This document shows positions 1 through 64,000 of a stretch of DNA of 64,000 nucleotides, in pieces (positions within the stretch are counted from its first letter, which is position 1; each line of letters starts with the position of its first letter). The translations under genes and the position numbers were made by a program. Source of the DNA: Gloeocapsopsis sp. IPPAS B-1203 (lineage in GTDB: Bacteria > Cyanobacteriota > Cyanobacteriia > Cyanobacteriales > Chroococcidiopsidaceae); contig NZ_PEIG01000002.1 of the NCBI RefSeq assembly GCF_002749975.1, positions 248,001 through 312,000 of the forward strand. Direction: 5' to 3'. The notes beneath the pieces were generated by a model. The model was not told where the DNA came from. It worked only from the letters and a program-made list of their open reading frames with translations, and searched no databases.

Positions 1-1401
1 TTCACCATTCGGATTCGGGAGGACAGTACCGACACTAGGTAAACCAGGATAAAATCCAGTATCGATGCTGGCATACTCTCCCTCTACAAATAGTTCTGTG
101 CGATCGCCGAGCCTGAAACTCACTATTGGTGAAATACTTAAGGATTCTTTATCAAAAAAATCGATGAAACTATCGGAGTTTTCATAACCTGCATTCAGTC
201 TGTAGAGCACTGATCTGGAATCATCCAATGGTCCTGATAAATCAACGTTTCCTCTATAGAAGGCATAATTTCCGATTGTTGCGTCTACTCGGTAAAAGGG
301 GTCTTGAAGCGGCTGTTTAGTGACCAGGTTAATCGTTCCACCTGGGTTGGCGGAACCATACAGCACTGAAGCTGGACCTAGAAGAACTTCTACTCTCTCA
401 ATATTGAATAGCTCGGTTCCAACTGTTGAGCCACTAACACTACCCACCCCATCAAACAACCCATCTCTGAGAATGTTTCCTGAATTTCTAGTGCTAAAAC
501 CACGAATTGTAAAATCACTTATCGACGAATAAGCTCCTCTTTCTTGAGTGACGCCAGGGACATTTCTGAGAGCATCCTCTACACGAGTCGCTTGCTGATC
601 CCGAATGACCTGCTGCGGTACTACCTGAATTGATTGGGGAATGTCACGAAGTGGGGTATCCGTTCTAGTTGCAGTGCTGGCATTCGGTACGCGATATCCT
701 GTATCCTGCTGTCCCGTGACCAGCAATTCAATCGGCTCATCGCCCTGCGCTGCTGGTATTTCCTGTGGTGTTTCACTCGTCGTCGGCTGCTCACCTTCAG
801 GCTGCTGTGATGGTTGCATTGCTGCAGCAGCAGATGTCAAACCAAAAATCAATCCTTCATCACTGTCAAATAACTCAACTGTTGGCAATCCTGTTTCACC
901 TGCTACTGTCACCCGAATAGTATTAGCATCAAGGTTTGTAACTGTTATCTCACTAATCCCCTCAATAGGGCTTTGAGAACTAAATATGAACGCCTCGCCA
1001 TTGGGTAAACGCAATTGAGCATTAGGTATATCTGCGATAAAGTTATTTCCGATACTGCGATCGCTAATTTGAAGTTGTTCGCCCTGAGTTGTCTGTAATA
1101 TCACCTCCACACCTTTTTCTGTGGGATTAGCTTGTACACTCGTCACTTGTATAACATCCCTCTGGACGGAAGAGGGGTTGGTTGGGGCTGGCGACTGCAC
1201 TAACATAATTGCGCTAGTGCTAGGACGCTCTCTTTCACTAATTTGAGGAATCTCTCTAATTAACTGAGATTTACGTAATACAGATGTAATAGTTTTATCA
1301 TGATCCGGCTTTGCTACTTCTTGAGCCGTTACGCTCATAGCACCCCACAGCCAAACAGAACTTGTTAGTAATAAAATTTGCAATAAATTCTTTGGTTTCA
1401 T
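1..1401 (-). CDS. TonB-dependent siderophore receptor, AMIN domain at N-terminus (C-terminus outside window)
   Basis: Outer-membrane receptor that imports ferric siderophores with energy from TonB. Reading the minus strand from the ATG at 1399-1401 gives a signal peptide (MKPKNLLQILLLTSSVWLWG, then an Ala-Gln cleavage region). An AMIN-like domain follows (about residues 85-190), then a low-complexity Q/E/P linker. Next comes the TonB plug, with TDTPLRDIPQSIQVVPQQV, an IRGFSTR segment and the LLGPASVLYGSANPGG motif, and then the first barrel strands. The frame runs off the left edge, so only about 467 residues are visible. The same architecture, with near-identical plug motifs, recurs at 37977-40493. 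An AraC regulator lies upstream on the same strand (3837-4856), as in the second block. Family assignment is secure; the siderophore is unknown. Confidence 0.93.
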   Translation of the reverse strand, partial: MKPKNLLQILLLTSSVWLWGAMSVTAQEVAKPDHDKTITSVLRKSQLIREIPQISERERPSTSAIMLVQSPAPTNPSSVQRDVIQVTSVQANPTEKGVEVILQTTQGEQLQISDRSIGNNFIADIPNAQLRLPNGEAFIFSSQSPIEGISEITVTNLDANTIRVTVAGETGLPTVELFDSDEGLIFGLTSAAAAMQPSQQPEGEQPTTSETPQEIPAAQGDEPIELLVTGQQDTGYRVPNASTATRTDTPLRDIPQSIQVVPQQVIRDQQATRVEDALRNVPGVTQERGAYSSISDFTIRGFSTRNSGNILRDGLFDGVGSVSGSTVGTELFNIERVEVLLGPASVLYGSANPGGTINLVTKQPLQDPFYRVDATIGNYAFYRGNVDLSGPLDDSRSVLYRLNAGYENSDSFIDFFDKESLSISPIVSFRLGDRTELFVEGEYASIDTGFYPGLPSVGTVLPNPNGE

Positions 1402-1754
1402 TAGATACTCTACACACCTGGCAATATTACGGAAACAATGTCGGAAATCGACAAGTCATCCGTGACTCGTCCCCACACATGTCCTCACACCACAATTTCA
1501 AATTGATTTAGCTTCTAATAAGAAAACTTCTCAATAAAGCTGAGAATACAAGATTTGAAGAAGGTATTGTTGCCGCAAACGGATTTTTTTCTGCCCGATC
1601 GGGATTTTTTTAGTGATGGTGCAACAACAAAGGGCGATCAATCGCTCAAAAAGACGGTTGAGGTGGGATCAAAACTGCCACAAAATTGTTCCCTATGAAA
1701 AACCTGATATAGCGGTATAAGGTAAATATCAAGGTTCAGAGTGCTTTAGAGTAC
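1402..1754. other. Intergenic stretch between TonB receptor and BrnT remnant
   Basis: No supported gene. It should hold the promoter of the TonB receptor, but I could not assign a convincing Fur box or -10/-35 pair by eye. A self-complementary CCCGATCGGG followed by seven T lies near 1594-1610; with no loop it is only a weak terminator candidate. Confidence 0.4.
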
Positions 1755-2028
1755 ATAGATTTATTACGGTTTGAATGGGACAACCAAAAAGCTCAAAAAG
1801 CATGGGGTTTCTTTTGATGAGGCAGCAACTATTTTTTACGATCCACTCTATTTAGAGGATTATGATGAAGCGCACTCTGACCAAGAGGATCGGTTTAAGA
1901 TTATTGGTATGTCAAGCAATGGACGCTTGCTAGTTGCCGCCTATAGTCAGCGAGTTGATAGGATAGGGATCATTAGTTCCAGACTAGCGACTAAAAATGA
2001 ACGACAAATCTATGAATCACAAGCTTGA
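1755..2028 (+). pseudogene. BrnT-type toxin, start lost and frameshifted
   Basis: BrnT toxins are small RNase-like proteins of type II toxin-antitoxin pairs. The usual N-terminal motif FEWDxxKA is present at 1770-1793 (FEWDNQKAQ). The continuation KKHGVSFDEAATIF is in another frame, readable from a TTG at 1771. The frame holding FEWD has no ATG, GTG or TTG back to a stop at 1710; an ATA stands where a start might be (1755). The body and C-terminus (DRIGIISSRLATKNERQ) look normal for the family. I infer a start-codon loss plus a small indel near 1793-1797. If the TTG at 1771 were used, the protein would lack the native first strand. A sequencing error could mimic the frameshift but not also the missing start. 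Confidence 0.6.
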
Positions 2029-2413
2029 ACAGAATGAAACTGAGATTGATGATTTGTTGGAGGAATATGACTTTAGCAAAGCTAAACCAGGTAGACACCG
2101 AGGATTTAAGGGAGCGTTGGTTCGTGTATTTGAGGACGGCACAGAGCAAGTTATCGAGTTGAGTCCGAGAAATAACACTATCAATTTATCTCCTGAAGCA
2201 ATTCGATTAATTATTGAGGCGCTGGAATACCGGATTGAAGCGTACCAGAGACGACTGGAGGAAGGGAGTTTGGACGAGAGTGAATCAGAAGTCATTAATA
2301 ATTTGGTGGTTTTAGCAGCATTGTCGCAGGAATTAAAGAAATCGCTTGAGATGCCTGCTTTATCATCTTTGCGGAAAGACCCCATACGCAGCGAGCGCGG
2401 AGTGTGGGGATGA
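1997..2413 (+). CDS. Antitoxin partner of BrnT (EYDFSKAKPG-type)
   Basis: 138-residue protein overlapping the end of the toxin remnant by 32 nt, the usual toxin-antitoxin arrangement. The N-terminal DDLLEEYDFSKAKPGRHR stretch is typical of cyanobacterial antitoxins paired with BrnT/RelE-like toxins. A second ATG at 2012 could be the true start; neither has a clear Shine-Dalgarno sequence. A helical, Glu-rich central part (about residues 70-115) probably mediates dimerisation or toxin binding. The last residues (after KKSLE) are encoded by a GC-rich hairpin (2380-2409) just before the TnpB element, so the C-terminus may have been rewritten by that insertion. Neutralising a toxin is inferred from position and motif only. 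Confidence 0.6.
   Translation: MNDKSMNHKLEQNETEIDDLLEEYDFSKAKPGRHRGFKGALVRVFEDGTEQVIELSPRNNTINLSPEAIRLIIEALEYRIEAYQRRLEEGSLDESESEVINNLVVLAALSQELKKSLEMPALSSLRKDPIRSERGVWG
2380..2409. repeat. Hairpin at left side of the TnpB element
   Basis: CCCCATAC (2380-2387) pairs with GTGTGGGG (2402-2409) with one G-U pair. It may be the subterminal hairpin of the IS200/IS605-type left end or a terminator of the antitoxin gene. A weaker hairpin (CTAATT/AATTAG) lies at 2442-2459. The exact left boundary of the element is not fixed. Confidence 0.35.
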
Positions 2414-2482
2414 AAGCAAAGCAAAAGTCTGTGGTGCTTAACTAATTGACTTAAATTAGATAAGTATTGTATAGTAAGCACT

Positions 2483-3661
2483 ATGGGAAACAAAGCTTAC
2501 AAATTTAGACTGTATCCAAACAAAGAGCAATCAGCATTTTTGGCAAAATGTTTTGGTTGTTCCAGGTTTGTGTACAACCATTTTTTGAGACTCACAACAG
2601 ATGTCTATGCCGAGTCTAAAAAATCCCTGCGTTACAAAGAATGGGCAAAGCTATTAACAGGTTTAAAGTCAGAGTTTGAATGGCTTAAAGAAGTTAATTC
2701 CCAATCACTACAGCAAACTCTTAAGGATTTAGAGCCAGCATTTGTTAGATTTTTTAAAAAGTTAGGAGGATTTCCAAACTTTAAAAAGAAAAGTAATCGG
2801 CAATCATTCAGAGTTCCACAACACTTTTTAATAGACAATAATGGGTTTCTTAAACTACCTAAGATCACACCTATCAAAATGGTAATTCATAGGGAAATAC
2901 TAGGAACACCAAAGAATGTCACCATATCTAAAACCCCATCTGGGAAGTATTACGCATCAATAGTAACTGAACAAGATATTCCTCACGCTCCTCTGAATGG
3001 TGACAAGATAGGTTTAGATTTAGGGTTAAAAGAGTTTGCTTGTTCCTCAAAGGGTGAGAAGTTTGAGAATCCTCAGTATTTTCAAAAATCTTTACGCCGG
3101 CTTCATATAAAACAGAGGAGAGTAAGCAGAAAAAACAAAGGTTCTAGCAACCGCAGTAAAGCTAGATTAGTTGTAGCTAAGATTCACGAAAAAGTGGCCA
3201 ATCAACGGCAGGACTACCAACATAAAATTAGCCTGAAACTGGTATCCGAGAACCAAAGGATATCAGCAGAAAGTCTAAACATTAAAGGGATGGTAAAAAA
3301 CCGTAAATTAGCCAAACACCTTTGTGATGTAGCTTGGGGCAATTTCCTCACCATGTTGGAATATAAAGGGGATATCTACGGTTGTGAAGTTCACTATGTA
3401 GATAGGTTCTTCCCCAGTTCAAAAAGGTGTTCCAACTGCGGCTACATCAAGCAAGACTTAACACTATCCATTCGTGAGTGGGAATGTCCAGAGTGCAAAA
3501 GTTTTTGGGACAGAGATATTAATGCTGCCCTCAACCTGATGCTGTTCTCTGAATCAAAAATACCCTTGGAAGAAGGGAAATCTACGCCTGATCAGCTAGT
3601 TGTAAGACTAGGTATGAACCGGAATACTGGTTCAGGACAGGAAGCCACAGGTGTAGCGTAG
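2483..3661 (+). CDS. tnpB: TnpB, IS200/IS605-family RNA-guided endonuclease (solitary)
   Basis: 392-residue TnpB/OrfB, the RNA-guided nuclease ancestral to Cas12. The N-terminal helical domain starts MGNKAYKFRLYPNKEQ. The split RuvC domain has D179 (GLDLGLKEFA), E263 (SAESLN) and the C-terminal WDRDINAALNL segment (D343/D345). A target-strand zinc ribbon lies between them, with C316-x2-C319 and C335-x2-C338. All catalytic positions are present and the frame is open over the usual family length, so the protein looks functional. No TnpA transposase is adjacent, so the element cannot move alone. The last part of the gene plus the hairpin downstream probably encode the omega (right-end) RNA. It lies between an AraC gene and a TonB receptor that are adjacent in the paralogous block at 36.9-40.5 kb. 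Confidence 0.93.
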   Translation: MGNKAYKFRLYPNKEQSAFLAKCFGCSRFVYNHFLRLTTDVYAESKKSLRYKEWAKLLTGLKSEFEWLKEVNSQSLQQTLKDLEPAFVRFFKKLGGFPNFKKKSNRQSFRVPQHFLIDNNGFLKLPKITPIKMVIHREILGTPKNVTISKTPSGKYYASIVTEQDIPHAPLNGDKIGLDLGLKEFACSSKGEKFENPQYFQKSLRRLHIKQRRVSRKNKGSSNRSKARLVVAKIHEKVANQRQDYQHKISLKLVSENQRISAESLNIKGMVKNRKLAKHLCDVAWGNFLTMLEYKGDIYGCEVHYVDRFFPSSKRCSNCGYIKQDLTLSIREWECPECKSFWDRDINAALNLMLFSESKIPLEEGKSTPDQLVVRLGMNRNTGSGQEATGVA

Positions 3662-3673
3662 CGTAACCTGTGG
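3645..3673 (+). ncRNA. Candidate omega-RNA 3' hairpin / right end of TnpB element
   Basis: CCACAGGT (3645-3652) pairs perfectly with ACCTGTGG (3666-3673), overlapping the tnpB stop codon. In IS200/IS605 elements the scaffold RNA ends at the right end and the adjacent host DNA supplies the guide. On that reading the guide would begin shortly after 3673. The 5' limit of the RNA and the exact end of the element are unknown. Confidence 0.45.
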
Positions 3674-3836
3674 TACTTCACAAGTGTTCTGAAAGCAACG
3701 TTAGAGCCAGAAATTTTGTTTCTTGATATTGGCGACTATATAGTCTTTAACCAACCGTTACCCTCGTTGTTACCCTTTGTGCCGATTCTTCAAGGCGGAG
3801 AGAACAAATCCTCCTATGCCTCATTCTAATTTAAGG

Positions 3837-4856
3837 TCAAATTCGATGACGGCGATAAGCACTCGGTGTCATGTTCATATGCCGCTTAAACGCATCACAA
3901 AACCGACTCGCACTCGCATATCCTACCCGATGGGCAATCTCAGCAATACTCAACTCGCGATCGCATAACAGTTTCTGTGCTTGCTTAATGCGACACGTTT
4001 GCAAATAACCAAACACTGTTGTGCCAAAAAGGTAGCGGAAGCCTCGCTTTAATTTGTAGTCGTTTAGTCCCACCTGTCTTGCTAGGTCGAGTAGCGATGG
4101 AGGACAATCTAAATCGCGTTGGAGAATTTCTTTTGCTAAATGCAGACGTTCGATATCTGTGGGACGAAAATTTGGGATTGTATTGTATGAACTCTGTCCT
4201 GCTAATTGATGAAACTGTAACACTAATAATTCTAGTACCTTACTTTCTAGGTACATGCGTTTGATGACACCATGATAGGGACAATTGAGCATTTGTTGGA
4301 GAGTCTGTTGCATGGCGGGGGTGCTTTGATTGAGAGATTGATGAAAGCTTTTTGCCGATTTTCCCTCAATCAGCGATCGCAGCAGAGACGAGGTATTGTC
4401 CCAATTCATGCCAAACGACTTTAATCGTTCTAAATCCGTCTTAATTCCCACACTTTTATGGATTTGTTCGGCTGGGAAATATTCAATTGATCGTACTTCT
4501 TTGATGTAGCACAGACAAGTTTCACCAGCAGTTTCTTCGCGGTCTTCTTCTAGCTGAATGCCTGGGTTAATCATACGGCGGTCGCCCGCTAAATAGAAAT
4601 TTGATAACAGCATCCCCTCCCCGTTGTAATGATAGTCTAGACACAAGGGACGCCAATATTGATAGGTAGCAATGTGAATGCTTAGTCCTGGGTGCAGATC
4701 AATAATCCACTCTTCCCCTTGCCCTAATCGCTTTGGAATAGCCCGTCGTCGTTCAACATCATTCCACTGCCAAGGAACCTCACCACACGCATTGGCTTCT
4801 TCCCAGATCGCATTATATTCAGCTTCAGTAATGATCCGTGCTGTGTCGAGTGGCAT
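3837..4856 (-). CDS. AraC-family regulator (PchR-like)
   Basis: 339-residue transcription regulator. The C-terminal ~100 residues form a double helix-turn-helix AraC domain: first helix pair around DLARQVGLNDYKLKRGFRYL, second around IAEIAHRVGYASASRFCDAF, ending NMTPSAYRR. The N-terminal part matches the siderophore-sensing PchR type found beside TonB receptors in cyanobacteria. It is a paralogue of 36870-37928 (shared KLK.GFR..FGTTVFGYL segment and CPYHG/CPYSG...KRMYLE). By analogy with PchR it would activate receptor and transport genes when ferric siderophore is present. The start chosen is the ATG at 4854-4856. Confidence 0.88.
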   Translation of the reverse strand: MPLDTARIITEAEYNAIWEEANACGEVPWQWNDVERRRAIPKRLGQGEEWIIDLHPGLSIHIATYQYWRPLCLDYHYNGEGMLLSNFYLAGDRRMINPGIQLEEDREETAGETCLCYIKEVRSIEYFPAEQIHKSVGIKTDLERLKSFGMNWDNTSSLLRSLIEGKSAKSFHQSLNQSTPAMQQTLQQMLNCPYHGVIKRMYLESKVLELLVLQFHQLAGQSSYNTIPNFRPTDIERLHLAKEILQRDLDCPPSLLDLARQVGLNDYKLKRGFRYLFGTTVFGYLQTCRIKQAQKLLCDRELSIAEIAHRVGYASASRFCDAFKRHMNMTPSAYRRHRI

Positions 4857-4977
4857 TATTCCTATCCCTACTAATTAAGAAAAGGTTTTATTTACTAATG
4901 TCACGTCCGGTTAAATAACCCAACTTTCATTGAGTTGTTAGTTGCCAATTGCTAACCACTCTAGTCACTTTAAAATT

Positions 4978-7900
4978 TTAAGCATTTTCCTGATTGTAAG
5001 TTACTGTAATTGAGAAAATTTTCCAAGGCGCAACTTTATAGATTGGCGATCGCACAGTAGATGTTGTCCGCTCTAATAAATCAACAGTTTCCCCGATTGC
5101 TAAATCTAAATCACTTTTGAAATTTATTTGTGCTGATTCTCCGTTACATTCGTAACAGCGGAGAATCCATCGCTGCGAATTGTCTTCTGACTGTTTAAAT
5201 GCCATCAAAATCAGGTTTTCTGCTGATAAATCAAGAAAACAGCCTACTGGTGGTAAGTTTTGCGAAACGCGATCGCTCTGTGACATTAACATCACTTGTA
5301 GCGGATAATTTAGCTCATATCCGCGTCGTACTGTCTGCGCTTGTTGCCAATTACCTTGATGTGGATAAATCGCATACGTGAATTGATGATTTCCGCGATC
5401 TGCGTCTGGGTTGGGCCATTCTGCACCACGTAACAAAGTCAGGCGTAATTGATGCGGTTGGCTATCGTAGCCGTATTTGCAATCATTCAGTAAACTGACA
5501 CCGTAATTATCAGTACTTAAATCTGCCCAGTGTAGTGCTGGAATTTCCCATTTAGCTTGTTCTGCTGGTGTTTCTGGTTTAGTAGTACGCTGAATCGCAC
5601 CGCAAGGAATTTCATAGGTTGCATAATCAGCTTCAAAGTTGAACGGAAAAGCTGCTTTAACCAAAACATGACGCGATCGCCAGTTGACAGTTGTTTCAAT
5701 TTTCAATAGTGGTAAACCCGCTTGCACCACATAATCTTGACAAAATTCTGATTCTCCGAGTTGACGCACAACGCGAATGCGACTTTGAACGATTCCCTGC
5801 TCTAACCACTCAATTGATTTGAGTTGCAATGGTGGTAAGGGGTGTTGTGCATAGTTGGGGTCAATGTTCCATGCATCCCAATATTGACCACTGTCAGTAA
5901 ATCCTTGTAATTGATTACCTCCATCAGAATGCAATATCTCGCGATCGCACGTCTTATCAACAAGACTCTTTAAGTTTCCGTTTTCACAATCAACAATGAC
6001 CCGTAAAAATTCATTTTCTAGCGTCCAATCTTCAGTTTTTTTTCTATTGTCATAATACTCAACACCTGATATAATTTTTGTATTATTACCCTTTCTTTGC
6101 TCATTTTCTATTGTATTATTTAATACATCGGTAGAAGTAGCTATAAACTTAAGTGCTACTAACCAAAAGACACAATAACCTGTAGCAGGAATATCTTTAG
6201 CACTAAATAATAGTGTCTGAGGAGCAATAATTTGGCAAGGTAGCTGATTTCCTTCTAAGTCGCAAACAACCCAATCTTGTGCATCAGGTAATGTCACGCT
6301 CACAACGTCGGAACGTTGCCAGTTGAGGGAATTAAACACAACCAAGGGTTGCGCGTCAGGATGCGGGGGTGGTGGTAATTTAATGTGAGATGCGATCGCA
6401 CTTAACGACTGCTGAGTAATTTCTGCGGTAACTTGTTCAACTTCTTCCCAAGTTGGGTTAACCTCGGCGTAGACTTCAGGAATGGAAGAACCAGGGAGAA
6501 TATCGTGAAATTGGTTAAATAAAACTTTCTTCCAAGCAGCTTCTAATTGAGCTTGAGGATAAACGAAGCCAGTCGCGATATTAGCTAGTGCGGCAAACAA
6601 TTCTGCTTGATACAAAAATCCTTCACAACGGCGATTCCAGCGCTTTTGATCTGCGTGGGTAGTGTAACAACCGCGATGAAATTCGAGATAGAGTTCATCT
6701 TGCCAAATAGGAAGGGGTGAGGGGTTAAAGATGATTTCTTCATCACGTTGAGAAGTGCTGCGGATTTGTTGGAGATATTTCTGTGCTGTTGTGAATTGCA
6801 GTTGAGGGAAGAAGGGAGAATTTTGCCATTTTTGGGCGACTTCTAGCATATCGCGAGTCGGACCACCGCCGTGATCGCCAACTCCAGGAAGCCATAGTGA
6901 AGTTTTGAAACTTGTTTGCTGTTCCCAGTTGCAGGCATAAGTCTCCATTTTGATCGGGTCAATACCTTCACCAATCGGGGCAGACATGAGACTTAATATT
7001 GCGCTTCCATCAGGCGATCGCCACCAAAAAGCATCATAGGGAAACTTCGTTGTATCGTTCCACAGTAGCTTTTGCGTGACAAAATACTCAATTCCAGCTT
7101 GCTGAAGAAACTGTGGTAACGTAGCGCAAAACCCAAAACTATCGGGTAGCCACGCTACTGTAGAAATCGCACCAAATTTAGCTGAAACATAGCGTTGACC
7201 GTACAATAACTGACGCACAATCGATTCGCCACTGACTAAATTCAGTTCAGGTTCTACCCACAACCCGCCAACTATTTCCCAGCGTCCATTATTAACTTGT
7301 TGTTGAATTGCTGCGAATAAATCAGGGCGATGTTCTTCAATCCAAGCATAAAGTGCAGGCGTAGAATGACAAAATATCAGTTCTGGAAAATCTTGTTGGA
7401 GATTAAGAACAGAAGTAAAAGTACGTTGTGCGGCTTCCCAAGTATCGCTAATTGCCCACAACCAGGCTAGATCAAGGTGTGCATGACCGAGAAGTTGAAT
7501 TTGGCGTTGCTTAATCTCTTGTGCTAAGTATTGCACCGAGGAACGAATAGTAAGCAGTGATTCTGTAAATGCGTGCTTGTCAGGTAGAATTGCCCAATCG
7601 ATTTGTGCTAGCGCTGTCGCCAGGATTGATAATTTTTCAGGATAGAAGGTTTCTAAATATTGTTGTAAAACCGCGAATTCATCTGCAATAAAGCCAGGTT
7701 CAGGATAGGCGGTGTCGGTAGATTCATAAAGACAAAGCGATCGCACTAAAGCCCCAGCATCGTGATTTGGACTGATCAAGCGTAAAATAACCGTAATTTC
7801 TTCGCCTGGTGTTACTGCTGGACTAAGCAGTATGCGAGTTGAACAATCAAATAAATCGCCTTCTTGGACAAGTTGACCGTTAACATAAATTTGTGCAGCC

Positions 7901-8181
7901 TCCGCCCACCAGGTAAGTGCTAAGCGCAAACTTAAACCTGCGATCGGATACCCTGATAAATCATTGGGAATGACAAATTTTTGGGTTAACCACAGTACTT
8001 TTTGCCCCGCTGACCAAGCAATGTGTTCTCTATCATTAAGTTTTACTTCAGTTTGTGATGTTGCTTGCGATTCATCTAAAATCCGCCAATGCGCTTGAAC
8101 GTTGACTTGAGTGCGATCGCGAAGTTTCGCAATCACGGCTGAGATTAAGTTGCTATGAGTTTGAGGTACTGTGGAAGTCAT
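4978..8181 (-). CDS. Alpha-mannosidase, glycoside hydrolase family 38
   Basis: 1067-residue GH38 enzyme that removes alpha-linked mannose. Residues 1-220 form an N-terminal beta-rich domain. The catalytic domain opens with LGHAHLDLAW (zinc ligands H235 and D237) and carries the nucleophile D347 in WLPDSFGF. Later come GDHGGGP and the helical middle domain with WKKVLFNQFHDILPGSS, then large beta-sandwich domains to the end. No signal peptide is seen, so it is probably cytoplasmic. Bacterial and plant members of this size are usual. It stands alone, divergent from the SUKH gene 62 bp away. The first 14 codons and upstream bases recur as a relic at 8859-8910. The substrate, storage or imported mannosides, cannot be told from the sequence. 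Confidence 0.93.
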   Translation of the reverse strand: MTSTVPQTHSNLISAVIAKLRDRTQVNVQAHWRILDESQATSQTEVKLNDREHIAWSAGQKVLWLTQKFVIPNDLSGYPIAGLSLRLALTWWAEAAQIYVNGQLVQEGDLFDCSTRILLSPAVTPGEEITVILRLISPNHDAGALVRSLCLYESTDTAYPEPGFIADEFAVLQQYLETFYPEKLSILATALAQIDWAILPDKHAFTESLLTIRSSVQYLAQEIKQRQIQLLGHAHLDLAWLWAISDTWEAAQRTFTSVLNLQQDFPELIFCHSTPALYAWIEEHRPDLFAAIQQQVNNGRWEIVGGLWVEPELNLVSGESIVRQLLYGQRYVSAKFGAISTVAWLPDSFGFCATLPQFLQQAGIEYFVTQKLLWNDTTKFPYDAFWWRSPDGSAILSLMSAPIGEGIDPIKMETYACNWEQQTSFKTSLWLPGVGDHGGGPTRDMLEVAQKWQNSPFFPQLQFTTAQKYLQQIRSTSQRDEEIIFNPSPLPIWQDELYLEFHRGCYTTHADQKRWNRRCEGFLYQAELFAALANIATGFVYPQAQLEAAWKKVLFNQFHDILPGSSIPEVYAEVNPTWEEVEQVTAEITQQSLSAIASHIKLPPPPHPDAQPLVVFNSLNWQRSDVVSVTLPDAQDWVVCDLEGNQLPCQIIAPQTLLFSAKDIPATGYCVFWLVALKFIATSTDVLNNTIENEQRKGNNTKIISGVEYYDNRKKTEDWTLENEFLRVIVDCENGNLKSLVDKTCDREILHSDGGNQLQGFTDSGQYWDAWNIDPNYAQHPLPPLQLKSIEWLEQGIVQSRIRVVRQLGESEFCQDYVVQAGLPLLKIETTVNWRSRHVLVKAAFPFNFEADYATYEIPCGAIQRTTKPETPAEQAKWEIPALHWADLSTDNYGVSLLNDCKYGYDSQPHQLRLTLLRGAEWPNPDADRGNHQFTYAIYPHQGNWQQAQTVRRGYELNYPLQVMLMSQSDRVSQNLPPVGCFLDLSAENLILMAFKQSEDNSQRWILRCYECNGESAQINFKSDLDLAIGETVDLLERTTSTVRSPIYKVAPWKIFSITVTYNQENA

Positions 8182-8910
8182 CTTGTCGGTTTTATTTCTA
8201 GCATCTGCTGCGCTTAAGTGATTTAATTTAGCAAAGACAGATTATGTATGATTGGTTATGTAAGTCATTGCATCAGGCAGATCGCATTTTTCCAGAATTT
8301 TCTCTTGGCTGGAAGTGTCATTTCAATAGCAGCGCGTGGGAAGATGAGATTAACAAATGTGAACAAGAATTAAATTTATCACTTCCACACAGTTATCGAG
8401 AATTTCTACTGAGGCATAATGGCGCTCATCTGTTTTACAGTGAATTAGAGGATTACTCAGATACCGCTGCTTGGTGGGCGGGTTCCGGAATTAAGATTTT
8501 TGGAACTGGAGAATTGCTAAGCTATAGGCATTACAGACGTATAACCTCCAGCCCATTTACTGATGCAGAAGATCCATCCATACTTGGGTTTGCTTACTTA
8601 GGACGTTTAGGCACAGGCGATTTTTGCGCTTTTGATACAGCATTTGTTGGAAATGAGTGTCCTGTTTTGGACTGCGATCAAGATTATCCATCTTCAAAAT
8701 GGAAGGAGTCTCCAATTGCTTTCTCATTTGAAGAATGGCTAAGTAAAATGTTTGATCGCATTATTAACCACAAAAGCTTACCTGAGTACTGGTTTAGTGA
8801 CTCGTTATATGATAACTCTCTAGAAATATTTGGAAGTTCTACAGACTATTGTTAAACTGCTGAAATTAAGTTGCTATAAGTTTGCGGCACTGTGGAGGTC
8901 ATCTTTTCGA
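8138..8910. repeat. Direct repeat pair flanking the SUKH gene (8138-8189 and 8859-8910)
   Basis: Two 52-bp copies, about 45 of 52 positions identical, 721 bp apart. The left copy is the first 14 codons and ribosome-binding region of the mannosidase on the minus strand. The right copy keeps the equivalent CAT start position at 8900-8902 but has no open continuation. The coordinates given span both copies and the SUKH gene between them. Confidence 0.75.
8244..8855 (+). CDS. SMI1/KNR4 (SUKH) family protein
   Basis: 203-residue SUKH-domain protein. Typical features are the N-terminal helix and motif INKCEQELNLSLPHSYREFLLRHNG (about residues 36-60), the LGFAYLGRLGTGDFCAFD beta core and the SFEEWLSKMFD C-terminal helix. 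SUKH proteins are mainly immunity proteins against nuclease or deaminase toxins, or nutrient-sensing scaffolds. No toxin or polymorphic-toxin cassette is visible nearby, so it could be an orphan immunity gene. It lies between two copies of the mannosidase 5' end, suggesting acquisition by local duplication or insertion. Confidence 0.82.
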   Translation: MYDWLCKSLHQADRIFPEFSLGWKCHFNSSAWEDEINKCEQELNLSLPHSYREFLLRHNGAHLFYSELEDYSDTAAWWAGSGIKIFGTGELLSYRHYRRITSSPFTDAEDPSILGFAYLGRLGTGDFCAFDTAFVGNECPVLDCDQDYPSSKWKESPIAFSFEEWLSKMFDRIINHKSLPEYWFSDSLYDNSLEIFGSSTDYC

Positions 8911-8971
8911 TAAAATCAGATTGTTAAATGAGTAACTAACAATTAACGTAACAAGAAGGCTGGTCACTGGT

Positions 8972-9038
8972 AATTGGTCATTGGTAATTGGAAAAAATAC
9001 TTATTACCCATTACCCATTACCCATTACCCATTACCCA
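8972..9038. repeat. Heptamer tandem repeats (STRR type)
   Basis: About five tandem copies of CCCATTA at 9004-9038, preceded at 8968-8991 by the reverse-complementary sense TGGTAATTGG/TCATTGG. This is a common short tandemly repeated sequence of cyanobacterial intergenic DNA. A shorter copy lies near 23598-23624. It is read through by a spurious upstream TTG start of the next gene. Confidence 0.8.
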
Positions 9039-9053
9039 AACCTAATTCATATT

Positions 9054-10559
9054 ATGTCTTCGGCTTCCGGTCGCTATCAAAGCAAACTCTTCAATTTTGT
9101 TCACCAGCAATCACGGCGGTTTACACAGCAATGCGATCGCACTTTTCGTCAAATTCAATTTGCTACCAGTTGGATAGCACCAGCCGTCCTATATCCTTTC
9201 TACGCTTTATTTCAGTCAACGCGAAAGACAAGACAGTTTACTCCAAAGCCAGCATCACCACAGCTACAAGCAACTTACCAAGATTCTTCCCCACCAATTC
9301 CCAGCGCTGACACGCCAATTCAGCAAGTATTACAGTTGTTTGAAATACCTACTGAAGAGATTGCATTACCTAAGCGAGAGGAGCAACCCAAAACAAATAT
9401 TTTTACTTGGTTCGTACCGCAAATCATTCATTTAGCTAAACAAAGTAAGGAACTATTCTACTCAGATCGCCAAACTACAACGACTTCACCTGTAGAGTGG
9501 ATACCTATCGCTGCAAAACTGAAGAGCAATCGACGAGTCATTCGAGGAATTGCTACTGAACTTGCAAGTCGCAACTTAGTCTTAGTCACAAGTGGGAATG
9601 AAATTCTTGATGTTTTTTCACCACAACAGCAGGAACAAGTGCAAGCAAAGATTCAAGGAGAAGTGGCTATCTACTGGCGTTGTCAACGCTTAGCTTATAA
9701 TTCTCAAGTTCAAACACGACTTAGCAGTAATACAGAAAGTAATTTACTTCCTCTTGAAAAATCACCTATAACATTTCTAGATCGCGTTTTAGCAGAAGTA
9801 GAATCGTATTCTTTTGCAATAACTCAACATTGGCAAAATCAATTAAATAGCACAACTATACTAGCTAATACAACACATCAAAATAATATTGAATCGGATA
9901 ATTCCACAAGTCACACTTTACGAATTCAAGCTTTAATTTGGGCAGCAATTGATTTCTTTTTGGGAAGCAGCAATAACACAAAATTAGGGAAAAATACGCC
10001 AGTAAAAAAATCTTTGCAATTCTCTAGAAAGACGCAACAGACAAAAATACCATATCGTCCTGTGTCTCAATTACCTGGTGTTTCATCACCTACCATTGAA
10101 GACCCTTGGTTATCACTTAGTGACTTATTTGGAAAAGTAGAATCTGAAGCTGAAGTACAAGAAACAGTATCTACACAAATACTAAATAAAGTTCTTCCTG
10201 AAAATAAAACAAGTGATTCCCTGCGCAGAAAATTAATCAACGGTTGGCAAAGGTTTAAGCCTAAAATTAATAATGTAGTTACTGCGTTAGTAAAAGTACG
10301 AACAAGTGCGATCGCGCAAAACTCAGTACCGAATGCGATCGCTACTGAAACTCCTGAACCCAAACCACAAACAAATCCCGCGCAAATTAATCCAACTTCT
10401 GAGTGGATCGATGTTAGTGCGATCGCTGTGGGTTATGTCAAGCATCCGTTAGAACAAGTCCTCGAATGGTTAGACCGCGCTATGTCGTGGCTAGAAAAAT
10501 TATTATTTAAATTCTGGCAGTGGTTGCAGCGATTTAACAAAACAAGTCGTAGTAATTAG
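9054..10559 (+). CDS. Conserved cyanobacterial protein of unknown function
   Basis: 501 residues from the ATG at 9054 (MSSASGRYQ). An upstream TTG at 8988 would translate the heptamer repeat into THYPLP units and is rejected. The N-terminal half has a hydrophobic helix (about residues 37-52, WIAPAVLYPFYALFQ). A conserved globular patch follows, VIRGIATELASRNLVLVTSGNEILDVFSPQQQ. The middle is Ser/Thr/Gln-rich and likely disordered. The C-terminus is a Trp-rich amphipathic helix (LEWLDRAMSWLEKLLFKFW) that may bind membranes. It ends convergently, overlapping the antiporter stop by 3 nt. I recognise no domain name and assign no function. Confidence 0.8.
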   Translation: MSSASGRYQSKLFNFVHQQSRRFTQQCDRTFRQIQFATSWIAPAVLYPFYALFQSTRKTRQFTPKPASPQLQATYQDSSPPIPSADTPIQQVLQLFEIPTEEIALPKREEQPKTNIFTWFVPQIIHLAKQSKELFYSDRQTTTTSPVEWIPIAAKLKSNRRVIRGIATELASRNLVLVTSGNEILDVFSPQQQEQVQAKIQGEVAIYWRCQRLAYNSQVQTRLSSNTESNLLPLEKSPITFLDRVLAEVESYSFAITQHWQNQLNSTTILANTTHQNNIESDNSTSHTLRIQALIWAAIDFFLGSSNNTKLGKNTPVKKSLQFSRKTQQTKIPYRPVSQLPGVSSPTIEDPWLSLSDLFGKVESEAEVQETVSTQILNKVLPENKTSDSLRRKLINGWQRFKPKINNVVTALVKVRTSAIAQNSVPNAIATETPEPKPQTNPAQINPTSEWIDVSAIAVGYVKHPLEQVLEWLDRAMSWLEKLLFKFWQWLQRFNKTSRSN

Positions 10560-12277
10560 CTATCCACTGTAATTACGGGAATTGGACTCATTTCTAAAAC
10601 AGCTTGAGAGACAGAACCAAGAATGACTTCTTCCCAAACGCGGTGTCCCCGTTTACCAATGATCACATCTGTCACTTGACGCGCTTTTGCTACTTGCACG
10701 ATCGCTTCTGGAACTGCACCAGATTGCGTGAGAAACTCATAGCGAATATCTGCAAGTAACTGTTTTGCTTTGCTTTGGAGTTCATCTACGGCGTGTTTAT
10801 CTCCCAGGTTATCAACGTACAACACAATCACTTCACCGTTGCTGCGTCGTGCTAAATCAGCGGCTTTGCGGAGAACTTGGACTGCTAGTGGTGAAGTATC
10901 TACTGCTGCTAGAAACACAGGACGACCTGTAACCGCAACTTTGGTAGGATCGACTTCTCCTTTTTCCAATAGTTTGGGTGCAAACACCTGCGTTGTCCAT
11001 GCACCAATGGGAGCCGTTGTCAAGATCGAGAGTGCAGCGATCGCCAAAATTATTTCGCCGCCTTCAATTCCTGCAGCTAAAGGTAATGCACCAATTGCAG
11101 CTTGTACTGTCGCCTTTGCCATATTTCCTGGTAGTAAGAACACCTTTTCTTGCCAAGTCCAGTTACTACCTAAAGTTGAGAGATACCAACCAATTGCTCG
11201 ACCAACAACTAAACTAAGAGTTAACAGCAACAACCCAGGTAGTAAGATATTTCCTAATACCTGAAGCTGAATAGTTGCTCCAAGTAGCACAAATAAAACA
11301 ATTTCTGCTATTGTCCACAAGACGTCAAATCCACTACGAATTAAACGAGCAAGGGGTGCATCAAATTCAATTAAAAAGAACCCCATTGCCATGACAGCAA
11401 GATAACCAGAATAATAAGGAAATACTTCGGTAAAAATGACAAGAAATAATGCTGCGCTAGCTGCAATAATTATGTCCTGAACAACACTGCGCGTCCATTG
11501 CTGAACCAGCACCAACACTAATAAACGAGCAAAAAGGAAACCTGCTGCTAATCCCAAGGCAATTTCTAGAATTACCTGAAAAGGTAAAAGTTGTAAAGGA
11601 GACAACGCAATACCAGCAAAAAGTGTTACTGGTTCACCCCCTTGTTGTCCCAAAAAGTTAAGTAATAAGCTAAATACCAGTAAAAGCAAGACATCAGACA
11701 GCGCACTTCCTGTCAAAATTGCATCAGGAATTCCTTTAGCGACTCCCCAGCCCAAACTCTTCAGCCTCAACATTCCTGGTACAATCACCGCAGGTGACTC
11801 TGCTCCGACAACACAGCCCAACAGCAAGCCAGTCAAGAAATCAAAGTTGAATAGAAACATCGACAAGAAAGCAACAACTACTGCTTCTGTTGATGCTGGG
11901 AGAAACCCTAATCTTAATGCTACTGTTCCTTGTTGTGCTAGCTTTTCTCGGTCTAACCCAAGTCCTGCTTTCATCAAGATAATCGTAACTGCAACTAAGC
12001 GTAAGTCGTCAGCTGCATTTAAAACTTCAGGACTAATAAAATCTGCAAATTGCGGACCGATCGCAATCCCGATTAGGATCATACCAATGAGGGGCGGCGC
12101 TCCTAATCGTTGGGCAAGTTGACCTGCAAAAAACCCCATTGATAAAATCCACAGTGCGCTAGCTAACACTTCTCTCTCCTTCGTAAAGTACAGCAACGGT
12201 GGTGTTGCCAAAAGGAGTAACAGAAGCGTTAACAGCAACAGCCCTACCCTCTGGCAAGCCAGAATAGTAGGAGCCAT
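10556..12277 (-). CDS. CPA2-type cation/proton antiporter with C-terminal Usp domain
   Basis: Integral membrane antiporter exchanging Na+ or K+ for H+. About 12-13 hydrophobic segments run from residues ~10 to ~415, with the KefB-like start MGFFAGQLAQRLGAPPLIGMILIGIAIGP. The soluble C-terminus (about 440-573) is a universal stress protein fold with DTSPLAVQVLRKAADLARR and the end motif VIIGKRGHRVWEEVILGSVSQAVLE. Usp domains bind ATP/AMP or cyclic nucleotides, suggesting nucleotide control of transport. I chose the ATG at 12275-12277 (MAPTILACQ), preceded by AAGG; a TTG at 12319 would add 14 polar residues. Ion specificity is not readable. Confidence 0.88.
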   Translation of the reverse strand: MAPTILACQRVGLLLLTLLLLLLATPPLLYFTKEREVLASALWILSMGFFAGQLAQRLGAPPLIGMILIGIAIGPQFADFISPEVLNAADDLRLVAVTIILMKAGLGLDREKLAQQGTVALRLGFLPASTEAVVVAFLSMFLFNFDFLTGLLLGCVVGAESPAVIVPGMLRLKSLGWGVAKGIPDAILTGSALSDVLLLLVFSLLLNFLGQQGGEPVTLFAGIALSPLQLLPFQVILEIALGLAAGFLFARLLVLVLVQQWTRSVVQDIIIAASAALFLVIFTEVFPYYSGYLAVMAMGFFLIEFDAPLARLIRSGFDVLWTIAEIVLFVLLGATIQLQVLGNILLPGLLLLTLSLVVGRAIGWYLSTLGSNWTWQEKVFLLPGNMAKATVQAAIGALPLAAGIEGGEIILAIAALSILTTAPIGAWTTQVFAPKLLEKGEVDPTKVAVTGRPVFLAAVDTSPLAVQVLRKAADLARRSNGEVIVLYVDNLGDKHAVDELQSKAKQLLADIRYEFLTQSGAVPEAIVQVAKARQVTDVIIGKRGHRVWEEVILGSVSQAVLEMSPIPVITVDS

Positions 12278-12365
12278 CAGCCTTAATATTAGGCAGTTAG
12301 GGTGAGCTCCATCACCCAATTTAGAAGCAAGAATAACACATTTTTGAATTTAGACGTAAAACCAG

Positions 12366-14612
12366 TTACTCCTGTCGCACTCCACCTAAAACTGGTTGTA
12401 CTTCAGAACCGGAAAAAGGATCTGTACCACCAACCCAGTTGAAGTCACTGATTCTCAAAGTGAGAGATCCTAACTCTAGAGTTGGATTGTAGCGGAGGAC
12501 AATTCCGTAAGTACGGCGACTGTATTCGAGAACGTAGTCAGTACTGAGATCTCGACCTGTATTTACATTAATTGAAGTCTGCACGCCAAGGCGAAATGGT
12601 CCATAAATTTGCTGTGTAATTCCTACTGACAAAACGCTCCTATCAGCCGCACGATCAAATAAAAATGGTGATGTACCACCTCGTATGCCTTGGGAGTAAG
12701 CAATATTGAAGCCAGTATAGTCCAAAAATGGTCGAGAGAAATGACCAAACTGCCCTTGGATACCAACTGTTCCAGTTAATAACGTTTGTTGGTCGCCACT
12801 ACTATAAAAACTCGCGTCACCGCGCACACCAGCGTACAATTGCACATAGGGTACTACTGGTGTTGGTGTATAACGTAATCCTTCGTTTGCAGTTGCAGGT
12901 AACGGAGTTCCTCGCCAGAGTAAGAATCCACGACTAAGTGCCGCACTACCTTGCAAGCGACCTAGAGAAACTCGATTGTTATCGCGAATCGGTTCGAGTA
13001 AATCGATGCGATCAGTGTTTGCTGTAATGTATTGTGCTCCAGCTTGATAGCTTAAATTAAATCCGGTGTCTCCTAAAGGAATGACTGGAGAAGCCACAAT
13101 GCCACCAAGACTACTACGGACTGTTTGATAGCCCAAGGAACCGTTGTACAAGCGATCGCGGTAGCTGTATTCAAGTGTTAATCTGTGGGGTATTTCAAGA
13201 ATATTGAGGGGAGTACGCAACCGTAAACTAGCGCGTAAGTTATCTCCAATATCCGTTAACCCTGGCAGAACTGCCAAGCCCGTGAGTGTTGTTTGTGGTC
13301 CTAAAGTAGCATCTAAGCTACCGCGTATACCAAATAAATCAGGGCTAAAGATATTTCCGCCACTTTCGGTAATGGCTTGTTGCACAAAAACTTGGGGAGT
13401 GACGCTGACACGTACTGCTTCACTATCAATCACATTGAAACTGCGTTCAACAAACAATCCTCCACGATCTTCGCTATCGTAGCCTAAGTTGACTAAGCCT
13501 GGAGTCACTTGCCGTTGTCTGCGGTCAATAACTTGTTCGTTGCGTGGAATCGGGATTGATAAACCTTGGTCAAAAACTAAGCGCTGTCCTGTTGTCCTAA
13601 TCCGATCGCGCGAGGGTGTCTCGCGTGTCAGTGTCATTGTATCAGCACGTAACTCTAACTCTGGAGGGGAAAATGGATCGTTTGTGATGCGGACATTCGT
13701 TGCTTGCCAACCTTCAGGATCAAAATTAATCGTGTCAGCTTCAACGCGCAAGCGGCGGATTTCTCCTCCTTGTTGTGGTGAAGCTACAGAACCAGTACCA
13801 ATGTTAATACCACCAGGACTTGTAACTTGTTGTAGCGGTTGATTTGCCGTGATACGATCGCTTAATGGTTGTGGCGCGACTCCCCCAGCAGTGACATCTG
13901 TTGGTAATGGTGTAAAATCTTCTCTAGCAGTAGGAATAAAAACTTCTCCACTTGCATTGAGTACATTTCCTGTATCTTGAACCAGATTGTAAGTAAAGCG
14001 ATCGCCACGAATTATTTGTTGTCCGCGTGTCAAAGCAACATTACCTTCGCCGACGCCGATTAAATTTTCTAAATTCACTTGCAGGCGATCGGCATCTAAC
14101 ACAGTGCCATCATATCGTAAAAGAACATCACCTTCGGCGGTGACAATTTGCCGCTGCGTATCGTATTCTTGGTAGTTTGAATTGAGTTCAACAACGCGAT
14201 CGCGAACCCTAGGGGCTTGCTGAGGCAGAGGTTGACTTGGTGAGTATGGTATTGTTTGGGCTGATTCTGGTGCTGTTGGTGCTGGCGCACTAAAATCTAG
14301 TGTTGGTAAATTGTTATCACTATCTTCTGGTAGCTGTGCGGTTGTTTCGGTCGCAAATTTTTTTAACTTAGCGATTGTATGGCTGTTTCCATTGCTGACA
14401 TTCAAAGATGGAATTGCACTAGAAGACGCTTCTACAACAGTGCTATTTTGCTCAACAGGATAACCAATAGAAATCGCTTCGCCCAAGAGTGTAGCGTCTT
14501 TAGCTGCACTAACTTGGGATTGCACCGAAGATAATGACTGACGATGAGAAGAAATTGCCGTAGACGGCAGAACAATGTGATGCGGTTTAGGAGGCGGTGC
14601 TGCATGAGTCAT
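12366..14612 (-). CDS. DUF3769 protein, LptD/OstA-like outer-membrane lipopolysaccharide assembly
   Basis: 748 residues. Residues ~1-140 are a Ser/Pro/Gln-rich N-terminus. The OstA/LptA-like jellyroll follows (REVVELNSNYQEYDTQRQIVTAEGDVLLRY is its divergent start, then DADRLQVNLENLIGVGEGNV and RGDRFTYNLVQDTGNV). From ~430 onward there is an alternating hydrophobic beta-barrel. This is the architecture of cyanobacterial LptD counterparts, which insert LPS into the outer membrane. No typical signal peptide is visible at the chosen ATG, and the true start may differ. It is 46 bp downstream of no same-strand gene and is probably transcribed alone. Confidence 0.82.
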   Translation of the reverse strand: MTHAAPPPKPHHIVLPSTAISSHRQSLSSVQSQVSAAKDATLLGEAISIGYPVEQNSTVVEASSSAIPSLNVSNGNSHTIAKLKKFATETTAQLPEDSDNNLPTLDFSAPAPTAPESAQTIPYSPSQPLPQQAPRVRDRVVELNSNYQEYDTQRQIVTAEGDVLLRYDGTVLDADRLQVNLENLIGVGEGNVALTRGQQIIRGDRFTYNLVQDTGNVLNASGEVFIPTAREDFTPLPTDVTAGGVAPQPLSDRITANQPLQQVTSPGGINIGTGSVASPQQGGEIRRLRVEADTINFDPEGWQATNVRITNDPFSPPELELRADTMTLTRETPSRDRIRTTGQRLVFDQGLSIPIPRNEQVIDRRQRQVTPGLVNLGYDSEDRGGLFVERSFNVIDSEAVRVSVTPQVFVQQAITESGGNIFSPDLFGIRGSLDATLGPQTTLTGLAVLPGLTDIGDNLRASLRLRTPLNILEIPHRLTLEYSYRDRLYNGSLGYQTVRSSLGGIVASPVIPLGDTGFNLSYQAGAQYITANTDRIDLLEPIRDNNRVSLGRLQGSAALSRGFLLWRGTPLPATANEGLRYTPTPVVPYVQLYAGVRGDASFYSSGDQQTLLTGTVGIQGQFGHFSRPFLDYTGFNIAYSQGIRGGTSPFLFDRAADRSVLSVGITQQIYGPFRLGVQTSINVNTGRDLSTDYVLEYSRRTYGIVLRYNPTLELGSLTLRISDFNWVGGTDPFSGSEVQPVLGGVRQE

Positions 14613-14731
14613 ATTTCAGTCACAATAAGCAAGACAGCCTGGCGCATGACCTCAACCGCACTTCTAACCAAATACCAGTAGCAGACATTAACTGAACTGC
14701 TGCTTGGTCTACGGCATCTTGTAGGGTTTGG

Positions 14732-14848
14732 TTATTCGAGATCCCGCCGACCAGGGTTACGTGCAGGGTCATTGGACAAAAAGCCAAAGACAAATATACC
14801 AACGAAGAAGGTGACAACAACATACACAACAATTTTAAGAGTCAACAT
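14732..14848 (-). CDS. psbI: Photosystem II reaction centre protein I
   Basis: 38-residue single-span protein of the PSII core next to D1. It begins [20 protein letters not shown] and ends with the diagnostic [18 protein letters not shown], which matches the very conserved PsbI C-terminus. The ATG at 14846-14848 is preceded by GGAG nine bases upstream. It is too short for routine gene calls, and a longer open frame at 14620-14832 covers the same DNA in another frame. It is transcribed alone between the DUF3769 gene and glgP. Confidence 0.96.
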
Positions 14849-15147
14849 AGAAATATCTCCAAGCGGTATGAGAAGCTAAAGGAAACTGCGACTTAAATTT
14901 GCAGATAGTCCTTATCATCATACCCAAATGTTGTCCTTTTTTAGTTGAGATCGAGTTGACTACCTGCAGACTTTGACGCGAGTTTGATGTTAAGGTTTCA
15001 CTAGAATCGCGATTGCCATAGTAACTCAGTTATTCTGTAAGCCGAAAGGGCGATCGCTGAATTCGCCATAAAGTATTAATAGTTGCCAACTTCAGGCAGA
15101 AGTGGTTAAACAATAGCCATAACTGAACACATAATCTCTGCCATCTT
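14849..15147. other. Divergent intergenic region psbI / glucan phosphorylase
   Basis: About 300 bp holding the psbI ribosome site and the promoters of both flanking genes. One HIP1 octamer lies near 15050. I see no RNA gene, repeat or recognisable operator. Confidence 0.5.
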
Positions 15148-17703
15148 ATGCAACCAATCCATACATTCAACGTTTCTCCAGCTTTGCCGCCTCATCTAGA
15201 AAAATTGCGGCAACTAGCCTATAACATTCACTGGGACTGGAACACTGAAGCGAAAGATTTGTTCCGCCGCTTAGATCTAGACTTATGGGAATCGAGTCAT
15301 CACAATCCTGTTTTAATGTTAGGAACAATTAGTCAAACGCGACTGCAAGAAGTTGTGGAAGACGAAGGTTTTTTAGCGCAGATGGATCGGGCGGCGCGTC
15401 AGTTAGATGAATATTTGCAAGATGGAACTTGGTATGGAAGAAATCGCACTCAAGACTCAGAGTGTTATGCGTATTTTTCCGCAGAATTCGGATTAGTTGA
15501 TTGCTTACCGATCTATTCTGGGGGTTTGGGTGTTTTAGCAGGCGATCACCTTAAATCAGCTAGCGATCTAGGATTACCACTCGTAGGAGTCGGTTTACTG
15601 TACCAGCAAGGCTATTTTGCGCAGTATCTTAACCCTGATGGCTGGCAACAAGAACGCTACCCGATTAATGATTTCTACAATATGCCATTGCATTTAGAAC
15701 GCAATGCTGATGGTTCAGAATTACACATTGCCGTTCCTTATCCTGGACGTCATGTTTATGCCAGGGTATGGCGCGTGCAAGTTGGCAGAAACCCGCTTTA
15801 CTTGCTTGATACAAATATTGAGCCTAATAATCCCTACGATCACGACATCACCGATCAGCTATACGGTGGTGACATTGATATGCGCATCCACCAAGAAATT
15901 ATGTTGGGGATTGGCGGTGTTTTGATGCTTAAGGCATTGGGATACAAAGTGACAGCATACCACATGAATGAGGGTCACTCAGCTTTTCTGACGTTGGAAC
16001 GGATGCGTGGCTTAATTCAAGAAGAAGGGCTAGATTATGCCACAGCAAGGCAAGTTGTTGTTTCAAGTAATATCTTTACAACTCACACTCCTGTACCAGC
16101 AGGAATTGACTTGTTTCCACCCGATAAAGTTTTGTACTACTTAGGACACTATGCCGATATTTTTGGATTATCTAAAGATCAATTTTTAGGACTAGGGAGA
16201 GAAAACACGGGTGATTTGACAGCACCCTTTAGTATGGCAGTTTTAGCCCTGAAAATGGCAACGTTTGCCAATGGTGTGGCGCAATTGCATGGTGTCGTGT
16301 CGCGTGAGATGTTTCAGGGTTTGTGGCGCAATCTACCTGAAGATGAAGTTCCGATTACCGCAATTACGAATGGTGTTCATGCGCGTAGTTGTGTTGCTAA
16401 ATCAACGCAAGAATTATACGATCGCTACCTAGGTCCTACTTGGTCATCTGCACCAACCGATCATCAACTCTGGGAACGTGTTGAGGCAATTCCAGACGAA
16501 GAGTTATGGCGCAACCACGAGCGCTGTAAGGTAGAGATGATTGTCGCAGTGCGCGAACACTTAGTCAAGCATTTGCGCGATCGCGGTGCTTCGCCTCAAG
16601 AAATCGCTTCTTCACAGGAAGTTCTCGACCCGTCAACTTTAACAATTGGCTTTGCCAGACGCTTTGCAACTTATAAGCGGGCGACATTGTGGATGCGAGA
16701 TATTGAAAGAATCAAGCGCATTCTCACGGCAAAAGACCGCAAGGTACAATTTGTCATTGCCGGTAAAGCCCATCCAAAAGATATCCCAGGTAAAGAACTG
16801 ATCCGCGATATTAACCACTTTATTCAAGAACATGGCGTGGAAAAGCAAGTCGTATTTGTCCCCAACTATGATATTCACATTGCTCGTTTACTTGTTGCTG
16901 GTTCTGATGTTTGGCTAAATACACCACGTCGCCCTAGAGAAGCTTCGGGTACAAGTGGGATGAAGGCGGCGATGAATGGGTTGCTTAACTTGAGTGTTCT
17001 TGATGGTTGGTGGGATGAAGCTGATTATGTCCGCACAGGTTGGGCGATTGGACACGGCGAATCTTACGACGATCCTCACTACCAAGATGAAGTCGAAGCC
17101 AACGCTTTTTATGAGTTACTCGAAAAAGAAGTTGTCCCCTTGTTCTATCAGCGCGATCCTGATAGGCTACCGCGTTCGTGGACTGCCAAAATGAAAGCCG
17201 CAATTCGTTACAACTGTCCATTTTTTAACACAGCGCGGATGGTACGCGACTATGCCACTAAAGCTTATTTTCCCGCAAGCGATCGCTACCATACTTTGTC
17301 TGTTAACAACTACACTCCTGCACGAGAATTAGCACAGTGGAAAGTTAATCTCCTCGAGCGCTGGTTTAATATCAAAATTGCCAATGTTGATATCGCTGCG
17401 GGGTCTGATGTCCAAGTCAATCAAAATATCGCGGTGAAAGCCCAAGTTGATTTGGCTAATCTTTTGCCAGAGGATGTGCAGGTAGAACTTTATCAAGGTG
17501 CAGTTGATGCTAGTGGCGAAATTGTTAACGGGATTGCGCAAGAAATGGACTACCAAGGTCGCGATCAGCAAGGTTATAGCATTTACACTGGCACGATTAC
17601 TTACACAACTTCTGGCTTACAGGGTTTATCGTTGCGCGTCTTACCGAAGCATACTCTGCTTTCGAGTCCGTATGAGCCTAGGGTAATTATGTGGGCAAGT
17701 TAG
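15148..17703 (+). CDS. glgP: Alpha-glucan (glycogen) phosphorylase, short form
   Basis: 851-residue PLP enzyme releasing glucose-1-phosphate from glycogen. It starts with a DUF3417-type N-terminus (LPPHLEKLRQLAYNIHWDWN). It has the phosphorylase core AYFSAEFGLVDCLPIYSGGLG, the histidine-rich YHMNEGHSAF and TTHTPVPAG motifs, and the PLP-lysine motif EASGTSGMKAAMNG. This is the archaeal/thermophile-type alpha-glucan phosphorylase, which lacks the long regulatory insertions of E. coli GlgP/MalP. The 3' end overlaps the convergent DUF429 gene by 17 nt. No other glycogen genes are adjacent. Confidence 0.93.
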   Translation: MQPIHTFNVSPALPPHLEKLRQLAYNIHWDWNTEAKDLFRRLDLDLWESSHHNPVLMLGTISQTRLQEVVEDEGFLAQMDRAARQLDEYLQDGTWYGRNRTQDSECYAYFSAEFGLVDCLPIYSGGLGVLAGDHLKSASDLGLPLVGVGLLYQQGYFAQYLNPDGWQQERYPINDFYNMPLHLERNADGSELHIAVPYPGRHVYARVWRVQVGRNPLYLLDTNIEPNNPYDHDITDQLYGGDIDMRIHQEIMLGIGGVLMLKALGYKVTAYHMNEGHSAFLTLERMRGLIQEEGLDYATARQVVVSSNIFTTHTPVPAGIDLFPPDKVLYYLGHYADIFGLSKDQFLGLGRENTGDLTAPFSMAVLALKMATFANGVAQLHGVVSREMFQGLWRNLPEDEVPITAITNGVHARSCVAKSTQELYDRYLGPTWSSAPTDHQLWERVEAIPDEELWRNHERCKVEMIVAVREHLVKHLRDRGASPQEIASSQEVLDPSTLTIGFARRFATYKRATLWMRDIERIKRILTAKDRKVQFVIAGKAHPKDIPGKELIRDINHFIQEHGVEKQVVFVPNYDIHIARLLVAGSDVWLNTPRRPREASGTSGMKAAMNGLLNLSVLDGWWDEADYVRTGWAIGHGESYDDPHYQDEVEANAFYELLEKEVVPLFYQRDPDRLPRSWTAKMKAAIRYNCPFFNTARMVRDYATKAYFPASDRYHTLSVNNYTPARELAQWKVNLLERWFNIKIANVDIAAGSDVQVNQNIAVKAQVDLANLLPEDVQVELYQGAVDASGEIVNGIAQEMDYQGRDQQGYSIYTGTITYTTSGLQGLSLRVLPKHTLLSSPYEPRVIMWAS

Positions 17704-18430
17704 TCGTTACTTTCATCGGTACGACAATGTAACCTGTTGTGCGATCGCCAAGGACAATATTTCGTTCGGTTCCCCAGTACCACCAATAGGCTGCTACATA
17801 AGCACAGATGAGGCTATCAAGTTTGTCTTCAAGTGCTTTGAGGGCAGTTCCGGTACTGGGGATTTCTTGAGGAAACGAACTACATAGACCTAGAGGAGGA
17901 AATAGTGTCGGGAGGATTGTAAGAATGTATTGATGAAGTTTGATGAGTTCTACACGGCGATCGCTCAAGCGCCCTTTTTTGTATTTGAGGATGCGGTTTA
18001 AATCGAATAAATGAATAATTGCAGGGTGTGGGAAAACTTCGATTTGGTATCTTCCTAGTATTTTAGGTTTGATCTGTGGGGCGTGGGTGAATCCTCGTGC
18101 TTCGAGTTCTAAGCCGAAGTTGATAGTACGTTGGGCGAAGGCTAAACTTTGATTTGCTGGGTAGCATCCTGCGTGGTATTTACCAAAGTACTTGTGCGTG
18201 AGTTTGTCAGGTAATCGCGTTCCTGTGATGTTGGGGATTAGTGTAGGGGCGTCTACAGCTATGATTGCTGGTGCGTTGAGTTCTACTTTGGTATCAATCC
18301 AAGTGAAAATGTCGGCGATCGCCTCTTTTCTATCTAAATCTACAAGTTGTAACTCGTTATCTTGCCACTCTAAGCAACATAAGCCACTTGGTTGCGATCG
18401 CCACCCAAAATCAATACCGATAAATTTCAT
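17687..18430 (-). CDS. DUF429 domain protein
   Basis: 247 residues from the ATG at 18428-18430 (MKFIGIDFGWRSQPSGL); an upstream in-frame start adds 11 poorly conserved residues. The family has an RNase H-like fold suggested by FIGIDFGW at the start and IIAVDAPTLIPN, with acidic residues at both. A conserved LEDKLDSLICAYVAAYWWYWG near the C-terminus is typical. The biochemical role is unknown; a nuclease has been suggested for the fold. Its 3' end overlaps glgP on the other strand. Confidence 0.8.
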   Translation of the reverse strand: MKFIGIDFGWRSQPSGLCCLEWQDNELQLVDLDRKEAIADIFTWIDTKVELNAPAIIAVDAPTLIPNITGTRLPDKLTHKYFGKYHAGCYPANQSLAFAQRTINFGLELEARGFTHAPQIKPKILGRYQIEVFPHPAIIHLFDLNRILKYKKGRLSDRRVELIKLHQYILTILPTLFPPLGLCSSFPQEIPSTGTALKALEDKLDSLICAYVAAYWWYWGTERNIVLGDRTTGYIVVPMKVTTNLPT

Positions 18431-18489
18431 CGTGTTGCTATTAACACCGCTTTGACCCATCATGTTAAACCGTCAGAAAAGAGCTAATT

Positions 18490-18528
18490 CGGTTGAAACC
18501 GCAGCTACACAAACAAAATCTAACTTCA
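18490..18528. repeat. Dispersed intergenic repeat (second copy 63961-64000)
   Basis: GGTTGAAACCGC followed by (A/T)GCTACACA(A/G)ACAAAA recurs at the right edge of the window with about 80% identity. The GCGGTTGAAACCGC core is a perfect short inverted repeat. It looks like a small interspersed repeat family of this genome. Confidence 0.6.
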
Positions 18529-18631
18529 TAGATTTCTATAACCCTGACTTTTCGTTATTCCATGGAGGTAGAAAGAGTTTATTAAGCCGTGACTTTAGTC
18601 GCCAGTGTCCTTAGTCTCGTGACTTGGTTAA

Positions 18632-18910
18632 TCAATAGTTGTCTTTAGTCGCGATTTCTTCTAAGTTTTCTAGCCGCATTTCCAACATCTTCATACGCCC
18701 TGCTTGAGCTGATAGCTCCTTTTTCTCTTTGTCTTGAGAATCTTTGGAGTCTTTAACTAAAGCAACTGTAGCTGCACCAGCCGCAATTGGTAAAGCAGCC
18801 ATAGCAACGGGGTTACCACGACCAAAAACACCGACAATCGCCATCATAGGAATTGCACTACCCCAGATAGCAACGATTGTTAACTTAGAGGCAATATTGA
18901 GGTTTTTCAT
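18632..18910 (-). CDS. Small membrane protein, unknown
   Basis: 92 residues starting at an ATG preceded by GGAAGAG. Two hydrophobic segments (about residues 9-28 and 31-50, Ala/Gly-rich) are followed by a charged coiled coil (KDSKDSQDKEKKELSAQ to MRLENLEEI). It may be co-transcribed with the SnoaL-like gene 20 bp upstream. I recognise no family. Confidence 0.65.
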   Translation of the reverse strand: MKNLNIASKLTIVAIWGSAIPMMAIVGVFGRGNPVAMAALPIAAGAATVALVKDSKDSQDKEKKELSAQAGRMKMLEMRLENLEEIATKDNY

Positions 18911-18930
18911 TTGCTCTTCCTTGTAGTTTT

Positions 18931-19563
18931 CTATTGTTGCAGTAAATTAATCCACCCGCGTCCGTTTTCCCCCTCTAGCAAAGGAGCATTGTGAAACGCC
19001 ACAATCTGCCAGTTGTCTTCTCGCTTCTGCATCACGGTGGTTATAATTCCTTCCAGTTTCTTGTCTGGGCGACTCGTCAGATAAGATTGACTCTTGAGAT
19101 GCACCACGGCAATTTCTGGAGCCAGGAAGCGAATTTTGGCGACATCTAGTAGGATACCTACCTGGTTGAGATTTCCTCCGAGAGAGCTTTGGCGATCGCC
19201 ATCGTAAAGCTCTTGGTGTGTGCGGGCATTGGCTTCTCTTGTATAGTTTGGTATGAATGTACCGTTGATAACGATGTAGTCGTGCTCTGGAGCGAACGCA
19301 GAAGCGAACTGAGCGCCGTTTTGGGTGTTTTGTCCGTCTTGCATCTTTTGAACAACTTGGCGAATAGCAGCCGTCTCTTGTTGCTGAGTGGATGTCAGCG
19401 CTCTACAAGTCATTGTTGCTTCTGTAGGGTTATGATGCTGATCGTGCTGCAAACATTGATTAGGAATGGTGGCTACTGCAAGTGACTGAAGCGTAGATAA
19501 AAGCGTAGTGCTTACTGCTACTCCTATAAGAGAAAAGCTCATTTGGGTAATTGTGGGCGTCAT
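18931..19563 (-). CDS. SgcJ/EcaC-type SnoaL-like (DUF4440) protein, secreted
   Basis: 210 residues from the ATG at 19561-19563, chosen because AAAGGAG lies seven bases upstream; a longer upstream frame has no such site. The N-terminus is a hydrophobic signal-like segment (MSFSLIGVAVSTTLLSTLQSLAVA), so export is likely. The domain is the NTF2-like SnoaL fold: AAIRQVVQKMQDGQNTQNGAQFASAF, then DYIVINGTF and AVVHLKSQSYL, ending WQIVAFHNAPL. Members include polyketide cyclase-like and association-domain proteins of unclear role. It is a paralogue of the next gene, with which it is probably co-transcribed. Confidence 0.8.
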   Translation of the reverse strand: MTPTITQMSFSLIGVAVSTTLLSTLQSLAVATIPNQCLQHDQHHNPTEATMTCRALTSTQQQETAAIRQVVQKMQDGQNTQNGAQFASAFAPEHDYIVINGTFIPNYTREANARTHQELYDGDRQSSLGGNLNQVGILLDVAKIRFLAPEIAVVHLKSQSYLTSRPDKKLEGIITTVMQKREDNWQIVAFHNAPLLEGENGRGWINLLQQ

Positions 19564-19648
19564 AATGACTCCTTTAAATAGATTTGCTGTTGTAACTGTG
19601 GTGTTCTCGACGAAATGGATGACTACCCCTAGTGTTCTGAAATGTGGT

Positions 19649-20155
19649 TTATCTGCTTGGGCGCAACTTTTGCCACAACAAATTTGCAATTCCAGAAGCG
19701 ATCGTTTCTATATCCATCGATCCAATCCGAGTATTATGAAATGCAACAAAGTGCCATTTACCTTCACTTTTCCTGGCAACTAAGGTTTGGATTGATTTTC
19801 GTCTAGGAATTGAAGCATCTGACTGCCAAGACATTAGAGTTCCGCCAGTTGTATGTACTAAGGCAACTTCAGAACTCAAAAATCGCATACTGTCAATTTG
19901 TCCCTTTAAGTGCGTTCCCTTTAAAAATGTGTCGAAGAGTTGTTGGTGTTGTTTGGCGATCGCCGCGCGCCCTTTTTTGCGAGAGCCATTGAAAGCAACA
20001 TAATCTGCATCTTCCTCATATAGCTCACCATATGCCTCACCAGCACCTTGGTTCCAGCTATTTACCAGTTGCTCAAAGAGCGCACAGATAGCAGCCTCAT
20101 CAGCTGGATTCGAGGTTAGAGATTGGGAAGCTTGTGTAGAATATTCATTCATCAT
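19649..20155 (-). CDS. SgcJ/EcaC-type SnoaL-like (DUF4440) protein
   Basis: 168 residues from the ATG at 20153-20155, preceded by GGGAG. It has the NTF2-like fold: AAICALFEQLVNSWNQGAGEAYGEL, then ADYVAFNGSRKKGR and VALVHTTGG, ending KWHFVAFHNTRIG. It lacks the signal segment of its downstream paralogue and is probably cytoplasmic. It is divergent from a MarR-family gene across a 151-bp region with an inverted repeat, suggesting MarR control. The substrate is unknown. Confidence 0.82.
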   Translation of the reverse strand: MMNEYSTQASQSLTSNPADEAAICALFEQLVNSWNQGAGEAYGELYEEDADYVAFNGSRKKGRAAIAKQHQQLFDTFLKGTHLKGQIDSMRFLSSEVALVHTTGGTLMSWQSDASIPRRKSIQTLVARKSEGKWHFVAFHNTRIGSMDIETIASGIANLLWQKLRPSR

Positions 20156-20231
20156 ACATTTCTCCCAATATATTGTGCTGAGGTGACAAACCGACATTCA
20201 GACAACGATCTTCTTGTACCAGTGGTAAACT

Positions 20232-20276
20232 CTTAGCAAGTATATATTTAACTAAATAAATAATTTAATTGCTAAG
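20232..20276. promoter_or_regulatory. Candidate MarR operator
   Basis: CTTAGCAA (20232-20239) and TTGCTAAG (20269-20276) form a perfect inverted repeat around an AT-only centre, between the divergent SnoaL and MarR genes. A further GCTAA lies at 20286-20290. MarR proteins usually bind such palindromes in their own divergent promoters. The 29-bp spacing is longer than one typical MarR site, so two half-overlapping sites or looping are possible. Confidence 0.45.
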
Positions 20277-20306
20277 ATAATTAGATGCTAAACAAATTGG
20301 CGAAAT

Positions 20307-20789
20307 ATGTCAACAGATTTAATGAAACGTGACGAGTTGCTCAGTGCGCTTGACCAAGAGATGCGAAAGCTCAGCGCTCAGTCAGTACTATTTAGTCAAG
20401 CAGTTGCTGAACATCTGGGAATTAATAGCACCGATCTAGAATGTCTAGATATTATTAACATGTCATCCCCAATCACTGCTGGACGACTAGCTGATCTGAC
20501 AGGGCTTACCACTGGCGCAATCACTGGTGTGATTGATCGACTTGAGAAAGTTGGCTATGTACGGCGCGAGCGAGATCCTAGCGATCGGCGTCGAGTCATT
20601 ATTCAACCGCTTCCAGAAGCTGTGCAAAAGATCTCTCCACTTTTTGACTCCATGGCGCAGGCGATGAGCGAGCTGTATTCAAGTTATAGCGATCAAGAAA
20701 TTGCCCTAATCCTTGAGTTTGCCACTCGTTCCAATTCAATCGTTCTTGAGGAAATTGCTAAGCTACAGGGAAAAGAGGAAGCAGGGTAG
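20307..20789 (+). CDS. MarR-family transcription regulator
   Basis: 160-residue winged-helix regulator. The recognition helix region is ITAGRLADLTGLTTGAITGV, followed by IDRLEKVGYVRRERDPSDRRRV, the classical MarR wing with the conserved DxRxR. Dimerisation helices flank it. It is divergent from two SnoaL-like genes, which are its likely targets. The ligand is unknown. Confidence 0.9.
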   Translation: MSTDLMKRDELLSALDQEMRKLSAQSVLFSQAVAEHLGINSTDLECLDIINMSSPITAGRLADLTGLTTGAITGVIDRLEKVGYVRRERDPSDRRRVIIQPLPEAVQKISPLFDSMAQAMSELYSSYSDQEIALILEFATRSNSIVLEEIAKLQGKEEAG

Positions 20790-20914
20790 AATTGATAATT
20801 ATTTTTTATTCGTACATATAAGTAGGGCATTTGTTCTCTCAAGCCATAGGCTTAACACTCGGCAGATAGATAAAATTACTATTTCATATATACAAGCGGA
20901 GTGAGCGTAATATT

Positions 20915-21526
20915 ATGAATCTCAATCTTTTAGAAGCAAAAATTAAAAAAGTAGATTCAGAAGATCAAATATTAATCCTTAACGGAGTAACTTGGCAGCA
21001 ATACGAAGCATTCTTAGACATTATCGGTGATAATTTTCCTGGCTTACACATTACCTATCTCGAAGGAACCTTACAGTTCATGTCCCCTGGACGCAAGCAC
21101 GAGTTTACTAAAAAAATCATTGCTAATCTTTTGGAAGCATATCTACAAGAAACACGGATTCGATACTATCCATTAGGTTCTACTACTTTTCGTAAAGCAG
21201 CCGTAGCAAGAGGAATCGAACCTGATGAATGTTACTGTATTGGTTCAGATAAAGAATTTCCTGATTTAGCAATTGAAGTTGTTGTGACTAGCGGTGGAGT
21301 TGATAGTTTAAAGGTTTATCAAGGTTTAGGAGTTTCTGAAGTTTGGTTTTGGGAAGATGAGCTTTTACTGTATCAACTACAAGGTGAAATGTATGTTCCC
21401 ATTACAACTAGTAATTTATTACCAAATCTCGATATAAAGTTGCTCGTTAGTTACATTAAGTCGTCAGAAACATCAGATGCAGTTTGGCAATTTAGAGAAA
21501 AACTTCGGCAACAGATTTCATCTTGA
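20915..21526 (+). CDS. Uma2 family endonuclease-like protein (DUF820)
   Basis: 203 residues of the PD-(D/E)XK-fold family greatly expanded in cyanobacteria. Diagnostic stretches are LTYLEGTLQFMSPGRKHE (here ITYLEGTLQFMSPG), the central EPDECYCIGS and the core PDLAIEVVVTSGG with its DxxxEV pair, then YQGLGVSEVWFWED. Whether these proteins cut DNA is not established. It is preceded by a 125-bp gap after the MarR gene and is probably independent. Confidence 0.9.
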   Translation: MNLNLLEAKIKKVDSEDQILILNGVTWQQYEAFLDIIGDNFPGLHITYLEGTLQFMSPGRKHEFTKKIIANLLEAYLQETRIRYYPLGSTTFRKAAVARGIEPDECYCIGSDKEFPDLAIEVVVTSGGVDSLKVYQGLGVSEVWFWEDELLLYQLQGEMYVPITTSNLLPNLDIKLLVSYIKSSETSDAVWQFREKLRQQISS

Positions 21527-21543
21527 ATGTGATATGGCTTTTA

Positions 21544-21567
21544 GGCAGGCAAGATGCCTACTTCACA
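21544..21567. repeat. Dispersed repeat GGCAGGCAAGATG (second copy 35471-35495)
   Basis: GGCAGGCAAGATGCCTAC plus (C/T)T(C/T)ACAT occurs downstream of the Uma2 gene and again upstream of the three-gene phosphorelay operon, with two or three differences. The same sort of element is widespread in cyanobacterial intergenic DNA. Confidence 0.6.
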
Positions 21568-21673
21568 TCTAAAATTAATTTGATCGACTTAGATCAAATC
21601 CGGTTAATTACTGACAATTAAAGCCATGAGTGATTAGTAAGTAGTCACTAGCCACTAGCACCTCAATCATAGC

Positions 21674-21700
21674 TTGGTTATTCAACCGGAGATGATATTA
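21674..21700. repeat. Dispersed repeat GGTTATTnAACnGGAGATGATATTA (second copy 26358-26384)
   Basis: A 25-bp sequence with two differences occurs just after the 3' end of the GDSL gene and again in the gap between the AMIN and endonuclease V genes. Both copies are preceded by a degenerate ACTAGTGACTAG-type motif. No coding role is seen. Confidence 0.55.
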
Positions 21701-23494
21701 GAATTGATAACGAATTTCTCCTCGAACTATCTGATCGTTAAAATTCTCACGCCCAATTATAGTTTCATAATCAATTGAACCCAGTGCATTCTCAGAAAAT
21801 ACGACTTGTGCACCAATACCTAATTTGATGTAATCGCGATCGCGATCGCCTACAGTTGTTCGCATCGGAATTCCTGGTTGGGTAACAAATTCAGTTACAA
21901 TTTCTCGATTATTGTCGGCTAATTCGCGTTCGTAGCTGGCGCGGATATTAGGGATAACTATACCAACATCTGTGTTAAAAGCAACTGCTGCTTGCGCACC
22001 GGCACTTAGGATAAAAGATTCTGCATCTTGATCGCGCACTTGCATATTCAAGCTACCAGCATTGTTTTCTGTGTAACCGTCGATATTAATGCGATCGTAT
22101 TTTAAGCCGATTGTAGGACCGTAGGCAAAGTTTCCTGAGCGAATCACATAGCCACTATTAACACCTGCTGAGAACTGATTACCATTTGTATCTGCCCTAG
22201 CTGTACGATTATAAAAGTTGGTTTGGCGTGTGATATCCAAGTTGTTGTCACCATAACTGAGAACAGCATCAGTGTAAAAGTTATTCTGAACGAAGTTGCC
22301 ATACGCTGAAACAGCATAGCCATCAATGTTGATATCTCCTAAGTTATTGCTTAAATCAATATCGCTATTGAGATATCCCAAAGCAATGCCAAGCGCTAGG
22401 TTATCCGTAACGCGATAGTCTACACCCGCAGTGATGTTTGTATTAATAAAGTCGTAGCCAGGTTCGCGATTTGTGGTGTCGCGATCGCCAAAATTGACAT
22501 TGCCGTTAAGAAATACACCCAAACGTCCATCAGTAGAAGTTTGAATACCACGTAGTGCTGATAAACGCCCATCAATGTGTTGTCCGTGTCTTTTCGCAAT
22601 ACTCAAGGCAACATCAGCTTGGGGAATAATTGCTTGTGGTGCGAGAATTACAGCAGTAGCGTATTCACTAATAATCTGATGACCACGGGCTGATGGATGA
22701 ATACCATCCCAGAATAAAAATTCATCAGGGTTTGTACAGTTTGGGTTGCCAAGACAGCGATCGCTAATGTTCGTCAAACCATACGTCAGCGGATCTGTCA
22801 CTACTTCGCCAAATAAAGCATTGATATCAAGCGGAATAATATTAACGTCACGATTAGCGGCTAATCCTTGAAGTGCAGTATTTAAATTTGCGTTATGACT
22901 ATTTGTTATGGCTGTAAGTGCTGCTGCGGTTGGTAAAACCCGCTCTTGTGGAGTACTTCCTAAATCAGCTAAGTTAGGTACAATTAAATTACGCGCACCA
23001 GCGTCAATTAGCGTTGTTAAGGCATCAGACAGATTATTAACTACAGCTTGTGTATCAGTTGTTCGTAATTGTGGTGGCAAAATTATATAATCATTCGCCC
23101 CAGCCCACAAAAAATATAGTGCGTCAGGGCTAGGAGTTCCTGCAGTAGCAAGAAAAGTATTTAATTGTGTGGATAATGATGGTAGCTGTACGCCTATCAA
23201 GAAATTGAGGGCATTGGTATCTCCCGATGTTGTTCCTGCAAAACCATAGTTATTAGTTGCATCAACAAGTATGCCTAACTCAGTTCCTAATATTTCTACA
23301 GAAACCGGACCATTAGATAATCGCCCGTTAAAATAGGGTGGACTCGGTGGAAATAGCCCACCTGTAAGTTGAAATAAGTTGCCATCATCGACTAAGCTAT
23401 CACCAAAAATATAAAATTCTTCATATGTCTGTGCAGACGCCTTGAAAGGCAACATCGCAAAAACAAATAATGCGAGTGCCACAATTTTTTTCAT
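21698..23494 (-). CDS. GDSL esterase autotransporter
   Basis: 598-residue surface or secreted lipase/esterase. It has a signal peptide (MKKIVALALFVFAMLPFKASA). The SGNH/GDSL hydrolase domain has block I FGDSLVDDGNLF (nucleophile Ser in GDS), block III FLWAGANDY and block V FWDGIHPSARGHQ with the catalytic Asp/His. From about residue 330 a C-terminal autotransporter beta-barrel follows, ending in an aromatic residue (EIRYQF) as expected for BAM recognition. It resembles EstA-type autotransporters. It lies alone between repeats. Confidence 0.93.
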   Translation of the reverse strand: MKKIVALALFVFAMLPFKASAQTYEEFYIFGDSLVDDGNLFQLTGGLFPPSPPYFNGRLSNGPVSVEILGTELGILVDATNNYGFAGTTSGDTNALNFLIGVQLPSLSTQLNTFLATAGTPSPDALYFLWAGANDYIILPPQLRTTDTQAVVNNLSDALTTLIDAGARNLIVPNLADLGSTPQERVLPTAAALTAITNSHNANLNTALQGLAANRDVNIIPLDINALFGEVVTDPLTYGLTNISDRCLGNPNCTNPDEFLFWDGIHPSARGHQIISEYATAVILAPQAIIPQADVALSIAKRHGQHIDGRLSALRGIQTSTDGRLGVFLNGNVNFGDRDTTNREPGYDFINTNITAGVDYRVTDNLALGIALGYLNSDIDLSNNLGDINIDGYAVSAYGNFVQNNFYTDAVLSYGDNNLDITRQTNFYNRTARADTNGNQFSAGVNSGYVIRSGNFAYGPTIGLKYDRINIDGYTENNAGSLNMQVRDQDAESFILSAGAQAAVAFNTDVGIVIPNIRASYERELADNNREIVTEFVTQPGIPMRTTVGDRDRDYIKLGIGAQVVFSENALGSIDYETIIGRENFNDQIVRGEIRYQF

Positions 23495-23631
23495 AATTTA
23501 TCAATCACATTTCTCTCATACTTAATTAAGTCCTTACCATAAATTTTGCTGTTCCTAATATTCAGTAACATTTTTTTAGGTTGTTGATTATTTGCTATGA
23601 CCAATTACCCATTACCTATTACCAAAATGAC

Positions 23632-24444
23632 TTAATCTTGTTGATGAGCAAATTGATAAGCTCCTCGTAACGATAAGGCGATCGCACATCCTAATAAAAT
23701 CGGTATGCTGTACCACGGAAACTGTGATAGTGGTAAATAAGCAGCGGCTCGTAGTCCAGTACTTGTGTAGGTAAGAGGTAGAAGGTAAACAATCACTTTC
23801 ATCCCGATGGGTAAAGTCGTAGGATCAAAAAATGTTGCTCCTAAAAAAGACATCGGAATAATTAAAAAATTGTTATATAGCCCAACACTTTCGAGCGATC
23901 GCACATTTAACCCAACAATGACGCCCAAACCTGAAAACACGGCACAGTTCAGCACTAGCACCAGTAAAAATAAGGGATTAAGAAAACTCCAGATTCTACC
24001 AGTAAACACAATTGCTACCAAAATCACTGCACCAGACGTCATCAACCCACGCACAATACCTGCAAGCATTTTACCGATATGCAACGCCAGAGGATGAACC
24101 GGAACAAGCAGCATCTCTTCAAAAGTTTTAGTAAACAAGCGATCGCCACAAATTGAGAACGTGGTGCCACCAAAACCAATTGTCATCGATGATAACGCCA
24201 CCATTCCTGGCAAGATAAACTCTAAATAACTATTACCAATCGCTGGCTGTGGCAAAGAGCTACCCAAACCCAACCCAAAAGCTAAAATATAAATCAGTGG
24301 TGCAACAAGTCCAGAAGCGGCAACTTGGGTAATGCGTACGCGCAAATCTAACCAGTCTCCCCAAAATACTGTCAGGCTATCTGCAAGGAGCGATCGCCAC
24401 TGAGATTGATTTGTACTACCGTGTTGTCGTGAGCTTTGATTCAC
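23632..24444 (-). CDS. ABC-2 type transporter permease
   Basis: 270 residues with about six membrane segments. The N-terminus is cytosolic (LADSLTVFWGDWLDLRVRITQ). The core includes LPGMVALSSMTIGFGGTTFSICGDR and the EEMLLVPVHPLALHIGKML motif of polysaccharide/drug-export type ABC-2 permeases (NodJ/DrrB-like). No ATPase gene is adjacent, so its partner must be elsewhere. Substrate unknown. It starts at 24444; a HIP1 site overlaps codons 10-15. Confidence 0.88.
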   Translation of the reverse strand: MNQSSRQHGSTNQSQWRSLLADSLTVFWGDWLDLRVRITQVAASGLVAPLIYILAFGLGLGSSLPQPAIGNSYLEFILPGMVALSSMTIGFGGTTFSICGDRLFTKTFEEMLLVPVHPLALHIGKMLAGIVRGLMTSGAVILVAIVFTGRIWSFLNPLFLLVLVLNCAVFSGLGVIVGLNVRSLESVGLYNNFLIIPMSFLGATFFDPTTLPIGMKVIVYLLPLTYTSTGLRAAAYLPLSQFPWYSIPILLGCAIALSLRGAYQFAHQQD

Positions 24445-24580
24445 TGTTTTTTAAACAAAAATTGTGTTAATTAATTTACATCTAATCTCAATATGCTGCA
24501 TCTAGCAGAATCATCGTACCTGTCGCTACGATCAAATCTGACCAAAACTATCTATTTGTAATTCGCTTAACTGAGCAAAG

Positions 24581-25108
24581 ATGAAACGCAAAACTATCAA
24601 AGACACCGCAACTAAATCGCCTAGCTTTTTATCCGCAGCTTTTAATTACACCTCAATTTTTGTATTAGCAGGAGTATTTATTTTAGGAATTGGGATTGGT
24701 ATCGCTTTTAGTTCTACCGCAACGCTTAGCCCTTCTAATGTGGCTTCTAGAGATTTTATCGATCAAAGTGCGCCTAATCCTGAACTCTGCGTTCAATATG
24801 GAGCTAGTGCAATGGTAATGGACACGCGCCTATTTGTATCGCTCAATCCCTTCAATGTCTATGTTGCACAGCCGAGTTTGCGCCCTGGATGTGTCATGCG
24901 TTCCAACAACTGGTCAATATTAGAACAGCGCCGATTGATCTCCTCGCAGCAAGTACGCGATTGTAAGAACAGAATGAATACATTTGCTTTTACAGGAGAC
25001 TTGGGCAGTTCACCCGAAATTAACTGTGTTTATCAGAATGATTCGGCAAGGAACTTCTATCTCAATCAACCTGGCGCAGTTGCACCACGAGAAACAGAAA
25101 GATTCTAA
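24581..25108 (+). CDS. DUF3172 protein
   Basis: 175 residues, found in cyanobacteria and plastids. One N-terminal membrane span (SIFVLAGVFILGIGIGIAFS, about 26-45) precedes a lumenal or periplasmic domain. That domain contains PELCVQYGASAMVMDTR and PSLRPGCVMRSNNW, with four conserved Cys suggesting disulfides. The function is not known. It is divergent from the ABC-2 gene. Confidence 0.88.
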   Translation: MKRKTIKDTATKSPSFLSAAFNYTSIFVLAGVFILGIGIGIAFSSTATLSPSNVASRDFIDQSAPNPELCVQYGASAMVMDTRLFVSLNPFNVYVAQPSLRPGCVMRSNNWSILEQRRLISSQQVRDCKNRMNTFAFTGDLGSSPEINCVYQNDSARNFYLNQPGAVAPRETERF

Positions 25109-25150
25109 GTGGTCGATGGAATAACAGATCATTTTTTGCATTGGTAGCGC

Positions 25151-26254
25151 TCAAAGTTTTAGGAGATCTTGAGTTAAGCGAATTTGGACAATTTTGCCAG
25201 GTTCTATGATTGCTGAGTTCGTGGTAGTTACTTGATCTACCGCATCAAGAACACCTGATTGGGCTGCCAAAGGTAGATTTTGACCTTGAAGCGCGATCGC
25301 TTGAGCAACAAAGCGGCTACCACGATTATCAGTTTCAAATTGTCCAATAATTGCCGTACCAGCAGGGGCAATTAAGTTATCGATAACGACACTTTGAGCA
25401 TTAAGATTGCGATTGCGAATATCTTCTGCTAGTACCATTTCTGCTTGTTGAGGAACGCCTACTTTAAGCGGTAGTGGTGACTCACCAGCGTAGCGGAGAT
25501 TAAGTCTTGTACCCGCTAGCAACAATACATTAGGCGACTGTCTATTTGACCTCGTATTGGATAAAGTATTGGCTGCAGGAACTACGATATTACTACTGCT
25601 GGGAGTCGTTGCTTGAGGTGGGGTATTTGTTTGAGATGGTACTGGCGTAGGTACAGTTGTGGGTAACGGTTGTCCGAATTCAATGATTGGTTCGTTTGGT
25701 ACAGAACTTGTAGTAGGAGATGGTAGTGGCGGCACACTGACAACAGGTTGTTGTGGGCTAGGAGGCGTTGCTGGAGGTAAATTAGTAGGCAGTGCAGGAG
25801 TTTGACGCGCAATCTGTGGACGCAATACCCAGCGATCGCCTTTTGCTGATTGAATGGTTCGCTGTAACTGCACCATTTGTCCTGTGTTTAAAACTGTATC
25901 AGGAGCAAGTTCTAAAACAATGCGAGTCACATTCTTGTCAAACTGAGAAACACGAACTTGACGTACTGCCCCAGAGTAATCTTGTTGTGTAGTCACTTTT
26001 CCTAGCTGAGTATTCGGTAAATCAACAACAATTCGTAACGGTTGCTCAAGTAAAAAGTAGTTGGGTGTCGTTTGGGCTTCTAGCGTAATCTCCAACTGAT
26101 TTGTAGCAGGATCAAAACGCCAATTCGATAAAGTAGCACTAGGAGATACAGGTTTTGTCCCATTTTCCACAGCTACTATTGTCGCTAACCCCATTAAAGG
26201 TAGAAAACCCAGTCTATTTACCCAACGTCCGTTATCCAAATGTTCCCTGTTCAT
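25151..26254 (-). CDS. AMIN-domain protein, probably envelope-associated
   Basis: 367 residues. After a hydrophobic N-terminal segment (LGFLPLMGLATIVAV) there is an AMIN domain (about residues 40-130: WRFDPATNQLEITLEAQTTP, then PLRIVVDLPNT and VRQVRVSQF). A long Pro/Thr-rich linker follows (about 150-240). The C-terminal TrbI/VirB10-like beta domain (about 243-367) contains LLLAGTRLNLRYAG and LIAPAGTAIIGQF. AMIN domains bind peptidoglycan or localise envelope machinery. The exact role is unknown. Its nearest upstream same-strand gene is nfi, 170 bp away. Confidence 0.78.
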   Translation of the reverse strand: MNREHLDNGRWVNRLGFLPLMGLATIVAVENGTKPVSPSATLSNWRFDPATNQLEITLEAQTTPNYFLLEQPLRIVVDLPNTQLGKVTTQQDYSGAVRQVRVSQFDKNVTRIVLELAPDTVLNTGQMVQLQRTIQSAKGDRWVLRPQIARQTPALPTNLPPATPPSPQQPVVSVPPLPSPTTSSVPNEPIIEFGQPLPTTVPTPVPSQTNTPPQATTPSSSNIVVPAANTLSNTRSNRQSPNVLLLAGTRLNLRYAGESPLPLKVGVPQQAEMVLAEDIRNRNLNAQSVVIDNLIAPAGTAIIGQFETDNRGSRFVAQAIALQGQNLPLAAQSGVLDAVDQVTTTNSAIIEPGKIVQIRLTQDLLKL

Positions 26255-26423
26255 TTTCTCGGTTAGCTAGTTTGTCACTTTTGGATTTTAGATGGAATCT
26301 TTGAGTAAAAGGTGGCTAGTGACTAGTGATTAACAAAAGCGTAACGATACTGATAGTCTGGTTATTTAACTGGAGATGATATTAAAACATTACACGAGTG
26401 TCCCTTGACCCCTGCTATAGTTG

Positions 26424-27089
26424 CTAATCGCTTTTACTTAACTTATCTGCAATTCTTGTTGTTTCTGGCAAACGATATTTTGGCGTACACTGCAACACGT
26501 AATCAATTGCTGTTGGTAAGCTCACCCGATGACCACTGGAAATATACACTGGCTTTGTACCAATACGGGTGCGTAATGCTGCACCAATCGTTTCGCCTCG
26601 ATGTTGTAAAGGTTGCCAACTTCCTTTGATATTCAGTACTTCTTGGTGTTTGCCAACTAACAAAGACTTCGCAACACCAATTGTGGGCATATCTAAAATT
26701 AACCCTAAGTGTGAAGCGATACCTAATCGACGCGGATGTGCAATCCCTTGACCATCGCAGAGAATTAAATCTGGTGTTATGTGAATTTTTGCTAAAGCAT
26801 CAAGTAATGCAGGAATTTCCCGAAACGATAACAACCCTGGTATATAAGGAAATGACGTCTCACGACGAGCGATCGCATACTCTTGCAATTGCAAGTCAGG
26901 AAAACTCAACACCGCTACAGCAGCACGACTAATTGTCCCAGAGGCTTCAAATCCCATATCTACCCCAGCAACGTACTGCACAGGTTGAGGAATTTTATCG
27001 ACAGTTATCACTTCTTTTGTTAATTTTTCTTGAAGCGCGATCGCCTCTTCTATAGTTAGACTCCAAGCATGATGTTGGGGAATTTTCAT
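26424..27089 (-). CDS. nfi: Endonuclease V (deoxyinosine 3'-endonuclease)
   Basis: 221 residues. Nicks DNA next to deoxyinosine formed by adenine deamination. The catalytic set is visible: D44 in YVAGVDMGF, E91 in LLSFREIP, D112 in LILCDGQGIAHPRR and the H118 of the same motif. The strand-separating PYIPG wedge is at residues 81-85. The family length is normal. Confidence 0.95.
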   Translation of the reverse strand: MKIPQHHAWSLTIEEAIALQEKLTKEVITVDKIPQPVQYVAGVDMGFEASGTISRAAVAVLSFPDLQLQEYAIARRETSFPYIPGLLSFREIPALLDALAKIHITPDLILCDGQGIAHPRRLGIASHLGLILDMPTIGVAKSLLVGKHQEVLNIKGSWQPLQHRGETIGAALRTRIGTKPVYISSGHRVSLPTAIDYVLQCTPKYRLPETTRIADKLSKSD

Positions 27090-27311
27090 AAGTTAAGTAC
27101 CCTATTATTGAGAGTTTTTGCTTCTCTTTTAAAGTATTTATAAAGTTTTGATTATATTCTCTGGATTTTTTACTGTCAGCGGCGATACTAATTGTAGTAG
27201 AAGTTAATTTCTAGTGTTTCCTTGTTAGTTCATTCTTTTGCGGTACTTTGATTGAAATAATTGACTGAACACCATTGCCTCAATCCTCTTATTAAAGATT
27301 AATTAAAAAAT

Positions 27312-28142
27312 ATGCAAGTTAGATTTGATGCTATTAATGGTTTCAAGTCGGGAGCTTTCTTGGCAGGTGGTATTGCACTTTTACTTGCAGCAGTTTTCTT
27401 CAAACCTTTTGCCATCGTTAATGCTGGTGAAAGAGGGGTTGTCATGCGCTTCGGTAAAGTTCAAGATACAGTTTTAGATGAAGGCATTCATCCAATTATG
27501 CCAGTGGTGACTACTGTTAGAAGTCTCAATGTACGGGTGCAAGAAAGTAGTTTTAATTCTGACGCAGCTTCTAAAGATTTACAGAAAGTGACTACAGAAA
27601 TTTCGCTGAACTGGCATATTGATCCGGCAAGAGTCAATAAGGTTTATCAACAAGTTGGCAGTGAAGAACAAATCATTACTGGAATTATTACTCCGGCAGT
27701 ATCAGAAGTCCTCAAGGCAGCTACTGCTAAAAAAACCGCTGAACAAATTATTACTGAAAGAACAGATCTCAAAGAAGAAATTGATAAACAACTTGAAAAT
27801 CGCCTAGCCAATTATGGTGTTGTTGTTGATGATGTCTCGCTTGTGAATTTTGCCTTCTCGCCAGAGTTTAGTAAGGCAATTGAATCAAAACAAATTGCTG
27901 AACAAGAAGCAAAACAAGCAGAGTTTATTGCTTTAAGAGCATCTAAGGAGGCGATCGCCGAAGTCAACCGTGCCAAAGGACAAGCAGAAGCACAAAGACT
28001 GCAAAGACTAACACTAACCTCAGAACTCCTGCAAAAACAAGCAATAGAAAAGTGGGATGGTCGTTTTCCTACCGTAATGGGCGGTAACGGGACACTACCG
28101 TTGATTAATATCGATGCTGCTAGTGTAACGAGTCGCAAGTAA
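27312..28142 (+). CDS. Prohibitin-like SPFH/band 7 protein
   Basis: 276 residues. An N-terminal membrane anchor (about 13-36, LAGGIALLLAAVFFKPFAIV) is followed by the SPFH domain starting VNAGERGVVMRFGKVQD. It includes NVRVQESSFNSDAASKDLQKV and the coiled-coil stretch FSKAIESKQIAEQEAKQAEF. This matches cyanobacterial prohibitin homologues, which form membrane ring scaffolds and influence protease access. It is transcribed alone after a 222-bp gap. Confidence 0.92.
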   Translation: MQVRFDAINGFKSGAFLAGGIALLLAAVFFKPFAIVNAGERGVVMRFGKVQDTVLDEGIHPIMPVVTTVRSLNVRVQESSFNSDAASKDLQKVTTEISLNWHIDPARVNKVYQQVGSEEQIITGIITPAVSEVLKAATAKKTAEQIITERTDLKEEIDKQLENRLANYGVVVDDVSLVNFAFSPEFSKAIESKQIAEQEAKQAEFIALRASKEAIAEVNRAKGQAEAQRLQRLTLTSELLQKQAIEKWDGRFPTVMGGNGTLPLINIDAASVTSRK

Positions 28143-28235
28143 TTCTGATTCTATCTGATAGCAGAGGGATCTCCCTAAAGCTTTTTGTAAAATATTTAAC
28201 AGAAAGCAAAAGTAAATCGTACTACGGGAGAGCTA

Positions 28236-28376
28236 ATGCACCATCCTGATTTTTCCAAATGGTTGACAACAGCATATTTGCTGGCATACCAAGCTGATGA
28301 AGACGAACCTGCTACCTCTACAGGGCGTAAAGGCTGGCGTCAACGACTGCAAGACAAGTTGAAACGTACTAGCTAG
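28236..28376 (+). CDS. Small hypothetical protein (46 aa)
   Basis: Short frame MHHPDFSKWLTTAYLLAYQA followed by an acidic patch (DEDEPATS) and a basic C-terminus (RKGWRQRLQDKLKRTS). The ATG at 28236 has GGGAG eight bases upstream, and the frame sits in a 350-bp gap between the SPFH and DUF202 genes. Charge segregation and a ribosome site support coding. Function unknown. Confidence 0.55.
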   Translation: MHHPDFSKWLTTAYLLAYQADEDEPATSTGRKGWRQRLQDKLKRTS

Positions 28377-28496
28377 TAAGAAGACTAGAACAAACACAAG
28401 TTAGGTTAACGGATATTTCAACTCATCACTTCAAGAAAGATTCCCACAAATCTTACACTAGAGAAAATTCGTGAAGCTGAATCGAGTTGATTATTA

Positions 28497-28892
28497 ATGA
28501 ATGACCCGCTTCCTACTCGCACACCGAACATTCAAGCTGAACTTGCCAAAGAGCGTAACCGCGCGGCAGCTGAGCGTACTTTAATGGCATGGATTCGGAC
28601 TTGTTTAGCACTAATCAGCTTTGGATTTGGGATTGATCGAATTGTCAGTGCTATTCGTAGCTTACAACCTGAAAGCTTCAATCCTGTACGATTTTCTCGG
28701 ATTCTTGGTTTAGCTTTTGTTGCGTTAGGAACGTATGCCATGATTATGGCATCAATCGAGCATCGTCAAGAACTCAAGCGTATTCAACGTGAAGAAGATT
28801 ATCTTTATAGATCGCGTCGTTCTCTAGGGTTAAGTGTCGCGATCGCACTCGTTTGTATTGGCATTATTGCGTTTATCGGAATTTTGTTTTAA
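28497..28892 (+). CDS. DUF202 (YidH-like) membrane protein
   Basis: 131 residues. The family signature is at the N-terminus: AKERNRAAAERTLMAWIRTC, then LALISFGFGIDRIV, with two more spans (LGLAFVALGTYAMIMASIE and LSVAIALVCIGIIAFIGILF). Function unknown. The next DUF202 gene starts three bases after its stop, so the two are one operon and probably arose by duplication. Confidence 0.88.
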   Translation: MNDPLPTRTPNIQAELAKERNRAAAERTLMAWIRTCLALISFGFGIDRIVSAIRSLQPESFNPVRFSRILGLAFVALGTYAMIMASIEHRQELKRIQREEDYLYRSRRSLGLSVAIALVCIGIIAFIGILF

Positions 28893-28895
28893 CAA

Positions 28896-29324
28896 GTGTC
28901 TCAGCAACCAACTAATATTACCAATGAACTTGCCAAACAACGCAATCGAGCGGCGGCGGAACGAACTTTGGTTAGTTGGATTCAAAATTGCTTGACGCTA
29001 ATTGGTTTTGGTATTGCTTTTGATCGCATTTTCAACGCCGTAAATCAGACGTTTTCTAGAAATGATGCCACACTGAATGCACAAATAGCTCAGATTGTTG
29101 GCTTAAGCGCGATCGCACTCGGTATTTTTCTTTTAGTTTTAGCCATCATCAGCTACCTCAAAGATGTTCGTTCGATTGCACAATCTGACTATTTATACCG
29201 ACCAATTCATACTTCGACTGCATTCGTCGTTACTGCAATTATTCTATTTGGGCTAGTGACTCTCGTTGCTATTTTTATGACTACAGTATTAATTTCTAAA
29301 ATCCAAATTTTCTTACCAGCCTAA
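28896..29324 (+). CDS. DUF202 (YidH-like) membrane protein, second copy
   Basis: 142 residues from a GTG at 28896, just after its paralogue. It has the same signature (AKQRNRAAAERTLVSWIQNC, LTLIGFGIAFDRIF) and three membrane spans. Its 3' end overlaps the convergent response regulator by 12 nt. It may form a heteromer with the first copy; no function is known. Confidence 0.86.
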   Translation: MSQQPTNITNELAKQRNRAAAERTLVSWIQNCLTLIGFGIAFDRIFNAVNQTFSRNDATLNAQIAQIVGLSAIALGIFLLVLAIISYLKDVRSIAQSDYLYRPIHTSTAFVVTAIILFGLVTLVAIFMTTVLISKIQIFLPA

Positions 29325-29684
29325 AATCTCTGCAACCTGAGTCCAAAAAGTCATCGGATTAAACGGCTTGGTAATGACGCCAGCAACTGCCATTTGAGCA
29401 AAGCGTTGGCGATCGCCTGGTAATGTTTTAGCTGTGAGCAGTACGATAGGAACAAAGCGGGTTGCTGCATTAGCTTGAATCTGTGTAAAAAACTCAAATC
29501 CATCCATATCGGGCATTGATACATCAAGAAGAATTGCATCTAAGAGTTCTGTTTGCGCTTTGAGTAATCCTTCTTGCCCTGATCCAGCTGTTACAGTTGT
29601 CCACCCAGCAAACTTTTCTAAGGATATTTGCACAATTCTACCAATGTCTTTGTCATCATCAACAATTAGAATGTGCTTGGTCAT
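29313..29684 (-). CDS. Single-domain response regulator (CheY-like)
   Basis: 123-residue receiver with the acidic pocket DDDKD (about 9-13), phospho-acceptor Asp in [13 protein letters not shown] and the conserved Lys in ITKPFNP. No output domain. Its start overlaps the stop of the sensor kinase gene by 4 nt, so the two are translationally coupled and are likely partners. It is the last gene of a three-gene operon. Confidence 0.92.
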
Positions 29685-32600
29685 ACATCTTGCTGCGCGA
29701 TCGGTAGTGTGAAATAAAATGTACTTCCTTTTCCGAGTTCGCTATTTACCCAGATTTGCCCGCCGTGTTGCTCAACAATTCTTTTACAGATTGCCAATCC
29801 TAATCCAATGCCTCTTTTTTGTTGCGCATCTGAAATGTCTACCTGCTGGAACGGTTGGAAAATTGATTCAAGTTTGTCAATAGGAATACCACGCCCTCGA
29901 TCCTCAACTTTAAAGTGAATATAAGGTACTGGTTTTGATTCTTGTAATTCTGCACTAAGCCAAACTGTACTACCTGCGGGTGAGAATTTAATTGCATTAC
30001 TTAATAAATTAGTTAATGTTTGGACGATCGCATCGCCTGCTACCTGAATTTGAATTGTCGGAAATATCGTAGAAATTTTAATATTGGCTTCCTGAGCGAT
30101 GGTTGCAGTACAAGCGATCGCTTGCGCAACGAGATCGGCAACTATGTGTGTTTCGATTGTGAGTGGAACTATACCAGATTCCAAGCGTTTGAGATTGAGA
30201 AGATCGTCTAGCAGCCGTACTAAGCGATCGCTGTTATTCACGGCAATTTGCAGTACTTCTTTCACTTGAAGCGGTTCGTCATCTAAAACACCCGCTGCTA
30301 GAATTCCTAAAGAACCACGAATTGCCGTCAGAGGCGTGCGCAGTTCGTGACTCACAATCGCGATAAATTCGTCTTTCATGCGAGTAATTTCATGGCGATC
30401 GCTAATATCCAAAATTTGAGTAATAAAATAAAGCGGCTGTTGCGCTGCTTTCACTAGGGAGACACTCAAGAGTGTCTGCACGACATCACCTTGCTTGCGT
30501 ACGTATCTTTTTTCCATTTCGTAGCAGCGAATTTGATCTGTCAACAGCTGTTGTCGGTAGTCTGAATCTGCTTGGCGATCGTCAGGATGAGTAATATCGT
30601 CAGAAGTCAGTGCCAAAAGTTCCTCATCGGTATAGCCGACAATTTCACACAGCGTGCGATTCACTTTCAAAAAATGCCCTGTCGGTGATACTAATGCCAT
30701 ACCAATTGGCGCATCATCAAAAGCTTGGCGAAATCGTTGTTCACTTGCTTGTAGTGCTTGTTGTGCCTGATTGCGTTCAGTGAGATCGCGAATGACTACT
30801 AACACCTCATCAGTAGTGAGGGGCATAACTCGTCCTTCTTGCCAAAGCGACTGTCCATTGACTACAAGTGGAAACTCATATACTTGCATTTGTTTTGTAG
30901 ACAAAGCTGCGGCTGCGGCTGCTAGTCTTTGGCGGGCAATGTCTGGTGGTAGCAGATCGCGAATATTGGTTCCAATCAATTTTGGTGAAGTCAAGATAGG
31001 AAACGCTGTCGTTGGTTTAACATCGAGATATGTACCATCTTGATGCATCCGAATAATCAAATCTGGTAATGCATTTAAAATCGCTCGATTCAGTACTTCA
31101 CTTTCATGTAAAGCTGTTTCAATGCGTTTGCGTTCTGTAATATCAACTCCTACAGCAGCTACAATCCAGCAACCTTCAGTTTCATCCCAGCGTGAAGTTA
31201 AAATATCTGCAAGCCAACATTGCGAACCATCTTTACGCCGAAAGCGAAACTCAATTGTAATTGGCTGTTCTTGGCAGATAGCTGCAAACGCTTGTTCCAT
31301 ACTAGCTTGCAAGTCTTCTGGTGGAATTCGAGATGCCCACAATTGTGAAGTTAATTCCTCTGGAGTGTAGCCAACCATAGCTGTACAACCGGCAGAACAA
31401 TAGTCAGTCTCAAAAGTTTGATCGGGGTAAAAGCGCAATCGAGCAATTGAGACTCCTGCCAAGTTGAGAATATCGTTGAGTTGGGCTTGAGATGCTTGCA
31501 GTTGTTGTTCGCGTTGCTTGCATTCGCTAATATCAAGGATGACTCCGTGCCAGCAGATATCGCCTCTGCGTTGTTCCGGCTGTGAACTTGTACGCAACCA
31601 TTTGAGCTGACCAGAAGGTGTGATGCTACGCCACTCATAAGTAAAAGCTGTTTGTGTACTTTGAGTAACCTGTTTGAGATAGCCTGCGCGATCTTCTGGA
31701 TGCATTTGCATTAGTATGATGCGGTTTGGTTGTGCCAAAAATTCTGCTGCACTAATTTCGTATACATTTTCAACCGCTGGATTAATATATTCAAAGTGCA
31801 TCAAACCATCTGGTTTAATAACTGCCGAGTAGATGATTTCTGGTAGCGATTGAGCTAAATTTTGTAGGATTGGTTTTGGATGTTGCTCTCGCGGGCTGCG
31901 ATTTTGAAATGTTGCCGCAGTGTTGAACTGTGCAATATGTCGAAAAGTATTAACGAGTTGTGCTACCGGCACTTTGTTGTTGAATGACCCAAACTGTCTT
32001 TGCGCGATCGCATCTGCTTGCACTACATACGGTGCTGGATTGATGAGCCAGTGCGTTGTGGCTATTGCGATTGCTGCTACTAAAAGTATGATGATTGCAC
32101 ACAACAATAAAGTATGCCGTTGGTTGACACGAACATTTTGCATCAATTCCAATTCGGGTACAGCAACAATAATCAACCAATCCAAACCGTATGCATTTTG
32201 ATAAGGAAGTACGTGAATATAAGTGAGTTGCTCAGCGATCGCTAGCTGAGTTGAGTATTCCTGTAATTGATTAAGATTGCCAAAGCGCTTTAGGTGAGTT
32301 GTGATTGACTGAATCAAAGGTTCTGTTGTTGCTATATGGCTTTGTTCGCCTTGAGTCATTATTTCAGTTAATTCTGAGTCAGCAATTACTAGCCCAGATG
32401 TCTCTAAAATAATTGCTCTACCTCTTTCTATTTCTGACTGCTGCAAAAACTGATTAATTTGCTTCAGATTAAGGTCAATACTAAGCACACCCGTTAAACT
32501 ACCTTCAGAGTCGTATACTGGTGTACTTGCAATTGCCTTTGGATGCGATAAATTCTTAGGATATACTGTTGTCCAAATCGGCTGTTTTGCTGCTACTGCA

Positions 32601-33133
32601 TCCTGATACCAAGCAGCTTGCAGCACATTGGGGTTTGCGATTGTCTGCTGCACCTGGGTGCGAAAACCTTGATGATTAGTAGAGTAAATGAATTGCTTGT
32701 GATTTGGTTTAGGTACTTCGCTAATCACCGGAATTTGATCTTGATAACTTACCCCAATATACGAACCATCGGTTTTTGCAAATTGAATCGAATTAAAATT
32801 GTAAGTCGCAAATTGGTGCCAAAAGTAATGTCCAGTTTGCTCGAAATCTTGAATATCTAAAAGACCATTATGAATGACTGCCAGATTTCTGTGGTTTACT
32901 ATTTGCGCTGTCTGCAAATAATTATCTAATTGCTGATAAATCCGCTCTCCTACTTCGTTGACTAACTTATTGCCTAAGTTGTGAATTGCTTGTTGTTCGC
33001 TGCGATAAATCAGGTAGCCTACCAACCCCGTAGCACCTAAAAGTTGAACTAGGAAGGGCAAACTTAGCAGTATTCCTACAGGAATTTTGGCAAGGCGTTG
33101 ATGTACATGGTGCAGCGAATCAAACGACTTCAT
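29681..33133 (-). CDS. CACHE and multi-PAS sensor histidine kinase
   Basis: 1150 residues. TM1 (about 19-40) and TM2 (about 342-368) frame a large periplasmic dCACHE-type sensor region. Four PAS/PAC units follow, marked by [45 protein letters not shown] and [14 protein letters not shown]. The kinase core has the H-box [18 protein letters not shown] (His near residue 935), N-box LLSNAIKF and G-boxes VEDRGRGIP and [12 protein letters not shown]. It couples small-ligand sensing outside with several cytoplasmic signals. It overlaps both neighbours by 4 nt, in an operon whose first gene is the REC-HTH-GGDEF protein. Confidence 0.93.
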
Positions 33134-35463
33134 AACGGATATAAGCAGTATGTATTGCGTCCCCTTGCTTTTGCAGCATAAAGTGCTTGAGTCGCAATTG
33201 CAATTAATTCTTGAGCAGAGATATTAATTTGGGGAATTGTACCACTAATACCTAAACTGACGGTGATATATTGATGAGTGCAAGAAGGATGAGGAATCTG
33301 CAATTGAGCGATCGCTTGCTGAATGCGTTGGGCAACTTGTAGAGCTTGTTCGAGGCTAGTCTCTGGGAGGACAATAGCAAATTCGTCTCCTCCTAACCGC
33401 GCAACTAGATCGCGACCAGGTTTGATACAATCCCAAACAACATGAGTGACTCGTTGCAAACACGCATCTCCTACTTGATAGCCGTAGAGATCGTTGTAAG
33501 ACTTGAAATAATCAATATCGTACGATATTAAACTTAAAGGAGCTTGTGCATCTGCAAGGCGCTGCCATTCTCGGTGGAGAAATCCATCAAAGTAGTGACG
33601 ATTTGCAGCTTGCGTGAGTAAATCAATTGTTGCTTGCAACTGTCGAGTTTGCCGATGTTCTTTTTGATACTGTAGCAATTGTCGCTGAATACGCGATCGC
33701 TCAATGCGGGCAAGTGTGCGGGTAACGAGTTCTGGACCTGTAATTGGTTTAGCGATAAAATCATCGGCTCCCGCAGCAAATACTTGTTGAATTGAGGCAC
33801 TATCTGTATGAGCAGTGATAATTAAAATCGGTAAATCGCTATAGTAAGCATCTTGCCGAACAACACGACATAGTTCAAGTCCGTTAAATGTGGGCATTTC
33901 CAAGTCCAACAACAGAACGTCAGGAACCGTAGTTGTGAGGGTTTGCCAAAAATGCTCGGGTTGATTTAATGTTGTAACTTGCAATCCCCACGGTTGTAAT
34001 ACTGCCATCAATGTCTGCAATGCTACAGGATCGTCATCCACAATCATGACTTTGGCATCAGTAGGTGTTGTTTGCGGCAATTGGGCGATCGCATCAAAAA
34101 TTTCATCAATGGTTGCAGGTTGTAAAATGTAGCGATTCACTCCCAACCGAGCAACAGCAACTCGACTATCTAAACTATCTTGCGTTGTCAGAATCAAAAT
34201 TGGAGTATTAGGAAATTGGATCTTTAATTCTTGCAGCAGCATTAGTCCGCGGTCTGGGACAACATGATTAAGACTCATAAAAATCACGCTGGGACTATCA
34301 CCAACATGATGCAACACATCCGAGCGATCGCGTACAATTTCAATTTGCCATCCTCGATGGGGTGCGGCTTGCTGTAATTGTGCAATTAATGTGTCGTCGG
34401 CGATCGCCAACATCAACGGTTTCAAAGTTGGTATTAAGGCTATTGGTGGCTTAGCAATTTCCTGCTTTAGTTCCGCAAGTAGTTGAGCAAATTGCCTCTG
34501 TTGAGCTTCTTCCCAATTACATTCAATAAATAGATGTTCGATCTCTCGTGCTAAGTCTGAACCTTTAGCATATCCAAATGTGCCTAATCCACCTGCTAAG
34601 CGATGAGCTTCTTCTTTCGCTTGCTGGTGTTGAACTGAACTAAGGTTATGAATTGGCGATCGCGCTGCTGCTTCTAAAACATCAATTCGTTTTTCCAAAG
34701 AAGCTCTAAAGTCCCACATCACCTGCTCAATGGCAGCTATCTCTTTTTGGCAATTTTCTACTTTGGTTTGTTCTTTTTCTTTTTTTGGCGCAGCTTTCAA
34801 TCGATATCCCAAGCGATACACTGTTTCAATCAATTCTTCTTGCATCCCTGCTGACTTCAGTTTCCGCCGCAAATCTTTAATCAAGTTTGTCACTGCAGCA
34901 TCTGTTGGCGAGTCATCAATAGACCAAAGGTGATTGATAATACTACTACGGCTAAAAATTCGCTGTGGATGACGCAACAATAACTCTAGCAGGCTATATT
35001 CTTTGGGGCTGAGGATAATAACTTGTTGCAGATAGGTGACTTGAATAAGAGTAGGGTCAAGACATAGATTCCCCCATGTCAGAATAGGAGAAGTCTTAGA
35101 ATTTCCCTGACGTCGCAACAGCGCTCTTACTCGTGCTAGAAAATGAGCCGAATCACAAGGTTTTATGAGGTAATCATCAGCACCTGCATTCAGCCCTGCA
35201 ATAATATCTTCGTTTGCGTCTTTTGCTGTCAATATCAAGATGGGAGTTTGGCATCCTTGTTGACGTAGTCGCTGGCACACACTCAAGCCATCTAACTTTG
35301 GCAACATGATATCTAACAAAATAATGTCATACTCTCCTTGAACAGCGAGTTCCAAGGCAATTTGACCATCCAACGCAGTATCGACAGTGTAACGATGGGC
35401 GGTTAATGTCGTTGCTAGCGCCTGACTTAGTGACGGATCGTCTTCAACTAAAAGAATTTTCAT
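33130..35463 (-). CDS. Multidomain response regulator: REC-HTH-Hpt-REC-REC-GGDEF
   Basis: 777 residues. REC1 (about 1-118) has phospho-Asp in [14 protein letters not shown]. An OmpR-type winged helix (about 125-222) ends [12 protein letters not shown]. An Hpt domain (about 250-340) has the phospho-His in [16 protein letters not shown]2 (about 348-465) is degenerate: the acceptor position reads [10 protein letters not shown] with no aligned Asp. REC3 (about 470-590) is intact ([14 protein letters not shown]). The C-terminal GGDEF diguanylate cyclase (about 610-777) has [12 protein letters not shown]. It can thus combine DNA binding and c-di-GMP synthesis with phosphorelay. It is the first gene of the operon with the CACHE-PAS kinase and CheY-like protein. 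Confidence 0.92.
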
Positions 35464-35573
35464 GCAGGTTGGCAGGCAAGATGTCTACCTTACATTTCAT
35501 ACTTGATTTATTAATTAAAATAATACTCTGTGAATTTTAATACACACTAACTAGAGTTTTAGGAAGCTTTAGA

Positions 35574-36650
35574 TTAATTTCCCAAATTAATTGGTATGCC
35601 ATTAGTTACTAAAGAATTAAGTATTTTATCGATACTCGCAACCGATAGATCTGCAAGTGAAAATTCTTGTTTCACGTTAGTGTAATCTCGTTGCATAGAG
35701 TGAGTATAAGTAGGATCGTAGTGTGACTCTAATAGATCTTGAAACAATTCTGCCCATTGTTGCTGTGCGATCGCTTGATACCATTGCAATAATTTCTTTT
35801 TGCCATATCTTGCTTTCAAATAACCTAGCTTAGCTTGCAAAATCTCAGGATGAGTAACTAGATGAGGATATTGCTGTAAAAGAAATTGAACCCTTGCTGA
35901 GATTGGTACGTGAATTTCTACACAGTTGGCTTGTTTCATCTTCAGCCACAGCCATTGTGGCAAATAGACTTGTCCAATTTTATTACTTTCTGATTCTACC
36001 CATACAGGTAAACGCGAGTTGAAACTGTGGAGTTGTTGCACTAACAGAGATTCAAAATACTTTTGCGAAGGTTGGGCTACAGGTTTATCTTGCCATTCTT
36101 CACCTAGTAGTGAACCGCGATGATTCGCTAAATTCTCTAAATCGAGAACTTGTAAACCGCGCCGCTGCATCTGACGCAAGATATGAGTTTTTCCACTACC
36201 AGTTTTACCACAGAGAATTTGGTAAGTGAAATCAAGTGGTAATTTCTCTAATTGTTCGCGGACATAGGCGCGGTAAGTTTTGTAACCACCTTCAATGACA
36301 GTCACTCGCCACCCGATTTGTCCGAGTACCCAAGCCATGCTATTGGAACGCTGTCCCCCGCGCCAGCAGTAAACTAATGGACGATAATCTTTTTCTTTGT
36401 CAGCAAAGTGTTCGCGAAGATGTTGTGAAAGATTTTTGTAAACAAGTGCTGCACCAACTTTACGCGCTGTGAAAGGGGATACTTGTTTGTATATTGTTCC
36501 AACTTCGGCACGTTCTTCATTATTTAATACTGGTAAATTAATCGCCCCAGGAATATGGTCTTCGGTAAATTCTCCCTCGGAACGGACATCAATAATTTCA
36601 CTATAAGTTTCTAACCAAGGTTGCTGAGTGTAAATAGGAGGAGAAGGCAT
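35574..36650 (-). CDS. mnmH: tRNA 2-selenouridine/geranyl-2-thiouridine synthase
   Basis: 358 residues (also called SelU/YbbB). An N-terminal rhodanese domain (about 15-130) has DVRSEGEFTEDHIPGAINLP and the active Cys in VYCWRGGQRSNS. A P-loop domain begins CGKTGSGKTHILRQM (about 146-160). The enzyme replaces sulfur with selenium in the wobble 2-thiouridine of tRNAs, via a geranylated intermediate. No selD was seen in the window. It is divergent from the AraC/TonB operon, separated by 219 bp. Confidence 0.93.
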   Translation of the reverse strand: MPSPPIYTQQPWLETYSEIIDVRSEGEFTEDHIPGAINLPVLNNEERAEVGTIYKQVSPFTARKVGAALVYKNLSQHLREHFADKEKDYRPLVYCWRGGQRSNSMAWVLGQIGWRVTVIEGGYKTYRAYVREQLEKLPLDFTYQILCGKTGSGKTHILRQMQRRGLQVLDLENLANHRGSLLGEEWQDKPVAQPSQKYFESLLVQQLHSFNSRLPVWVESESNKIGQVYLPQWLWLKMKQANCVEIHVPISARVQFLLQQYPHLVTHPEILQAKLGYLKARYGKKKLLQWYQAIAQQQWAELFQDLLESHYDPTYTHSMQRDYTNVKQEFSLADLSVASIDKILNSLVTNGIPINLGN

Positions 36651-36869
36651 TACAAATCAAGTGGTCTTTTGTTTGATTGTGCCATTTATAGGGAAGATAG
36701 TAGGGAGTGGTGTTGTTTGTTTAAGTGCGATCGCTTCATCTTTTTCTTTCCTAACGCAAAAGATACTCTTCACAGTCTTCCAGAATTGCCAAATTTAGGA
36801 ACTACCATATCTATTGATAATATTTCTCATTTTGAGTTAAAGTAACCACTGGCGTTGTTAACAATCAAT

Positions 36870-37928
36870 ATGGCGATCGCGCTCTCAGAACAAGATTGGA
36901 ATGACTTATGGAAACAAGGTAAGCAAAATGGTAGCCTCATTTGTCAGTCTGATGGCTGGGAAACGCTTGAGCAAGGCTATCTGCCATATTTAGGTAATGT
37001 ACGCGAATGGCAAATGCCACTGCGGGAAGGGCTATGCATTGGAGTGTATGAGTACAACACGATTGATGATATTATCTGTATCTCGCAAAATTCTGGCTGC
37101 ATTGATTCCTGCTTAAGCTTTTTTGTATCAGGTGATGTCAGAACAACGTTGCATGGCTTGACAGATTGTGTCGATGAAGTTGTTGGTCGTAATTATCTTA
37201 GTTGTTTTCCAAATGTACCTGAAACTGAGACATGGCAAGCAGGACAGCGCTTAATCAGAGTTCAAATCGCCTTAGATCCCTACAGTTTCTTTCACGGGTT
37301 GATGCTCGAACAGTTAACACAATTACCTGCTGAGGTGAGGGAAGTTGCAGCCAGTGGTGATATTAAACCCTACTATCGCTCAGGAATCACAACTCCTGAA
37401 ATGGAAGTGGTGCTGCATCAAATTTTACATTGCCCTTACTCCGGCTTGAGCAAGCGGATGTATTTAGAAGGAAAAGCTTTAGAACTTTTGACGCTTCAGT
37501 TTAGTCAATTTGTGCAGAGCGATCGCATCTTAAAATCATCTACGTTACGTCCTGATGACATTGAACGAATTCACTACGCAAGAGAGATTCTGCTAGCGCG
37601 GTTACACGATCCGCCTTCATTGATTGAGCTAGCGCGGATTGTTGGTATAAACGATCACAAGCTTAAAATCGGCTTTCGCCACTGTTTTGGCACAACAGTA
37701 TTTGGGTATTTGCATCATTGTCGCATGGAGCGATCGCGTCAATATTTAAAAGCCGGAGGAATGACGGTATCAGAAGTAGCAAAAGCTGTCGGTTTTGTCA
37801 ACCGTGGTTATTTTGCCGCGTCGTTTCGCCGCAAATTTGGCGTGAATCCTGGAGATTATTTAAACCAAAAGCAAAAAACTCCGGCTAGCGATCGCCATTA
37901 TAGCTTCACTTCCGGCAACGTCCAGTAA
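36870..37928 (+). CDS. AraC-family regulator (PchR-like)
   Basis: 352 residues from the ATG at 36870 (MAIALSEQDWNDLW); a TTG at 36855 would add five. The C-terminal AraC domain has LIELARIVGINDHKLKIGFR and VSEVAKAVGFVNRGYFAASF, ending FGVNPGDYLN. It is paralogous to 3837-4856. It lies 48 bp upstream of a TonB receptor and a siderophore-binding lipoprotein, so it probably activates them in response to ferric siderophore, as PchR does. Confidence 0.9.
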   Translation: MAIALSEQDWNDLWKQGKQNGSLICQSDGWETLEQGYLPYLGNVREWQMPLREGLCIGVYEYNTIDDIICISQNSGCIDSCLSFFVSGDVRTTLHGLTDCVDEVVGRNYLSCFPNVPETETWQAGQRLIRVQIALDPYSFFHGLMLEQLTQLPAEVREVAASGDIKPYYRSGITTPEMEVVLHQILHCPYSGLSKRMYLEGKALELLTLQFSQFVQSDRILKSSTLRPDDIERIHYAREILLARLHDPPSLIELARIVGINDHKLKIGFRHCFGTTVFGYLHHCRMERSRQYLKAGGMTVSEVAKAVGFVNRGYFAASFRRKFGVNPGDYLNQKQKTPASDRHYSFTSGNVQ

Positions 37929-37976
37929 ACTTCTTGAGAGACTTTCTCAGGTTTTCTGTTACTGGTGTGGGAAGCA

Positions 37977-40493
37977 ATGGTGAATCAACTGAAGCGATTG
38001 ATATTTCTAACAGGTGTCTTTTCTTTACTGATAGCTTATCCTAGTTGGGCAGAACAAACCGCAGTTCGTGGTAATCATGAAACACAAACGGCGCAAATTA
38101 CTCCGTCTTCACAGTTACAAATTACGGAAGTTCGACTCAATCCAACAGATCAAGAACTCGAAATCATTTTAGAAACTGAGGGGGGTTCCGAACAGTTGCA
38201 GCCTGTCAGTCGTGTTGAAGGAAATAGCTATATTGCTGATATTCCTAATGCACAGTTGCAGTTGCGATCGGATAATGAATTTCGCGCCCAAAACCCAAGG
38301 AGTGATATTGCAGTTGTCACTGTAACAAATGTGACTTCAAATACCATCCGCGTGACAGTCACAGGTGCGACAACTCCGCCACAAGTTGCGTTATTTGATA
38401 GCGATGAAGGTTTGATCTTCTCTGTTACACCAACTACCTCGATTACTCAGACACCACAAGCGAGTGAAACTCCACCCGATCAAGATTCAATTGAACTGCT
38501 GGTAACAGGCGAACAAGATGGATATCGCATCCCAAATGCCACAACTGGAACTAGAACTGATACACCACTGCGCGATATTCCCCAATCAATTCAAGTCATT
38601 CCTCAAGAGGTTTTACAAGACCAACAAGTTACCCGACTCACCGATGCGCTGCGTAACGTCAGCGGAGTTGTACAAATCGGTGGTTTTGGCGGGACAACTG
38701 ACCAGTTAAATATCAGGGGTTTTGATGCTTATGATATTCTCAGCGATGGTTTTCAAGTTATCCCTGGTTTTACAGAGACTGCTAATGTTGAACAAATAGA
38801 AGTTCTCAAAGGACCCGCCTCAATTTTATACGGACAGATATCACCAGGAGGAATAGTTAATTTAGTAACTAAAAAACCGTTGAGTGAGCCTTATTTTGCG
38901 ACTGATTTGTCTATAGGCAGTTTTAGCTTTTACCGTCCTAGTATTGATATATCTGGACCTTTAAATCCTGAGAAAACATTACTATATCGCCTTAATATTG
39001 CTTACGAAAATGCTGGTAGTTTCCGTGATTTTGTAAATAGTGAGCGATTTTTCATTGAACCTGTTTTTGCTTGGGAAATTAGCGATCGCACTGACCTATC
39101 AATCAATCTCAGCTACGCTTATGATAATCGGACATTTGACCGTGGTGTAATTGCGTTTGGTGGAGGAATTGCTGATATTCCCATTAGTAGATTCTTAGGC
39201 GAACCAGATGACAATTCCGAAGTAGAAACTTTTGGTGTTGGTTATCGACTGGAACATCGTTTCAGTGAAAGCTTAACCCTACGCAATGCTTTTCAATTCA
39301 TTTCAGATGATAGCTTGAATTACCGAGCCGAGCCGTTAGAACTTGATGAAGCTACTGGCGAACTGATACGAAATTACAGATCCAATGATACTTATGCTGA
39401 AACTTATGCTTTACAGACAGACATTGTTGGTAAGTTTGCGACAGGTTCAGTTCAACACACACTATTGTTTGGCTTTGATTTCTCTAGACAAACTTCAGAT
39501 TACACCCGCAGTCAGCTACTACCAGAACTAACTCCACCAATTAATATATTTAACCCAGATTACAGTTTTCTTTCACCATTCAATCTTGCAGATCCAACAA
39601 CGAGAGAGGGGTTTACAGAAACTTCTACTACTGACGAATTCGGTGTTTTTTTGCAAGACCAAATAGCATTTTCAGAGAATCTTAAGCTGCTAGTTGGTGG
39701 TCGTTTTGATATTGTAGATCAAGGTAGTTTCTTTCAGGAAGCAAATAGCAGTTCTGGTAGTGATTCTAGCAATTATGCCGAGGCTTTCAGTCCCAGAATT
39801 GGTATTGTTTATCAGCCAATTCAACCAATTTCACTTTATGCTAGTTATAGTCGCTCATTTCAACCAAATTTTGGTCAACGCGCTGATGGTTCATTGTTAG
39901 AGCCGGAACGCGGTACTCAATACGAAGTGGGTATCAAAGCTGATTTAAATAACCGGCTTTCAGCAACGTTAGCTGCTTACGAAATTACTAAAACTAATAT
40001 TGCCACACCTGACCCTAACGATCCTGATTTTTCTATCCCGATTGGCGAACAAAAAAGTCGCGGAATTGAATTAGATATTGCTGGTGAAATTTTTCCTGGG
40101 TGGAATATCCTTGCTTCTTATGGTTACACCGATGCTGAAATTACACAAAGTAATGATTTACCAGTTAGTGCAACAGCAGCCTTAGTTCCCGAACATAAAG
40201 CTAGTCTTTGGACAACCTATGAACTTCAAGAGGGTAACTTGCAGGGTTTAGGCTTTGGTTTGGGATTGTTTTATGTTGCAGAAAGACCTTCTTATTTGGG
40301 TGACGATTATGTACTACCAAGTTATTTTCGCACTGACACAGCAATTTTCTACAAGCGAGACAATTGGAAAGCTGCTATTAACATTCAAAATTTATTTGAT
40401 GTGACCTATTTCGACTCGATCAATTATGGCAGAGTTTCAGTAATTCCTGGTGCACCATTTACTGTAATTGGTTCATTTACAATCGAGTTCTAA
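37977..40493 (+). CDS. TonB-dependent siderophore receptor with AMIN domain
   Basis: 838 residues from the ATG at 37977 (GGGAAG upstream); a GTG at 37965 would add four. It has a signal peptide (LIFLTGVFSLLIAYPSWA), AMIN-like domain (about 45-145), linker, plug (TDTPLRDIPQSIQVIPQEV, then INIRGF/LNIRGFDAYD and LKGPASILYGQISPGG) and a 22-strand-type barrel ending FTVIGSFTIEF. It imports ferric siderophores. The C-terminal aromatic residue is present. The stop is followed one base later by the start of the binding lipoprotein. The left-hand paralogue at 1-1401 shares the domain order. Confidence 0.95.
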   Translation: MVNQLKRLIFLTGVFSLLIAYPSWAEQTAVRGNHETQTAQITPSSQLQITEVRLNPTDQELEIILETEGGSEQLQPVSRVEGNSYIADIPNAQLQLRSDNEFRAQNPRSDIAVVTVTNVTSNTIRVTVTGATTPPQVALFDSDEGLIFSVTPTTSITQTPQASETPPDQDSIELLVTGEQDGYRIPNATTGTRTDTPLRDIPQSIQVIPQEVLQDQQVTRLTDALRNVSGVVQIGGFGGTTDQLNIRGFDAYDILSDGFQVIPGFTETANVEQIEVLKGPASILYGQISPGGIVNLVTKKPLSEPYFATDLSIGSFSFYRPSIDISGPLNPEKTLLYRLNIAYENAGSFRDFVNSERFFIEPVFAWEISDRTDLSINLSYAYDNRTFDRGVIAFGGGIADIPISRFLGEPDDNSEVETFGVGYRLEHRFSESLTLRNAFQFISDDSLNYRAEPLELDEATGELIRNYRSNDTYAETYALQTDIVGKFATGSVQHTLLFGFDFSRQTSDYTRSQLLPELTPPINIFNPDYSFLSPFNLADPTTREGFTETSTTDEFGVFLQDQIAFSENLKLLVGGRFDIVDQGSFFQEANSSSGSDSSNYAEAFSPRIGIVYQPIQPISLYASYSRSFQPNFGQRADGSLLEPERGTQYEVGIKADLNNRLSATLAAYEITKTNIATPDPNDPDFSIPIGEQKSRGIELDIAGEIFPGWNILASYGYTDAEITQSNDLPVSATAALVPEHKASLWTTYELQEGNLQGLGFGLGLFYVAERPSYLGDDYVLPSYFRTDTAIFYKRDNWKAAINIQNLFDVTYFDSINYGRVSVIPGAPFTVIGSFTIEF

Positions 40494-40494
40494 A

Positions 40495-41475
40495 ATGAAC
40501 TTACAAAAGAAAATTTTAAAAACTCGTCATTTTCGCTCGTTTACGCTGGTGCTATTGTTCTTTTTGTCAGTTGTAGCTTGTAGCGCCCGTGGTGGATCTA
40601 ATGCGCCGACTACAGAGTGTCGTATGGTTCAGCATTCGATGGGAGAAACCTGTGTTCCACTCAATCCGCAGCGCATCGTTGTTTTAGGGGGACTCGATAG
40701 CGCGATCGCTTTAGGAGTAAAACCTCTTGGTACTACCGACAGAATCGAACCATTCTTAACACCTTACCTCAATAACGAAGCTACACAATCAGTTGTGAAT
40801 ATTGGACTTTACGATACTGAACCCAATTTGGAAGCAATCTTAAAGCTTAAGCCTGACTTAATTTTAGGAATATCTTGGGAAATTGAAATCGGAACTTATC
40901 CGCTAATATCACAAATTGCACCTACTGTCGTGGTTGCGGTTGAAGCAGAAAAACAATGGAGAGAACCATTAAAAAAGTACGCCGAGGCTTTAGGGAAAAC
41001 AGCAGAAGCAGAGAAAATACTTGCAAACTACAACGCCCGACTTGCAGAGTTCAAGGAAAAAATGGGCGATCAAACCACAGTCTCATTCATTCGTGTTTAC
41101 TCGGATGGAGTTCCCTCATTTTATTTAAAAAGTTCCTTCGGTGGTTCAATTTTGGAAGATGCAGGGCTAAAACGTCCACCAGCACAAGATATCGAACCCA
41201 AAGGCGCAAATCAGCAACGGATTGATAAAGAAGTCATTTCGATTTTGGACGCTGATGTCATGTTTGTCTGGACTTATGGACATACTAGTGCGATCGCCCA
41301 AGAAGCACAAACCGCACTCAAACGCATAAAAACTGATCCTTTTTGGTTATCATTAAACGCTGTGCAACAAAACCGAGTATACGAAGTTCCTGCATCCTAC
41401 TGGGCTGGCTTCGGTCCACTTGCCGCAAATCTCGTTGTTGACGATTTGTTTAAGTACTTTTTAGGAGAAAAATGA
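40495..41475 (+). CDS. Iron-siderophore ABC transporter substrate-binding lipoprotein
   Basis: 326 residues from the ATG at 40495, one base after the receptor stop; an earlier in-frame start inside the receptor gene is rejected. The lipoprotein signal ends at the lipobox LSVVAC (Cys about residue 24). The FecB/FhuD-type periplasmic-binding fold has NPQRIVVLGGLDSAIALGVKPLGT and the long connecting helix near WREPLKKYAEALGKTAEAEKI. It hands ferric siderophore to an ABC permease that is not in the window. Operon: AraC, receptor, this gene. Confidence 0.93.
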   Translation: MNLQKKILKTRHFRSFTLVLLFFLSVVACSARGGSNAPTTECRMVQHSMGETCVPLNPQRIVVLGGLDSAIALGVKPLGTTDRIEPFLTPYLNNEATQSVVNIGLYDTEPNLEAILKLKPDLILGISWEIEIGTYPLISQIAPTVVVAVEAEKQWREPLKKYAEALGKTAEAEKILANYNARLAEFKEKMGDQTTVSFIRVYSDGVPSFYLKSSFGGSILEDAGLKRPPAQDIEPKGANQQRIDKEVISILDADVMFVWTYGHTSAIAQEAQTALKRIKTDPFWLSLNAVQQNRVYEVPASYWAGFGPLAANLVVDDLFKYFLGEK

Positions 41476-41572
41476 ATTTCAGATTACGAAGGTAATCTTA
41501 GTATAATTAGCTGCGATTTTAGTTACCAAGCTTAATATTAAACTATATAGTCTCAAGAATATTTATGTAATT

Positions 41573-42193
41573 ATGGTGCAAACAATTAAAGCTAGAGATA
41601 TTACTCTCTACGAACTAGAAGAAATTGGTTTGCAACTCGTTCAAGATGCTAGCTTTTTTACAGAATGGCAAGAAGACTTACCTCCACTGACTGAAGCTGA
41701 AAAACAGGCTTTAGCAAGAGTTTGTAGCAACTACTTGAACTTGTCTAAGCGTCGTCCTATGTCAGAGGAGGCGGTAAAAATGGTAGTGCTATCTCCTCTC
41801 CCCGATTTAGCTGGGTTTTATCAATCACCTTTTGAAATTGAAACCGAAACTTCTATTGAAATTTCTGCTGAAGATGATGGTGTTGTTGTTAAAGGAATTG
41901 ATGTTCTTGTAATACAAAAGCGGCTTTGGGTACTCGTTATTGAATCTAAAAGCACGAAATTTGCTGTCACAGTAGCTTTACCCCAAGCACTCGCCTATAT
42001 GCTAGCTAACCCAAGCCCAGTAAACCCAACATTTGGCTTACTCGTTAATGGTAGGGAATTTATGTTTATCAAGCTGGTAATTCAAGAACACCTTATGTAT
42101 GCACGCTCATACGCTTTATCAATCGAACGCGATCGCGAACGACACCAGATACTTAGCGTCTTAAAGTGCCTTGGTCAAATGATAAGTGCATAA
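41573..42193 (+). CDS. PD-(D/E)XK nuclease-like protein, 'restriction endonuclease subunit R'-type
   Basis: 206 residues. The core VVVKGIDVLVIQKRLWVLVI followed by ESKS fits a PD-(D/E)XK active site (Asp in GID, Glu-x-Lys in ESK). Cyanobacterial homologues are commonly annotated as restriction endonuclease subunit R, but no helicase or methylase partner is adjacent, so true restriction is doubtful. It is the last host gene before the tRNA that carries the integrated element, 114 bp upstream of it. Confidence 0.7.
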   Translation: MVQTIKARDITLYELEEIGLQLVQDASFFTEWQEDLPPLTEAEKQALARVCSNYLNLSKRRPMSEEAVKMVVLSPLPDLAGFYQSPFEIETETSIEISAEDDGVVVKGIDVLVIQKRLWVLVIESKSTKFAVTVALPQALAYMLANPSPVNPTFGLLVNGREFMFIKLVIQEHLMYARSYALSIERDRERHQILSVLKCLGQMISA

Positions 42194-42307
42194 GTTTGAT
42201 GCTTTCCATCACATCTTTGCTTTATCTGACAATATTTAACAACAAAACCGAGATAAATTTGTATTTAATGAGCAATATGTGTTATCTTATTTAAGCTTGA
42301 TTCTATT

Positions 42308-42378
42308 GCGGGCATAGTTTAGTGGTAAAACCATAGCCTTCCAAGCTATTGATGCGAGTTCGATTCTCGCTGCCCGCT
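42308..42378 (+). tRNA. tRNA-Gly (anticodon UCC)
   Basis: 71-nt gene. Acceptor GCGGGCA pairs with TGCCCGC. The D arm contains AGTGGTA, the anticodon stem is ATAGC/GCTAT with loop CTTCCAA (anticodon TCC), and the T arm is GCGAG-TTCGATT-CTCGC. Discriminator T; no encoded CCA. The 3' 44 nt are duplicated at 59275, so it is the integration site of the adjoining element and is regenerated by it. Confidence 0.97.
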
Positions 42379-42379
42379 T
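42335..42379 (+). other. attL core (45-bp direct repeat, tRNA side)
   Basis: Perfectly identical to 59275-59319, 16,940 bp away. It runs from the anticodon stem to one base past the tRNA 3' end. This is the hallmark of tyrosine-recombinase integration into a tRNA gene. Confidence 0.95.
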
Positions 42380-42383
42380 AAAG

Positions 42384-42440
42384 AGAGAAGCGCTGAAACT
42401 ACTTACACAAAGTTGGTTTCAGCGCTTCTCTTTTTGTTTT
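42384..42440 (+). terminator. Intrinsic terminator after tRNA-Gly
   Basis: A perfect 16-bp stem (AGAGAAGCGCTGAAAC at 42384-42399 with its complement at 42416-42431), 16-nt loop, then TTTTGTTTTT. It lies inside the element, so the integrated DNA supplies the tRNA terminator and also insulates its own genes. Confidence 0.9.
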
Positions 42441-42465
42441 TAAGCTTTGTGCTAAAGCTTAGTAA

Positions 42466-42510
42466 TCTACCAAGGCTCTACCAAAAGTCTACCAAAGCAA
42501 AATGGTAGAC
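42466..42510. repeat. Left phased TCTACCAA repeats (putative recombinase arm sites)
   Basis: TCTACCAA starts at 42466, 42477 and 42488, exactly 11 bp apart. An inverted copy (TGGTAGAC) lies at 42503-42510. The same motif recurs inside the right end at 59186-59229. This is consistent with helically phased binding sites for integrase or an excision factor. Confidence 0.7.
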
Positions 42511-42671
42511 TTTTAACAGTGGCTGTGCTGCTTTGTAACTCTGCAATACAAAATCTCTGATATCCTAAATTCAGTAATTGGGTAATGTATCCGTAAACCT
42601 TACAGTTTTGCGTATTTACCCTGATTTTTGATTTTTCTATTCCTGATTAAATTTGGAGTGTATAAAAAGTA

Positions 42672-42724
42672 AAAAAGCAGCACCTCTAAGACTTTTGACC
42701 GAGTTCAAGGGGGGGCTGCTTTTT
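42672..42724 (+). terminator. Hairpin with T-tract upstream of the replication gene
   Basis: AAAAAGCAGC (42672-42681) pairs with GCTGCTTTTT (42715-42724). The run of A on one side and T on the other allows termination in both directions. It may end a short leader transcript made before the primase gene (attenuation) or block read-through from the left end. Confidence 0.55.
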
Positions 42725-42759
42725 GCTGTTGTACTTGCTGCTATTAGGACAGTGTACAC

Positions 42760-42861
42760 ATGAATAATACAACATTTCTCAATGGCATAACGGTTGTCAG
42801 CAACACAACCTCGCTAAATCTTGTTGCATTGCACACCTTCAGTTTTGTGGAGGTGCTGTAA
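42760..42861 (+). CDS. Candidate leader microprotein (33 aa) coupled to primase
   Basis: Frame MNNTTFLNGITVVSNTTSLN... ending FSFVEVL. It starts with an ATG about 10 bases after an AGGA and stops at TAATG, sharing one base with the primase start. The primase ribosome site (GGAGG) lies within it. Overlap of this kind suggests translational coupling. No homologue is recognised and it may simply be a regulatory leader. Confidence 0.4.
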   Translation: MNNTTFLNGITVVSNTTSLNLVALHTFSFVEVL

Positions 42862-45788
42862 TGCAGGAATACAACCGTACTACTCAACCACGATTAACTG
42901 AAGTTACGAAATCTGAGCCATGCATTCACTGCGGTAAACCGGACTGGTGCTATCGATTAGGTGAATTGACAGTCTGCAAACGCGATGTTGAACCAGCAGA
43001 CGGATGGCATCGTACTGAGAAGGCAGACCGTGATGGTTCTTACTTCTACGCGCCAAACATACCGCTAAAACCGATTAGAGCAGCGAGTAAACAAGAATTC
43101 TTCTATCCGGATCGCGAAGGCAATCAACTGCTGAAGGTGGTTCGCATCGATGACGGCAACGGTAAAAAATCTTTTGCTCAATATCACTGGAATGGCAAGC
43201 GCTGGTTAAAGGGATGTCCCCAAGAAATCCGATCGCGTATTCCGATTTACCGATATCAGCAGATCAAAAAAGCGATCGCTGCGGGGCGGACGATATTTTT
43301 TGTTGAAGGAGAGGGCGTTGCTGACGCGCTACACAAACTTGGACTTGCTGCAACGACAACTTTAGGTGGTTCAGGTAAATACCGCGCTTACGGGGGCTAT
43401 TTAGACGACTTAAAGGGTGCAGATATAGTTTTATGCCCTGACCGCGATCAACCAGGCTTAAAGCACATGGAAATGGTCGCTGAGGAATTTCCTGATGCAC
43501 GATGGTTATACGCGCCGCCAGGCGAGTTCTATTGGCAGAATTTAGTTCCTTCAAGCGGTTTAGATGTTTCAGATTGGATTTCTGACGGCGCAACTAAAGA
43601 AGACATTGTTAGTGCTATTAATACTAATAAAATTTCTTTACTCTCACACGCGTCCGCGCGTAAAATAAAAGAAGAAAAAAGTCAATATATTGACTCAAAC
43701 AACCACCAATTAACGGTTCCAAGCGCTGACGAAGTTTACACACAAAAAGCACTCGATGCGCTTTACAGCGATACAAATTGGATCGCGGTTGATAAGCAGT
43801 TGTATCGGTGGACGGGAACGCATTACGAATTAGTCTCGGAAGCTGCGGAGAAGGCGCGGATCTCGCGGTGGTGTAATTCGACTCCAGTACAGAGGAATAG
43901 CGACAACTGGTCATACAGTTATGCGAAATCAAGTTACGTCGAGGCAATTTGGAATTGGCTAATCGTCAGTTTTGCGGTTGATCCAGCGTTGGTTAACCCT
44001 CCAGGGCTAAACTGCCTCAACGGTGTATTAAAAATCGAATGGCGTTTGAATGTGCCGTCCTGGACGCTCGTACCGCACGATCCGGCGGTGATGTACACCT
44101 ATGTTGGGCAATTCGAGTTTGACCCGAATGCGGACCCAACTAATTGCGATCGCCTACTTGCTTGCTTGGATCAACCGCAACAGGAAATATTCATCAAAAC
44201 CTTAGCAGCGAGTCTTGACCTCAAAACCGTGCGTTCGTACCGAGGGCGAAGTATCAAGGCACTTTTGTGCAAAGGTGACGGTAACAACGGTAAGGACAGC
44301 CTCAGAGAAGTCGTGCAGCTTCTTTATGGTGTCGGGGTGATTAGTGCTACGGTGGGTGATTTCCAGTCATACGATCAGGGACGCAAATTTACGCTAGCTA
44401 AGCTTGAGGGAGCGCGGATCAGTTGGAGTAGTGAAAATTCAAGTGTTAACCAACTCGATAATTTGCAGAGTCTCAAAGCGGCGATCACTGGTGAACCACT
44501 TGATTTAGAGCGTAAAGGTGTTGACGAGCGCGTGATGTTGCCGACGGCAGTGTTTTTATTCAACATCAACAACGTGCCTAATTTGCAAGCGTCGTTAGAG
44601 GCGATTCAATCGCGTTGGGCAGTTTTATCCTTCACCAAGACTTTCAAGGTTAATGCTGACCCAAATAAAGGGGAAATCGAGGCAGATCCACGTTTCCGGT
44701 ATGACCCGCAGTTTTTACAACGCGAGGTTGTGCCAGCACTGCTCAACAAGATGCTAGCGGTGTTACCGGAAGTTGCGGCGAAAGCGATTGACTACATCTG
44801 CACCGAAGCGGCGTTAGAGGTTATCCAAGAGGAAACGAATCACTTATGGGCGTTCGCTCGACAGACAGGGCTTGATTACCAAGTTGGGGGCAAAGTATAC
44901 ATAAACGACCTATGGCAACGCCTTAGAGATTGGTATATCGCTAATGGCACGTTGGTAGTGACCACTGACGACAAGGGCAAACAAAAGAACGAATGGCATG
45001 AGCAACCACGTCGCGGCGATCGCAATATCAAAGCAGCAAATCAGGTGTATCAACGCTTTATTGAGCTATTCCCGAAAGCAAAGCGCCTAAGAGATAGTTC
45101 CTCAAGCGACAGAAAAGGTCAGTTTTACCTCAATGGCGTTTCGTTTATTTCAGTTGGTGAAGCAAGTGAAGCAATTGGTGAAGCAATTGGTGAAGCTACA
45201 GCCCTCTCCCAGAGCCAAAGTGAAGCAAGTGAAGCAATTAAGGGTATATTGATTTCACTTACGCAAATCACCACTGCTCGGCTGAAACCCTTGGAAATAC
45301 GTGAAGTGCTACAAAAAATTGCATCTGAAGGTGATGTAGCCTTAATTGCTTCACTTGCTTCACTGGCAGACACAGCAAGGGCTGTAGCTTCACCAACTGC
45401 TTCACCATTGCTTCACTTTGCTTCACCAACTGCTTCACCAAAGGAGGCTCAAGTGACAGATCCTTCGCAAAATACATTTGCAACTGATTCACCAATAAAT
45501 GCCCCTAATGCAGGGATTGCAGCCTTCAATGCCTCGATCAACGGTGAAACAAACATCAAAACTGGCGACAACCACAATAATTTTTTTGCTGATCCAAGTA
45601 ATCACAAGTTCAAAGTAGGCTCGAAAGTCGCAAATATTGACCCGAAGAGCGAATCCTACAACTGGCACGGCACGATCACCGCGATCGATGGCGATAAAGC
45701 AAAAGTTCACTGGGAGGAGCGAGCGCAAAGAAAAATCAGGGGCGGGGCGGTGCTAAAACACTCTTTGAGCGAACTACGGCTGATTTAA
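42861..45788 (+). CDS. Primase-helicase (zinc finger, toprim, SF3 helicase), P4 alpha/D5-like
   Basis: 975 residues, the element's replication protein. An N-terminal Cys cluster (C21, C24, C30, C39) looks like a zinc ribbon. A toprim-like domain has E149 in FFVEGEGVADAL and the D194/D196 pair in LCPDRDQPG. A superfamily 3 helicase domain has Walker A GDGNNGKDS (G472-S480) and sensor segment AVFLFNINN (563-571). Residues ~765-860 are low-complexity Glu-Ala and Ala-Ser-Pro repeats produced by the DNA iterons. The C-terminus (about 925-975, KVGSKVANIDPKSESYNW...) resembles a small SH3/KOW-type DNA-binding fold. GGAGG precedes the ATG. Combined primase and helicase imply autonomous episomal replication after excision. 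Confidence 0.88.
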   Translation: MQEYNRTTQPRLTEVTKSEPCIHCGKPDWCYRLGELTVCKRDVEPADGWHRTEKADRDGSYFYAPNIPLKPIRAASKQEFFYPDREGNQLLKVVRIDDGNGKKSFAQYHWNGKRWLKGCPQEIRSRIPIYRYQQIKKAIAAGRTIFFVEGEGVADALHKLGLAATTTLGGSGKYRAYGGYLDDLKGADIVLCPDRDQPGLKHMEMVAEEFPDARWLYAPPGEFYWQNLVPSSGLDVSDWISDGATKEDIVSAINTNKISLLSHASARKIKEEKSQYIDSNNHQLTVPSADEVYTQKALDALYSDTNWIAVDKQLYRWTGTHYELVSEAAEKARISRWCNSTPVQRNSDNWSYSYAKSSYVEAIWNWLIVSFAVDPALVNPPGLNCLNGVLKIEWRLNVPSWTLVPHDPAVMYTYVGQFEFDPNADPTNCDRLLACLDQPQQEIFIKTLAASLDLKTVRSYRGRSIKALLCKGDGNNGKDSLREVVQLLYGVGVISATVGDFQSYDQGRKFTLAKLEGARISWSSENSSVNQLDNLQSLKAAITGEPLDLERKGVDERVMLPTAVFLFNINNVPNLQASLEAIQSRWAVLSFTKTFKVNADPNKGEIEADPRFRYDPQFLQREVVPALLNKMLAVLPEVAAKAIDYICTEAALEVIQEETNHLWAFARQTGLDYQVGGKVYINDLWQRLRDWYIANGTLVVTTDDKGKQKNEWHEQPRRGDRNIKAANQVYQRFIELFPKAKRLRDSSSSDRKGQFYLNGVSFISVGEASEAIGEAIGEATALSQSQSEASEAIKGILISLTQITTARLKPLEIREVLQKIASEGDVALIASLASLADTARAVASPTASPLLHFASPTASPKEAQVTDPSQNTFATDSPINAPNAGIAAFNASINGETNIKTGDNHNNFFADPSNHKFKVGSKVANIDPKSESYNWHGTITAIDGDKAKVHWEERAQRKIRGGAVLKHSLSELRLI
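45157..45438. repeat. Mirror array of GTGAAGC iterons within the primase gene (possible origin)
   Basis: GTGAAGC starts at 45157, 45166, 45178, 45190, 45220 and 45229. Its inverse GCTTCAC starts at 45348, 45357, 45387, 45399, 45410, 45420 and 45432. Spacings mirror each other from the centre outward (9, 30, then 9-12). Both strands therefore translate into SEASEA- and ASPTASP-like peptides. Such iterons next to a P4-type primase-helicase are candidate replication origin sites. Confidence 0.7.
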
Positions 45789-45803
45789 TGGGAGCAACCG
45801 ATT

Positions 45804-46280
45804 ATGAAACCTGAAACGGCTTACGCTAAAGCCCGTGACTTATACGATCGCGATTTTGTCGCGTGGTCAGACGAGCAAGCTTTGCTATTAGAACAAGAGC
45901 GATACAGCGAACTGGACTTGATTCACTTAATCGAAGAGGTGCGCGACTTGGGAAAAAGAGAACGCGACGCGATTGAAAGTCAGTTAGAGCGGTTATTGCT
46001 GCACCTACTCAAATGGGAATATCAACCGTCTAAAAGGACGAGTAGCTGGGAAATCTCAATCAAAGACGCAAGAAAACAAATTCGACGCCTGATCGAGAAA
46101 TATCCTGTTCTCGCCAAACATCTAGAAAACGAAAACACCATCTATTTGTGCTACAAACACGCACTAGAAGACGCGGCGGATGAAACTGGATACAGCGCGA
46201 ATACTTTCCCGCCAGAGTCCCCCTACTTGTTAGAGCAAGCGCTCGATTCGGATTTCTTACCCGAATCGACAGCCGAATAA
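45804..46280 (+). CDS. DUF29 protein (element copy)
   Basis: 158 residues of the helical DUF29 family, abundant in cyanobacteria and of unknown function. It shows the signature DRDFVAWSDEQALLLEQERY followed by LDLIHLIEEVRDLGKRERDA, LLLHLLKWEYQP and SWEISIKDARKQI. It starts 15 bp after the primase stop and is likely co-transcribed. The host gene at 59413-59898, outside the element, is a close paralogue also at the DNA level, so one copy probably derives from the other. Confidence 0.9.
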   Translation: MKPETAYAKARDLYDRDFVAWSDEQALLLEQERYSELDLIHLIEEVRDLGKRERDAIESQLERLLLHLLKWEYQPSKRTSSWEISIKDARKQIRRLIEKYPVLAKHLENENTIYLCYKHALEDAADETGYSANTFPPESPYLLEQALDSDFLPESTAE

Positions 46281-46376
46281 GTTGGTTGCATTTATGAAGC
46301 GATCGCCCTCATGAACCAAAAGAGCGATCGCATTGTTGTTTGTAACCTTGTTCAGCTAAACCAATCGTAAACGCAA

Positions 46377-46637
46377 TTATTTTTCCTGCCACTCGTAACC
46401 AGTCCACGAGTAGCCCAATTCTGCCAACTGTTGAAACAACACCATACGTCCGTGACGAGCCGCTGCTAAGTGAAAGAAATACGGTGATACCGCATTAACT
46501 TCTGAAAGCTTGCGTACACCCAATAAATACTTCGATGTCAAACTGGGCATTCTCAAGCCAAAAGATTCTACAGTCCGCCGATCAAGTTCGAGGCTTAATT
46601 CTTCAGACCAACTCAGTTCAATCAGTTTTGATTTCAT
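46377..46637 (-). CDS. Hypothetical protein
   Basis: 86 residues from the ATG at 46635-46637 (MKSKLIELSWSEELSLELDR). A GTG at 46682 would extend it but would abut the divergent gene's start, so the ATG is preferred. Contains FHLAAARHGRMVLFQQLAEL, a helix-rich centre. No family recognised. It is divergent from the next gene, with a 45-bp gap, which might hold a small regulatory region of the element. Confidence 0.5.
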   Translation of the reverse strand: MKSKLIELSWSEELSLELDRRTVESFGLRMPSLTSKYLLGVRKLSEVNAVSPYFFHLAAARHGRMVLFQQLAELGYSWTGYEWQEK

Positions 46638-46682
46638 GTCAAGTGTGCGATCGTATTCAATGAACCGATTATTGTCTAGCAC

Positions 46683-46985
46683 ATGAAGAACGTCACAGAG
46701 GCTCTAGAAATAATTCAGCGCGGTTACAGTCGTGCTAAGCAAGACAAGCAAGAAGCTTATATTTGCCAATTGGTAAATAACGATCAAGGATTCAATACAT
46801 GGGAGATTGATGCAATCAAGCAAAAAGCATCTGAACTTTACTTTGAACTTCCCACGCATATTTCGGTTCTACCTATCGGTAAAAAGCCGACATCACAAAG
46901 GCTATTCGATGGTTTAATCGATATTTATTGCAACGATAATGACTTGCAAAACATGGTTGATTCAATGAAAACGAAAGTCTGCTAA
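46683..46985 (+). CDS. Hypothetical protein
   Basis: 100 residues, MKNVTEALEIIQRGYSRAKQ..., mixed alpha/beta with many charged residues, no membrane span. No family recognised. First of a plus-strand group (46683-47439) within the element, followed by two coupled short genes. Confidence 0.6.
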   Translation: MKNVTEALEIIQRGYSRAKQDKQEAYICQLVNNDQGFNTWEIDAIKQKASELYFELPTHISVLPIGKKPTSQRLFDGLIDIYCNDNDLQNMVDSMKTKVC

Positions 46986-47041
46986 CACAAAATATCAATC
47001 AACTCTATAGTTAAAATTGCAAGTGTTTTTGAGGAAATGTT

Positions 47042-47152
47042 ATGCCAGCAGTTGCAAACGGCAGCCACGCAGTACAAGGGAATATACAAGATATTGAACT
47101 TGAAAAAGAAACCGCTGAAGTTAAGCCTAAAAATCTGGGGGGAATCCCCTAA
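47042..47152 (+). CDS. Microprotein (36 aa)
   Basis: Frame MPAVANGSHAVQGNIQDIEL... ending KPKNLGGIP. The ATG at 47042 follows GAGG by five bases, a strong ribosome site, and the stop overlaps the next start (TAATG), so it is very likely translated. Acidic middle, no hydrophobic segment. No homologue recognised. Confidence 0.6.
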   Translation: MPAVANGSHAVQGNIQDIELEKETAEVKPKNLGGIP

Positions 47153-47439
47153 TGAAAGTTGTCAATCCTGAAATGCTCTCTAACCCCTATCCATTAGATT
47201 TCATGGACGGCATGATGAGCAATGAATTTTGCTACGAGAAAGCAAACAAGACATTATTGCAACCGCTTGAATTTAAAACAGAGAAAGAATGGCTAGCTTT
47301 TTGCAAACAAGTGTGGACTTGGAACGAGTCAACAGAACTAAGAGAAAGTGAAGCAATAGCCAATCAATTCTTGAGTCAATATCAAGACAATCCCAAGATC
47401 ATCGAAATTATCAAGCGAAAACTATCCGAGCAAATGTAA
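47152..47439 (+). CDS. Hypothetical protein
   Basis: 95 residues with PLEFKTEKEWLAFCKQVWTW and a C-terminal helix NPKIIEIIKRKLSEQM. Its ATG overlaps the stop of the 36-aa gene by one base; it is followed by an intrinsic terminator. It probably closes the left operon of the element. No family recognised. Confidence 0.6.
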   Translation: MKVVNPEMLSNPYPLDFMDGMMSNEFCYEKANKTLLQPLEFKTEKEWLAFCKQVWTWNESTELRESEAIANQFLSQYQDNPKIIEIIKRKLSEQM

Positions 47440-47475
47440 TAATTAAATTCTTCACGCTCCTTAAATCACACCACA

Positions 47476-47502
47476 CCTAGCATCAAGAGTGCTAGGTTTT
47501 TA
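47476..47502 (+). terminator. Intrinsic terminator
   Basis: CCTAGCA (47476-47482) pairs with TGCTAGG (47490-47496), 7-nt loop, followed by TTTTTA. It ends the transcript of 46683-47439. Confidence 0.85.
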
Positions 47503-47531
47503 TTTGCTTAATTTACCTATCTCTCAAACAT

Positions 47532-48044
47532 ATGGCGACGATTATTCCTGGTGCGAATGCAACCATTAAATCAAACACTGCCGAAGGACAACTGCACGAA
47601 TTATGTACGTATTTAGAAATCAATGAAGCCATCTACAGCGCCAATAATCCCACTGCAACCATCGACAACATCAGCAGCAATCACTTTCAAAATTCAGCTA
47701 CATTCAGCGCAAGCTTTAGTATTCCAGTTCAACAAACAATCAATCCAGATGGACAAATTGTTTATTCAGCAACAGACTACCTAAACAACATCTCTTTTAC
47801 CTCTGGTAGCGGTGGTACTTTTAAAAGTTCAACGTGTGCCGGTTACTTTATCGAAGTTGTCATTTACCTGCAAAACCTGGAAAGAAATCTAGCAACAAAC
47901 CCAGAGAATCGTAATTATATTTCTGGAACATTCAATTCAGACAGCACAATTTTTAGTGGTGCAATTAATCTGCCTGTGATTTTGAGCATCGATAACAACG
48001 GGCGCGTTGTCTACGCAGCCCAAGAGTATCTTGTTAACCCTTAA
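47532..48044 (+). CDS. Two-repeat hypothetical protein
   Basis: 170 residues built from an internal duplication. Residues ~19-84 and ~103-167 align, each beginning with a helix (LHELCTYLE / FIEVVIYLQ). Each ends with a beta region IPVQQTINPDGQIVYSATDYL / LPVILSIDNNGRVVYAAQEYL. Beta-rich and without membrane segments; could be a structural or binding protein. No ribosome site seen before the ATG. Converges on the next gene with a 4-nt overlap. Confidence 0.65.
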   Translation: MATIIPGANATIKSNTAEGQLHELCTYLEINEAIYSANNPTATIDNISSNHFQNSATFSASFSIPVQQTINPDGQIVYSATDYLNNISFTSGSGGTFKSSTCAGYFIEVVIYLQNLERNLATNPENRNYISGTFNSDSTIFSGAINLPVILSIDNNGRVVYAAQEYLVNP

Positions 48045-49045
48045 TCAACATCACCTTTTTTAAGTAACTCGCGCACCGTACTAGACCAGTTATCAGGTTC
48101 GCGTTCAGGGTAAAGAAACAATTTATTGTGCTTTGATAGCATCCGTCCTGAAAGTGTCTTTTTGCCATCACGTCGCTTGTCGTCAAGTTGCACAAGTTTA
48201 GTGTTCCAGATGCTTAGCCACGCGGGATAAACATCAAAGCTACTGTAACGGGCGCGATCTGGATCTCTTGCTACATCACCTTTGGTGTAGTCGATCTTAT
48301 TGGCAGTAATCTTGCGAATCTTGCACTGAGTGAATTCTAAAAACTTCTCTAAATTGCGAATTGCCGTTGCTTCAGTTGAGCCACCAGACACCATTTGATG
48401 AATGCCCTTAGATTCCTCATCTAAACTCACATATGCTCTTGCAGACCATTCACCCCAATTCTGCCCTTGAGAGCCGCCACAAGCGTTTCTAACCGCTTGA
48501 TAGGTAATCTTAGAGCGATCTACTAGTGGAATCGTGACATGACGCCTAGAGAACCATTTAGTGCCTACTTGGTAGTAAGGAGGGCGCTTGTACGTTGTCA
48601 AAATAATCTGCATCGTAATTCCCGTGCGTGGTTTTGCCCTTAAGTACTCATCGAGTGGATAACCTAACCACGCCACATCACCACCATTCATCGTTTTATT
48701 CATCAGGTGCAAATTCATAATCAAGCTCACCTGACTCATCAACGCTAATGGCGAACCCATCAACAAGTACGATTCATCTTTGTTCTCACGATCTGGAAAG
48801 AATTCAATAACGCGGTAGCCTTCAATTTGTTGTGCATCCGCTTGCTCATTCAACTCTTTGATGCGGGGACGATTTGAGAAACCTTGACCCCAATAATGAT
48901 CTCTAAACTTCGGGTTAATTTTGACAAAACGCGGAAATCCATCCTCAAAGTCTTTAATCCAGTTATCCAAATCAAAATCAACACGCCGCACATCATTCGT
49001 AATGATCCGCTGAATTAACTTTTCACCAGGAACTAGATTAGACAT
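48041..49045 (-). CDS. Hypothetical protein, last gene of the minus-strand cassette
   Basis: 334 residues from the ATG at 49043-49045 (MSNLVPGEKLIQRI); a TTG at 49057 would add four. Soluble, with segments DHYWGQGFSNRPRIKELNEQ, GYRVIEFFPDRENKDESYLL and RRHVTIPLVDRSKITYQAV. No Walker motif, so it is not a packaging ATPase. No family recognised. It follows the 558-aa gene by 15 bp. Confidence 0.7.
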   Translation of the reverse strand: MSNLVPGEKLIQRIITNDVRRVDFDLDNWIKDFEDGFPRFVKINPKFRDHYWGQGFSNRPRIKELNEQADAQQIEGYRVIEFFPDRENKDESYLLMGSPLALMSQVSLIMNLHLMNKTMNGGDVAWLGYPLDEYLRAKPRTGITMQIILTTYKRPPYYQVGTKWFSRRHVTIPLVDRSKITYQAVRNACGGSQGQNWGEWSARAYVSLDEESKGIHQMVSGGSTEATAIRNLEKFLEFTQCKIRKITANKIDYTKGDVARDPDRARYSSFDVYPAWLSIWNTKLVQLDDKRRDGKKTLSGRMLSKHNKLFLYPEREPDNWSSTVRELLKKGDVD

Positions 49046-49060
49046 TGTGCTTACCAACGT

Positions 49061-50737
49061 TTATTTTTTCTTCTGTGTTCTCAAGTCACCAGCAGTGAGT
49101 GCCTGACGCGCATTCTTACGGTCAATCGCGCTTTGTAGTTGCAGAATTAACTGCGCCGCTGCAACAAGTTGGTCTAATCGTTCAGGCGTTGATTTATCAC
49201 TCACCGCCGCTGCTGCGATCGCTGTATCACGTTTAATGTCCTGTAACAAGTCATTAAGCGACTTCTTCTCGTCATTAACAAGCACGCGAATCTCAACTTC
49301 AGTGTTTTGTAAAAGCTTTGGCAATAATTCTTCTACGTTTTCTTTGGTATTGTCGTTAGCTGATTGTCCAAAGCCTTGACCTGATTTCCCTTTTGTTCCG
49401 GCGTACGGGTCAAATGCAAACGGCACTTTAACTTTCTTCCACCGCTGCTTAAAGTCTAAATGTTCACAAACTGCATCTAACATTGCATCAGCTTGCACCA
49501 TACCTTGATGAATAAAACCAAGTTCATACAAAGCACGTACCAGCATATTATTTGTGATATCACCATCCCCTTCAGTATCAATTAAATATTGCAAGACTTC
49601 TTTAGCAAAATCAGCAAAAGAATGAATTTCAACTTCAACTGATTGATTACCTGGCTTACCTGGATTTGTATCTGTAATCTTTATCTTTTGTGGTAGATAG
49701 CCAACTGCTCTATCTATCTGTTTAACTTGATAACCTAATAATTCAACCAAGCTATCAATCTTTTCATTACCTTTACCATTTGGATAAATTAACCGCTTAG
49801 GTAACTCTGCCGGAAATTCATCAACACCAACTATTTCAGATAACTTGTCGACTTTTTCAATTAATTCATCAAGTAAAGCGTTAGTTTGTGGACAACATCC
49901 CATATCATCTTCCTGTTCTTTCTGATCGAGGGGTGGTGGTGGTGGTTTTTTTTGCTGATTAGTAGGACGATAAACTCCGTTGCAAAATCGATAATACTTT
50001 AAAGGTCTATTGCTACTAATAAAGTCGCTAAGAGATTGACGCCAACTTATGTATTCATTGCTATCCGTTAATCTTGGAGGTACAAATTCATAAATTAATA
50101 ACGATGCAACAAAGTAGTCGTGTTCGGCTTCAGGACCTTGAAAAAAAGTGGCGAATCTCAATCTAGCTGAAAAACTTCCTGTGTTGAACGAACCAAAGTC
50201 AATTATGCCAGTGTGAAAAGATTCTTCATCAATTAGATTTACTCCATAGGCATAAGCGCCATTAGCCGACGGATCAAAGAAAAAGGGAGAAACATATCCT
50301 GCTGATGCAAAGCCGTCAGCAAGAAAAGTTTGAACTAAATAATGACTGCAATCAGAAGAAAATTCTAAAGGTAAGTCATCAGGTGATATCTTGTCAGGTT
50401 CATCATCAAACCTACATTCTGGATCTCGATAAACTAAAAACTTAGGAGGCATTTTGATAAATGCTAAAGAACCAGTAAGCTTGATTCCTAAGTTGCAAGG
50501 ATTTCTAACTATCTGAATAGACAGACTAAGAGCATTAGGTGATAAAGGATTACTACAAAAAATACTGCCAGGATATCTCCTACAATCAAGTGGATCTACA
50601 GGCTGACCTATATCTGTGTATAAACCTGTATCCCCTATCGGTACTAAATCTGAAGGAATATCTTCATTCAGTGAAGGAAACTTGAGAAAACCAATACTAG
50701 GACTAAGGATTTTCTTAACAAGAGTTTTGACTACCAT
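49061..50737 (-). CDS. Large hypothetical protein with Pro linker and Cys-Cys segment
   Basis: 558 residues. The N-terminal part (about 1-265) is beta-rich (LVPIGDTGLYTDIGQPVDPL...). A poly-Pro linker (KKPPPPPLDQKEQED, about 268-282) follows, then DMGCCPQTNALLDELIEKVD and a helical C-terminal part with coiled-coil-like ends (RLDQLVAAAQLILQLQSAID). No membrane span or signal peptide. The architecture would suit a virion or surface protein, but that is a guess. No family recognised. Confidence 0.7.
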   Translation of the reverse strand: MVVKTLVKKILSPSIGFLKFPSLNEDIPSDLVPIGDTGLYTDIGQPVDPLDCRRYPGSIFCSNPLSPNALSLSIQIVRNPCNLGIKLTGSLAFIKMPPKFLVYRDPECRFDDEPDKISPDDLPLEFSSDCSHYLVQTFLADGFASAGYVSPFFFDPSANGAYAYGVNLIDEESFHTGIIDFGSFNTGSFSARLRFATFFQGPEAEHDYFVASLLIYEFVPPRLTDSNEYISWRQSLSDFISSNRPLKYYRFCNGVYRPTNQQKKPPPPPLDQKEQEDDMGCCPQTNALLDELIEKVDKLSEIVGVDEFPAELPKRLIYPNGKGNEKIDSLVELLGYQVKQIDRAVGYLPQKIKITDTNPGKPGNQSVEVEIHSFADFAKEVLQYLIDTEGDGDITNNMLVRALYELGFIHQGMVQADAMLDAVCEHLDFKQRWKKVKVPFAFDPYAGTKGKSGQGFGQSANDNTKENVEELLPKLLQNTEVEIRVLVNDEKKSLNDLLQDIKRDTAIAAAAVSDKSTPERLDQLVAAAQLILQLQSAIDRKNARQALTAGDLRTQKKK

Positions 50738-50752
50738 GATTTAATAGGTAAT

Positions 50753-50926
50753 TCAACGAGGTTGCGTTGTAAATCTTCTGATATAGCCATAAGAGTTATT
50801 ATTTAATTTCAAGTACTTGTGCTTCATGACTTCATAATCAGTTTTGCCGTAATAACGATAAGGCATCTTAAAATCATCTAAATGATTAGTGTAAACCTGT
50901 TCACCTTTATAAGGATTGACTAGCAT
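50753..50926 (-). CDS. Small protein (57 aa)
   Basis: Frame MLVNPYKGEQVYTNHLDDFK... ending YGYIRRFTTQPR. The ATG at 50924-50926 overlaps the 3' end of the glycosyltransferase gene by 20 nt and has TGAGGAG just upstream, the best ribosome site in the cassette. Tyr/Lys-rich, no membrane segment. It fills the only gap in the minus-strand operon. Unknown function. Confidence 0.65.
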   Translation of the reverse strand: MLVNPYKGEQVYTNHLDDFKMPYRYYGKTDYEVMKHKYLKLNNNSYGYIRRFTTQPR

Positions 50927-51614
50927 TTCTCCTCACAGTTGCTGAATTAATTGCTTTTTGAGCAAAGTAACTTTGTTGCCTACGAAATGTATTTGAAATT
51001 TGGTCTTGATGTCTCCTGTAACAACACAAAGGCTTTTGTAAATTATAGATATCGCAAGTTTCTGATAACCTTAAACACAAATCGTAATCTGCTGCAAACT
51101 TGTACGTTTCGTTAATCCCTCCAATAGCTTCAAAAGCAATTCTTTTAATTAACCGGAAGTGGAAAGTAATAAAAAGCTTCAATAATTCATCTTGACTGTA
51201 TTGATATTTACATCGGTGTCCTAGCCCTAGCTTGTCTCCTTGTTCATCAATATCAAAATATTGTGTATAAACCATTCCATATTTGGGGTTGCTTTCTAGA
51301 AAGCTAACTGTTTCTTCTAAACAGGTCGGCAGAATCAAGTCATCACTATCTACCCAAGCTAAATATTTATTACTTGTCATTTTCAGCGCTTGACTCAGCG
51401 ATTGAGTAAAGCCTTGTTGTTTTTGATTAACAACTTTCACTCTAGAGTCAAAGCTTGCATACTTTTTAGCAATATAGAGTGAGTTATCGGAAGAACCATC
51501 ATTCCAAACAACTAAATTAAAGTCAGGATATGTTTGTGAAAGTATACTTTCAATACATAAAGGTAGATATTTTTCACCGTTATGTGTAGACACTATTATG
51601 TCAAGTAGTTCCAT
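50907..51614 (-). CDS. Family 2 glycosyltransferase
   Basis: 235 residues with a GT-A fold. DIIVSTHNGEKYLPLCIESI opens the nucleotide-sugar site, VVWNDGSSDNS follows, and the metal-binding DxD motif is D89-S-D91-D92 in YLAWVDSDDLILP. No membrane anchor. It is inside the element between two unknown genes, overlapping both (14 and 20 nt). It may modify a virion component, the host surface or defence-relevant glycans. The sugar donor cannot be read. Confidence 0.88.
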   Translation of the reverse strand: MELLDIIVSTHNGEKYLPLCIESILSQTYPDFNLVVWNDGSSDNSLYIAKKYASFDSRVKVVNQKQQGFTQSLSQALKMTSNKYLAWVDSDDLILPTCLEETVSFLESNPKYGMVYTQYFDIDEQGDKLGLGHRCKYQYSQDELLKLFITFHFRLIKRIAFEAIGGINETYKFAADYDLCLRLSETCDIYNLQKPLCCYRRHQDQISNTFRRQQSYFAQKAINSATVRRNASQSL

Positions 51615-52581
51615 ATGATGAAGTTTCTACAACTATTAATGCATTAGGCTTTGTAGGTATCCAACCAATATCATCATTAACAAAAACAAAACTTATTTCT
51701 TCATTGTCTATTTCTAAAGTTACTGATTCTACTGACTTACCTTGAAAGAAAGCACCATTTACGTAAATGTCTAGCTGATAACTATTGTATTCATCATTAG
51801 AATGCTTAATAACTTTAATCTCTCCTCCAGGTGTCAAGTTACTATTTGGTAAAGTCAAAGTTGCTATGTCAGTAAGAATAAATGCTAATTTCTCTCCAAT
51901 ATTTGCCCGGTAAGAATTACTTTTAATTGCCCAGTTTGCCATTTCTGAATCTTCCTCTTGATTGTTTGGTGGAGTTGTATTGTCTGGTGGAGTTGTATTG
52001 TTTTGATTAGAGCCGTATATGTAGTAATTAGTGACTTCTGTTGACTTAAGGAATATTTCTTCTACATATGATCCATGAATAGTCACTGAATCTGAAGCTT
52101 CTAGTAAGCCATAACCTACGTTTTCTATCTGCACACCGATTTTCCCATTGTCTCCTATTTCTAATGCCAGTGTGTCGGTGAATAGATCCATCAGGTTATA
52201 AATCTTGAACGGATAGCCATAGTTGTTAATTAAACTAATGCTACCTATTTGTTGCCAGTTTTCATTTGTCTTGATTCCGGCAAAAACATTAAGTTGTTTT
52301 CTTGAATTATTCCATTCCAAGTCAATAACTTTCATTAACCTATCAGTTTCCGTATCTCTCGGTGAGAAAAGCGGTAGCGCAACTTCATCTAAGCTATTGA
52401 TTTGAACAAAAGCTTTGAGGTTTTTGATAAAACAGTTGTAGCTAACGATTGTGTATCCTTCAATAAACTCACTACCTAGTGTTAAGTTACTGCTTGTATA
52501 AACAGTAATTATGTTGCTAGTACTTGCTGAGTTAAGCGGAACGATTATTGAACGAGCGCGGTTAACAGAACTAATTGGCAT
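51601..52581 (-). CDS. Two-domain hypothetical protein, first gene of the minus-strand cassette
   Basis: 326 residues: a beta-rich N-terminal domain (about 1-195), a linker with TPPDNTTPPNNQ, and a second beta-rich domain (about 212-326) with TLTLPNSNLTPGGEIKVIKH and VNDDIGWIP. The second domain resembles small beta modules at the ends of phage fibres, by pattern only. No signal peptide. Divergent from 52852 across a 270-bp promoter region. Confidence 0.65.
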   Translation of the reverse strand: MPISSVNRARSIIVPLNSASTSNIITVYTSSNLTLGSEFIEGYTIVSYNCFIKNLKAFVQINSLDEVALPLFSPRDTETDRLMKVIDLEWNNSRKQLNVFAGIKTNENWQQIGSISLINNYGYPFKIYNLMDLFTDTLALEIGDNGKIGVQIENVGYGLLEASDSVTIHGSYVEEIFLKSTEVTNYYIYGSNQNNTTPPDNTTPPNNQEEDSEMANWAIKSNSYRANIGEKLAFILTDIATLTLPNSNLTPGGEIKVIKHSNDEYNSYQLDIYVNGAFFQGKSVESVTLEIDNEEISFVFVNDDIGWIPTKPNALIVVETSSYGTT

Positions 52582-52851
52582 AAATAGTTAGTTGCATCCA
52601 AGCTATTTCTAACTTAATTTGCTATTAAGTAGTATCAGTATATTCTCTAATTTGTACATCAGTGATTCTACTATTTATCTCATAGTTTCTACTGAGTATC
52701 GTTAGAACTAGGATCATTATCTTGAATAGAGTTAAATAATTTTTCTGGGACTCTTTAAGGGGTTGTAAAAATACAGCAAAATTTACTGAAGCTCTTGCCA
52801 ATTGATGTTGTCTATGGCTAGTTTTGATTTGTCAATATCAAGGTAATAAAT
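52582..52851. promoter_or_regulatory. Divergent promoter region between the two cassettes
   Basis: 270 AT-rich bases separating the minus-strand and plus-strand operons. AAGG lies before the 52852 start. I could not assign specific operators. It is the only place where both late-type operons could be controlled together. Confidence 0.5.
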
Positions 52852-53520
52852 ATGCCACGTCGTAGACAACGATTTGCTGCTTTAGAACGTCAATTTAGAG
52901 AATCTGGTGGTCAAGCTGCTGCTGGTAGTCGCTTAGCTGGCTACATTGATTTCAAAACAGGTAAAACTAGTATCAAAGTTTCTAGAGTATTAACTGCTGA
53001 GCAACGCAAGCGCTTTGGATATGCAATTTTACCGTTCGGTTTATCGGTGTCTGCAACTCCAAGTCCATCTGAACGTTATGCGGCTGCAATTACTGCTTAT
53101 TCCAATTCAGGTAGACGCGATTTAGGGTTGAGTGATAACGAATGCGGATATGACAATATCGGTGAAGAAACGACCCAAGACGATAATTTTTATCCGGCAT
53201 TAATCCGCTGTTTCATACCTAGTGGAACTACAGTAGAAACACCAACTTCAGCGATTACTCGTAAAGAATACCGACGTCGTCCAGGTAGAAGTATTAGTTT
53301 TCCCTTTGGGCGGACTGTTACCAGCGTAGTTGATGCTAAAACAGGTGAAGCTGAATCAACTTTAAATAACGTCGATCAGTTGGATGTTCGCAAAGGTTTA
53401 GCCCAAAAAGCTAAGAATGGCAACGGTACAAATAAAGCTTTATCAGTCAGTTTTGAGCCGGAAGCCTTTAAAGTTGGCAAGCCCGATCTTGCTTCACCTG
53501 CTGCTCAACAAAATCCATAA
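52852..53520 (+). CDS. Basic hypothetical protein, first gene of the plus-strand cassette
   Basis: 222 residues. The start is Arg-rich (MPRRRQRFAALERQFRES), the centre beta-rich (YAILPFGLSVSATPSPSERY), and there is a second basic patch (TRKEYRRRPGRS) and a Pro/Ala tail. Basic N-termini of this sort bind nucleic acid or act as scaffolding in small coat proteins. Being first in the operon fits a major structural protein, but I recognise no family. Confidence 0.65.
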   Translation: MPRRRQRFAALERQFRESGGQAAAGSRLAGYIDFKTGKTSIKVSRVLTAEQRKRFGYAILPFGLSVSATPSPSERYAAAITAYSNSGRRDLGLSDNECGYDNIGEETTQDDNFYPALIRCFIPSGTTVETPTSAITRKEYRRRPGRSISFPFGRTVTSVVDAKTGEAESTLNNVDQLDVRKGLAQKAKNGNGTNKALSVSFEPEAFKVGKPDLASPAAQQNP

Positions 53521-53536
53521 TCTATAAATTCCTACT

Positions 53537-53803
53537 ATGCAACAAGTTATCGATCCACTTAAGCGTAAAGCTTTAGCTGATTGCTTTTATTTAGAGGTTC
53601 CTCTAATCAACGCAAGTGATGACGAGATTACTCACAACATTGCAAATGCAATTGCTATAGAGCAAGTCGCGACAGCAATGCTTGATGGATCGATGTCAAT
53701 TGAAGACTTATTAGAGTCAGCCGAAGATTTGATTGCAGACATGGATACTTATGTCGAGGAAGTCGAAGCCAATTTAGAGGAAACGTTGCTAATTCTGCCA
53801 TGA
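53537..53803 (+). CDS. Small acidic protein
   Basis: 88 residues, strongly acidic and helical: the second half (EDLLESAEDLIADMDTYVEE) could form a coiled coil. It overlaps the next gene by 4 nt (ATGA). Unknown function; acidic partner of the basic 222-aa protein is one possibility. Confidence 0.65.
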   Translation: MQQVIDPLKRKALADCFYLEVPLINASDDEITHNIANAIAIEQVATAMLDGSMSIEDLLESAEDLIADMDTYVEEVEANLEETLLILP

Positions 53804-54801
53804 GTGGTTACAAGATTGATGACAACAAAACATCAAGCGCAATATTTGCCAAATTTGCAGATCGCGCTTATGCACTAGATTTCGTTGGTGCAATGAATGA
53901 ATTAGACATTGCACTGCCACGTTTGGCGAATCGCATCGTTGCAGACCTCAAACCGCTGGTGAATAAGATCAATCAGGGTTGGCAGTTTTTTAAACGCTGG
54001 TGGCAAGATGACCCTGTTGGCGCTACGGCTGGTGGTATTGCTGCGGTGTTGACCGTAGGTGTAGTGGTGGTAGTCGGTGGCAAGGTTCTAGGAACTGTTG
54101 CTGGCGGAATTTCAGCATTGAGAACAATCAAATTGCTGACACTGGCTAAAAATGCTTTGTATGCAGCTACAGCAGCAGGAATTGTTGGTTCTTTGATTCG
54201 CTTTGCTGTTCGTGGTGTGCAACGCTTGTGGACTTTTAATTGGAATGTCACTGATAAGCAACTTCGAGAACAGCAGAACAGCTTGATGTTGTCGCTAATT
54301 GGGCAAATGGGGGAAGCTGCGGGTACAGGAGTAGGGGCGTTGCTTTGTGGTTCTGCACCAATTGAAATTGCTAAACGCACTAACCTGGTCCGCGTCAATC
54401 CGATGATGTTAGCTCGAATTAGAGAGCTTACTGAGTTTGACCCGCAAAGCGATAACTACGGTGAACTGTATGAAGAGACGATGGAGAGTGTTAAAGCGTT
54501 AGTTAGTGTCGGTAACAGAGTATTTGCACAAATCATGTTTATGGAGGCTTATAAGAACATCCGTAAATGGATTAAGAATTATTCAAAAGACACTAAGTTA
54601 GGGCTGCTGTTCCCAGGGCTAGCACAATTGATTGAACAGTGGGGAGAAGAAGGCTCTCAAGCATGGTCATTTGCTAGTGCAATTGAAGAACGAATTGAAA
54701 GTATTCCTGACGATCGGCTGCGGATCTTTACTGAAGAATTCTATGAAGGTTTCACTGATTCGTGTACCGAAAGTGCAATGATTATTTCCTATGTTTTTTA
54801 G
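53800..54801 (+). CDS. Membrane protein of the plus-strand cassette
   Basis: 333 residues. Two or three hydrophobic Gly/Ala/Val segments lie at about 73-100 (AGGIAAVLTVGVVVVVGGKV...) and 117-138, preceded by the helix KINQGWQFFKRWWQDDP. A large helical soluble domain follows. It could be a membrane-inserted structural, pore or injection protein. No family recognised. Its stop TAG is immediately followed by the next ATG. Confidence 0.65.
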   Translation: MSGYKIDDNKTSSAIFAKFADRAYALDFVGAMNELDIALPRLANRIVADLKPLVNKINQGWQFFKRWWQDDPVGATAGGIAAVLTVGVVVVVGGKVLGTVAGGISALRTIKLLTLAKNALYAATAAGIVGSLIRFAVRGVQRLWTFNWNVTDKQLREQQNSLMLSLIGQMGEAAGTGVGALLCGSAPIEIAKRTNLVRVNPMMLARIRELTEFDPQSDNYGELYEETMESVKALVSVGNRVFAQIMFMEAYKNIRKWIKNYSKDTKLGLLFPGLAQLIEQWGEEGSQAWSFASAIEERIESIPDDRLRIFTEEFYEGFTDSCTESAMIISYVF

Positions 54802-55305
54802 ATGTTTAGTTCTGATTTACAAGATCGCTTAAATTGGGACATCGTCCTTCGCAAAACTTACGAAGCCAAATCAGACCGCGCCGAAGCCCCAAGAACATAT
54901 GATCCAATTCCACCAATTACAACAACTGTTGACAGCTACACGCTGGCTATTGGTGCTAGTTCTAGTACTGCCAAGCAAACTTGGTATTTAGCAGCTAGGG
55001 TTGCTCCCCAATTACTTCTTACGCCTTCAACTACCAGTAATTTTGTTGCTTTGGTACAGTCAGAAGATCCTAAACGAATTGCACTTAATCGACTTAATTT
55101 AATTCGCTTTACTGACTTTGGTATCAAGCCTTATGTAGTTGAAATTAGAATCCCTAAATGGTTCACTCAAATGTATATCGAGGTATGGAAGTATTCAGGT
55201 ACTGATGTTTCAAATACTGATTTAGCTTCTCAGCTTCAAGATGTTAGATCGCGAATTATCAGGATTGAAAATAAGTTAGAAGTTCTTGACACTTGGGGTA
55301 ACTAA
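54802..55305 (+). CDS. Hypothetical protein
   Basis: 167 residues: beta-rich centre (TTVDSYTLAIGASSSTAKQT, IKPYVVEIRIPKWF) and a C-terminal coiled coil (QDVRSRIIRIENKLEVLD) typical of trimeric virion proteins. Starts directly after the previous stop and overlaps the next start by one base. No family recognised. Confidence 0.65.
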   Translation: MFSSDLQDRLNWDIVLRKTYEAKSDRAEAPRTYDPIPPITTTVDSYTLAIGASSSTAKQTWYLAARVAPQLLLTPSTTSNFVALVQSEDPKRIALNRLNLIRFTDFGIKPYVVEIRIPKWFTQMYIEVWKYSGTDVSNTDLASQLQDVRSRIIRIENKLEVLDTWGN

Positions 55306-56378
55306 TGTCTTGGCAATCAGTAGCAATCATTACTCCAAGTAAAGATTGGCAGTATACACCAGCGATACTTGGCAACTTCTTTAGAATCAAGCATTTATCT
55401 AATTCTGAATTTGCTAACAACTTTCGGGCTATTATTGCTCAAGCTTTTGAAGAACCGGATAAAATAACTTTCTTTGATATCAAAAGATTAGCTTTTAAAC
55501 CAGAGTCAGAAGCATTTTTATTTGTACAACCTGGGGGGTTACTTAATCGCAAATTAGCAATTAAACGACTGGATTATTTACCCGATGACTGGCAAATTGA
55601 AATTGAGGTTTTAGGTGGTATGAGTTCATCGATTAGTTTGCCAATCGAGCAATCTGAAGTATTAGGGCTTGAGGCAGCACTTACCTCAAAAGTTAATGTG
55701 GAAAGCTTGAGTACTCATATTTCAAGCGCTGATCATCCTGAAGCCACTGCTAGTAGCAATGGCATGATGTCTGCAATTGATAAACGGAAGTTAGATGAAA
55801 TCAAGCGCAGTTACGATCAGCAATTAGTTCCAGAAAATCCATCAGTTGGGGAGATTTGGAAAGAAAGAGATAGTAATAACTTACCGATTCAAGAGTGGTT
55901 TTGGAATGGTACTTATTGGCTAAGTTCAGCAGAGGTTGTTTTCACGCAAAATCTTAATCTGGGAAGTCTTGGAAACACAGTTAGTCCAGTGATTGATTTT
56001 ACATTAGGACAGGCAATTGACAGGCAAAATAACTTGTTTATCACACGATATATATTCTCGGCTTTAATGGGTAGTTCATCAAGCGCAAATTACACAACAA
56101 GGATTGGTGTTAGTAGACCGAGATTTGATCTAGGTTCTAGTGCTTACACAGAAATCCCAAATTCAGCTTTTACAACGACGATAGTAAGTGGAAACTCCTC
56201 TATTGTAAGTGCTGTAGAAAATCTTAATTTTCACCTTAATACTAGATCTGTAGAAGAGCTGCATAATACTGCTACCATCTCTCCTTTTAATTTTGTTTGT
56301 AGGCTGAGTTCAAGTAACACGACACAAGGATTAAGGCAACTTATGATTGGTATCTACTGTCGTTTAGCAAGAAAATAA
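55305..56378 (+). CDS. Tail-fibre-like protein
   Basis: 357 residues. The central stretch ATASSNGMMSAIDKRKLDEI (about 147-166) matches the GLMS-x-x-DK-x-KLD motif frequent in phage tail fibres and receptor-binding proteins. It is followed by NPSVGEIW and WFWNGTYWLSS, also common there. The N-terminal ~110 residues are a separate domain that may attach to the particle. The C-terminal beta region would be the tip. Motif-based; no full-length family recognised. Confidence 0.7.
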   Translation: MSWQSVAIITPSKDWQYTPAILGNFFRIKHLSNSEFANNFRAIIAQAFEEPDKITFFDIKRLAFKPESEAFLFVQPGGLLNRKLAIKRLDYLPDDWQIEIEVLGGMSSSISLPIEQSEVLGLEAALTSKVNVESLSTHISSADHPEATASSNGMMSAIDKRKLDEIKRSYDQQLVPENPSVGEIWKERDSNNLPIQEWFWNGTYWLSSAEVVFTQNLNLGSLGNTVSPVIDFTLGQAIDRQNNLFITRYIFSALMGSSSSANYTTRIGVSRPRFDLGSSAYTEIPNSAFTTTIVSGNSSIVSAVENLNFHLNTRSVEELHNTATISPFNFVCRLSSSNTTQGLRQLMIGIYCRLARK

Positions 56379-56379
56379 A

Positions 56380-56877
56380 ATGAAAATAAACATATCATAT
56401 AACCAGCAAGGACAACCCCAATTTGTCCATTTCAATCGCGGTACTCAAGAGTCTCCCATGTGGGCTTCTTTACCCTTTAATTCTGATATAAAAGAATTCA
56501 ATCCGCGATCTCCTATGGACTTTACTTTGATGAATGAAGTTGAAGATTTAGCGGAATGGAAAGCTCTTGATTTAAGCGATCGCCCTGCTGCAACAGATAC
56601 GAATACTCCTCTTGAGCCTGACTACCCAGGACTGACAGCAGCAGTAAGAGATACACCAATATTTGGGAAAGCCTATACAATTGCTAAATCTAATTCAGAT
56701 GTTCTTAGTGCTTTAAGTTTCTTCATGGCAGCACTTAATACAAATGTTTTCTTAGTTCAGGATTTGGAATTTGCTTTAAAGGATTTGCGTCGAGCATTAG
56801 AAGATGTTTGGAGCCAGGAAGACATTAACTATATCAATCAATCGCTTTTGACTAATAACTTTAATTTCCAGATTTAA
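56380..56877 (+). CDS. Hypothetical protein
   Basis: 165 residues. N-terminal beta region (INISYNQQGQPQFVHFNRGT) and a helical C-terminus with VLSALSFFMAALNTNVFLVQ and DLEFALKDLRRALEDVW. Directly after the fibre gene and before the holin-like gene, so possibly a fibre chaperone or accessory protein, by position only. Confidence 0.6.
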   Translation: MKINISYNQQGQPQFVHFNRGTQESPMWASLPFNSDIKEFNPRSPMDFTLMNEVEDLAEWKALDLSDRPAATDTNTPLEPDYPGLTAAVRDTPIFGKAYTIAKSNSDVLSALSFFMAALNTNVFLVQDLEFALKDLRRALEDVWSQEDINYINQSLLTNNFNFQI

Positions 56878-56897
56878 AAAATCTACTTATATGAACT

Positions 56898-57176
56898 ATG
56901 AACAGCAACAAAGATTTGCATTGCCCAGTTGACTGCCCTAATCGAATGTCGAGATTAGGGAAAGGTTATAGTTTTTTGTTTTCGATTGCTTTAACAGTGT
57001 TATTAGTGTGGCAATCATGCGATGTGAAATATTCCGATCAGACAGGTTTGGAGATTAAAACGCGGGATGTACCACTGGCAATTTTAGTCCCAAGTTTTTT
57101 ATTGATTGCTGGTGCTTTGGGAATCAATACAGATCCGATTGCCCAAAAATTAGGAAATATCTTAACTAAGGATTGA
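56898..57176 (+). CDS. Holin-like two-span membrane protein
   Basis: 92 residues with two predicted membrane helices (about 24-40, SFLFSIALTVLLVWQS; about 59-75, PLAILVPSFLLIAGALG) and short charged ends. Size, topology and position directly before a peptidoglycan hydrolase fit a class II holin, which permeabilises the inner membrane so the endolysin can act. No sequence family is recognised, so the call rests on context. Confidence 0.6.
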   Translation: MNSNKDLHCPVDCPNRMSRLGKGYSFLFSIALTVLLVWQSCDVKYSDQTGLEIKTRDVPLAILVPSFLLIAGALGINTDPIAQKLGNILTKD

Positions 57177-57180
57177 AGAA

Positions 57181-57903
57181 TTGAGCTATCCAAATTTGTC
57201 TCAATTGAATACAACTCTAACGCTTGATTCTTTAGTACAGAATCGAGTGTTAGTTACTGAAATTCAGTATTTATTAAGTGTTGGTGGTTTTTATAAAGGT
57301 AAAGTTGACGGCATATTAGGGAAGCAAACAATTGCTGCTTTTGTTGAATTTAAAAAACAGGCTTATTTGCAACATCCCGATCGACTAGGGCAATCTACAG
57401 CACGTGCTTTACTTGAATTACAGGGCAAAGCTTGGCACCCTAATCCAACTGAGACAAGTCCTAATAGAATTTCAACTGTGCAGTTTCGGTTGCCTACTGG
57501 CGAGATGGTGGCAACGAATGAGCCGATTTTTGAGTGCAAGCATTTTACGTGGGGTGAAGCTACTGGTAATGGATCTCGCAAGCTTGCAGATAAGACTATT
57601 TTGTTTAATGTTGTGAGAACTGCACAGTGTTTAGAGCGAGTGCGATCGCATTTTGGTAATCGTGCAATCAAGATTAATAGTTGGTATCGACCGCCAAGTA
57701 TTAACCGTGCTGTTGGTGGCGTATCAAACTCTACGCACATTCAAGGCTATGCAGTGGATTTTACGATTGAGGGAATTACACCAGTGGAGGTTTATCAGAA
57801 ATTGGATGCGTGGCACGGCAAGGCTGGGGGTTTAGGTAAGAGTGTTTTATTTACTCACCTTGACTTAAGAGGCTATGCAGCGCGTTGGATTTACGGGCGT
57901 TAA
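57181..57903 (+). CDS. Endolysin: peptidoglycan-binding domain plus M15 peptidase
   Basis: 240 residues from a TTG at 57181, four bases after the previous stop with AAGGA upstream. Residues ~22-80 are a PG_binding_1 domain (LLSVGGFYKGKVDGILGKQT). The C-terminal domain is an M15-type D-Ala-D-Ala/L,D-peptidase with INSWYRPPSINRAVGG and zinc ligands H186 and D193 in STHIQGYAVDF and H226 in FTHLDLRG. It would cut peptide cross-links for lysis. It converges on the integrase gene 39 bp away. Confidence 0.88.
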   Translation: MSYPNLSQLNTTLTLDSLVQNRVLVTEIQYLLSVGGFYKGKVDGILGKQTIAAFVEFKKQAYLQHPDRLGQSTARALLELQGKAWHPNPTETSPNRISTVQFRLPTGEMVATNEPIFECKHFTWGEATGNGSRKLADKTILFNVVRTAQCLERVRSHFGNRAIKINSWYRPPSINRAVGGVSNSTHIQGYAVDFTIEGITPVEVYQKLDAWHGKAGGLGKSVLFTHLDLRGYAARWIYGR

Positions 57904-57941
57904 TTTAAATTGGACCTAGTCCGATATTCCAACTAGCAGAA

Positions 57942-59141
57942 TTAATCAATTGGTTTTAGATATTCCAATATTTTGTCATCTAAGTAATGTTTTCTAATGA
58001 CATCTGCACTAGAATCTGTCCACCGCGCGACAATTTCAGGTGCTACACCTTTAGCCACTTGCTCACTCATGAAAGTATCTCTGCATGAATAAGGAGTTGT
58101 TTCTCGTTCAACAATTGAATCTACTATTTTATTCCAAGCCGTTTTAGAAAAATTGGCATAGTTTATAACTTTACCTTTAGGACTAGGAAAAACCAATGTA
58201 GACGGTTCAAAACTTTCAGGACGAATTGATTGCAATAAGTTTTGTAGATTTGAACCACAAGGGAATTTTCGATTATTGCGATATCGAGAATTTTTAGAGC
58301 CTTCTGATTTGATAATTTTTCCGTTTCCTAATTGAACGGCAGATTGAGAAAAAATTATTTGTGAACAATCATGCTTAATTTGTCCCCAAGTTAGCCCTAT
58401 TGCTTCACTAGGTCGGCAACCTGTAAAAAAAAGAAACTTAACTAATGCAGTGTAGTGGCAGTATCCAAAACCAGTTACACCGCGTCCATTAAAGTTTCCT
58501 TTGTGTTGTTCAAAAGATTTAATAATCGCTTCTTTCTCTTCTTGATTAAATGCATTAGGTTTTGGTTCTTTTTCCCAGTTATGCTTGGGTAACTCTTGTG
58601 CCATTCCTTCATAAAGAGATGATTGCAAGCTGATTAAGTTGTATTTTATTCCCCATTTAGTTGCTGCATTTAAGTGTGTTAGTATGCGCTTAGTCATACT
58701 GTTAGTTGTGTTATCTAAAAGCCACTGCCTAACTTCTAGAGCTTCATCTAGTGCTTGATAAGGGCATTTTTCTAGATATTTGTATACACTAGTTTTTAGA
58801 TAATGAATTGTGCTTTCTTTTAATCCGATTTGCTTGAATTCTAAATATTTACTAAAAAGTTGAGTGGTTGTTAAGTTGACTTTCTCAGTTGTTATCGCGA
58901 CTAACTGATTTTTTTGCTTGTACTTACTTAAAGAAGTGTCAAAAACATCATTTAAGAGATCTAAAGATATTTGATCCGCAATAGCGATCGCTTTACCAAG
59001 TGCTATTGGTTCGCTATATTTAGCGCCTTTAATTGGATTGAATTTATAAGTTTTATTATTGAGTTGAAATTGAATGCAGATTGAGCCGTTGTGATTAATC
59101 GGTTTAATGCGCTTGGGTTTAGTTGCAGCTTGCTCAAGCAT
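57942..59141 (-). CDS. Tyrosine recombinase (integrase)
   Basis: 399 residues. The SAM-like core-binding domain is at about 90-180. The catalytic domain has R243 in FFTGCRPSEAIGLTW, R354 in TPYSCRDTFMSE and the nucleophile Y386 in RKHYLDD. The usual histidines of HxxR and the H/W position are replaced (Y351, D356 and WTDSS), a pattern I associate with cyanobacterial element integrases. It catalyses integration into and excision from tRNA-Gly. It sits 134 bp from the right 45-bp repeat, i.e. at the tRNA-distal end, reading inward. Three TCTACCA motifs lie in its promoter. Confidence 0.93.
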   Translation of the reverse strand: MLEQAATKPKRIKPINHNGSICIQFQLNNKTYKFNPIKGAKYSEPIALGKAIAIADQISLDLLNDVFDTSLSKYKQKNQLVAITTEKVNLTTTQLFSKYLEFKQIGLKESTIHYLKTSVYKYLEKCPYQALDEALEVRQWLLDNTTNSMTKRILTHLNAATKWGIKYNLISLQSSLYEGMAQELPKHNWEKEPKPNAFNQEEKEAIIKSFEQHKGNFNGRGVTGFGYCHYTALVKFLFFTGCRPSEAIGLTWGQIKHDCSQIIFSQSAVQLGNGKIIKSEGSKNSRYRNNRKFPCGSNLQNLLQSIRPESFEPSTLVFPSPKGKVINYANFSKTAWNKIVDSIVERETTPYSCRDTFMSEQVAKGVAPEIVARWTDSSADVIRKHYLDDKILEYLKPID

Positions 59142-59185
59142 AGTCTTGTAAGCGGGAGTTTTAGTGAAGTGAATGTAGAGGGGAG

Positions 59186-59229
59186 TCTACCAAAAGTCTA
59201 CCAGTTGCAGCACGCGGAAAGTCTACCAA
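59186..59229. repeat. Right TCTACCA repeats (putative recombinase arm sites)
   Basis: TCTACCAA at 59186, TCTACCA at 59197 (11 bp later) and TCTACCAA at 59222, upstream of the integrase start and inside the right att core. They match the left set at 42466-42510. Integrase binding here could also autoregulate its promoter. Confidence 0.7.
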
Positions 59230-59274
59230 AGCCTGTAACGTTCTCAGGTCTTGAATTGTTCACATTTTGTTTTA

Positions 59275-59319
59275 AGCCTTCCAAGCTATTGATGCGAGTT
59301 CGATTCTCGCTGCCCGCTT
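59275..59319 (+). other. attR core (45-bp direct repeat)
   Basis: Perfect copy of 42335-42379: the 3' 44 nt of tRNA-Gly plus one T, without the 5' half. It marks the distal junction of the element and does not form a tRNA on its own. Confidence 0.95.
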
Positions 59320-59412
59320 TGATAAAAAACTAAAATCAATATAATAAAAGCGATCGCTTGGCAAGTGAAACAAGTGATCATTGAAAAGCGCACCTCATAA
59401 GAGAATTAGCCA

Positions 59413-59898
59413 ATGACTCGAACAAAACCTATACATTCAACTTCGCATAGCGACTTATACTATCGCGATTTTGTCGCATGGTCTGACGAGCAAGCCTTGT
59501 TATTAGAACAAGAAAGATTCAGCGAACTAGACTTGATTCACTTAATTGAAGAGGTGCGTGATTTGGGGCGCAGAGAGCGAGATGCTATTGAAAGTCAGCT
59601 AGAGCGATTACTGTTACACGTACTTAAGTGGCAATACCAACCCAAATTAAAAAGCAGTAGTTGGGAAATATCTATCAAAGATGCGAGAAGACAAATCAAA
59701 AAGCTGTGTAGAAAATATCCAGTACTTATAAAACATATTCATAAAGAAGATGTTTTTGATGAATGTTACTTGGATGCTCGTGAAGCAGCAATAGATGAGA
59801 CAGGATTGCCTAAGAAAACTTTCCCGTTAGAGTGTTCTTACTCATTAGATCAAGTGCTGAATTCAAGTTTCTTTCCAGAAGCGATCGCAGATGAATAA
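59413..59898 (+). CDS. DUF29 protein (host copy)
   Basis: 161 residues, DUF29 signature (YRDFVAWSDEQALLLEQERF, LDLIHLIEEVRDLGRRERDA, SWEISIKDARRQIKKL). First gene outside the element, 93 bp after attR. The first ~100 residues are nearly identical to the element copy at 45804-46280; the C-terminal third has diverged. Function unknown; it is not part of the secDF cluster, which is on the other strand. Confidence 0.9.
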   Translation: MTRTKPIHSTSHSDLYYRDFVAWSDEQALLLEQERFSELDLIHLIEEVRDLGRRERDAIESQLERLLLHVLKWQYQPKLKSSSWEISIKDARRQIKKLCRKYPVLIKHIHKEDVFDECYLDAREAAIDETGLPKKTFPLECSYSLDQVLNSSFFPEAIADE

Positions 59899-59922
59899 TT
59901 TGCTTTGAGAGTATTCACTTGC

Positions 59923-60333
59923 TTATTGACAAACCCATTTCCATAATGGGTGACTCGGACCCTGTTGACGAATGCGCTGTACTTGTTGTTCTAAACGGCG
60001 CTTTTCTTGCGATGGTATTCCCCAAAGGATATTACGACTTTGCCATACCAAGACACCCAAAGTCATGCCAACACAAATTGCTAAACCCAGGGTAGGTATT
60101 GGGTTATAATACAAGCCATAGCGCACTGCTACCCAAGTAAAATATTGTTGCCACAAAGCAATTTCCCCACGTAACCCCCACAAGCTCAATAAACCAATTG
60201 TTAACCACAATATTCCGACAAACAACCATCTACCGTACACAGTTAATTGATGTAGCTTGTGTACTTGCTGTTTAAAAGTTTTGTCGCGGTATTCACTGAG
60301 ATTGTTATAGTGTGGCTGATCTGGTTGAACCAT
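59923..60333 (-). CDS. Small membrane protein downstream of secF
   Basis: 136 residues with two membrane helices (about 35-55, LFVGILWLTIGLLSLWGL; about 78-98, PTLGLAICVGMTLGVLVW) and basic ends. It starts 45 bp after secF on the same strand and is probably in the pdhB-secD-secF transcript. I recognise no named family. Confidence 0.75.
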   Translation of the reverse strand: MVQPDQPHYNNLSEYRDKTFKQQVHKLHQLTVYGRWLFVGILWLTIGLLSLWGLRGEIALWQQYFTWVAVRYGLYYNPIPTLGLAICVGMTLGVLVWQSRNILWGIPSQEKRRLEQQVQRIRQQGPSHPLWKWVCQ

Positions 60334-60378
60334 AGTGAGGGTAGGATACTACTGCAAGCTGACAAAAAGAATGCATTG

Positions 60379-61350
60379 TTAAGTATCTTCTGGTGGTGAA
60401 TCAATCACTGCTGTGCTTTGTGTTGCTAAACGCTGACCATGACGTTCGCGCCACCAAGAAAGGAGAGTACTGGCGATAAAAATACTAGAATAAGCACCGC
60501 AAATAAAGCCGATAATCAAAGCTAAGGCAAAATTCTTTAAAGTTTCTCCACCAAATAGAAAAATTGCGAATAGTGCGAGCATTGTTGTTAATGTCGTATT
60601 GATCGATCTGGCTAAAGTCTGATTAACAGCATCATCAACAATTTCACTAATCGAGCGATCGGGATTTACTTTTAATATTTCCCGAATTCGGTCATAGATG
60701 ACGACAGTATCGTTGACTGAAAAACCCGTGATTGTGAGTAAAGCAACGATAAATAAACTATCTACCTCAACACCCCATACTAAGCCTAAAATTGCAAAAA
60801 CCCCTGCTGTGAACAGCACATCATGAAGTAGGGCAGTAATTGCAAATACGGCAAAGTCTAACTGAAACCGTAAACTAATGTAAACGATAATACCACCAAA
60901 AGAAACAATCAACGCCAGCAATCCAGAAGATAATAATTGGCGACCAATTGTTGGACCTACTGTGTCGATCTGAGTCGATTGCGGATCGAAAGCACCAATT
61001 CTTTGACTAAGTGCATCTTGCAACTGGGTACGTTGCTCTACATCTAAGGTACTCGTGCGAATTGAGATACCTTGTTGTTCTTGTCCCAAAATCTGAATGC
61101 TGCTATTAGCAAGTCCTTGGGCTGCTAGAACTTCGCGCACCGCAGTAATATCTATTGGTTGAGCACAATTATTTGGTTGACTGCAATCTCGTTCGAGTTG
61201 TAAGCGCGTACCACCGACAAAATCCAAACTAGGACGTAATGGTGCGCCGATTTGCTGCCAAGAAATTAGCATTGCAGCTATTCCAGTAATAATCGCTACA
61301 GCAGAAATTGCCCACCATAGTTTTCGCGATTGATTAATACTTAGTTTCAT
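60379..61350 (-). CDS. secF: Protein translocase subunit SecF
   Basis: 323 residues, six membrane spans. The N-terminal span is followed by [13 protein letters not shown], the periplasmic P1-like region, and the conserved [15 protein letters not shown] with [19 protein letters not shown] in the membrane core. With SecD it uses proton-motive force to pull proteins across after SecYEG. It starts 37 bp after the secD stop. Confidence 0.97.
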
Positions 61351-61387
61351 TGTGATATCTATGCCCCTCCAGTCTAAGATCGCGAGT

Positions 61388-62803
61388 TCATCGAGCTACC
61401 TCTGCCCTCCGAACTGTTGGCAGGTTTGGACAATACAATTCTGGCTTACGCAATGAAGGTAAGCTAATTGCGATAAACATGAGGGTACGACTACAGGTAA
61501 TTGCTGTAAACATACTCACGGCAATTCCTAGTGCCAAAGTTAAGGCAAAACCACGAACTAAACCTGCTCCTAACCAGAACAAAGCTGCACAAGCAATCCA
61601 AGTTGTGACATTACTATCTAAAATGCTGGAAAAAGCACGGTAAAATCCCGATTCCACAGAACGATACAGCGACTTACCAGCACGAAGTTCCTCACGTGTC
61701 CGCTCAAAAATGAGTACATTGGCGTCAACTGCCATGCCAATACTGAGAATAAAACCCGCAATGCCAGGAAGTGTCAAGGTGACACCAAGTAAAGCAAAAC
61801 TAGCCCACGTCAGTAAAGCATAAACACACAAAGATAAATCTGCAATGATGCCAGGAACTCGATAGTAAACGACCATGAAGATCAACACCAAGATCAAACC
61901 ACCGATACCAGCATAGATACTGCGTTGGATGCTGTCTCTTCCTAAAGTGGCACCAACAGTGCGATTTTCAACAATTTCTACAGGTACAGGTAATGCACCA
62001 CCTCGTAATTGAATTGCCAAATCGTTCGCTTCTTGGGCAGTAAAGCGACCTGTAATGACTGCTGATCCTCCTGTGATCCCAGTTTGAGCAAATTGCGGAC
62101 CAACGGTAGGTGCGCTAATTAATTCATTGTCAAGAAAGATACCAATACTGCGTCCAGTTCCAGCAAGATCGCGGGTGAGTTGGGCAAACAGTTCAGCACC
62201 AGGTGAATCAAAACGAATTCCTACTTCCCAGTTGTTGGGTGCTTGTGTCGGTTGTCCGTACGCATCTTCAAGGTTTCTACCTGTTAGGGGAGGATTTGTG
62301 CTTTCAAATAGTTGAGCGATCGCTGCATTACTGCGCTCAATCGCTTCTTGATTTTGCTGAATTTCTGTAGTATTGTTTGTTGCTCTTAATTCTTGCTGTT
62401 TGGCTAGCAATCCTAATCTGACTTGCTGTTCGGCAAATAACTGGGCTTCTGTACCTGGTCGTTGCGTGCGAAACTCTAACTGTGCAGTTCCTCCAAGCAC
62501 TCGTTCGGCTTGTTCTGGATTGCTGACACCAGGGAGTTGGACAAGTATTTGATCTTGCCCTACAGTTTGGACGACTGGTTCCGAAACACCTAAACCATTA
62601 ATTCGATTTTCAATAACACTCTGAACGGCTTCTAGTTCGCGGTCAGTGATTTGGGGAATCTCTGCTGTTGGTTGCACTTGAATTGTTAGCTGCGAACCAC
62701 CTTGAAGATCTAATCCCAAGGAAATCGGAAGTCTGGCGATCGCCACAATAGCAGCGATTACCAATACTACGATCAAAGCCAATAGCGATCGCTGTCTTTG
62801 CAT
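61388..62803 (-). CDS. secD: Protein translocase subunit SecD
   Basis: 471 residues. TM1 (about 7-26) is followed by [14 protein letters not shown]. The periplasmic domain includes [17 protein letters not shown] and GTAQLEFR, with a Gln-rich insertion (about 120-165) seen in cyanobacterial SecD. TM2-6 follow, with [18 protein letters not shown]. The N-terminus has the short [11 protein letters not shown] start preceding the span. First SecDF subunit of the operon, 52 bp after pdhB. Confidence 0.97.
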
Positions 62804-62855
62804 ACTCTAAATTTGTCTGCGACAAACGCTATGATAACGTTTTAAAAATGCATTG

Positions 62856-63839
62856 CTAAATCCGCAATGCCACCATCTTCTCGACTGCTTCAATAATTTG
62901 CTCTGGTTGAACAATTGTCAATCGCTCTAAAGCCCCGTTGTATGGTGTGGGAATATCTTGGGAAGACAAGCGCAATACAGGTGCATCGAGTTCGTCGAAG
63001 AGGCGATCGTTAATTGAGGCAACCAGTTCAGCACCAATACCTCCTGTGCGCATACACTCTTCCACAATAATGACACGATGTGTTTTCCGAATCGAGTCAC
63101 CAATCGTATCAAAATCTAAAGGTTTGAGTGAAATTAAATCGATGACTTCAGGGTCAAAACCATTCTTTTCTAAAGTTTTTACCGCTTGGAGCACATGATG
63201 ACGCATCCGCGAGTACGTCAAAATTGTCACATCTTTCCCTTGACGAACGACTTCGGCTTTATCTAAAGGCAACAAATATTCAGTTTCTGGTAAATCTTCT
63301 TTTAAGTTGTACAGCAGTACGTGTTCAAAAAATAATACTGGATTCTCATCGCGAATTGCTGATTTGAGTAATCCCTTAGCGTTATAAGGAGTGGAGCAGG
63401 CAACAATTTTTAGCCCTGGAACTGCCTGAAAATAAGCCTCTAGCCTTTGTGAGTGTTCTGCACCGAGTTGTCTACCCACACCGCCAGGACCGCGAATTAC
63501 CATCGGAATTTTGAAGTTACCGCCAGAAGTATAGCGCAGCATTCCGGCATTGTTTGCAATTTGGTTAAAAGCAAGGAGTAGAAACCCCATATTCATACCT
63601 TCAACAATCGGTCGCAATCCGGTCATTGCGGCTCCTACAGCCATTCCAGTAAAACTATTTTCGGCAATGGGCGTGTCGAGTAATCGCAGTTCGCCATACT
63701 TTTTGTAAAGGTCTTTCGTCACTTTATACGAACCGCCATAATGTCCGACGTCTTCACCAAGAACAAATACAGTAGCATCGCGTGCCATTTCTTCATCAAT
63801 GGCGGCACGTAGCGCATTAAAAAAGAGTGTTTCTGCCAT
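62856..63839 (-). CDS. pdhB: Pyruvate dehydrogenase E1 component subunit beta
   Basis: 327 residues. Beta chain of the thiamine-diphosphate E1 enzyme, converting pyruvate towards acetyl-CoA. Motifs include [17 protein letters not shown] near the start, [18 protein letters not shown], and [12 protein letters not shown] near the end. Length and start (ATG at 63837-63839, AGGAGG-like site upstream) are normal. It heads the pdhB-secD-secF run, a neighbourhood typical of cyanobacteria. The alpha subunit is not in the window. Confidence 0.97.
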
Positions 63840-63960
63840 GAATGCAAGGAGGTGGAATAGTTAATCGGTTAGTCTATAATATTAACCTTTTGCCATGATT
63901 TATGAATGCTGTGGGCGATCGCACTTGGAACTAGGAGCGAGGGGCGAGGGGTTAGAGAGC

Positions 63961-64000
63961 GGTTGAAACCGCTGCTATACAGACAAAACCTGTCTTCACA
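63961..64000. repeat. Dispersed intergenic repeat, copy of 18490-18528
   Basis: GCGGTTGAAACCGCTGCTA and following bases upstream of pdhB match the element at 18490. It continues past the window edge. A short GGGGCGAGGGG G-rich repeat precedes it (63937-63951). Confidence 0.6.

Follow-up and report, generated by a model that had tools for sequence, protein, structure and literature searches.

A tRNA-integrated element of Gloeocapsopsis and its relatives: an apparently undescribed family of virus-like mobile elements in cyanobacteria

What kind of mobile element carries replication, lysis and fibre-like genes but no recognisable capsid or packaging genes? The question is raised by a locus in a 64,000-nucleotide stretch of the Gloeocapsopsis sp. 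IPPAS B-1203 genome (contig NZ_PEIG01000002.1, positions 248,001 to 312,000), referred to here as the window. An initial annotation, made from the letters of this stretch, offered two answers, a satellite that uses a helper's particle or a small temperate virus with unrecognised coat proteins. That alternative stands, and the evidence described below tilts towards a virus with an unrecognised coat.

The perfect 45-bp att repeat first seen in a tRNA-Gly gene was borne out by letter identity between positions 42335-42379 and 59275-59319, 16,940 bp apart, and by the tRNA prediction. The boundary features are:

42308..42378, plus strand, tRNA-Gly(TCC), the integration target (ARAGORN), kept intact by the insertion
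42335..42379, plus strand, attL, 45-bp direct repeat beginning 27 nt into the tRNA-Gly gene
59275..59319, plus strand, attR, 45-bp direct repeat, located by repeat comparison

A sister species carries the exact empty site with a single 45-bp copy (G017:C73:34914-34958). The element is a genuine 16,940-bp insertion in tRNA-Gly and has the features of a tRNA-integrative element, namely an att repeat, an integrase and an empty site in a relative.

Twenty genes were called from open reading frames, and five of them gave clear profile matches (primase-helicase, DUF29, GT2 glycosyltransferase, M15 endolysin and integrase). The primase-helicase and tyrosine recombinase of the initial annotation were both recovered in this way; its 12 unknown proteins became, on recounting, 13 genes with no useful match, plus g16. 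The genes for replication and integration, the probable cargo and the small genes near them are:

42861..45788, plus strand, g01, primase-helicase (D5_N E 8e-7, DUF5906 E 2e-9, phrog_6088 E 1e-30)
45804..46280, plus strand, g02, DUF29 protein, probably cargo (Pfam E 9e-45)
46377..46682, minus strand, g03, open reading frame of 101 aa, no match at E <= 1
46683..46985, plus strand, g04, 100 aa, homologue in relative L105 (E 1e-45)
47152..47439, plus strand, g05, 95 aa, homologue in L105 (E 7e-53)
50907..51614, minus strand, g10, GT2 glycosyltransferase, probably cargo (Pfam E 4e-32)
57942..59141, minus strand, g20, tyrosine integrase (PF00589 E 2e-7, phrog_1 E 2e-28)

The g04 homologue of L105 sits between the primase and integrase genes of that relative. 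Close relatives of g01, g04, g05 and g20 lie side by side in G085, and none of the profiles of the module described next was found in the 20 kb around them. The replication and integration half therefore also exists without this module.

The arrangement of open reading frames agrees with the divergent pair of operons that had been described before. One runs on the minus strand from g11 to g07 (52581 to 48041) and the other on the plus strand from g12 to g19 (52852 to 57903). Judging from this layout, the interval between them is a probable regulatory region; a promoter scan of the element gave a signal no higher than in shuffles. The genes of this part are:

47532..48044, plus strand, g06, acidic protein of 170 aa, belonging to the module in some family members
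48041..49057, minus strand, g07, core module protein, the alpha/beta part of the fused g14-g07 model
49061..50737, minus strand, g08, core module protein with variable N-terminal half, CC motif, helical stretch and conserved C-terminal domain
50753..50926, minus strand, g09, 57 aa, small homologues in few relatives
51601..52581, minus strand, g11, accessory module protein, N-terminal ~180 aa conserved, in 32 of 57 unique loci
52582..52851, no strand, intergenic region between the divergent operons (from gene layout)
52852..53520, plus strand, g12, basic protein of 222 aa, pI 9.8, profile matches in both lineages
53537..53803, plus strand, g13, small acidic protein, pI 4.1 (composition, module profiles)
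53800..54801, plus strand, g14, core module protein with two hydrophobic segments, modelled as helical in a fused relative
54802..55305, plus strand, g15, module protein of 167 aa (module profiles)

Several of these genes recur together in cyanobacteria: g08, g14, g07, a basic protein of about 200 aa, a small acidic protein and g15 or its counterpart family F5. Of the 49 unique loci that have g14, 45 also have g08, 39 a basic protein, 35 g15/F5 and 30 an acidic protein; g07 occurs in 36 of 291 genomes and is fused to g14 in many relatives, and the g06 profile matches 22 loci, duplicates included. The basic protein belongs to sequence families with no recognisable likeness to one another (F2; g12; F18 with F180). 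These families share a median length of 179-217 aa, a median pI of 9.6-10.1 and, often, an adjoining acidic partner of median pI 4.1-4.2, so the basic protein looks like one interchangeable part. We regard g12 as a candidate DNA-binding coat protein and g13 as a candidate assembly factor, while g08 is a candidate spike or shaft. The DNA of the N-terminal part of g08 is 93% identical in a sister species, and the whole protein 66%. With several dS values saturated, dN/dS estimates were 0.06-0.13 for g14-g07 and g07, 0.17 for g12 and a looser 0.42-0.57 for g08.

The plus-strand operon continues with fibre-like and lysis genes:

55305..56378, plus strand, g16, variable fibre-like protein, weak PHROG matches, homologues in relatives
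56380..56877, plus strand, g17, 165 aa with one hydrophobic segment, homologues in L102 and L103
56898..57176, plus strand, g18, holin-like protein with two hydrophobic segments, homologues in L102 and L139
57181..57903, plus strand, g19, M15 peptidase endolysin (PF08291 E 1e-16, phrog_894 E 8e-25)

The endolysin assignment is firm. The labels of g16 and g18 are looser, the former deriving from PHROGs without assigned function (E about 1e-3) and the latter from its hydrophobic segments and a match to phrog_297 at E 0.09; relatives show fibre and lysis families more clearly, their virus-type accessory families including endolysins, a phage tail repeat and matches to collagen and tail fibres. 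In lineage II, two of the four large proteins scanned match tail-fibre PHROGs.

The reported lack of head and packaging genes was upheld by the profile searches. None of the 20 element proteins matched a terminase, portal, HK97 capsid, FtsK/HerA, relaxase or transposase family in Pfam or PHROGs at E <= 1, a cut-off at which the HMMER filters still remove most matches above E about 0.1. Sequence searches gave no match to a double jelly-roll capsid, and no packaging or capsid-size-control family appeared among the matches of the window proteins, such genes being short and diverse. The sole plausible Walker A motif in the element is that of the primase, as a second pattern match in g11 looks spurious; family and Walker A searches likewise yielded neither an FtsK/HerA-type packaging ATPase nor a Zot/pI-type ATPase as in Inoviridae. 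The nearest hints were weak: g16 against phrog_20787 ('virion structural protein', E 0.29), g14 against phrog_1533 ('tape measure', E 0.023, the best such match in the element) and g19 against phrog_1224 (E 0.008), which is filed under head and packaging and described as an endolysin. Structure prediction, which had been proposed for the unknown proteins, was carried out for g14-g07 and g08 and led to no recognised coat fold. For the g14-g07 model (mean pLDDT 74), the PDB gave only helical matches of a generic kind and BFVD a single unnamed one; the model of g08 was of poor quality (pLDDT 55).

A tailocin-like killing or vesicle-forming device, that is, an attachment and membrane-damaging particle without DNA encoded on a mobile element, could account for a gene set with fibre-like, lysis and hydrophobic helical products and no capsid genes, and the g14 helices bear a generic, non-significant likeness to ESCRT-III-like and pore-forming helices. 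We consider it improbable, given that no window protein matched a sheath, tube or baseplate family at E <= 1 and that the module travels with mobile units, circles among them, alongside integration or replication families.

Several observations speak for this mobility. The element is bounded by att sites in tRNA-Gly with an empty site in the sister species, and its relatives occur as circles and as tandem copies. Circular relatives measure about 15.0-20.8 kb. Two relatives are circular plasmids of 20,757 and 20,803 bp, both filed as non-mobilizable; circular forms are present in the deposited genomes of Tolypothrix PCC 7601 and Allocoleopsis PCC 7113, and the ends of two of six whole contigs tested (17,237 and 15,119 bp) overlap by 95 and 127 bp. 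In Calothrix HK-06, two copies 20,327 bp apart are 99.994% identical across the 16,894 bp compared, with one end inside tRNA-Phe. Stretches 21,490 bp apart in G087 are identical across the 12,439 bp compared, and G310 holds a 12,578-bp unit in tRNA-Phe bounded by a perfect 43-bp repeat.

The g14-g07 profile matched 11 of 19 genomes of the host's own taxonomic family and 40 of 386 sampled across the phylum, 13 of the 40 in the g07 part only and some with partial or interrupted matches. About one in ten sampled cyanobacterial genomes, and more than half in the host's family, thus carry genes of such units. The gene order expected in other cyanobacterial genomes was found in part: the module recurs in many, but no other genome searched contained the element in full or all of its gene order, the longest DNA match being 2.3 kb. 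Absence of the gene order elsewhere together with a lack of excision, or homology of the operons to non-viral host functions, had been named as grounds for abandoning the initial reading; instead the module recurs, and circles and tandem copies exist. These units apparently form a family of virus-like mobile elements, widespread in cyanobacteria and so far undescribed.

Four circular relatives, represented by 103 proteins (a set that leaves out three open reading frames at record ends), contain Phage_integrase (3), DnaB (1) and DUF3987 (1) matches, and no terminase, portal or HK97 capsid is among the first 25 of 30 Pfam families (E <= 1e-3) and the first 25 of 26 PHROG families (E <= 1e-6) listed for them. 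Plasmids L080 and L081 gave no phrog_2 match. A P-loop ATPase is encoded by the circular relative L080, and a single protein from the four circles weakly matches FtsK_SpoIIIE (E 2e-4) and HerA (E 4e-4); some members of the family may therefore have a packaging motor. A tailed prophage that has decayed and lost its head genes would also lack head and packaging functions and might retain tape-measure-like and fibre-like traces. This reading is very unlikely: the same gene set keeps recurring across many lineages, complete circles have it with no head genes among their listed families, and the window genes are open, most of those compared being under purifying selection.

We favour, with a probability of about one half, a small temperate virus-like element that makes its own particle, the proteins of which show no sequence relation to known capsids. 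The conservation of a particle-type module across units of about 12.6-21.5 kb speaks for it, as does the host genome, which carries two such elements and matches neither phrog_2 (terminase) nor PF05065 (HK97 capsid). In the proposed cycle, the integrase would catalyse recombination between attP and the 3' part of tRNA-Gly. Once excised, the circle would replicate via the primase-helicase, and both divergent operons (48041 to 57903) would then be expressed. Basic g12 might coat or condense the DNA with the aid of acidic g13, and helical, partly hydrophobic g14 with g07 could form a membrane, pilot or tape-like inner complex. The host-attachment spike would be g08, its variable N-terminal half exchanged between elements, and g11, g15, g16 and g17 would be accessory proteins at the surface. 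Release of the particles would depend on holin-like g18 and the endolysin g19 of M15 type. Since no packaging motor is visible in the window element, DNA may be loaded by co-assembly or membrane envelopment, not by pumping. No relative of the element was found in the IMG/VR and phage records searched, which counts against a virus, as one with free particles might be expected there.

The lack of a motor and of capsid homologues is expected of a satellite too. P4-type satellites and PICIs are small, with a tyrosine integrase at a tRNA, a primase-helicase and no recognisable head genes, and the integrase plus primase-helicase layout noted at the outset is indeed present by profile in the window element; the size range of the units, about 12.6-21.5 kb, likewise recalls P4-type satellites. 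A new type of phage satellite would use a helper's capsid and terminase and bring its own tail or attachment proteins and lysis genes. Tail-like hints fit this proposal: the coiled-coil N-terminus of L112 g08 matches many tape-measure PHROGs (best E 2e-12), g14 aligns, not significantly, with a Pam3 baseplate wedge chain (E 0.58), and the tape-measure match of g14 and the tail fibres of lineage II point the same way. Eight of nine other carrier genomes have a phrog_2 match, strong in G045 (E 3e-28) and at E 2e-6 to 3e-4 in seven, so helpers may be around and the satellite reading keeps its standing. Against it, a lysis cassette combined with several conserved genes of structural type is rare in known satellites; the missing phrog_2 and PF05065 matches of the host are a weak argument, as helpers need not be resident. 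On balance we find a satellite the less probable of the two readings. If these are satellites, they are of a new kind, bringing their own attachment and lysis genes; if they make their own particles, they represent a virus group with a novel shell and novel DNA loading.

Comparison with other systems places the element apart from each. Tycheposons, known from marine cyanobacteria, share tRNA targeting and a tyrosine recombinase, although the gene set and conserved module of the present family appear to differ from theirs. The fuselloviruses and pleolipoviruses of archaea are small dsDNA viruses with a coat and no recognised packaging motor, and fuselloviruses integrate in tRNA; the present element is bacterial and has lysis genes, and the likeness is drawn as an analogy. 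Unlike Caudoviricetes, the element matches no terminase large subunit, portal or HK97 capsid. Phage-plasmids resemble those relatives that persist as circular plasmids, but these reach 20.8 kb only, and the families listed for the two plasmids include no known phage head genes. The corticovirus-like, tailless Vinavirales are small temperate dsDNA prophages, some of them on plasmids and overlooked by prediction tools (PMC11630473). They have a double jelly-roll capsid, to which the window element gave no sequence match, and no second credible P-loop protein was found in the element.

Going further than the favoured reading of a virus-like element with its own particle, the family may represent a new lineage of bacterial DNA viruses common in cyanobacteria. 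Its virion would consist of g08, g14, g07, the basic protein (g12/F2/F18) with its acidic partner, and g15/F5; it would use neither HK97 nor jelly-roll capsids and, in most members, no packaging ATPase. Such viruses would have been missed because detection relies on known hallmark genes. We put forward this wider proposal tentatively, at somewhat less than even odds.

An integrative plasmid or island of non-viral nature, whose module builds a cell-surface structure, would suit the non-mobilizable filing of two relatives and the GT2 and DUF29 cargo. The holin-like and endolysin genes and the fibre families of these units make it most improbable. Of the cargo genes, g02 resembles a DUF29 gene outside attR (repeat D1, 84%); neither it nor the GT2 gene g10 appeared in the earlier gene list.

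The insertion and its ends were established by comparison with a sister species. A perfect 45-bp att repeat in tRNA-Gly had been claimed from the sequence, and its two copies are letter-identical, spaced 16,940 bp apart, the left one starting 27 nt inside the tRNA. In contig C73 of the sister species G017 the site is empty: the match to the left flank (34149-34958) and the match to the right flank (from 34914) overlap by exactly 45 bp, so the flanks are joined there. In G119, another species of the genus, ~9 kb separates the flanks, which indicates a different insert at the tRNA-Gly site. Twenty genes (g01-g20) were numbered from the ORF list, and the main features are as follows.

42308-42378: tRNA-Gly(TCC), kept intact
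42335-42379 and 59275-59319: left and right copies of the 45-bp repeat
48041-49057, minus strand: g07
49061-50737, minus strand: g08
51601-52581, minus strand: g11
52852-57903, plus strand: g12 to g19, the opposite operon

The different ~9-kb insert of G119 (contig C1, about 770200-779400) carries a 1140-aa ORF. A DUF29 gene just beyond the right-hand repeat (attR; 59413-59898) shares 84% identity across 191 nt with the element's own DUF29 gene (45804-46280), and G119 has a DUF29-like gene at the site equivalent to the one outside attR. A promoter and terminator scan of the element gave counts at or below those of shuffles, and no CRISPR array repeats were found around five short DNA matches taken from the whole-element search.

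Clear profile matches were obtained for g01 (primase-helicase), g02 (DUF29), g10 (GT2 glycosyltransferase), g19 (M15 endolysin) and g20 (tyrosine integrase), in agreement with the recombinase, primase-helicase and endolysin named in the initial annotation; the holin-like g18 and tail-fibre-like g16 keep their labels as "-like", with weak profile support. The reported absence of packaging and coat genes was borne out, in that no family of terminases, portals, HK97 capsids or packaging ATPases was matched at E ≤ 1 by any of the 20 proteins. What comes closest is a PHROG labelled "virion structural protein" for g16 (E 0.29) and one of tape-measure proteins for g14 (E 0.023), and the primase alone has a plausible Walker A motif. 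By the features tested the element lies outside both Caudoviricetes and Inoviridae; the comparison with Vinavirales covers that group's packaging ATPase, which the element lacks. In its workings it resembles a temperate phage or a satellite, and the reading we prefer, at a probability of roughly 0.5, is a temperate virus-like element that is autonomous and whose particle is unrecognised. Lysis and attachment functions are predicted from the gene families, and particle formation is suggested by conservation and selection and by the lysis and fibre genes found alongside.

The gene order was sought in other genomes; a module recurs, and the whole element, by DNA, is in no other genome of 291. Of 291 genomes from the order, 36 matched in a search with the g07 protein, and around these matches (20 regions fetched) g08, g14, g11 and g06 were common neighbours. 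Scanning a bacterial and archaeal collection with a pattern from the g14 alignment gave 26 loci, every title cyanobacterial. By profiles, 49 unique g14 loci include g08 in 45, a basic protein (g12 or its counterparts F2 and F18) in 39, g15 or its counterpart F5 in 35, g11 in 32 and a small acidic protein in 30, and the 24 loci flanked by 7 kb or more on each side include them in 23, 21, 18, 19 and 15, respectively; since the loci were picked via g07 or g14 and the profiles were partly trained on them, these counts express linkage, are not independent tests and are biased upward, and that for the basic protein is also biased downward, the family F180 being uncounted. Duplicates were excluded, as were loci with no g07 or g14 match among their ORFs (L047, L133 and L134; L047 matches both by tblastn and was lost through ORF picking), five further loci (L034, L105, L107, L108 and L109) and short loci. 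The products of g14 and g07, encoded in opposite operons in the window, are fused into a single protein in 28 cases (duplicates included). At the DNA level 85 of the 291 genomes gave some match, all of them pieces except the window itself, the longest being 2.3 kb at 77% in the primase region of genome G085. The G085 locus is a counter-example to a fixed unit: module profiles match nothing within the 20 kb fetched, and the locus is either a smaller element or a relic. Relatives of g01, g04, g05 and g20 lie adjacent there (L105, contig C16, 10208-15923).

A profile of the fused g14-g07 protein matched 40 of 386 genomes sampled from the phylum (E ≤ 1e-5), all 40 in the window's class, with the share of the sample outside that class not displayed; within the window's family it matched 11 of 19, some partial or with internal stop codons. 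Thirteen of the 40 match the g07 part only, mostly in proteins of ~275 aa with a different layout. In this second lineage a large protein is followed by a g07-like gene, with g12-, g13- and g15-like genes in several loci. One such locus, L129, matches the window-family profiles of g12 (E 3e-23) and g15 (E 2e-23), and eight unique loci hold the basic protein in four, the acidic protein in four and g15/F5 in six. One protein cluster, c0, is impure, as it also includes a primase of L130. Four of the large proteins were scanned against PHROGs: two match tail-fibre or collagen families (L129 and L131), a third gave weaker tail-lysin and unknown matches, and the fourth nothing below E 0.01. The window host itself has a second, first-lineage element (L139, contig C20 from about 4187) beside tRNA-Lys. 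L139 contains relatives of g20, g11, g08, g14, g07, F2, F6, g15, g16 and g18, and its 848-aa protein clusters with replication-type proteins.

The data show integration, relatives that persist as circles, and recent duplication. Two relatives are complete circular plasmids, unnamed14 of Tolypothrix PCC 7601 (20,757 bp) and pMIC7113.08 of Allocoleopsis PCC 7113 (20,803 bp). Terminal overlaps of 95 and 127 bp, as circles would give, are present in two of six whole contigs tested and correspond to ~17.1 and 15.0 kb. No overlap was seen in a coarser check that included three whole contigs. Calothrix HK-06 has two copies 20,327 bp apart, 99.994% identical across the 16,894 bp compared, with a repeat beginning within tRNA-Phe. 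In G087, stretches spaced 21,490 bp are identical across 12,439 bp compared, and the repeat end reads like a tRNA 3' end. In G310, a perfect 43-bp repeat within tRNA-Phe flanks a second-lineage unit of 12,578 bp. A tRNA is present in 8 of 25 loci scanned (Lys, Phe, Asn, Cys, Met and Ser), directly upstream of a g20-related gene in L139 and L106. The single-contig genome G007 holds a distant pair of elements (C1, 893976 and 2964250), 94% identical over 7.6 kb.

Among 15 gene pairs, 12 gave finite dN/dS, all below 0.6 and several with saturated dS; constraint is strongest for g14-g07 and g07 (0.06-0.13). The circular relatives, the co-occurrence of the module and these ratios disfavour a decayed prophage, and decay and non-viral readings, taken jointly, receive what little probability the other readings leave.

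Virus collections were also searched. Scans of IMG/VR, by a method that depends on short exact peptides, found no relative; the near-identical A2 pattern is the one that recovered the 26 loci described above from the genome contig collection, which indicates that the approach works. Five proteins compared by tblastn with 50,697 phage records found no relative, g07 being the query from the window and window g08, g11, g12, g14 and g15 lying outside the query set. We found no publication describing this family, which is thus undescribed within the literature searched. Absence from virus collections would fit a virus group that detection by hallmark genes overlooks, and would fit just as well elements that make no free particles. 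A DNA-free device, set beside the integrated and circular relatives, seems to us unlikely.

Packaging genes were also considered in relatives and hosts. The proteins scanned numbered 148 for ten loci, counting those of the host flanks, and 103 for four circles. The ten loci gave no terminase, portal or capsid family among the best 25 of 144 and the best 25 of 32 families, PHROG families beyond the best 25 being able to include such a match; nor did the circles, in the best 25 of 30 Pfam and best 25 of 26 PHROG families (E ≤ 1e-6). One circle protein weakly matches Pfam FtsK_SpoIIIE and HerA (E 2e-4 and 4e-4) and is probably the 396-aa P-loop ATPase of the Tolypothrix circle (L080, 13323-14513). 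This ATPase has a Walker A motif, and among PHROGs it best matches P-loop families, all weakly, one of them a terminase (E 0.002); no PDB relative was found by sequence. It could be a packaging motor, one that the window element lacks. No credible Walker A was seen in the smaller circle L111 or in the Allocoleopsis plasmid (L081). L081 encodes a protein of 489 aa (16220-17689) that begins with a hydrophobic stretch and matches phrog_29669, of unknown function (E 5e-39). A tentative second choice is a satellite that brings its own module for attachment and lysis, and the hosts bear on it: phrog_2 (terminase) matches eight of nine other carrier genomes (G045 at E 3e-28, seven at E 2e-6 to 3e-4), neither plasmid, and nothing in the window host (control positive in 11 of 14 genomes), which also has no match to PF05065 (HK97 capsid; control positive in 4 of 14).

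Under the preferred reading of an autonomous element, the module proteins are the candidates for particle parts. Across the basic families g12, F2, F18 and F180 the median length ranges over 179-217 aa and the median pI over 9.6-10.1, and their small partner families have a median pI of 4.1-4.2. Profile comparison finds F18 similar to F180 (probability 92); F2 and g12 are detectably related neither to these nor to one another, a pattern as would be expected of one replaceable DNA-binding part. The window g14 has two hydrophobic segments, and at least one is present in 32 of the 45 proteins that contain g14 and reach 250 aa. g08 combines a variable N-terminal half, a CC motif with a helical stretch after it, and a conserved C-terminal domain. 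Its first ~310 codons are 93% identical in DNA to the G017 element, against 66% for the whole protein, suggesting that the N-terminal half has been exchanged between elements. A tape-measure role for g08 is not our main reading and was set aside because its support is the coiled coil of one relative.

Structure prediction, proposed earlier for the unknown proteins, was run for fused g14-g07 (27 rows, the first from locus L065) and g08; no coat fold was recognised and no coat protein identified from these AlphaFold models. The g14-g07 model (pLDDT 74) has an all-helical g14 part and an alpha/beta g07 part. VIA-align against the PDB gave helical arrangements such as Vipp1 with Z near 9, a range common for helices, and Foldseek gave no PDB match at E ≤ 0.001. 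Against BFVD the sole match at that threshold was A0A510E869, a 443-aa viral protein with no name in the tables (E 1.4e-5, TM-scores 0.18/0.21). The g08 model was poor and unreliable, with no BFVD match at E ≤ 0.001, and sequence profiles against the PDB gave nothing below E 0.03. A motif resembling F-x-x-G-F ... P-W-G ... R-P-K-I occurs at the g08 C-terminus of relatives and near the g07 N-terminus, perhaps a docking peptide moving between both proteins. By eye, g06 (47532-48044) and F2 (e.g., L065, 8460-9134) each appear to consist of a duplicated unit of 80-100 aa; about 30 F2 proteins yielded 45 domain rows.
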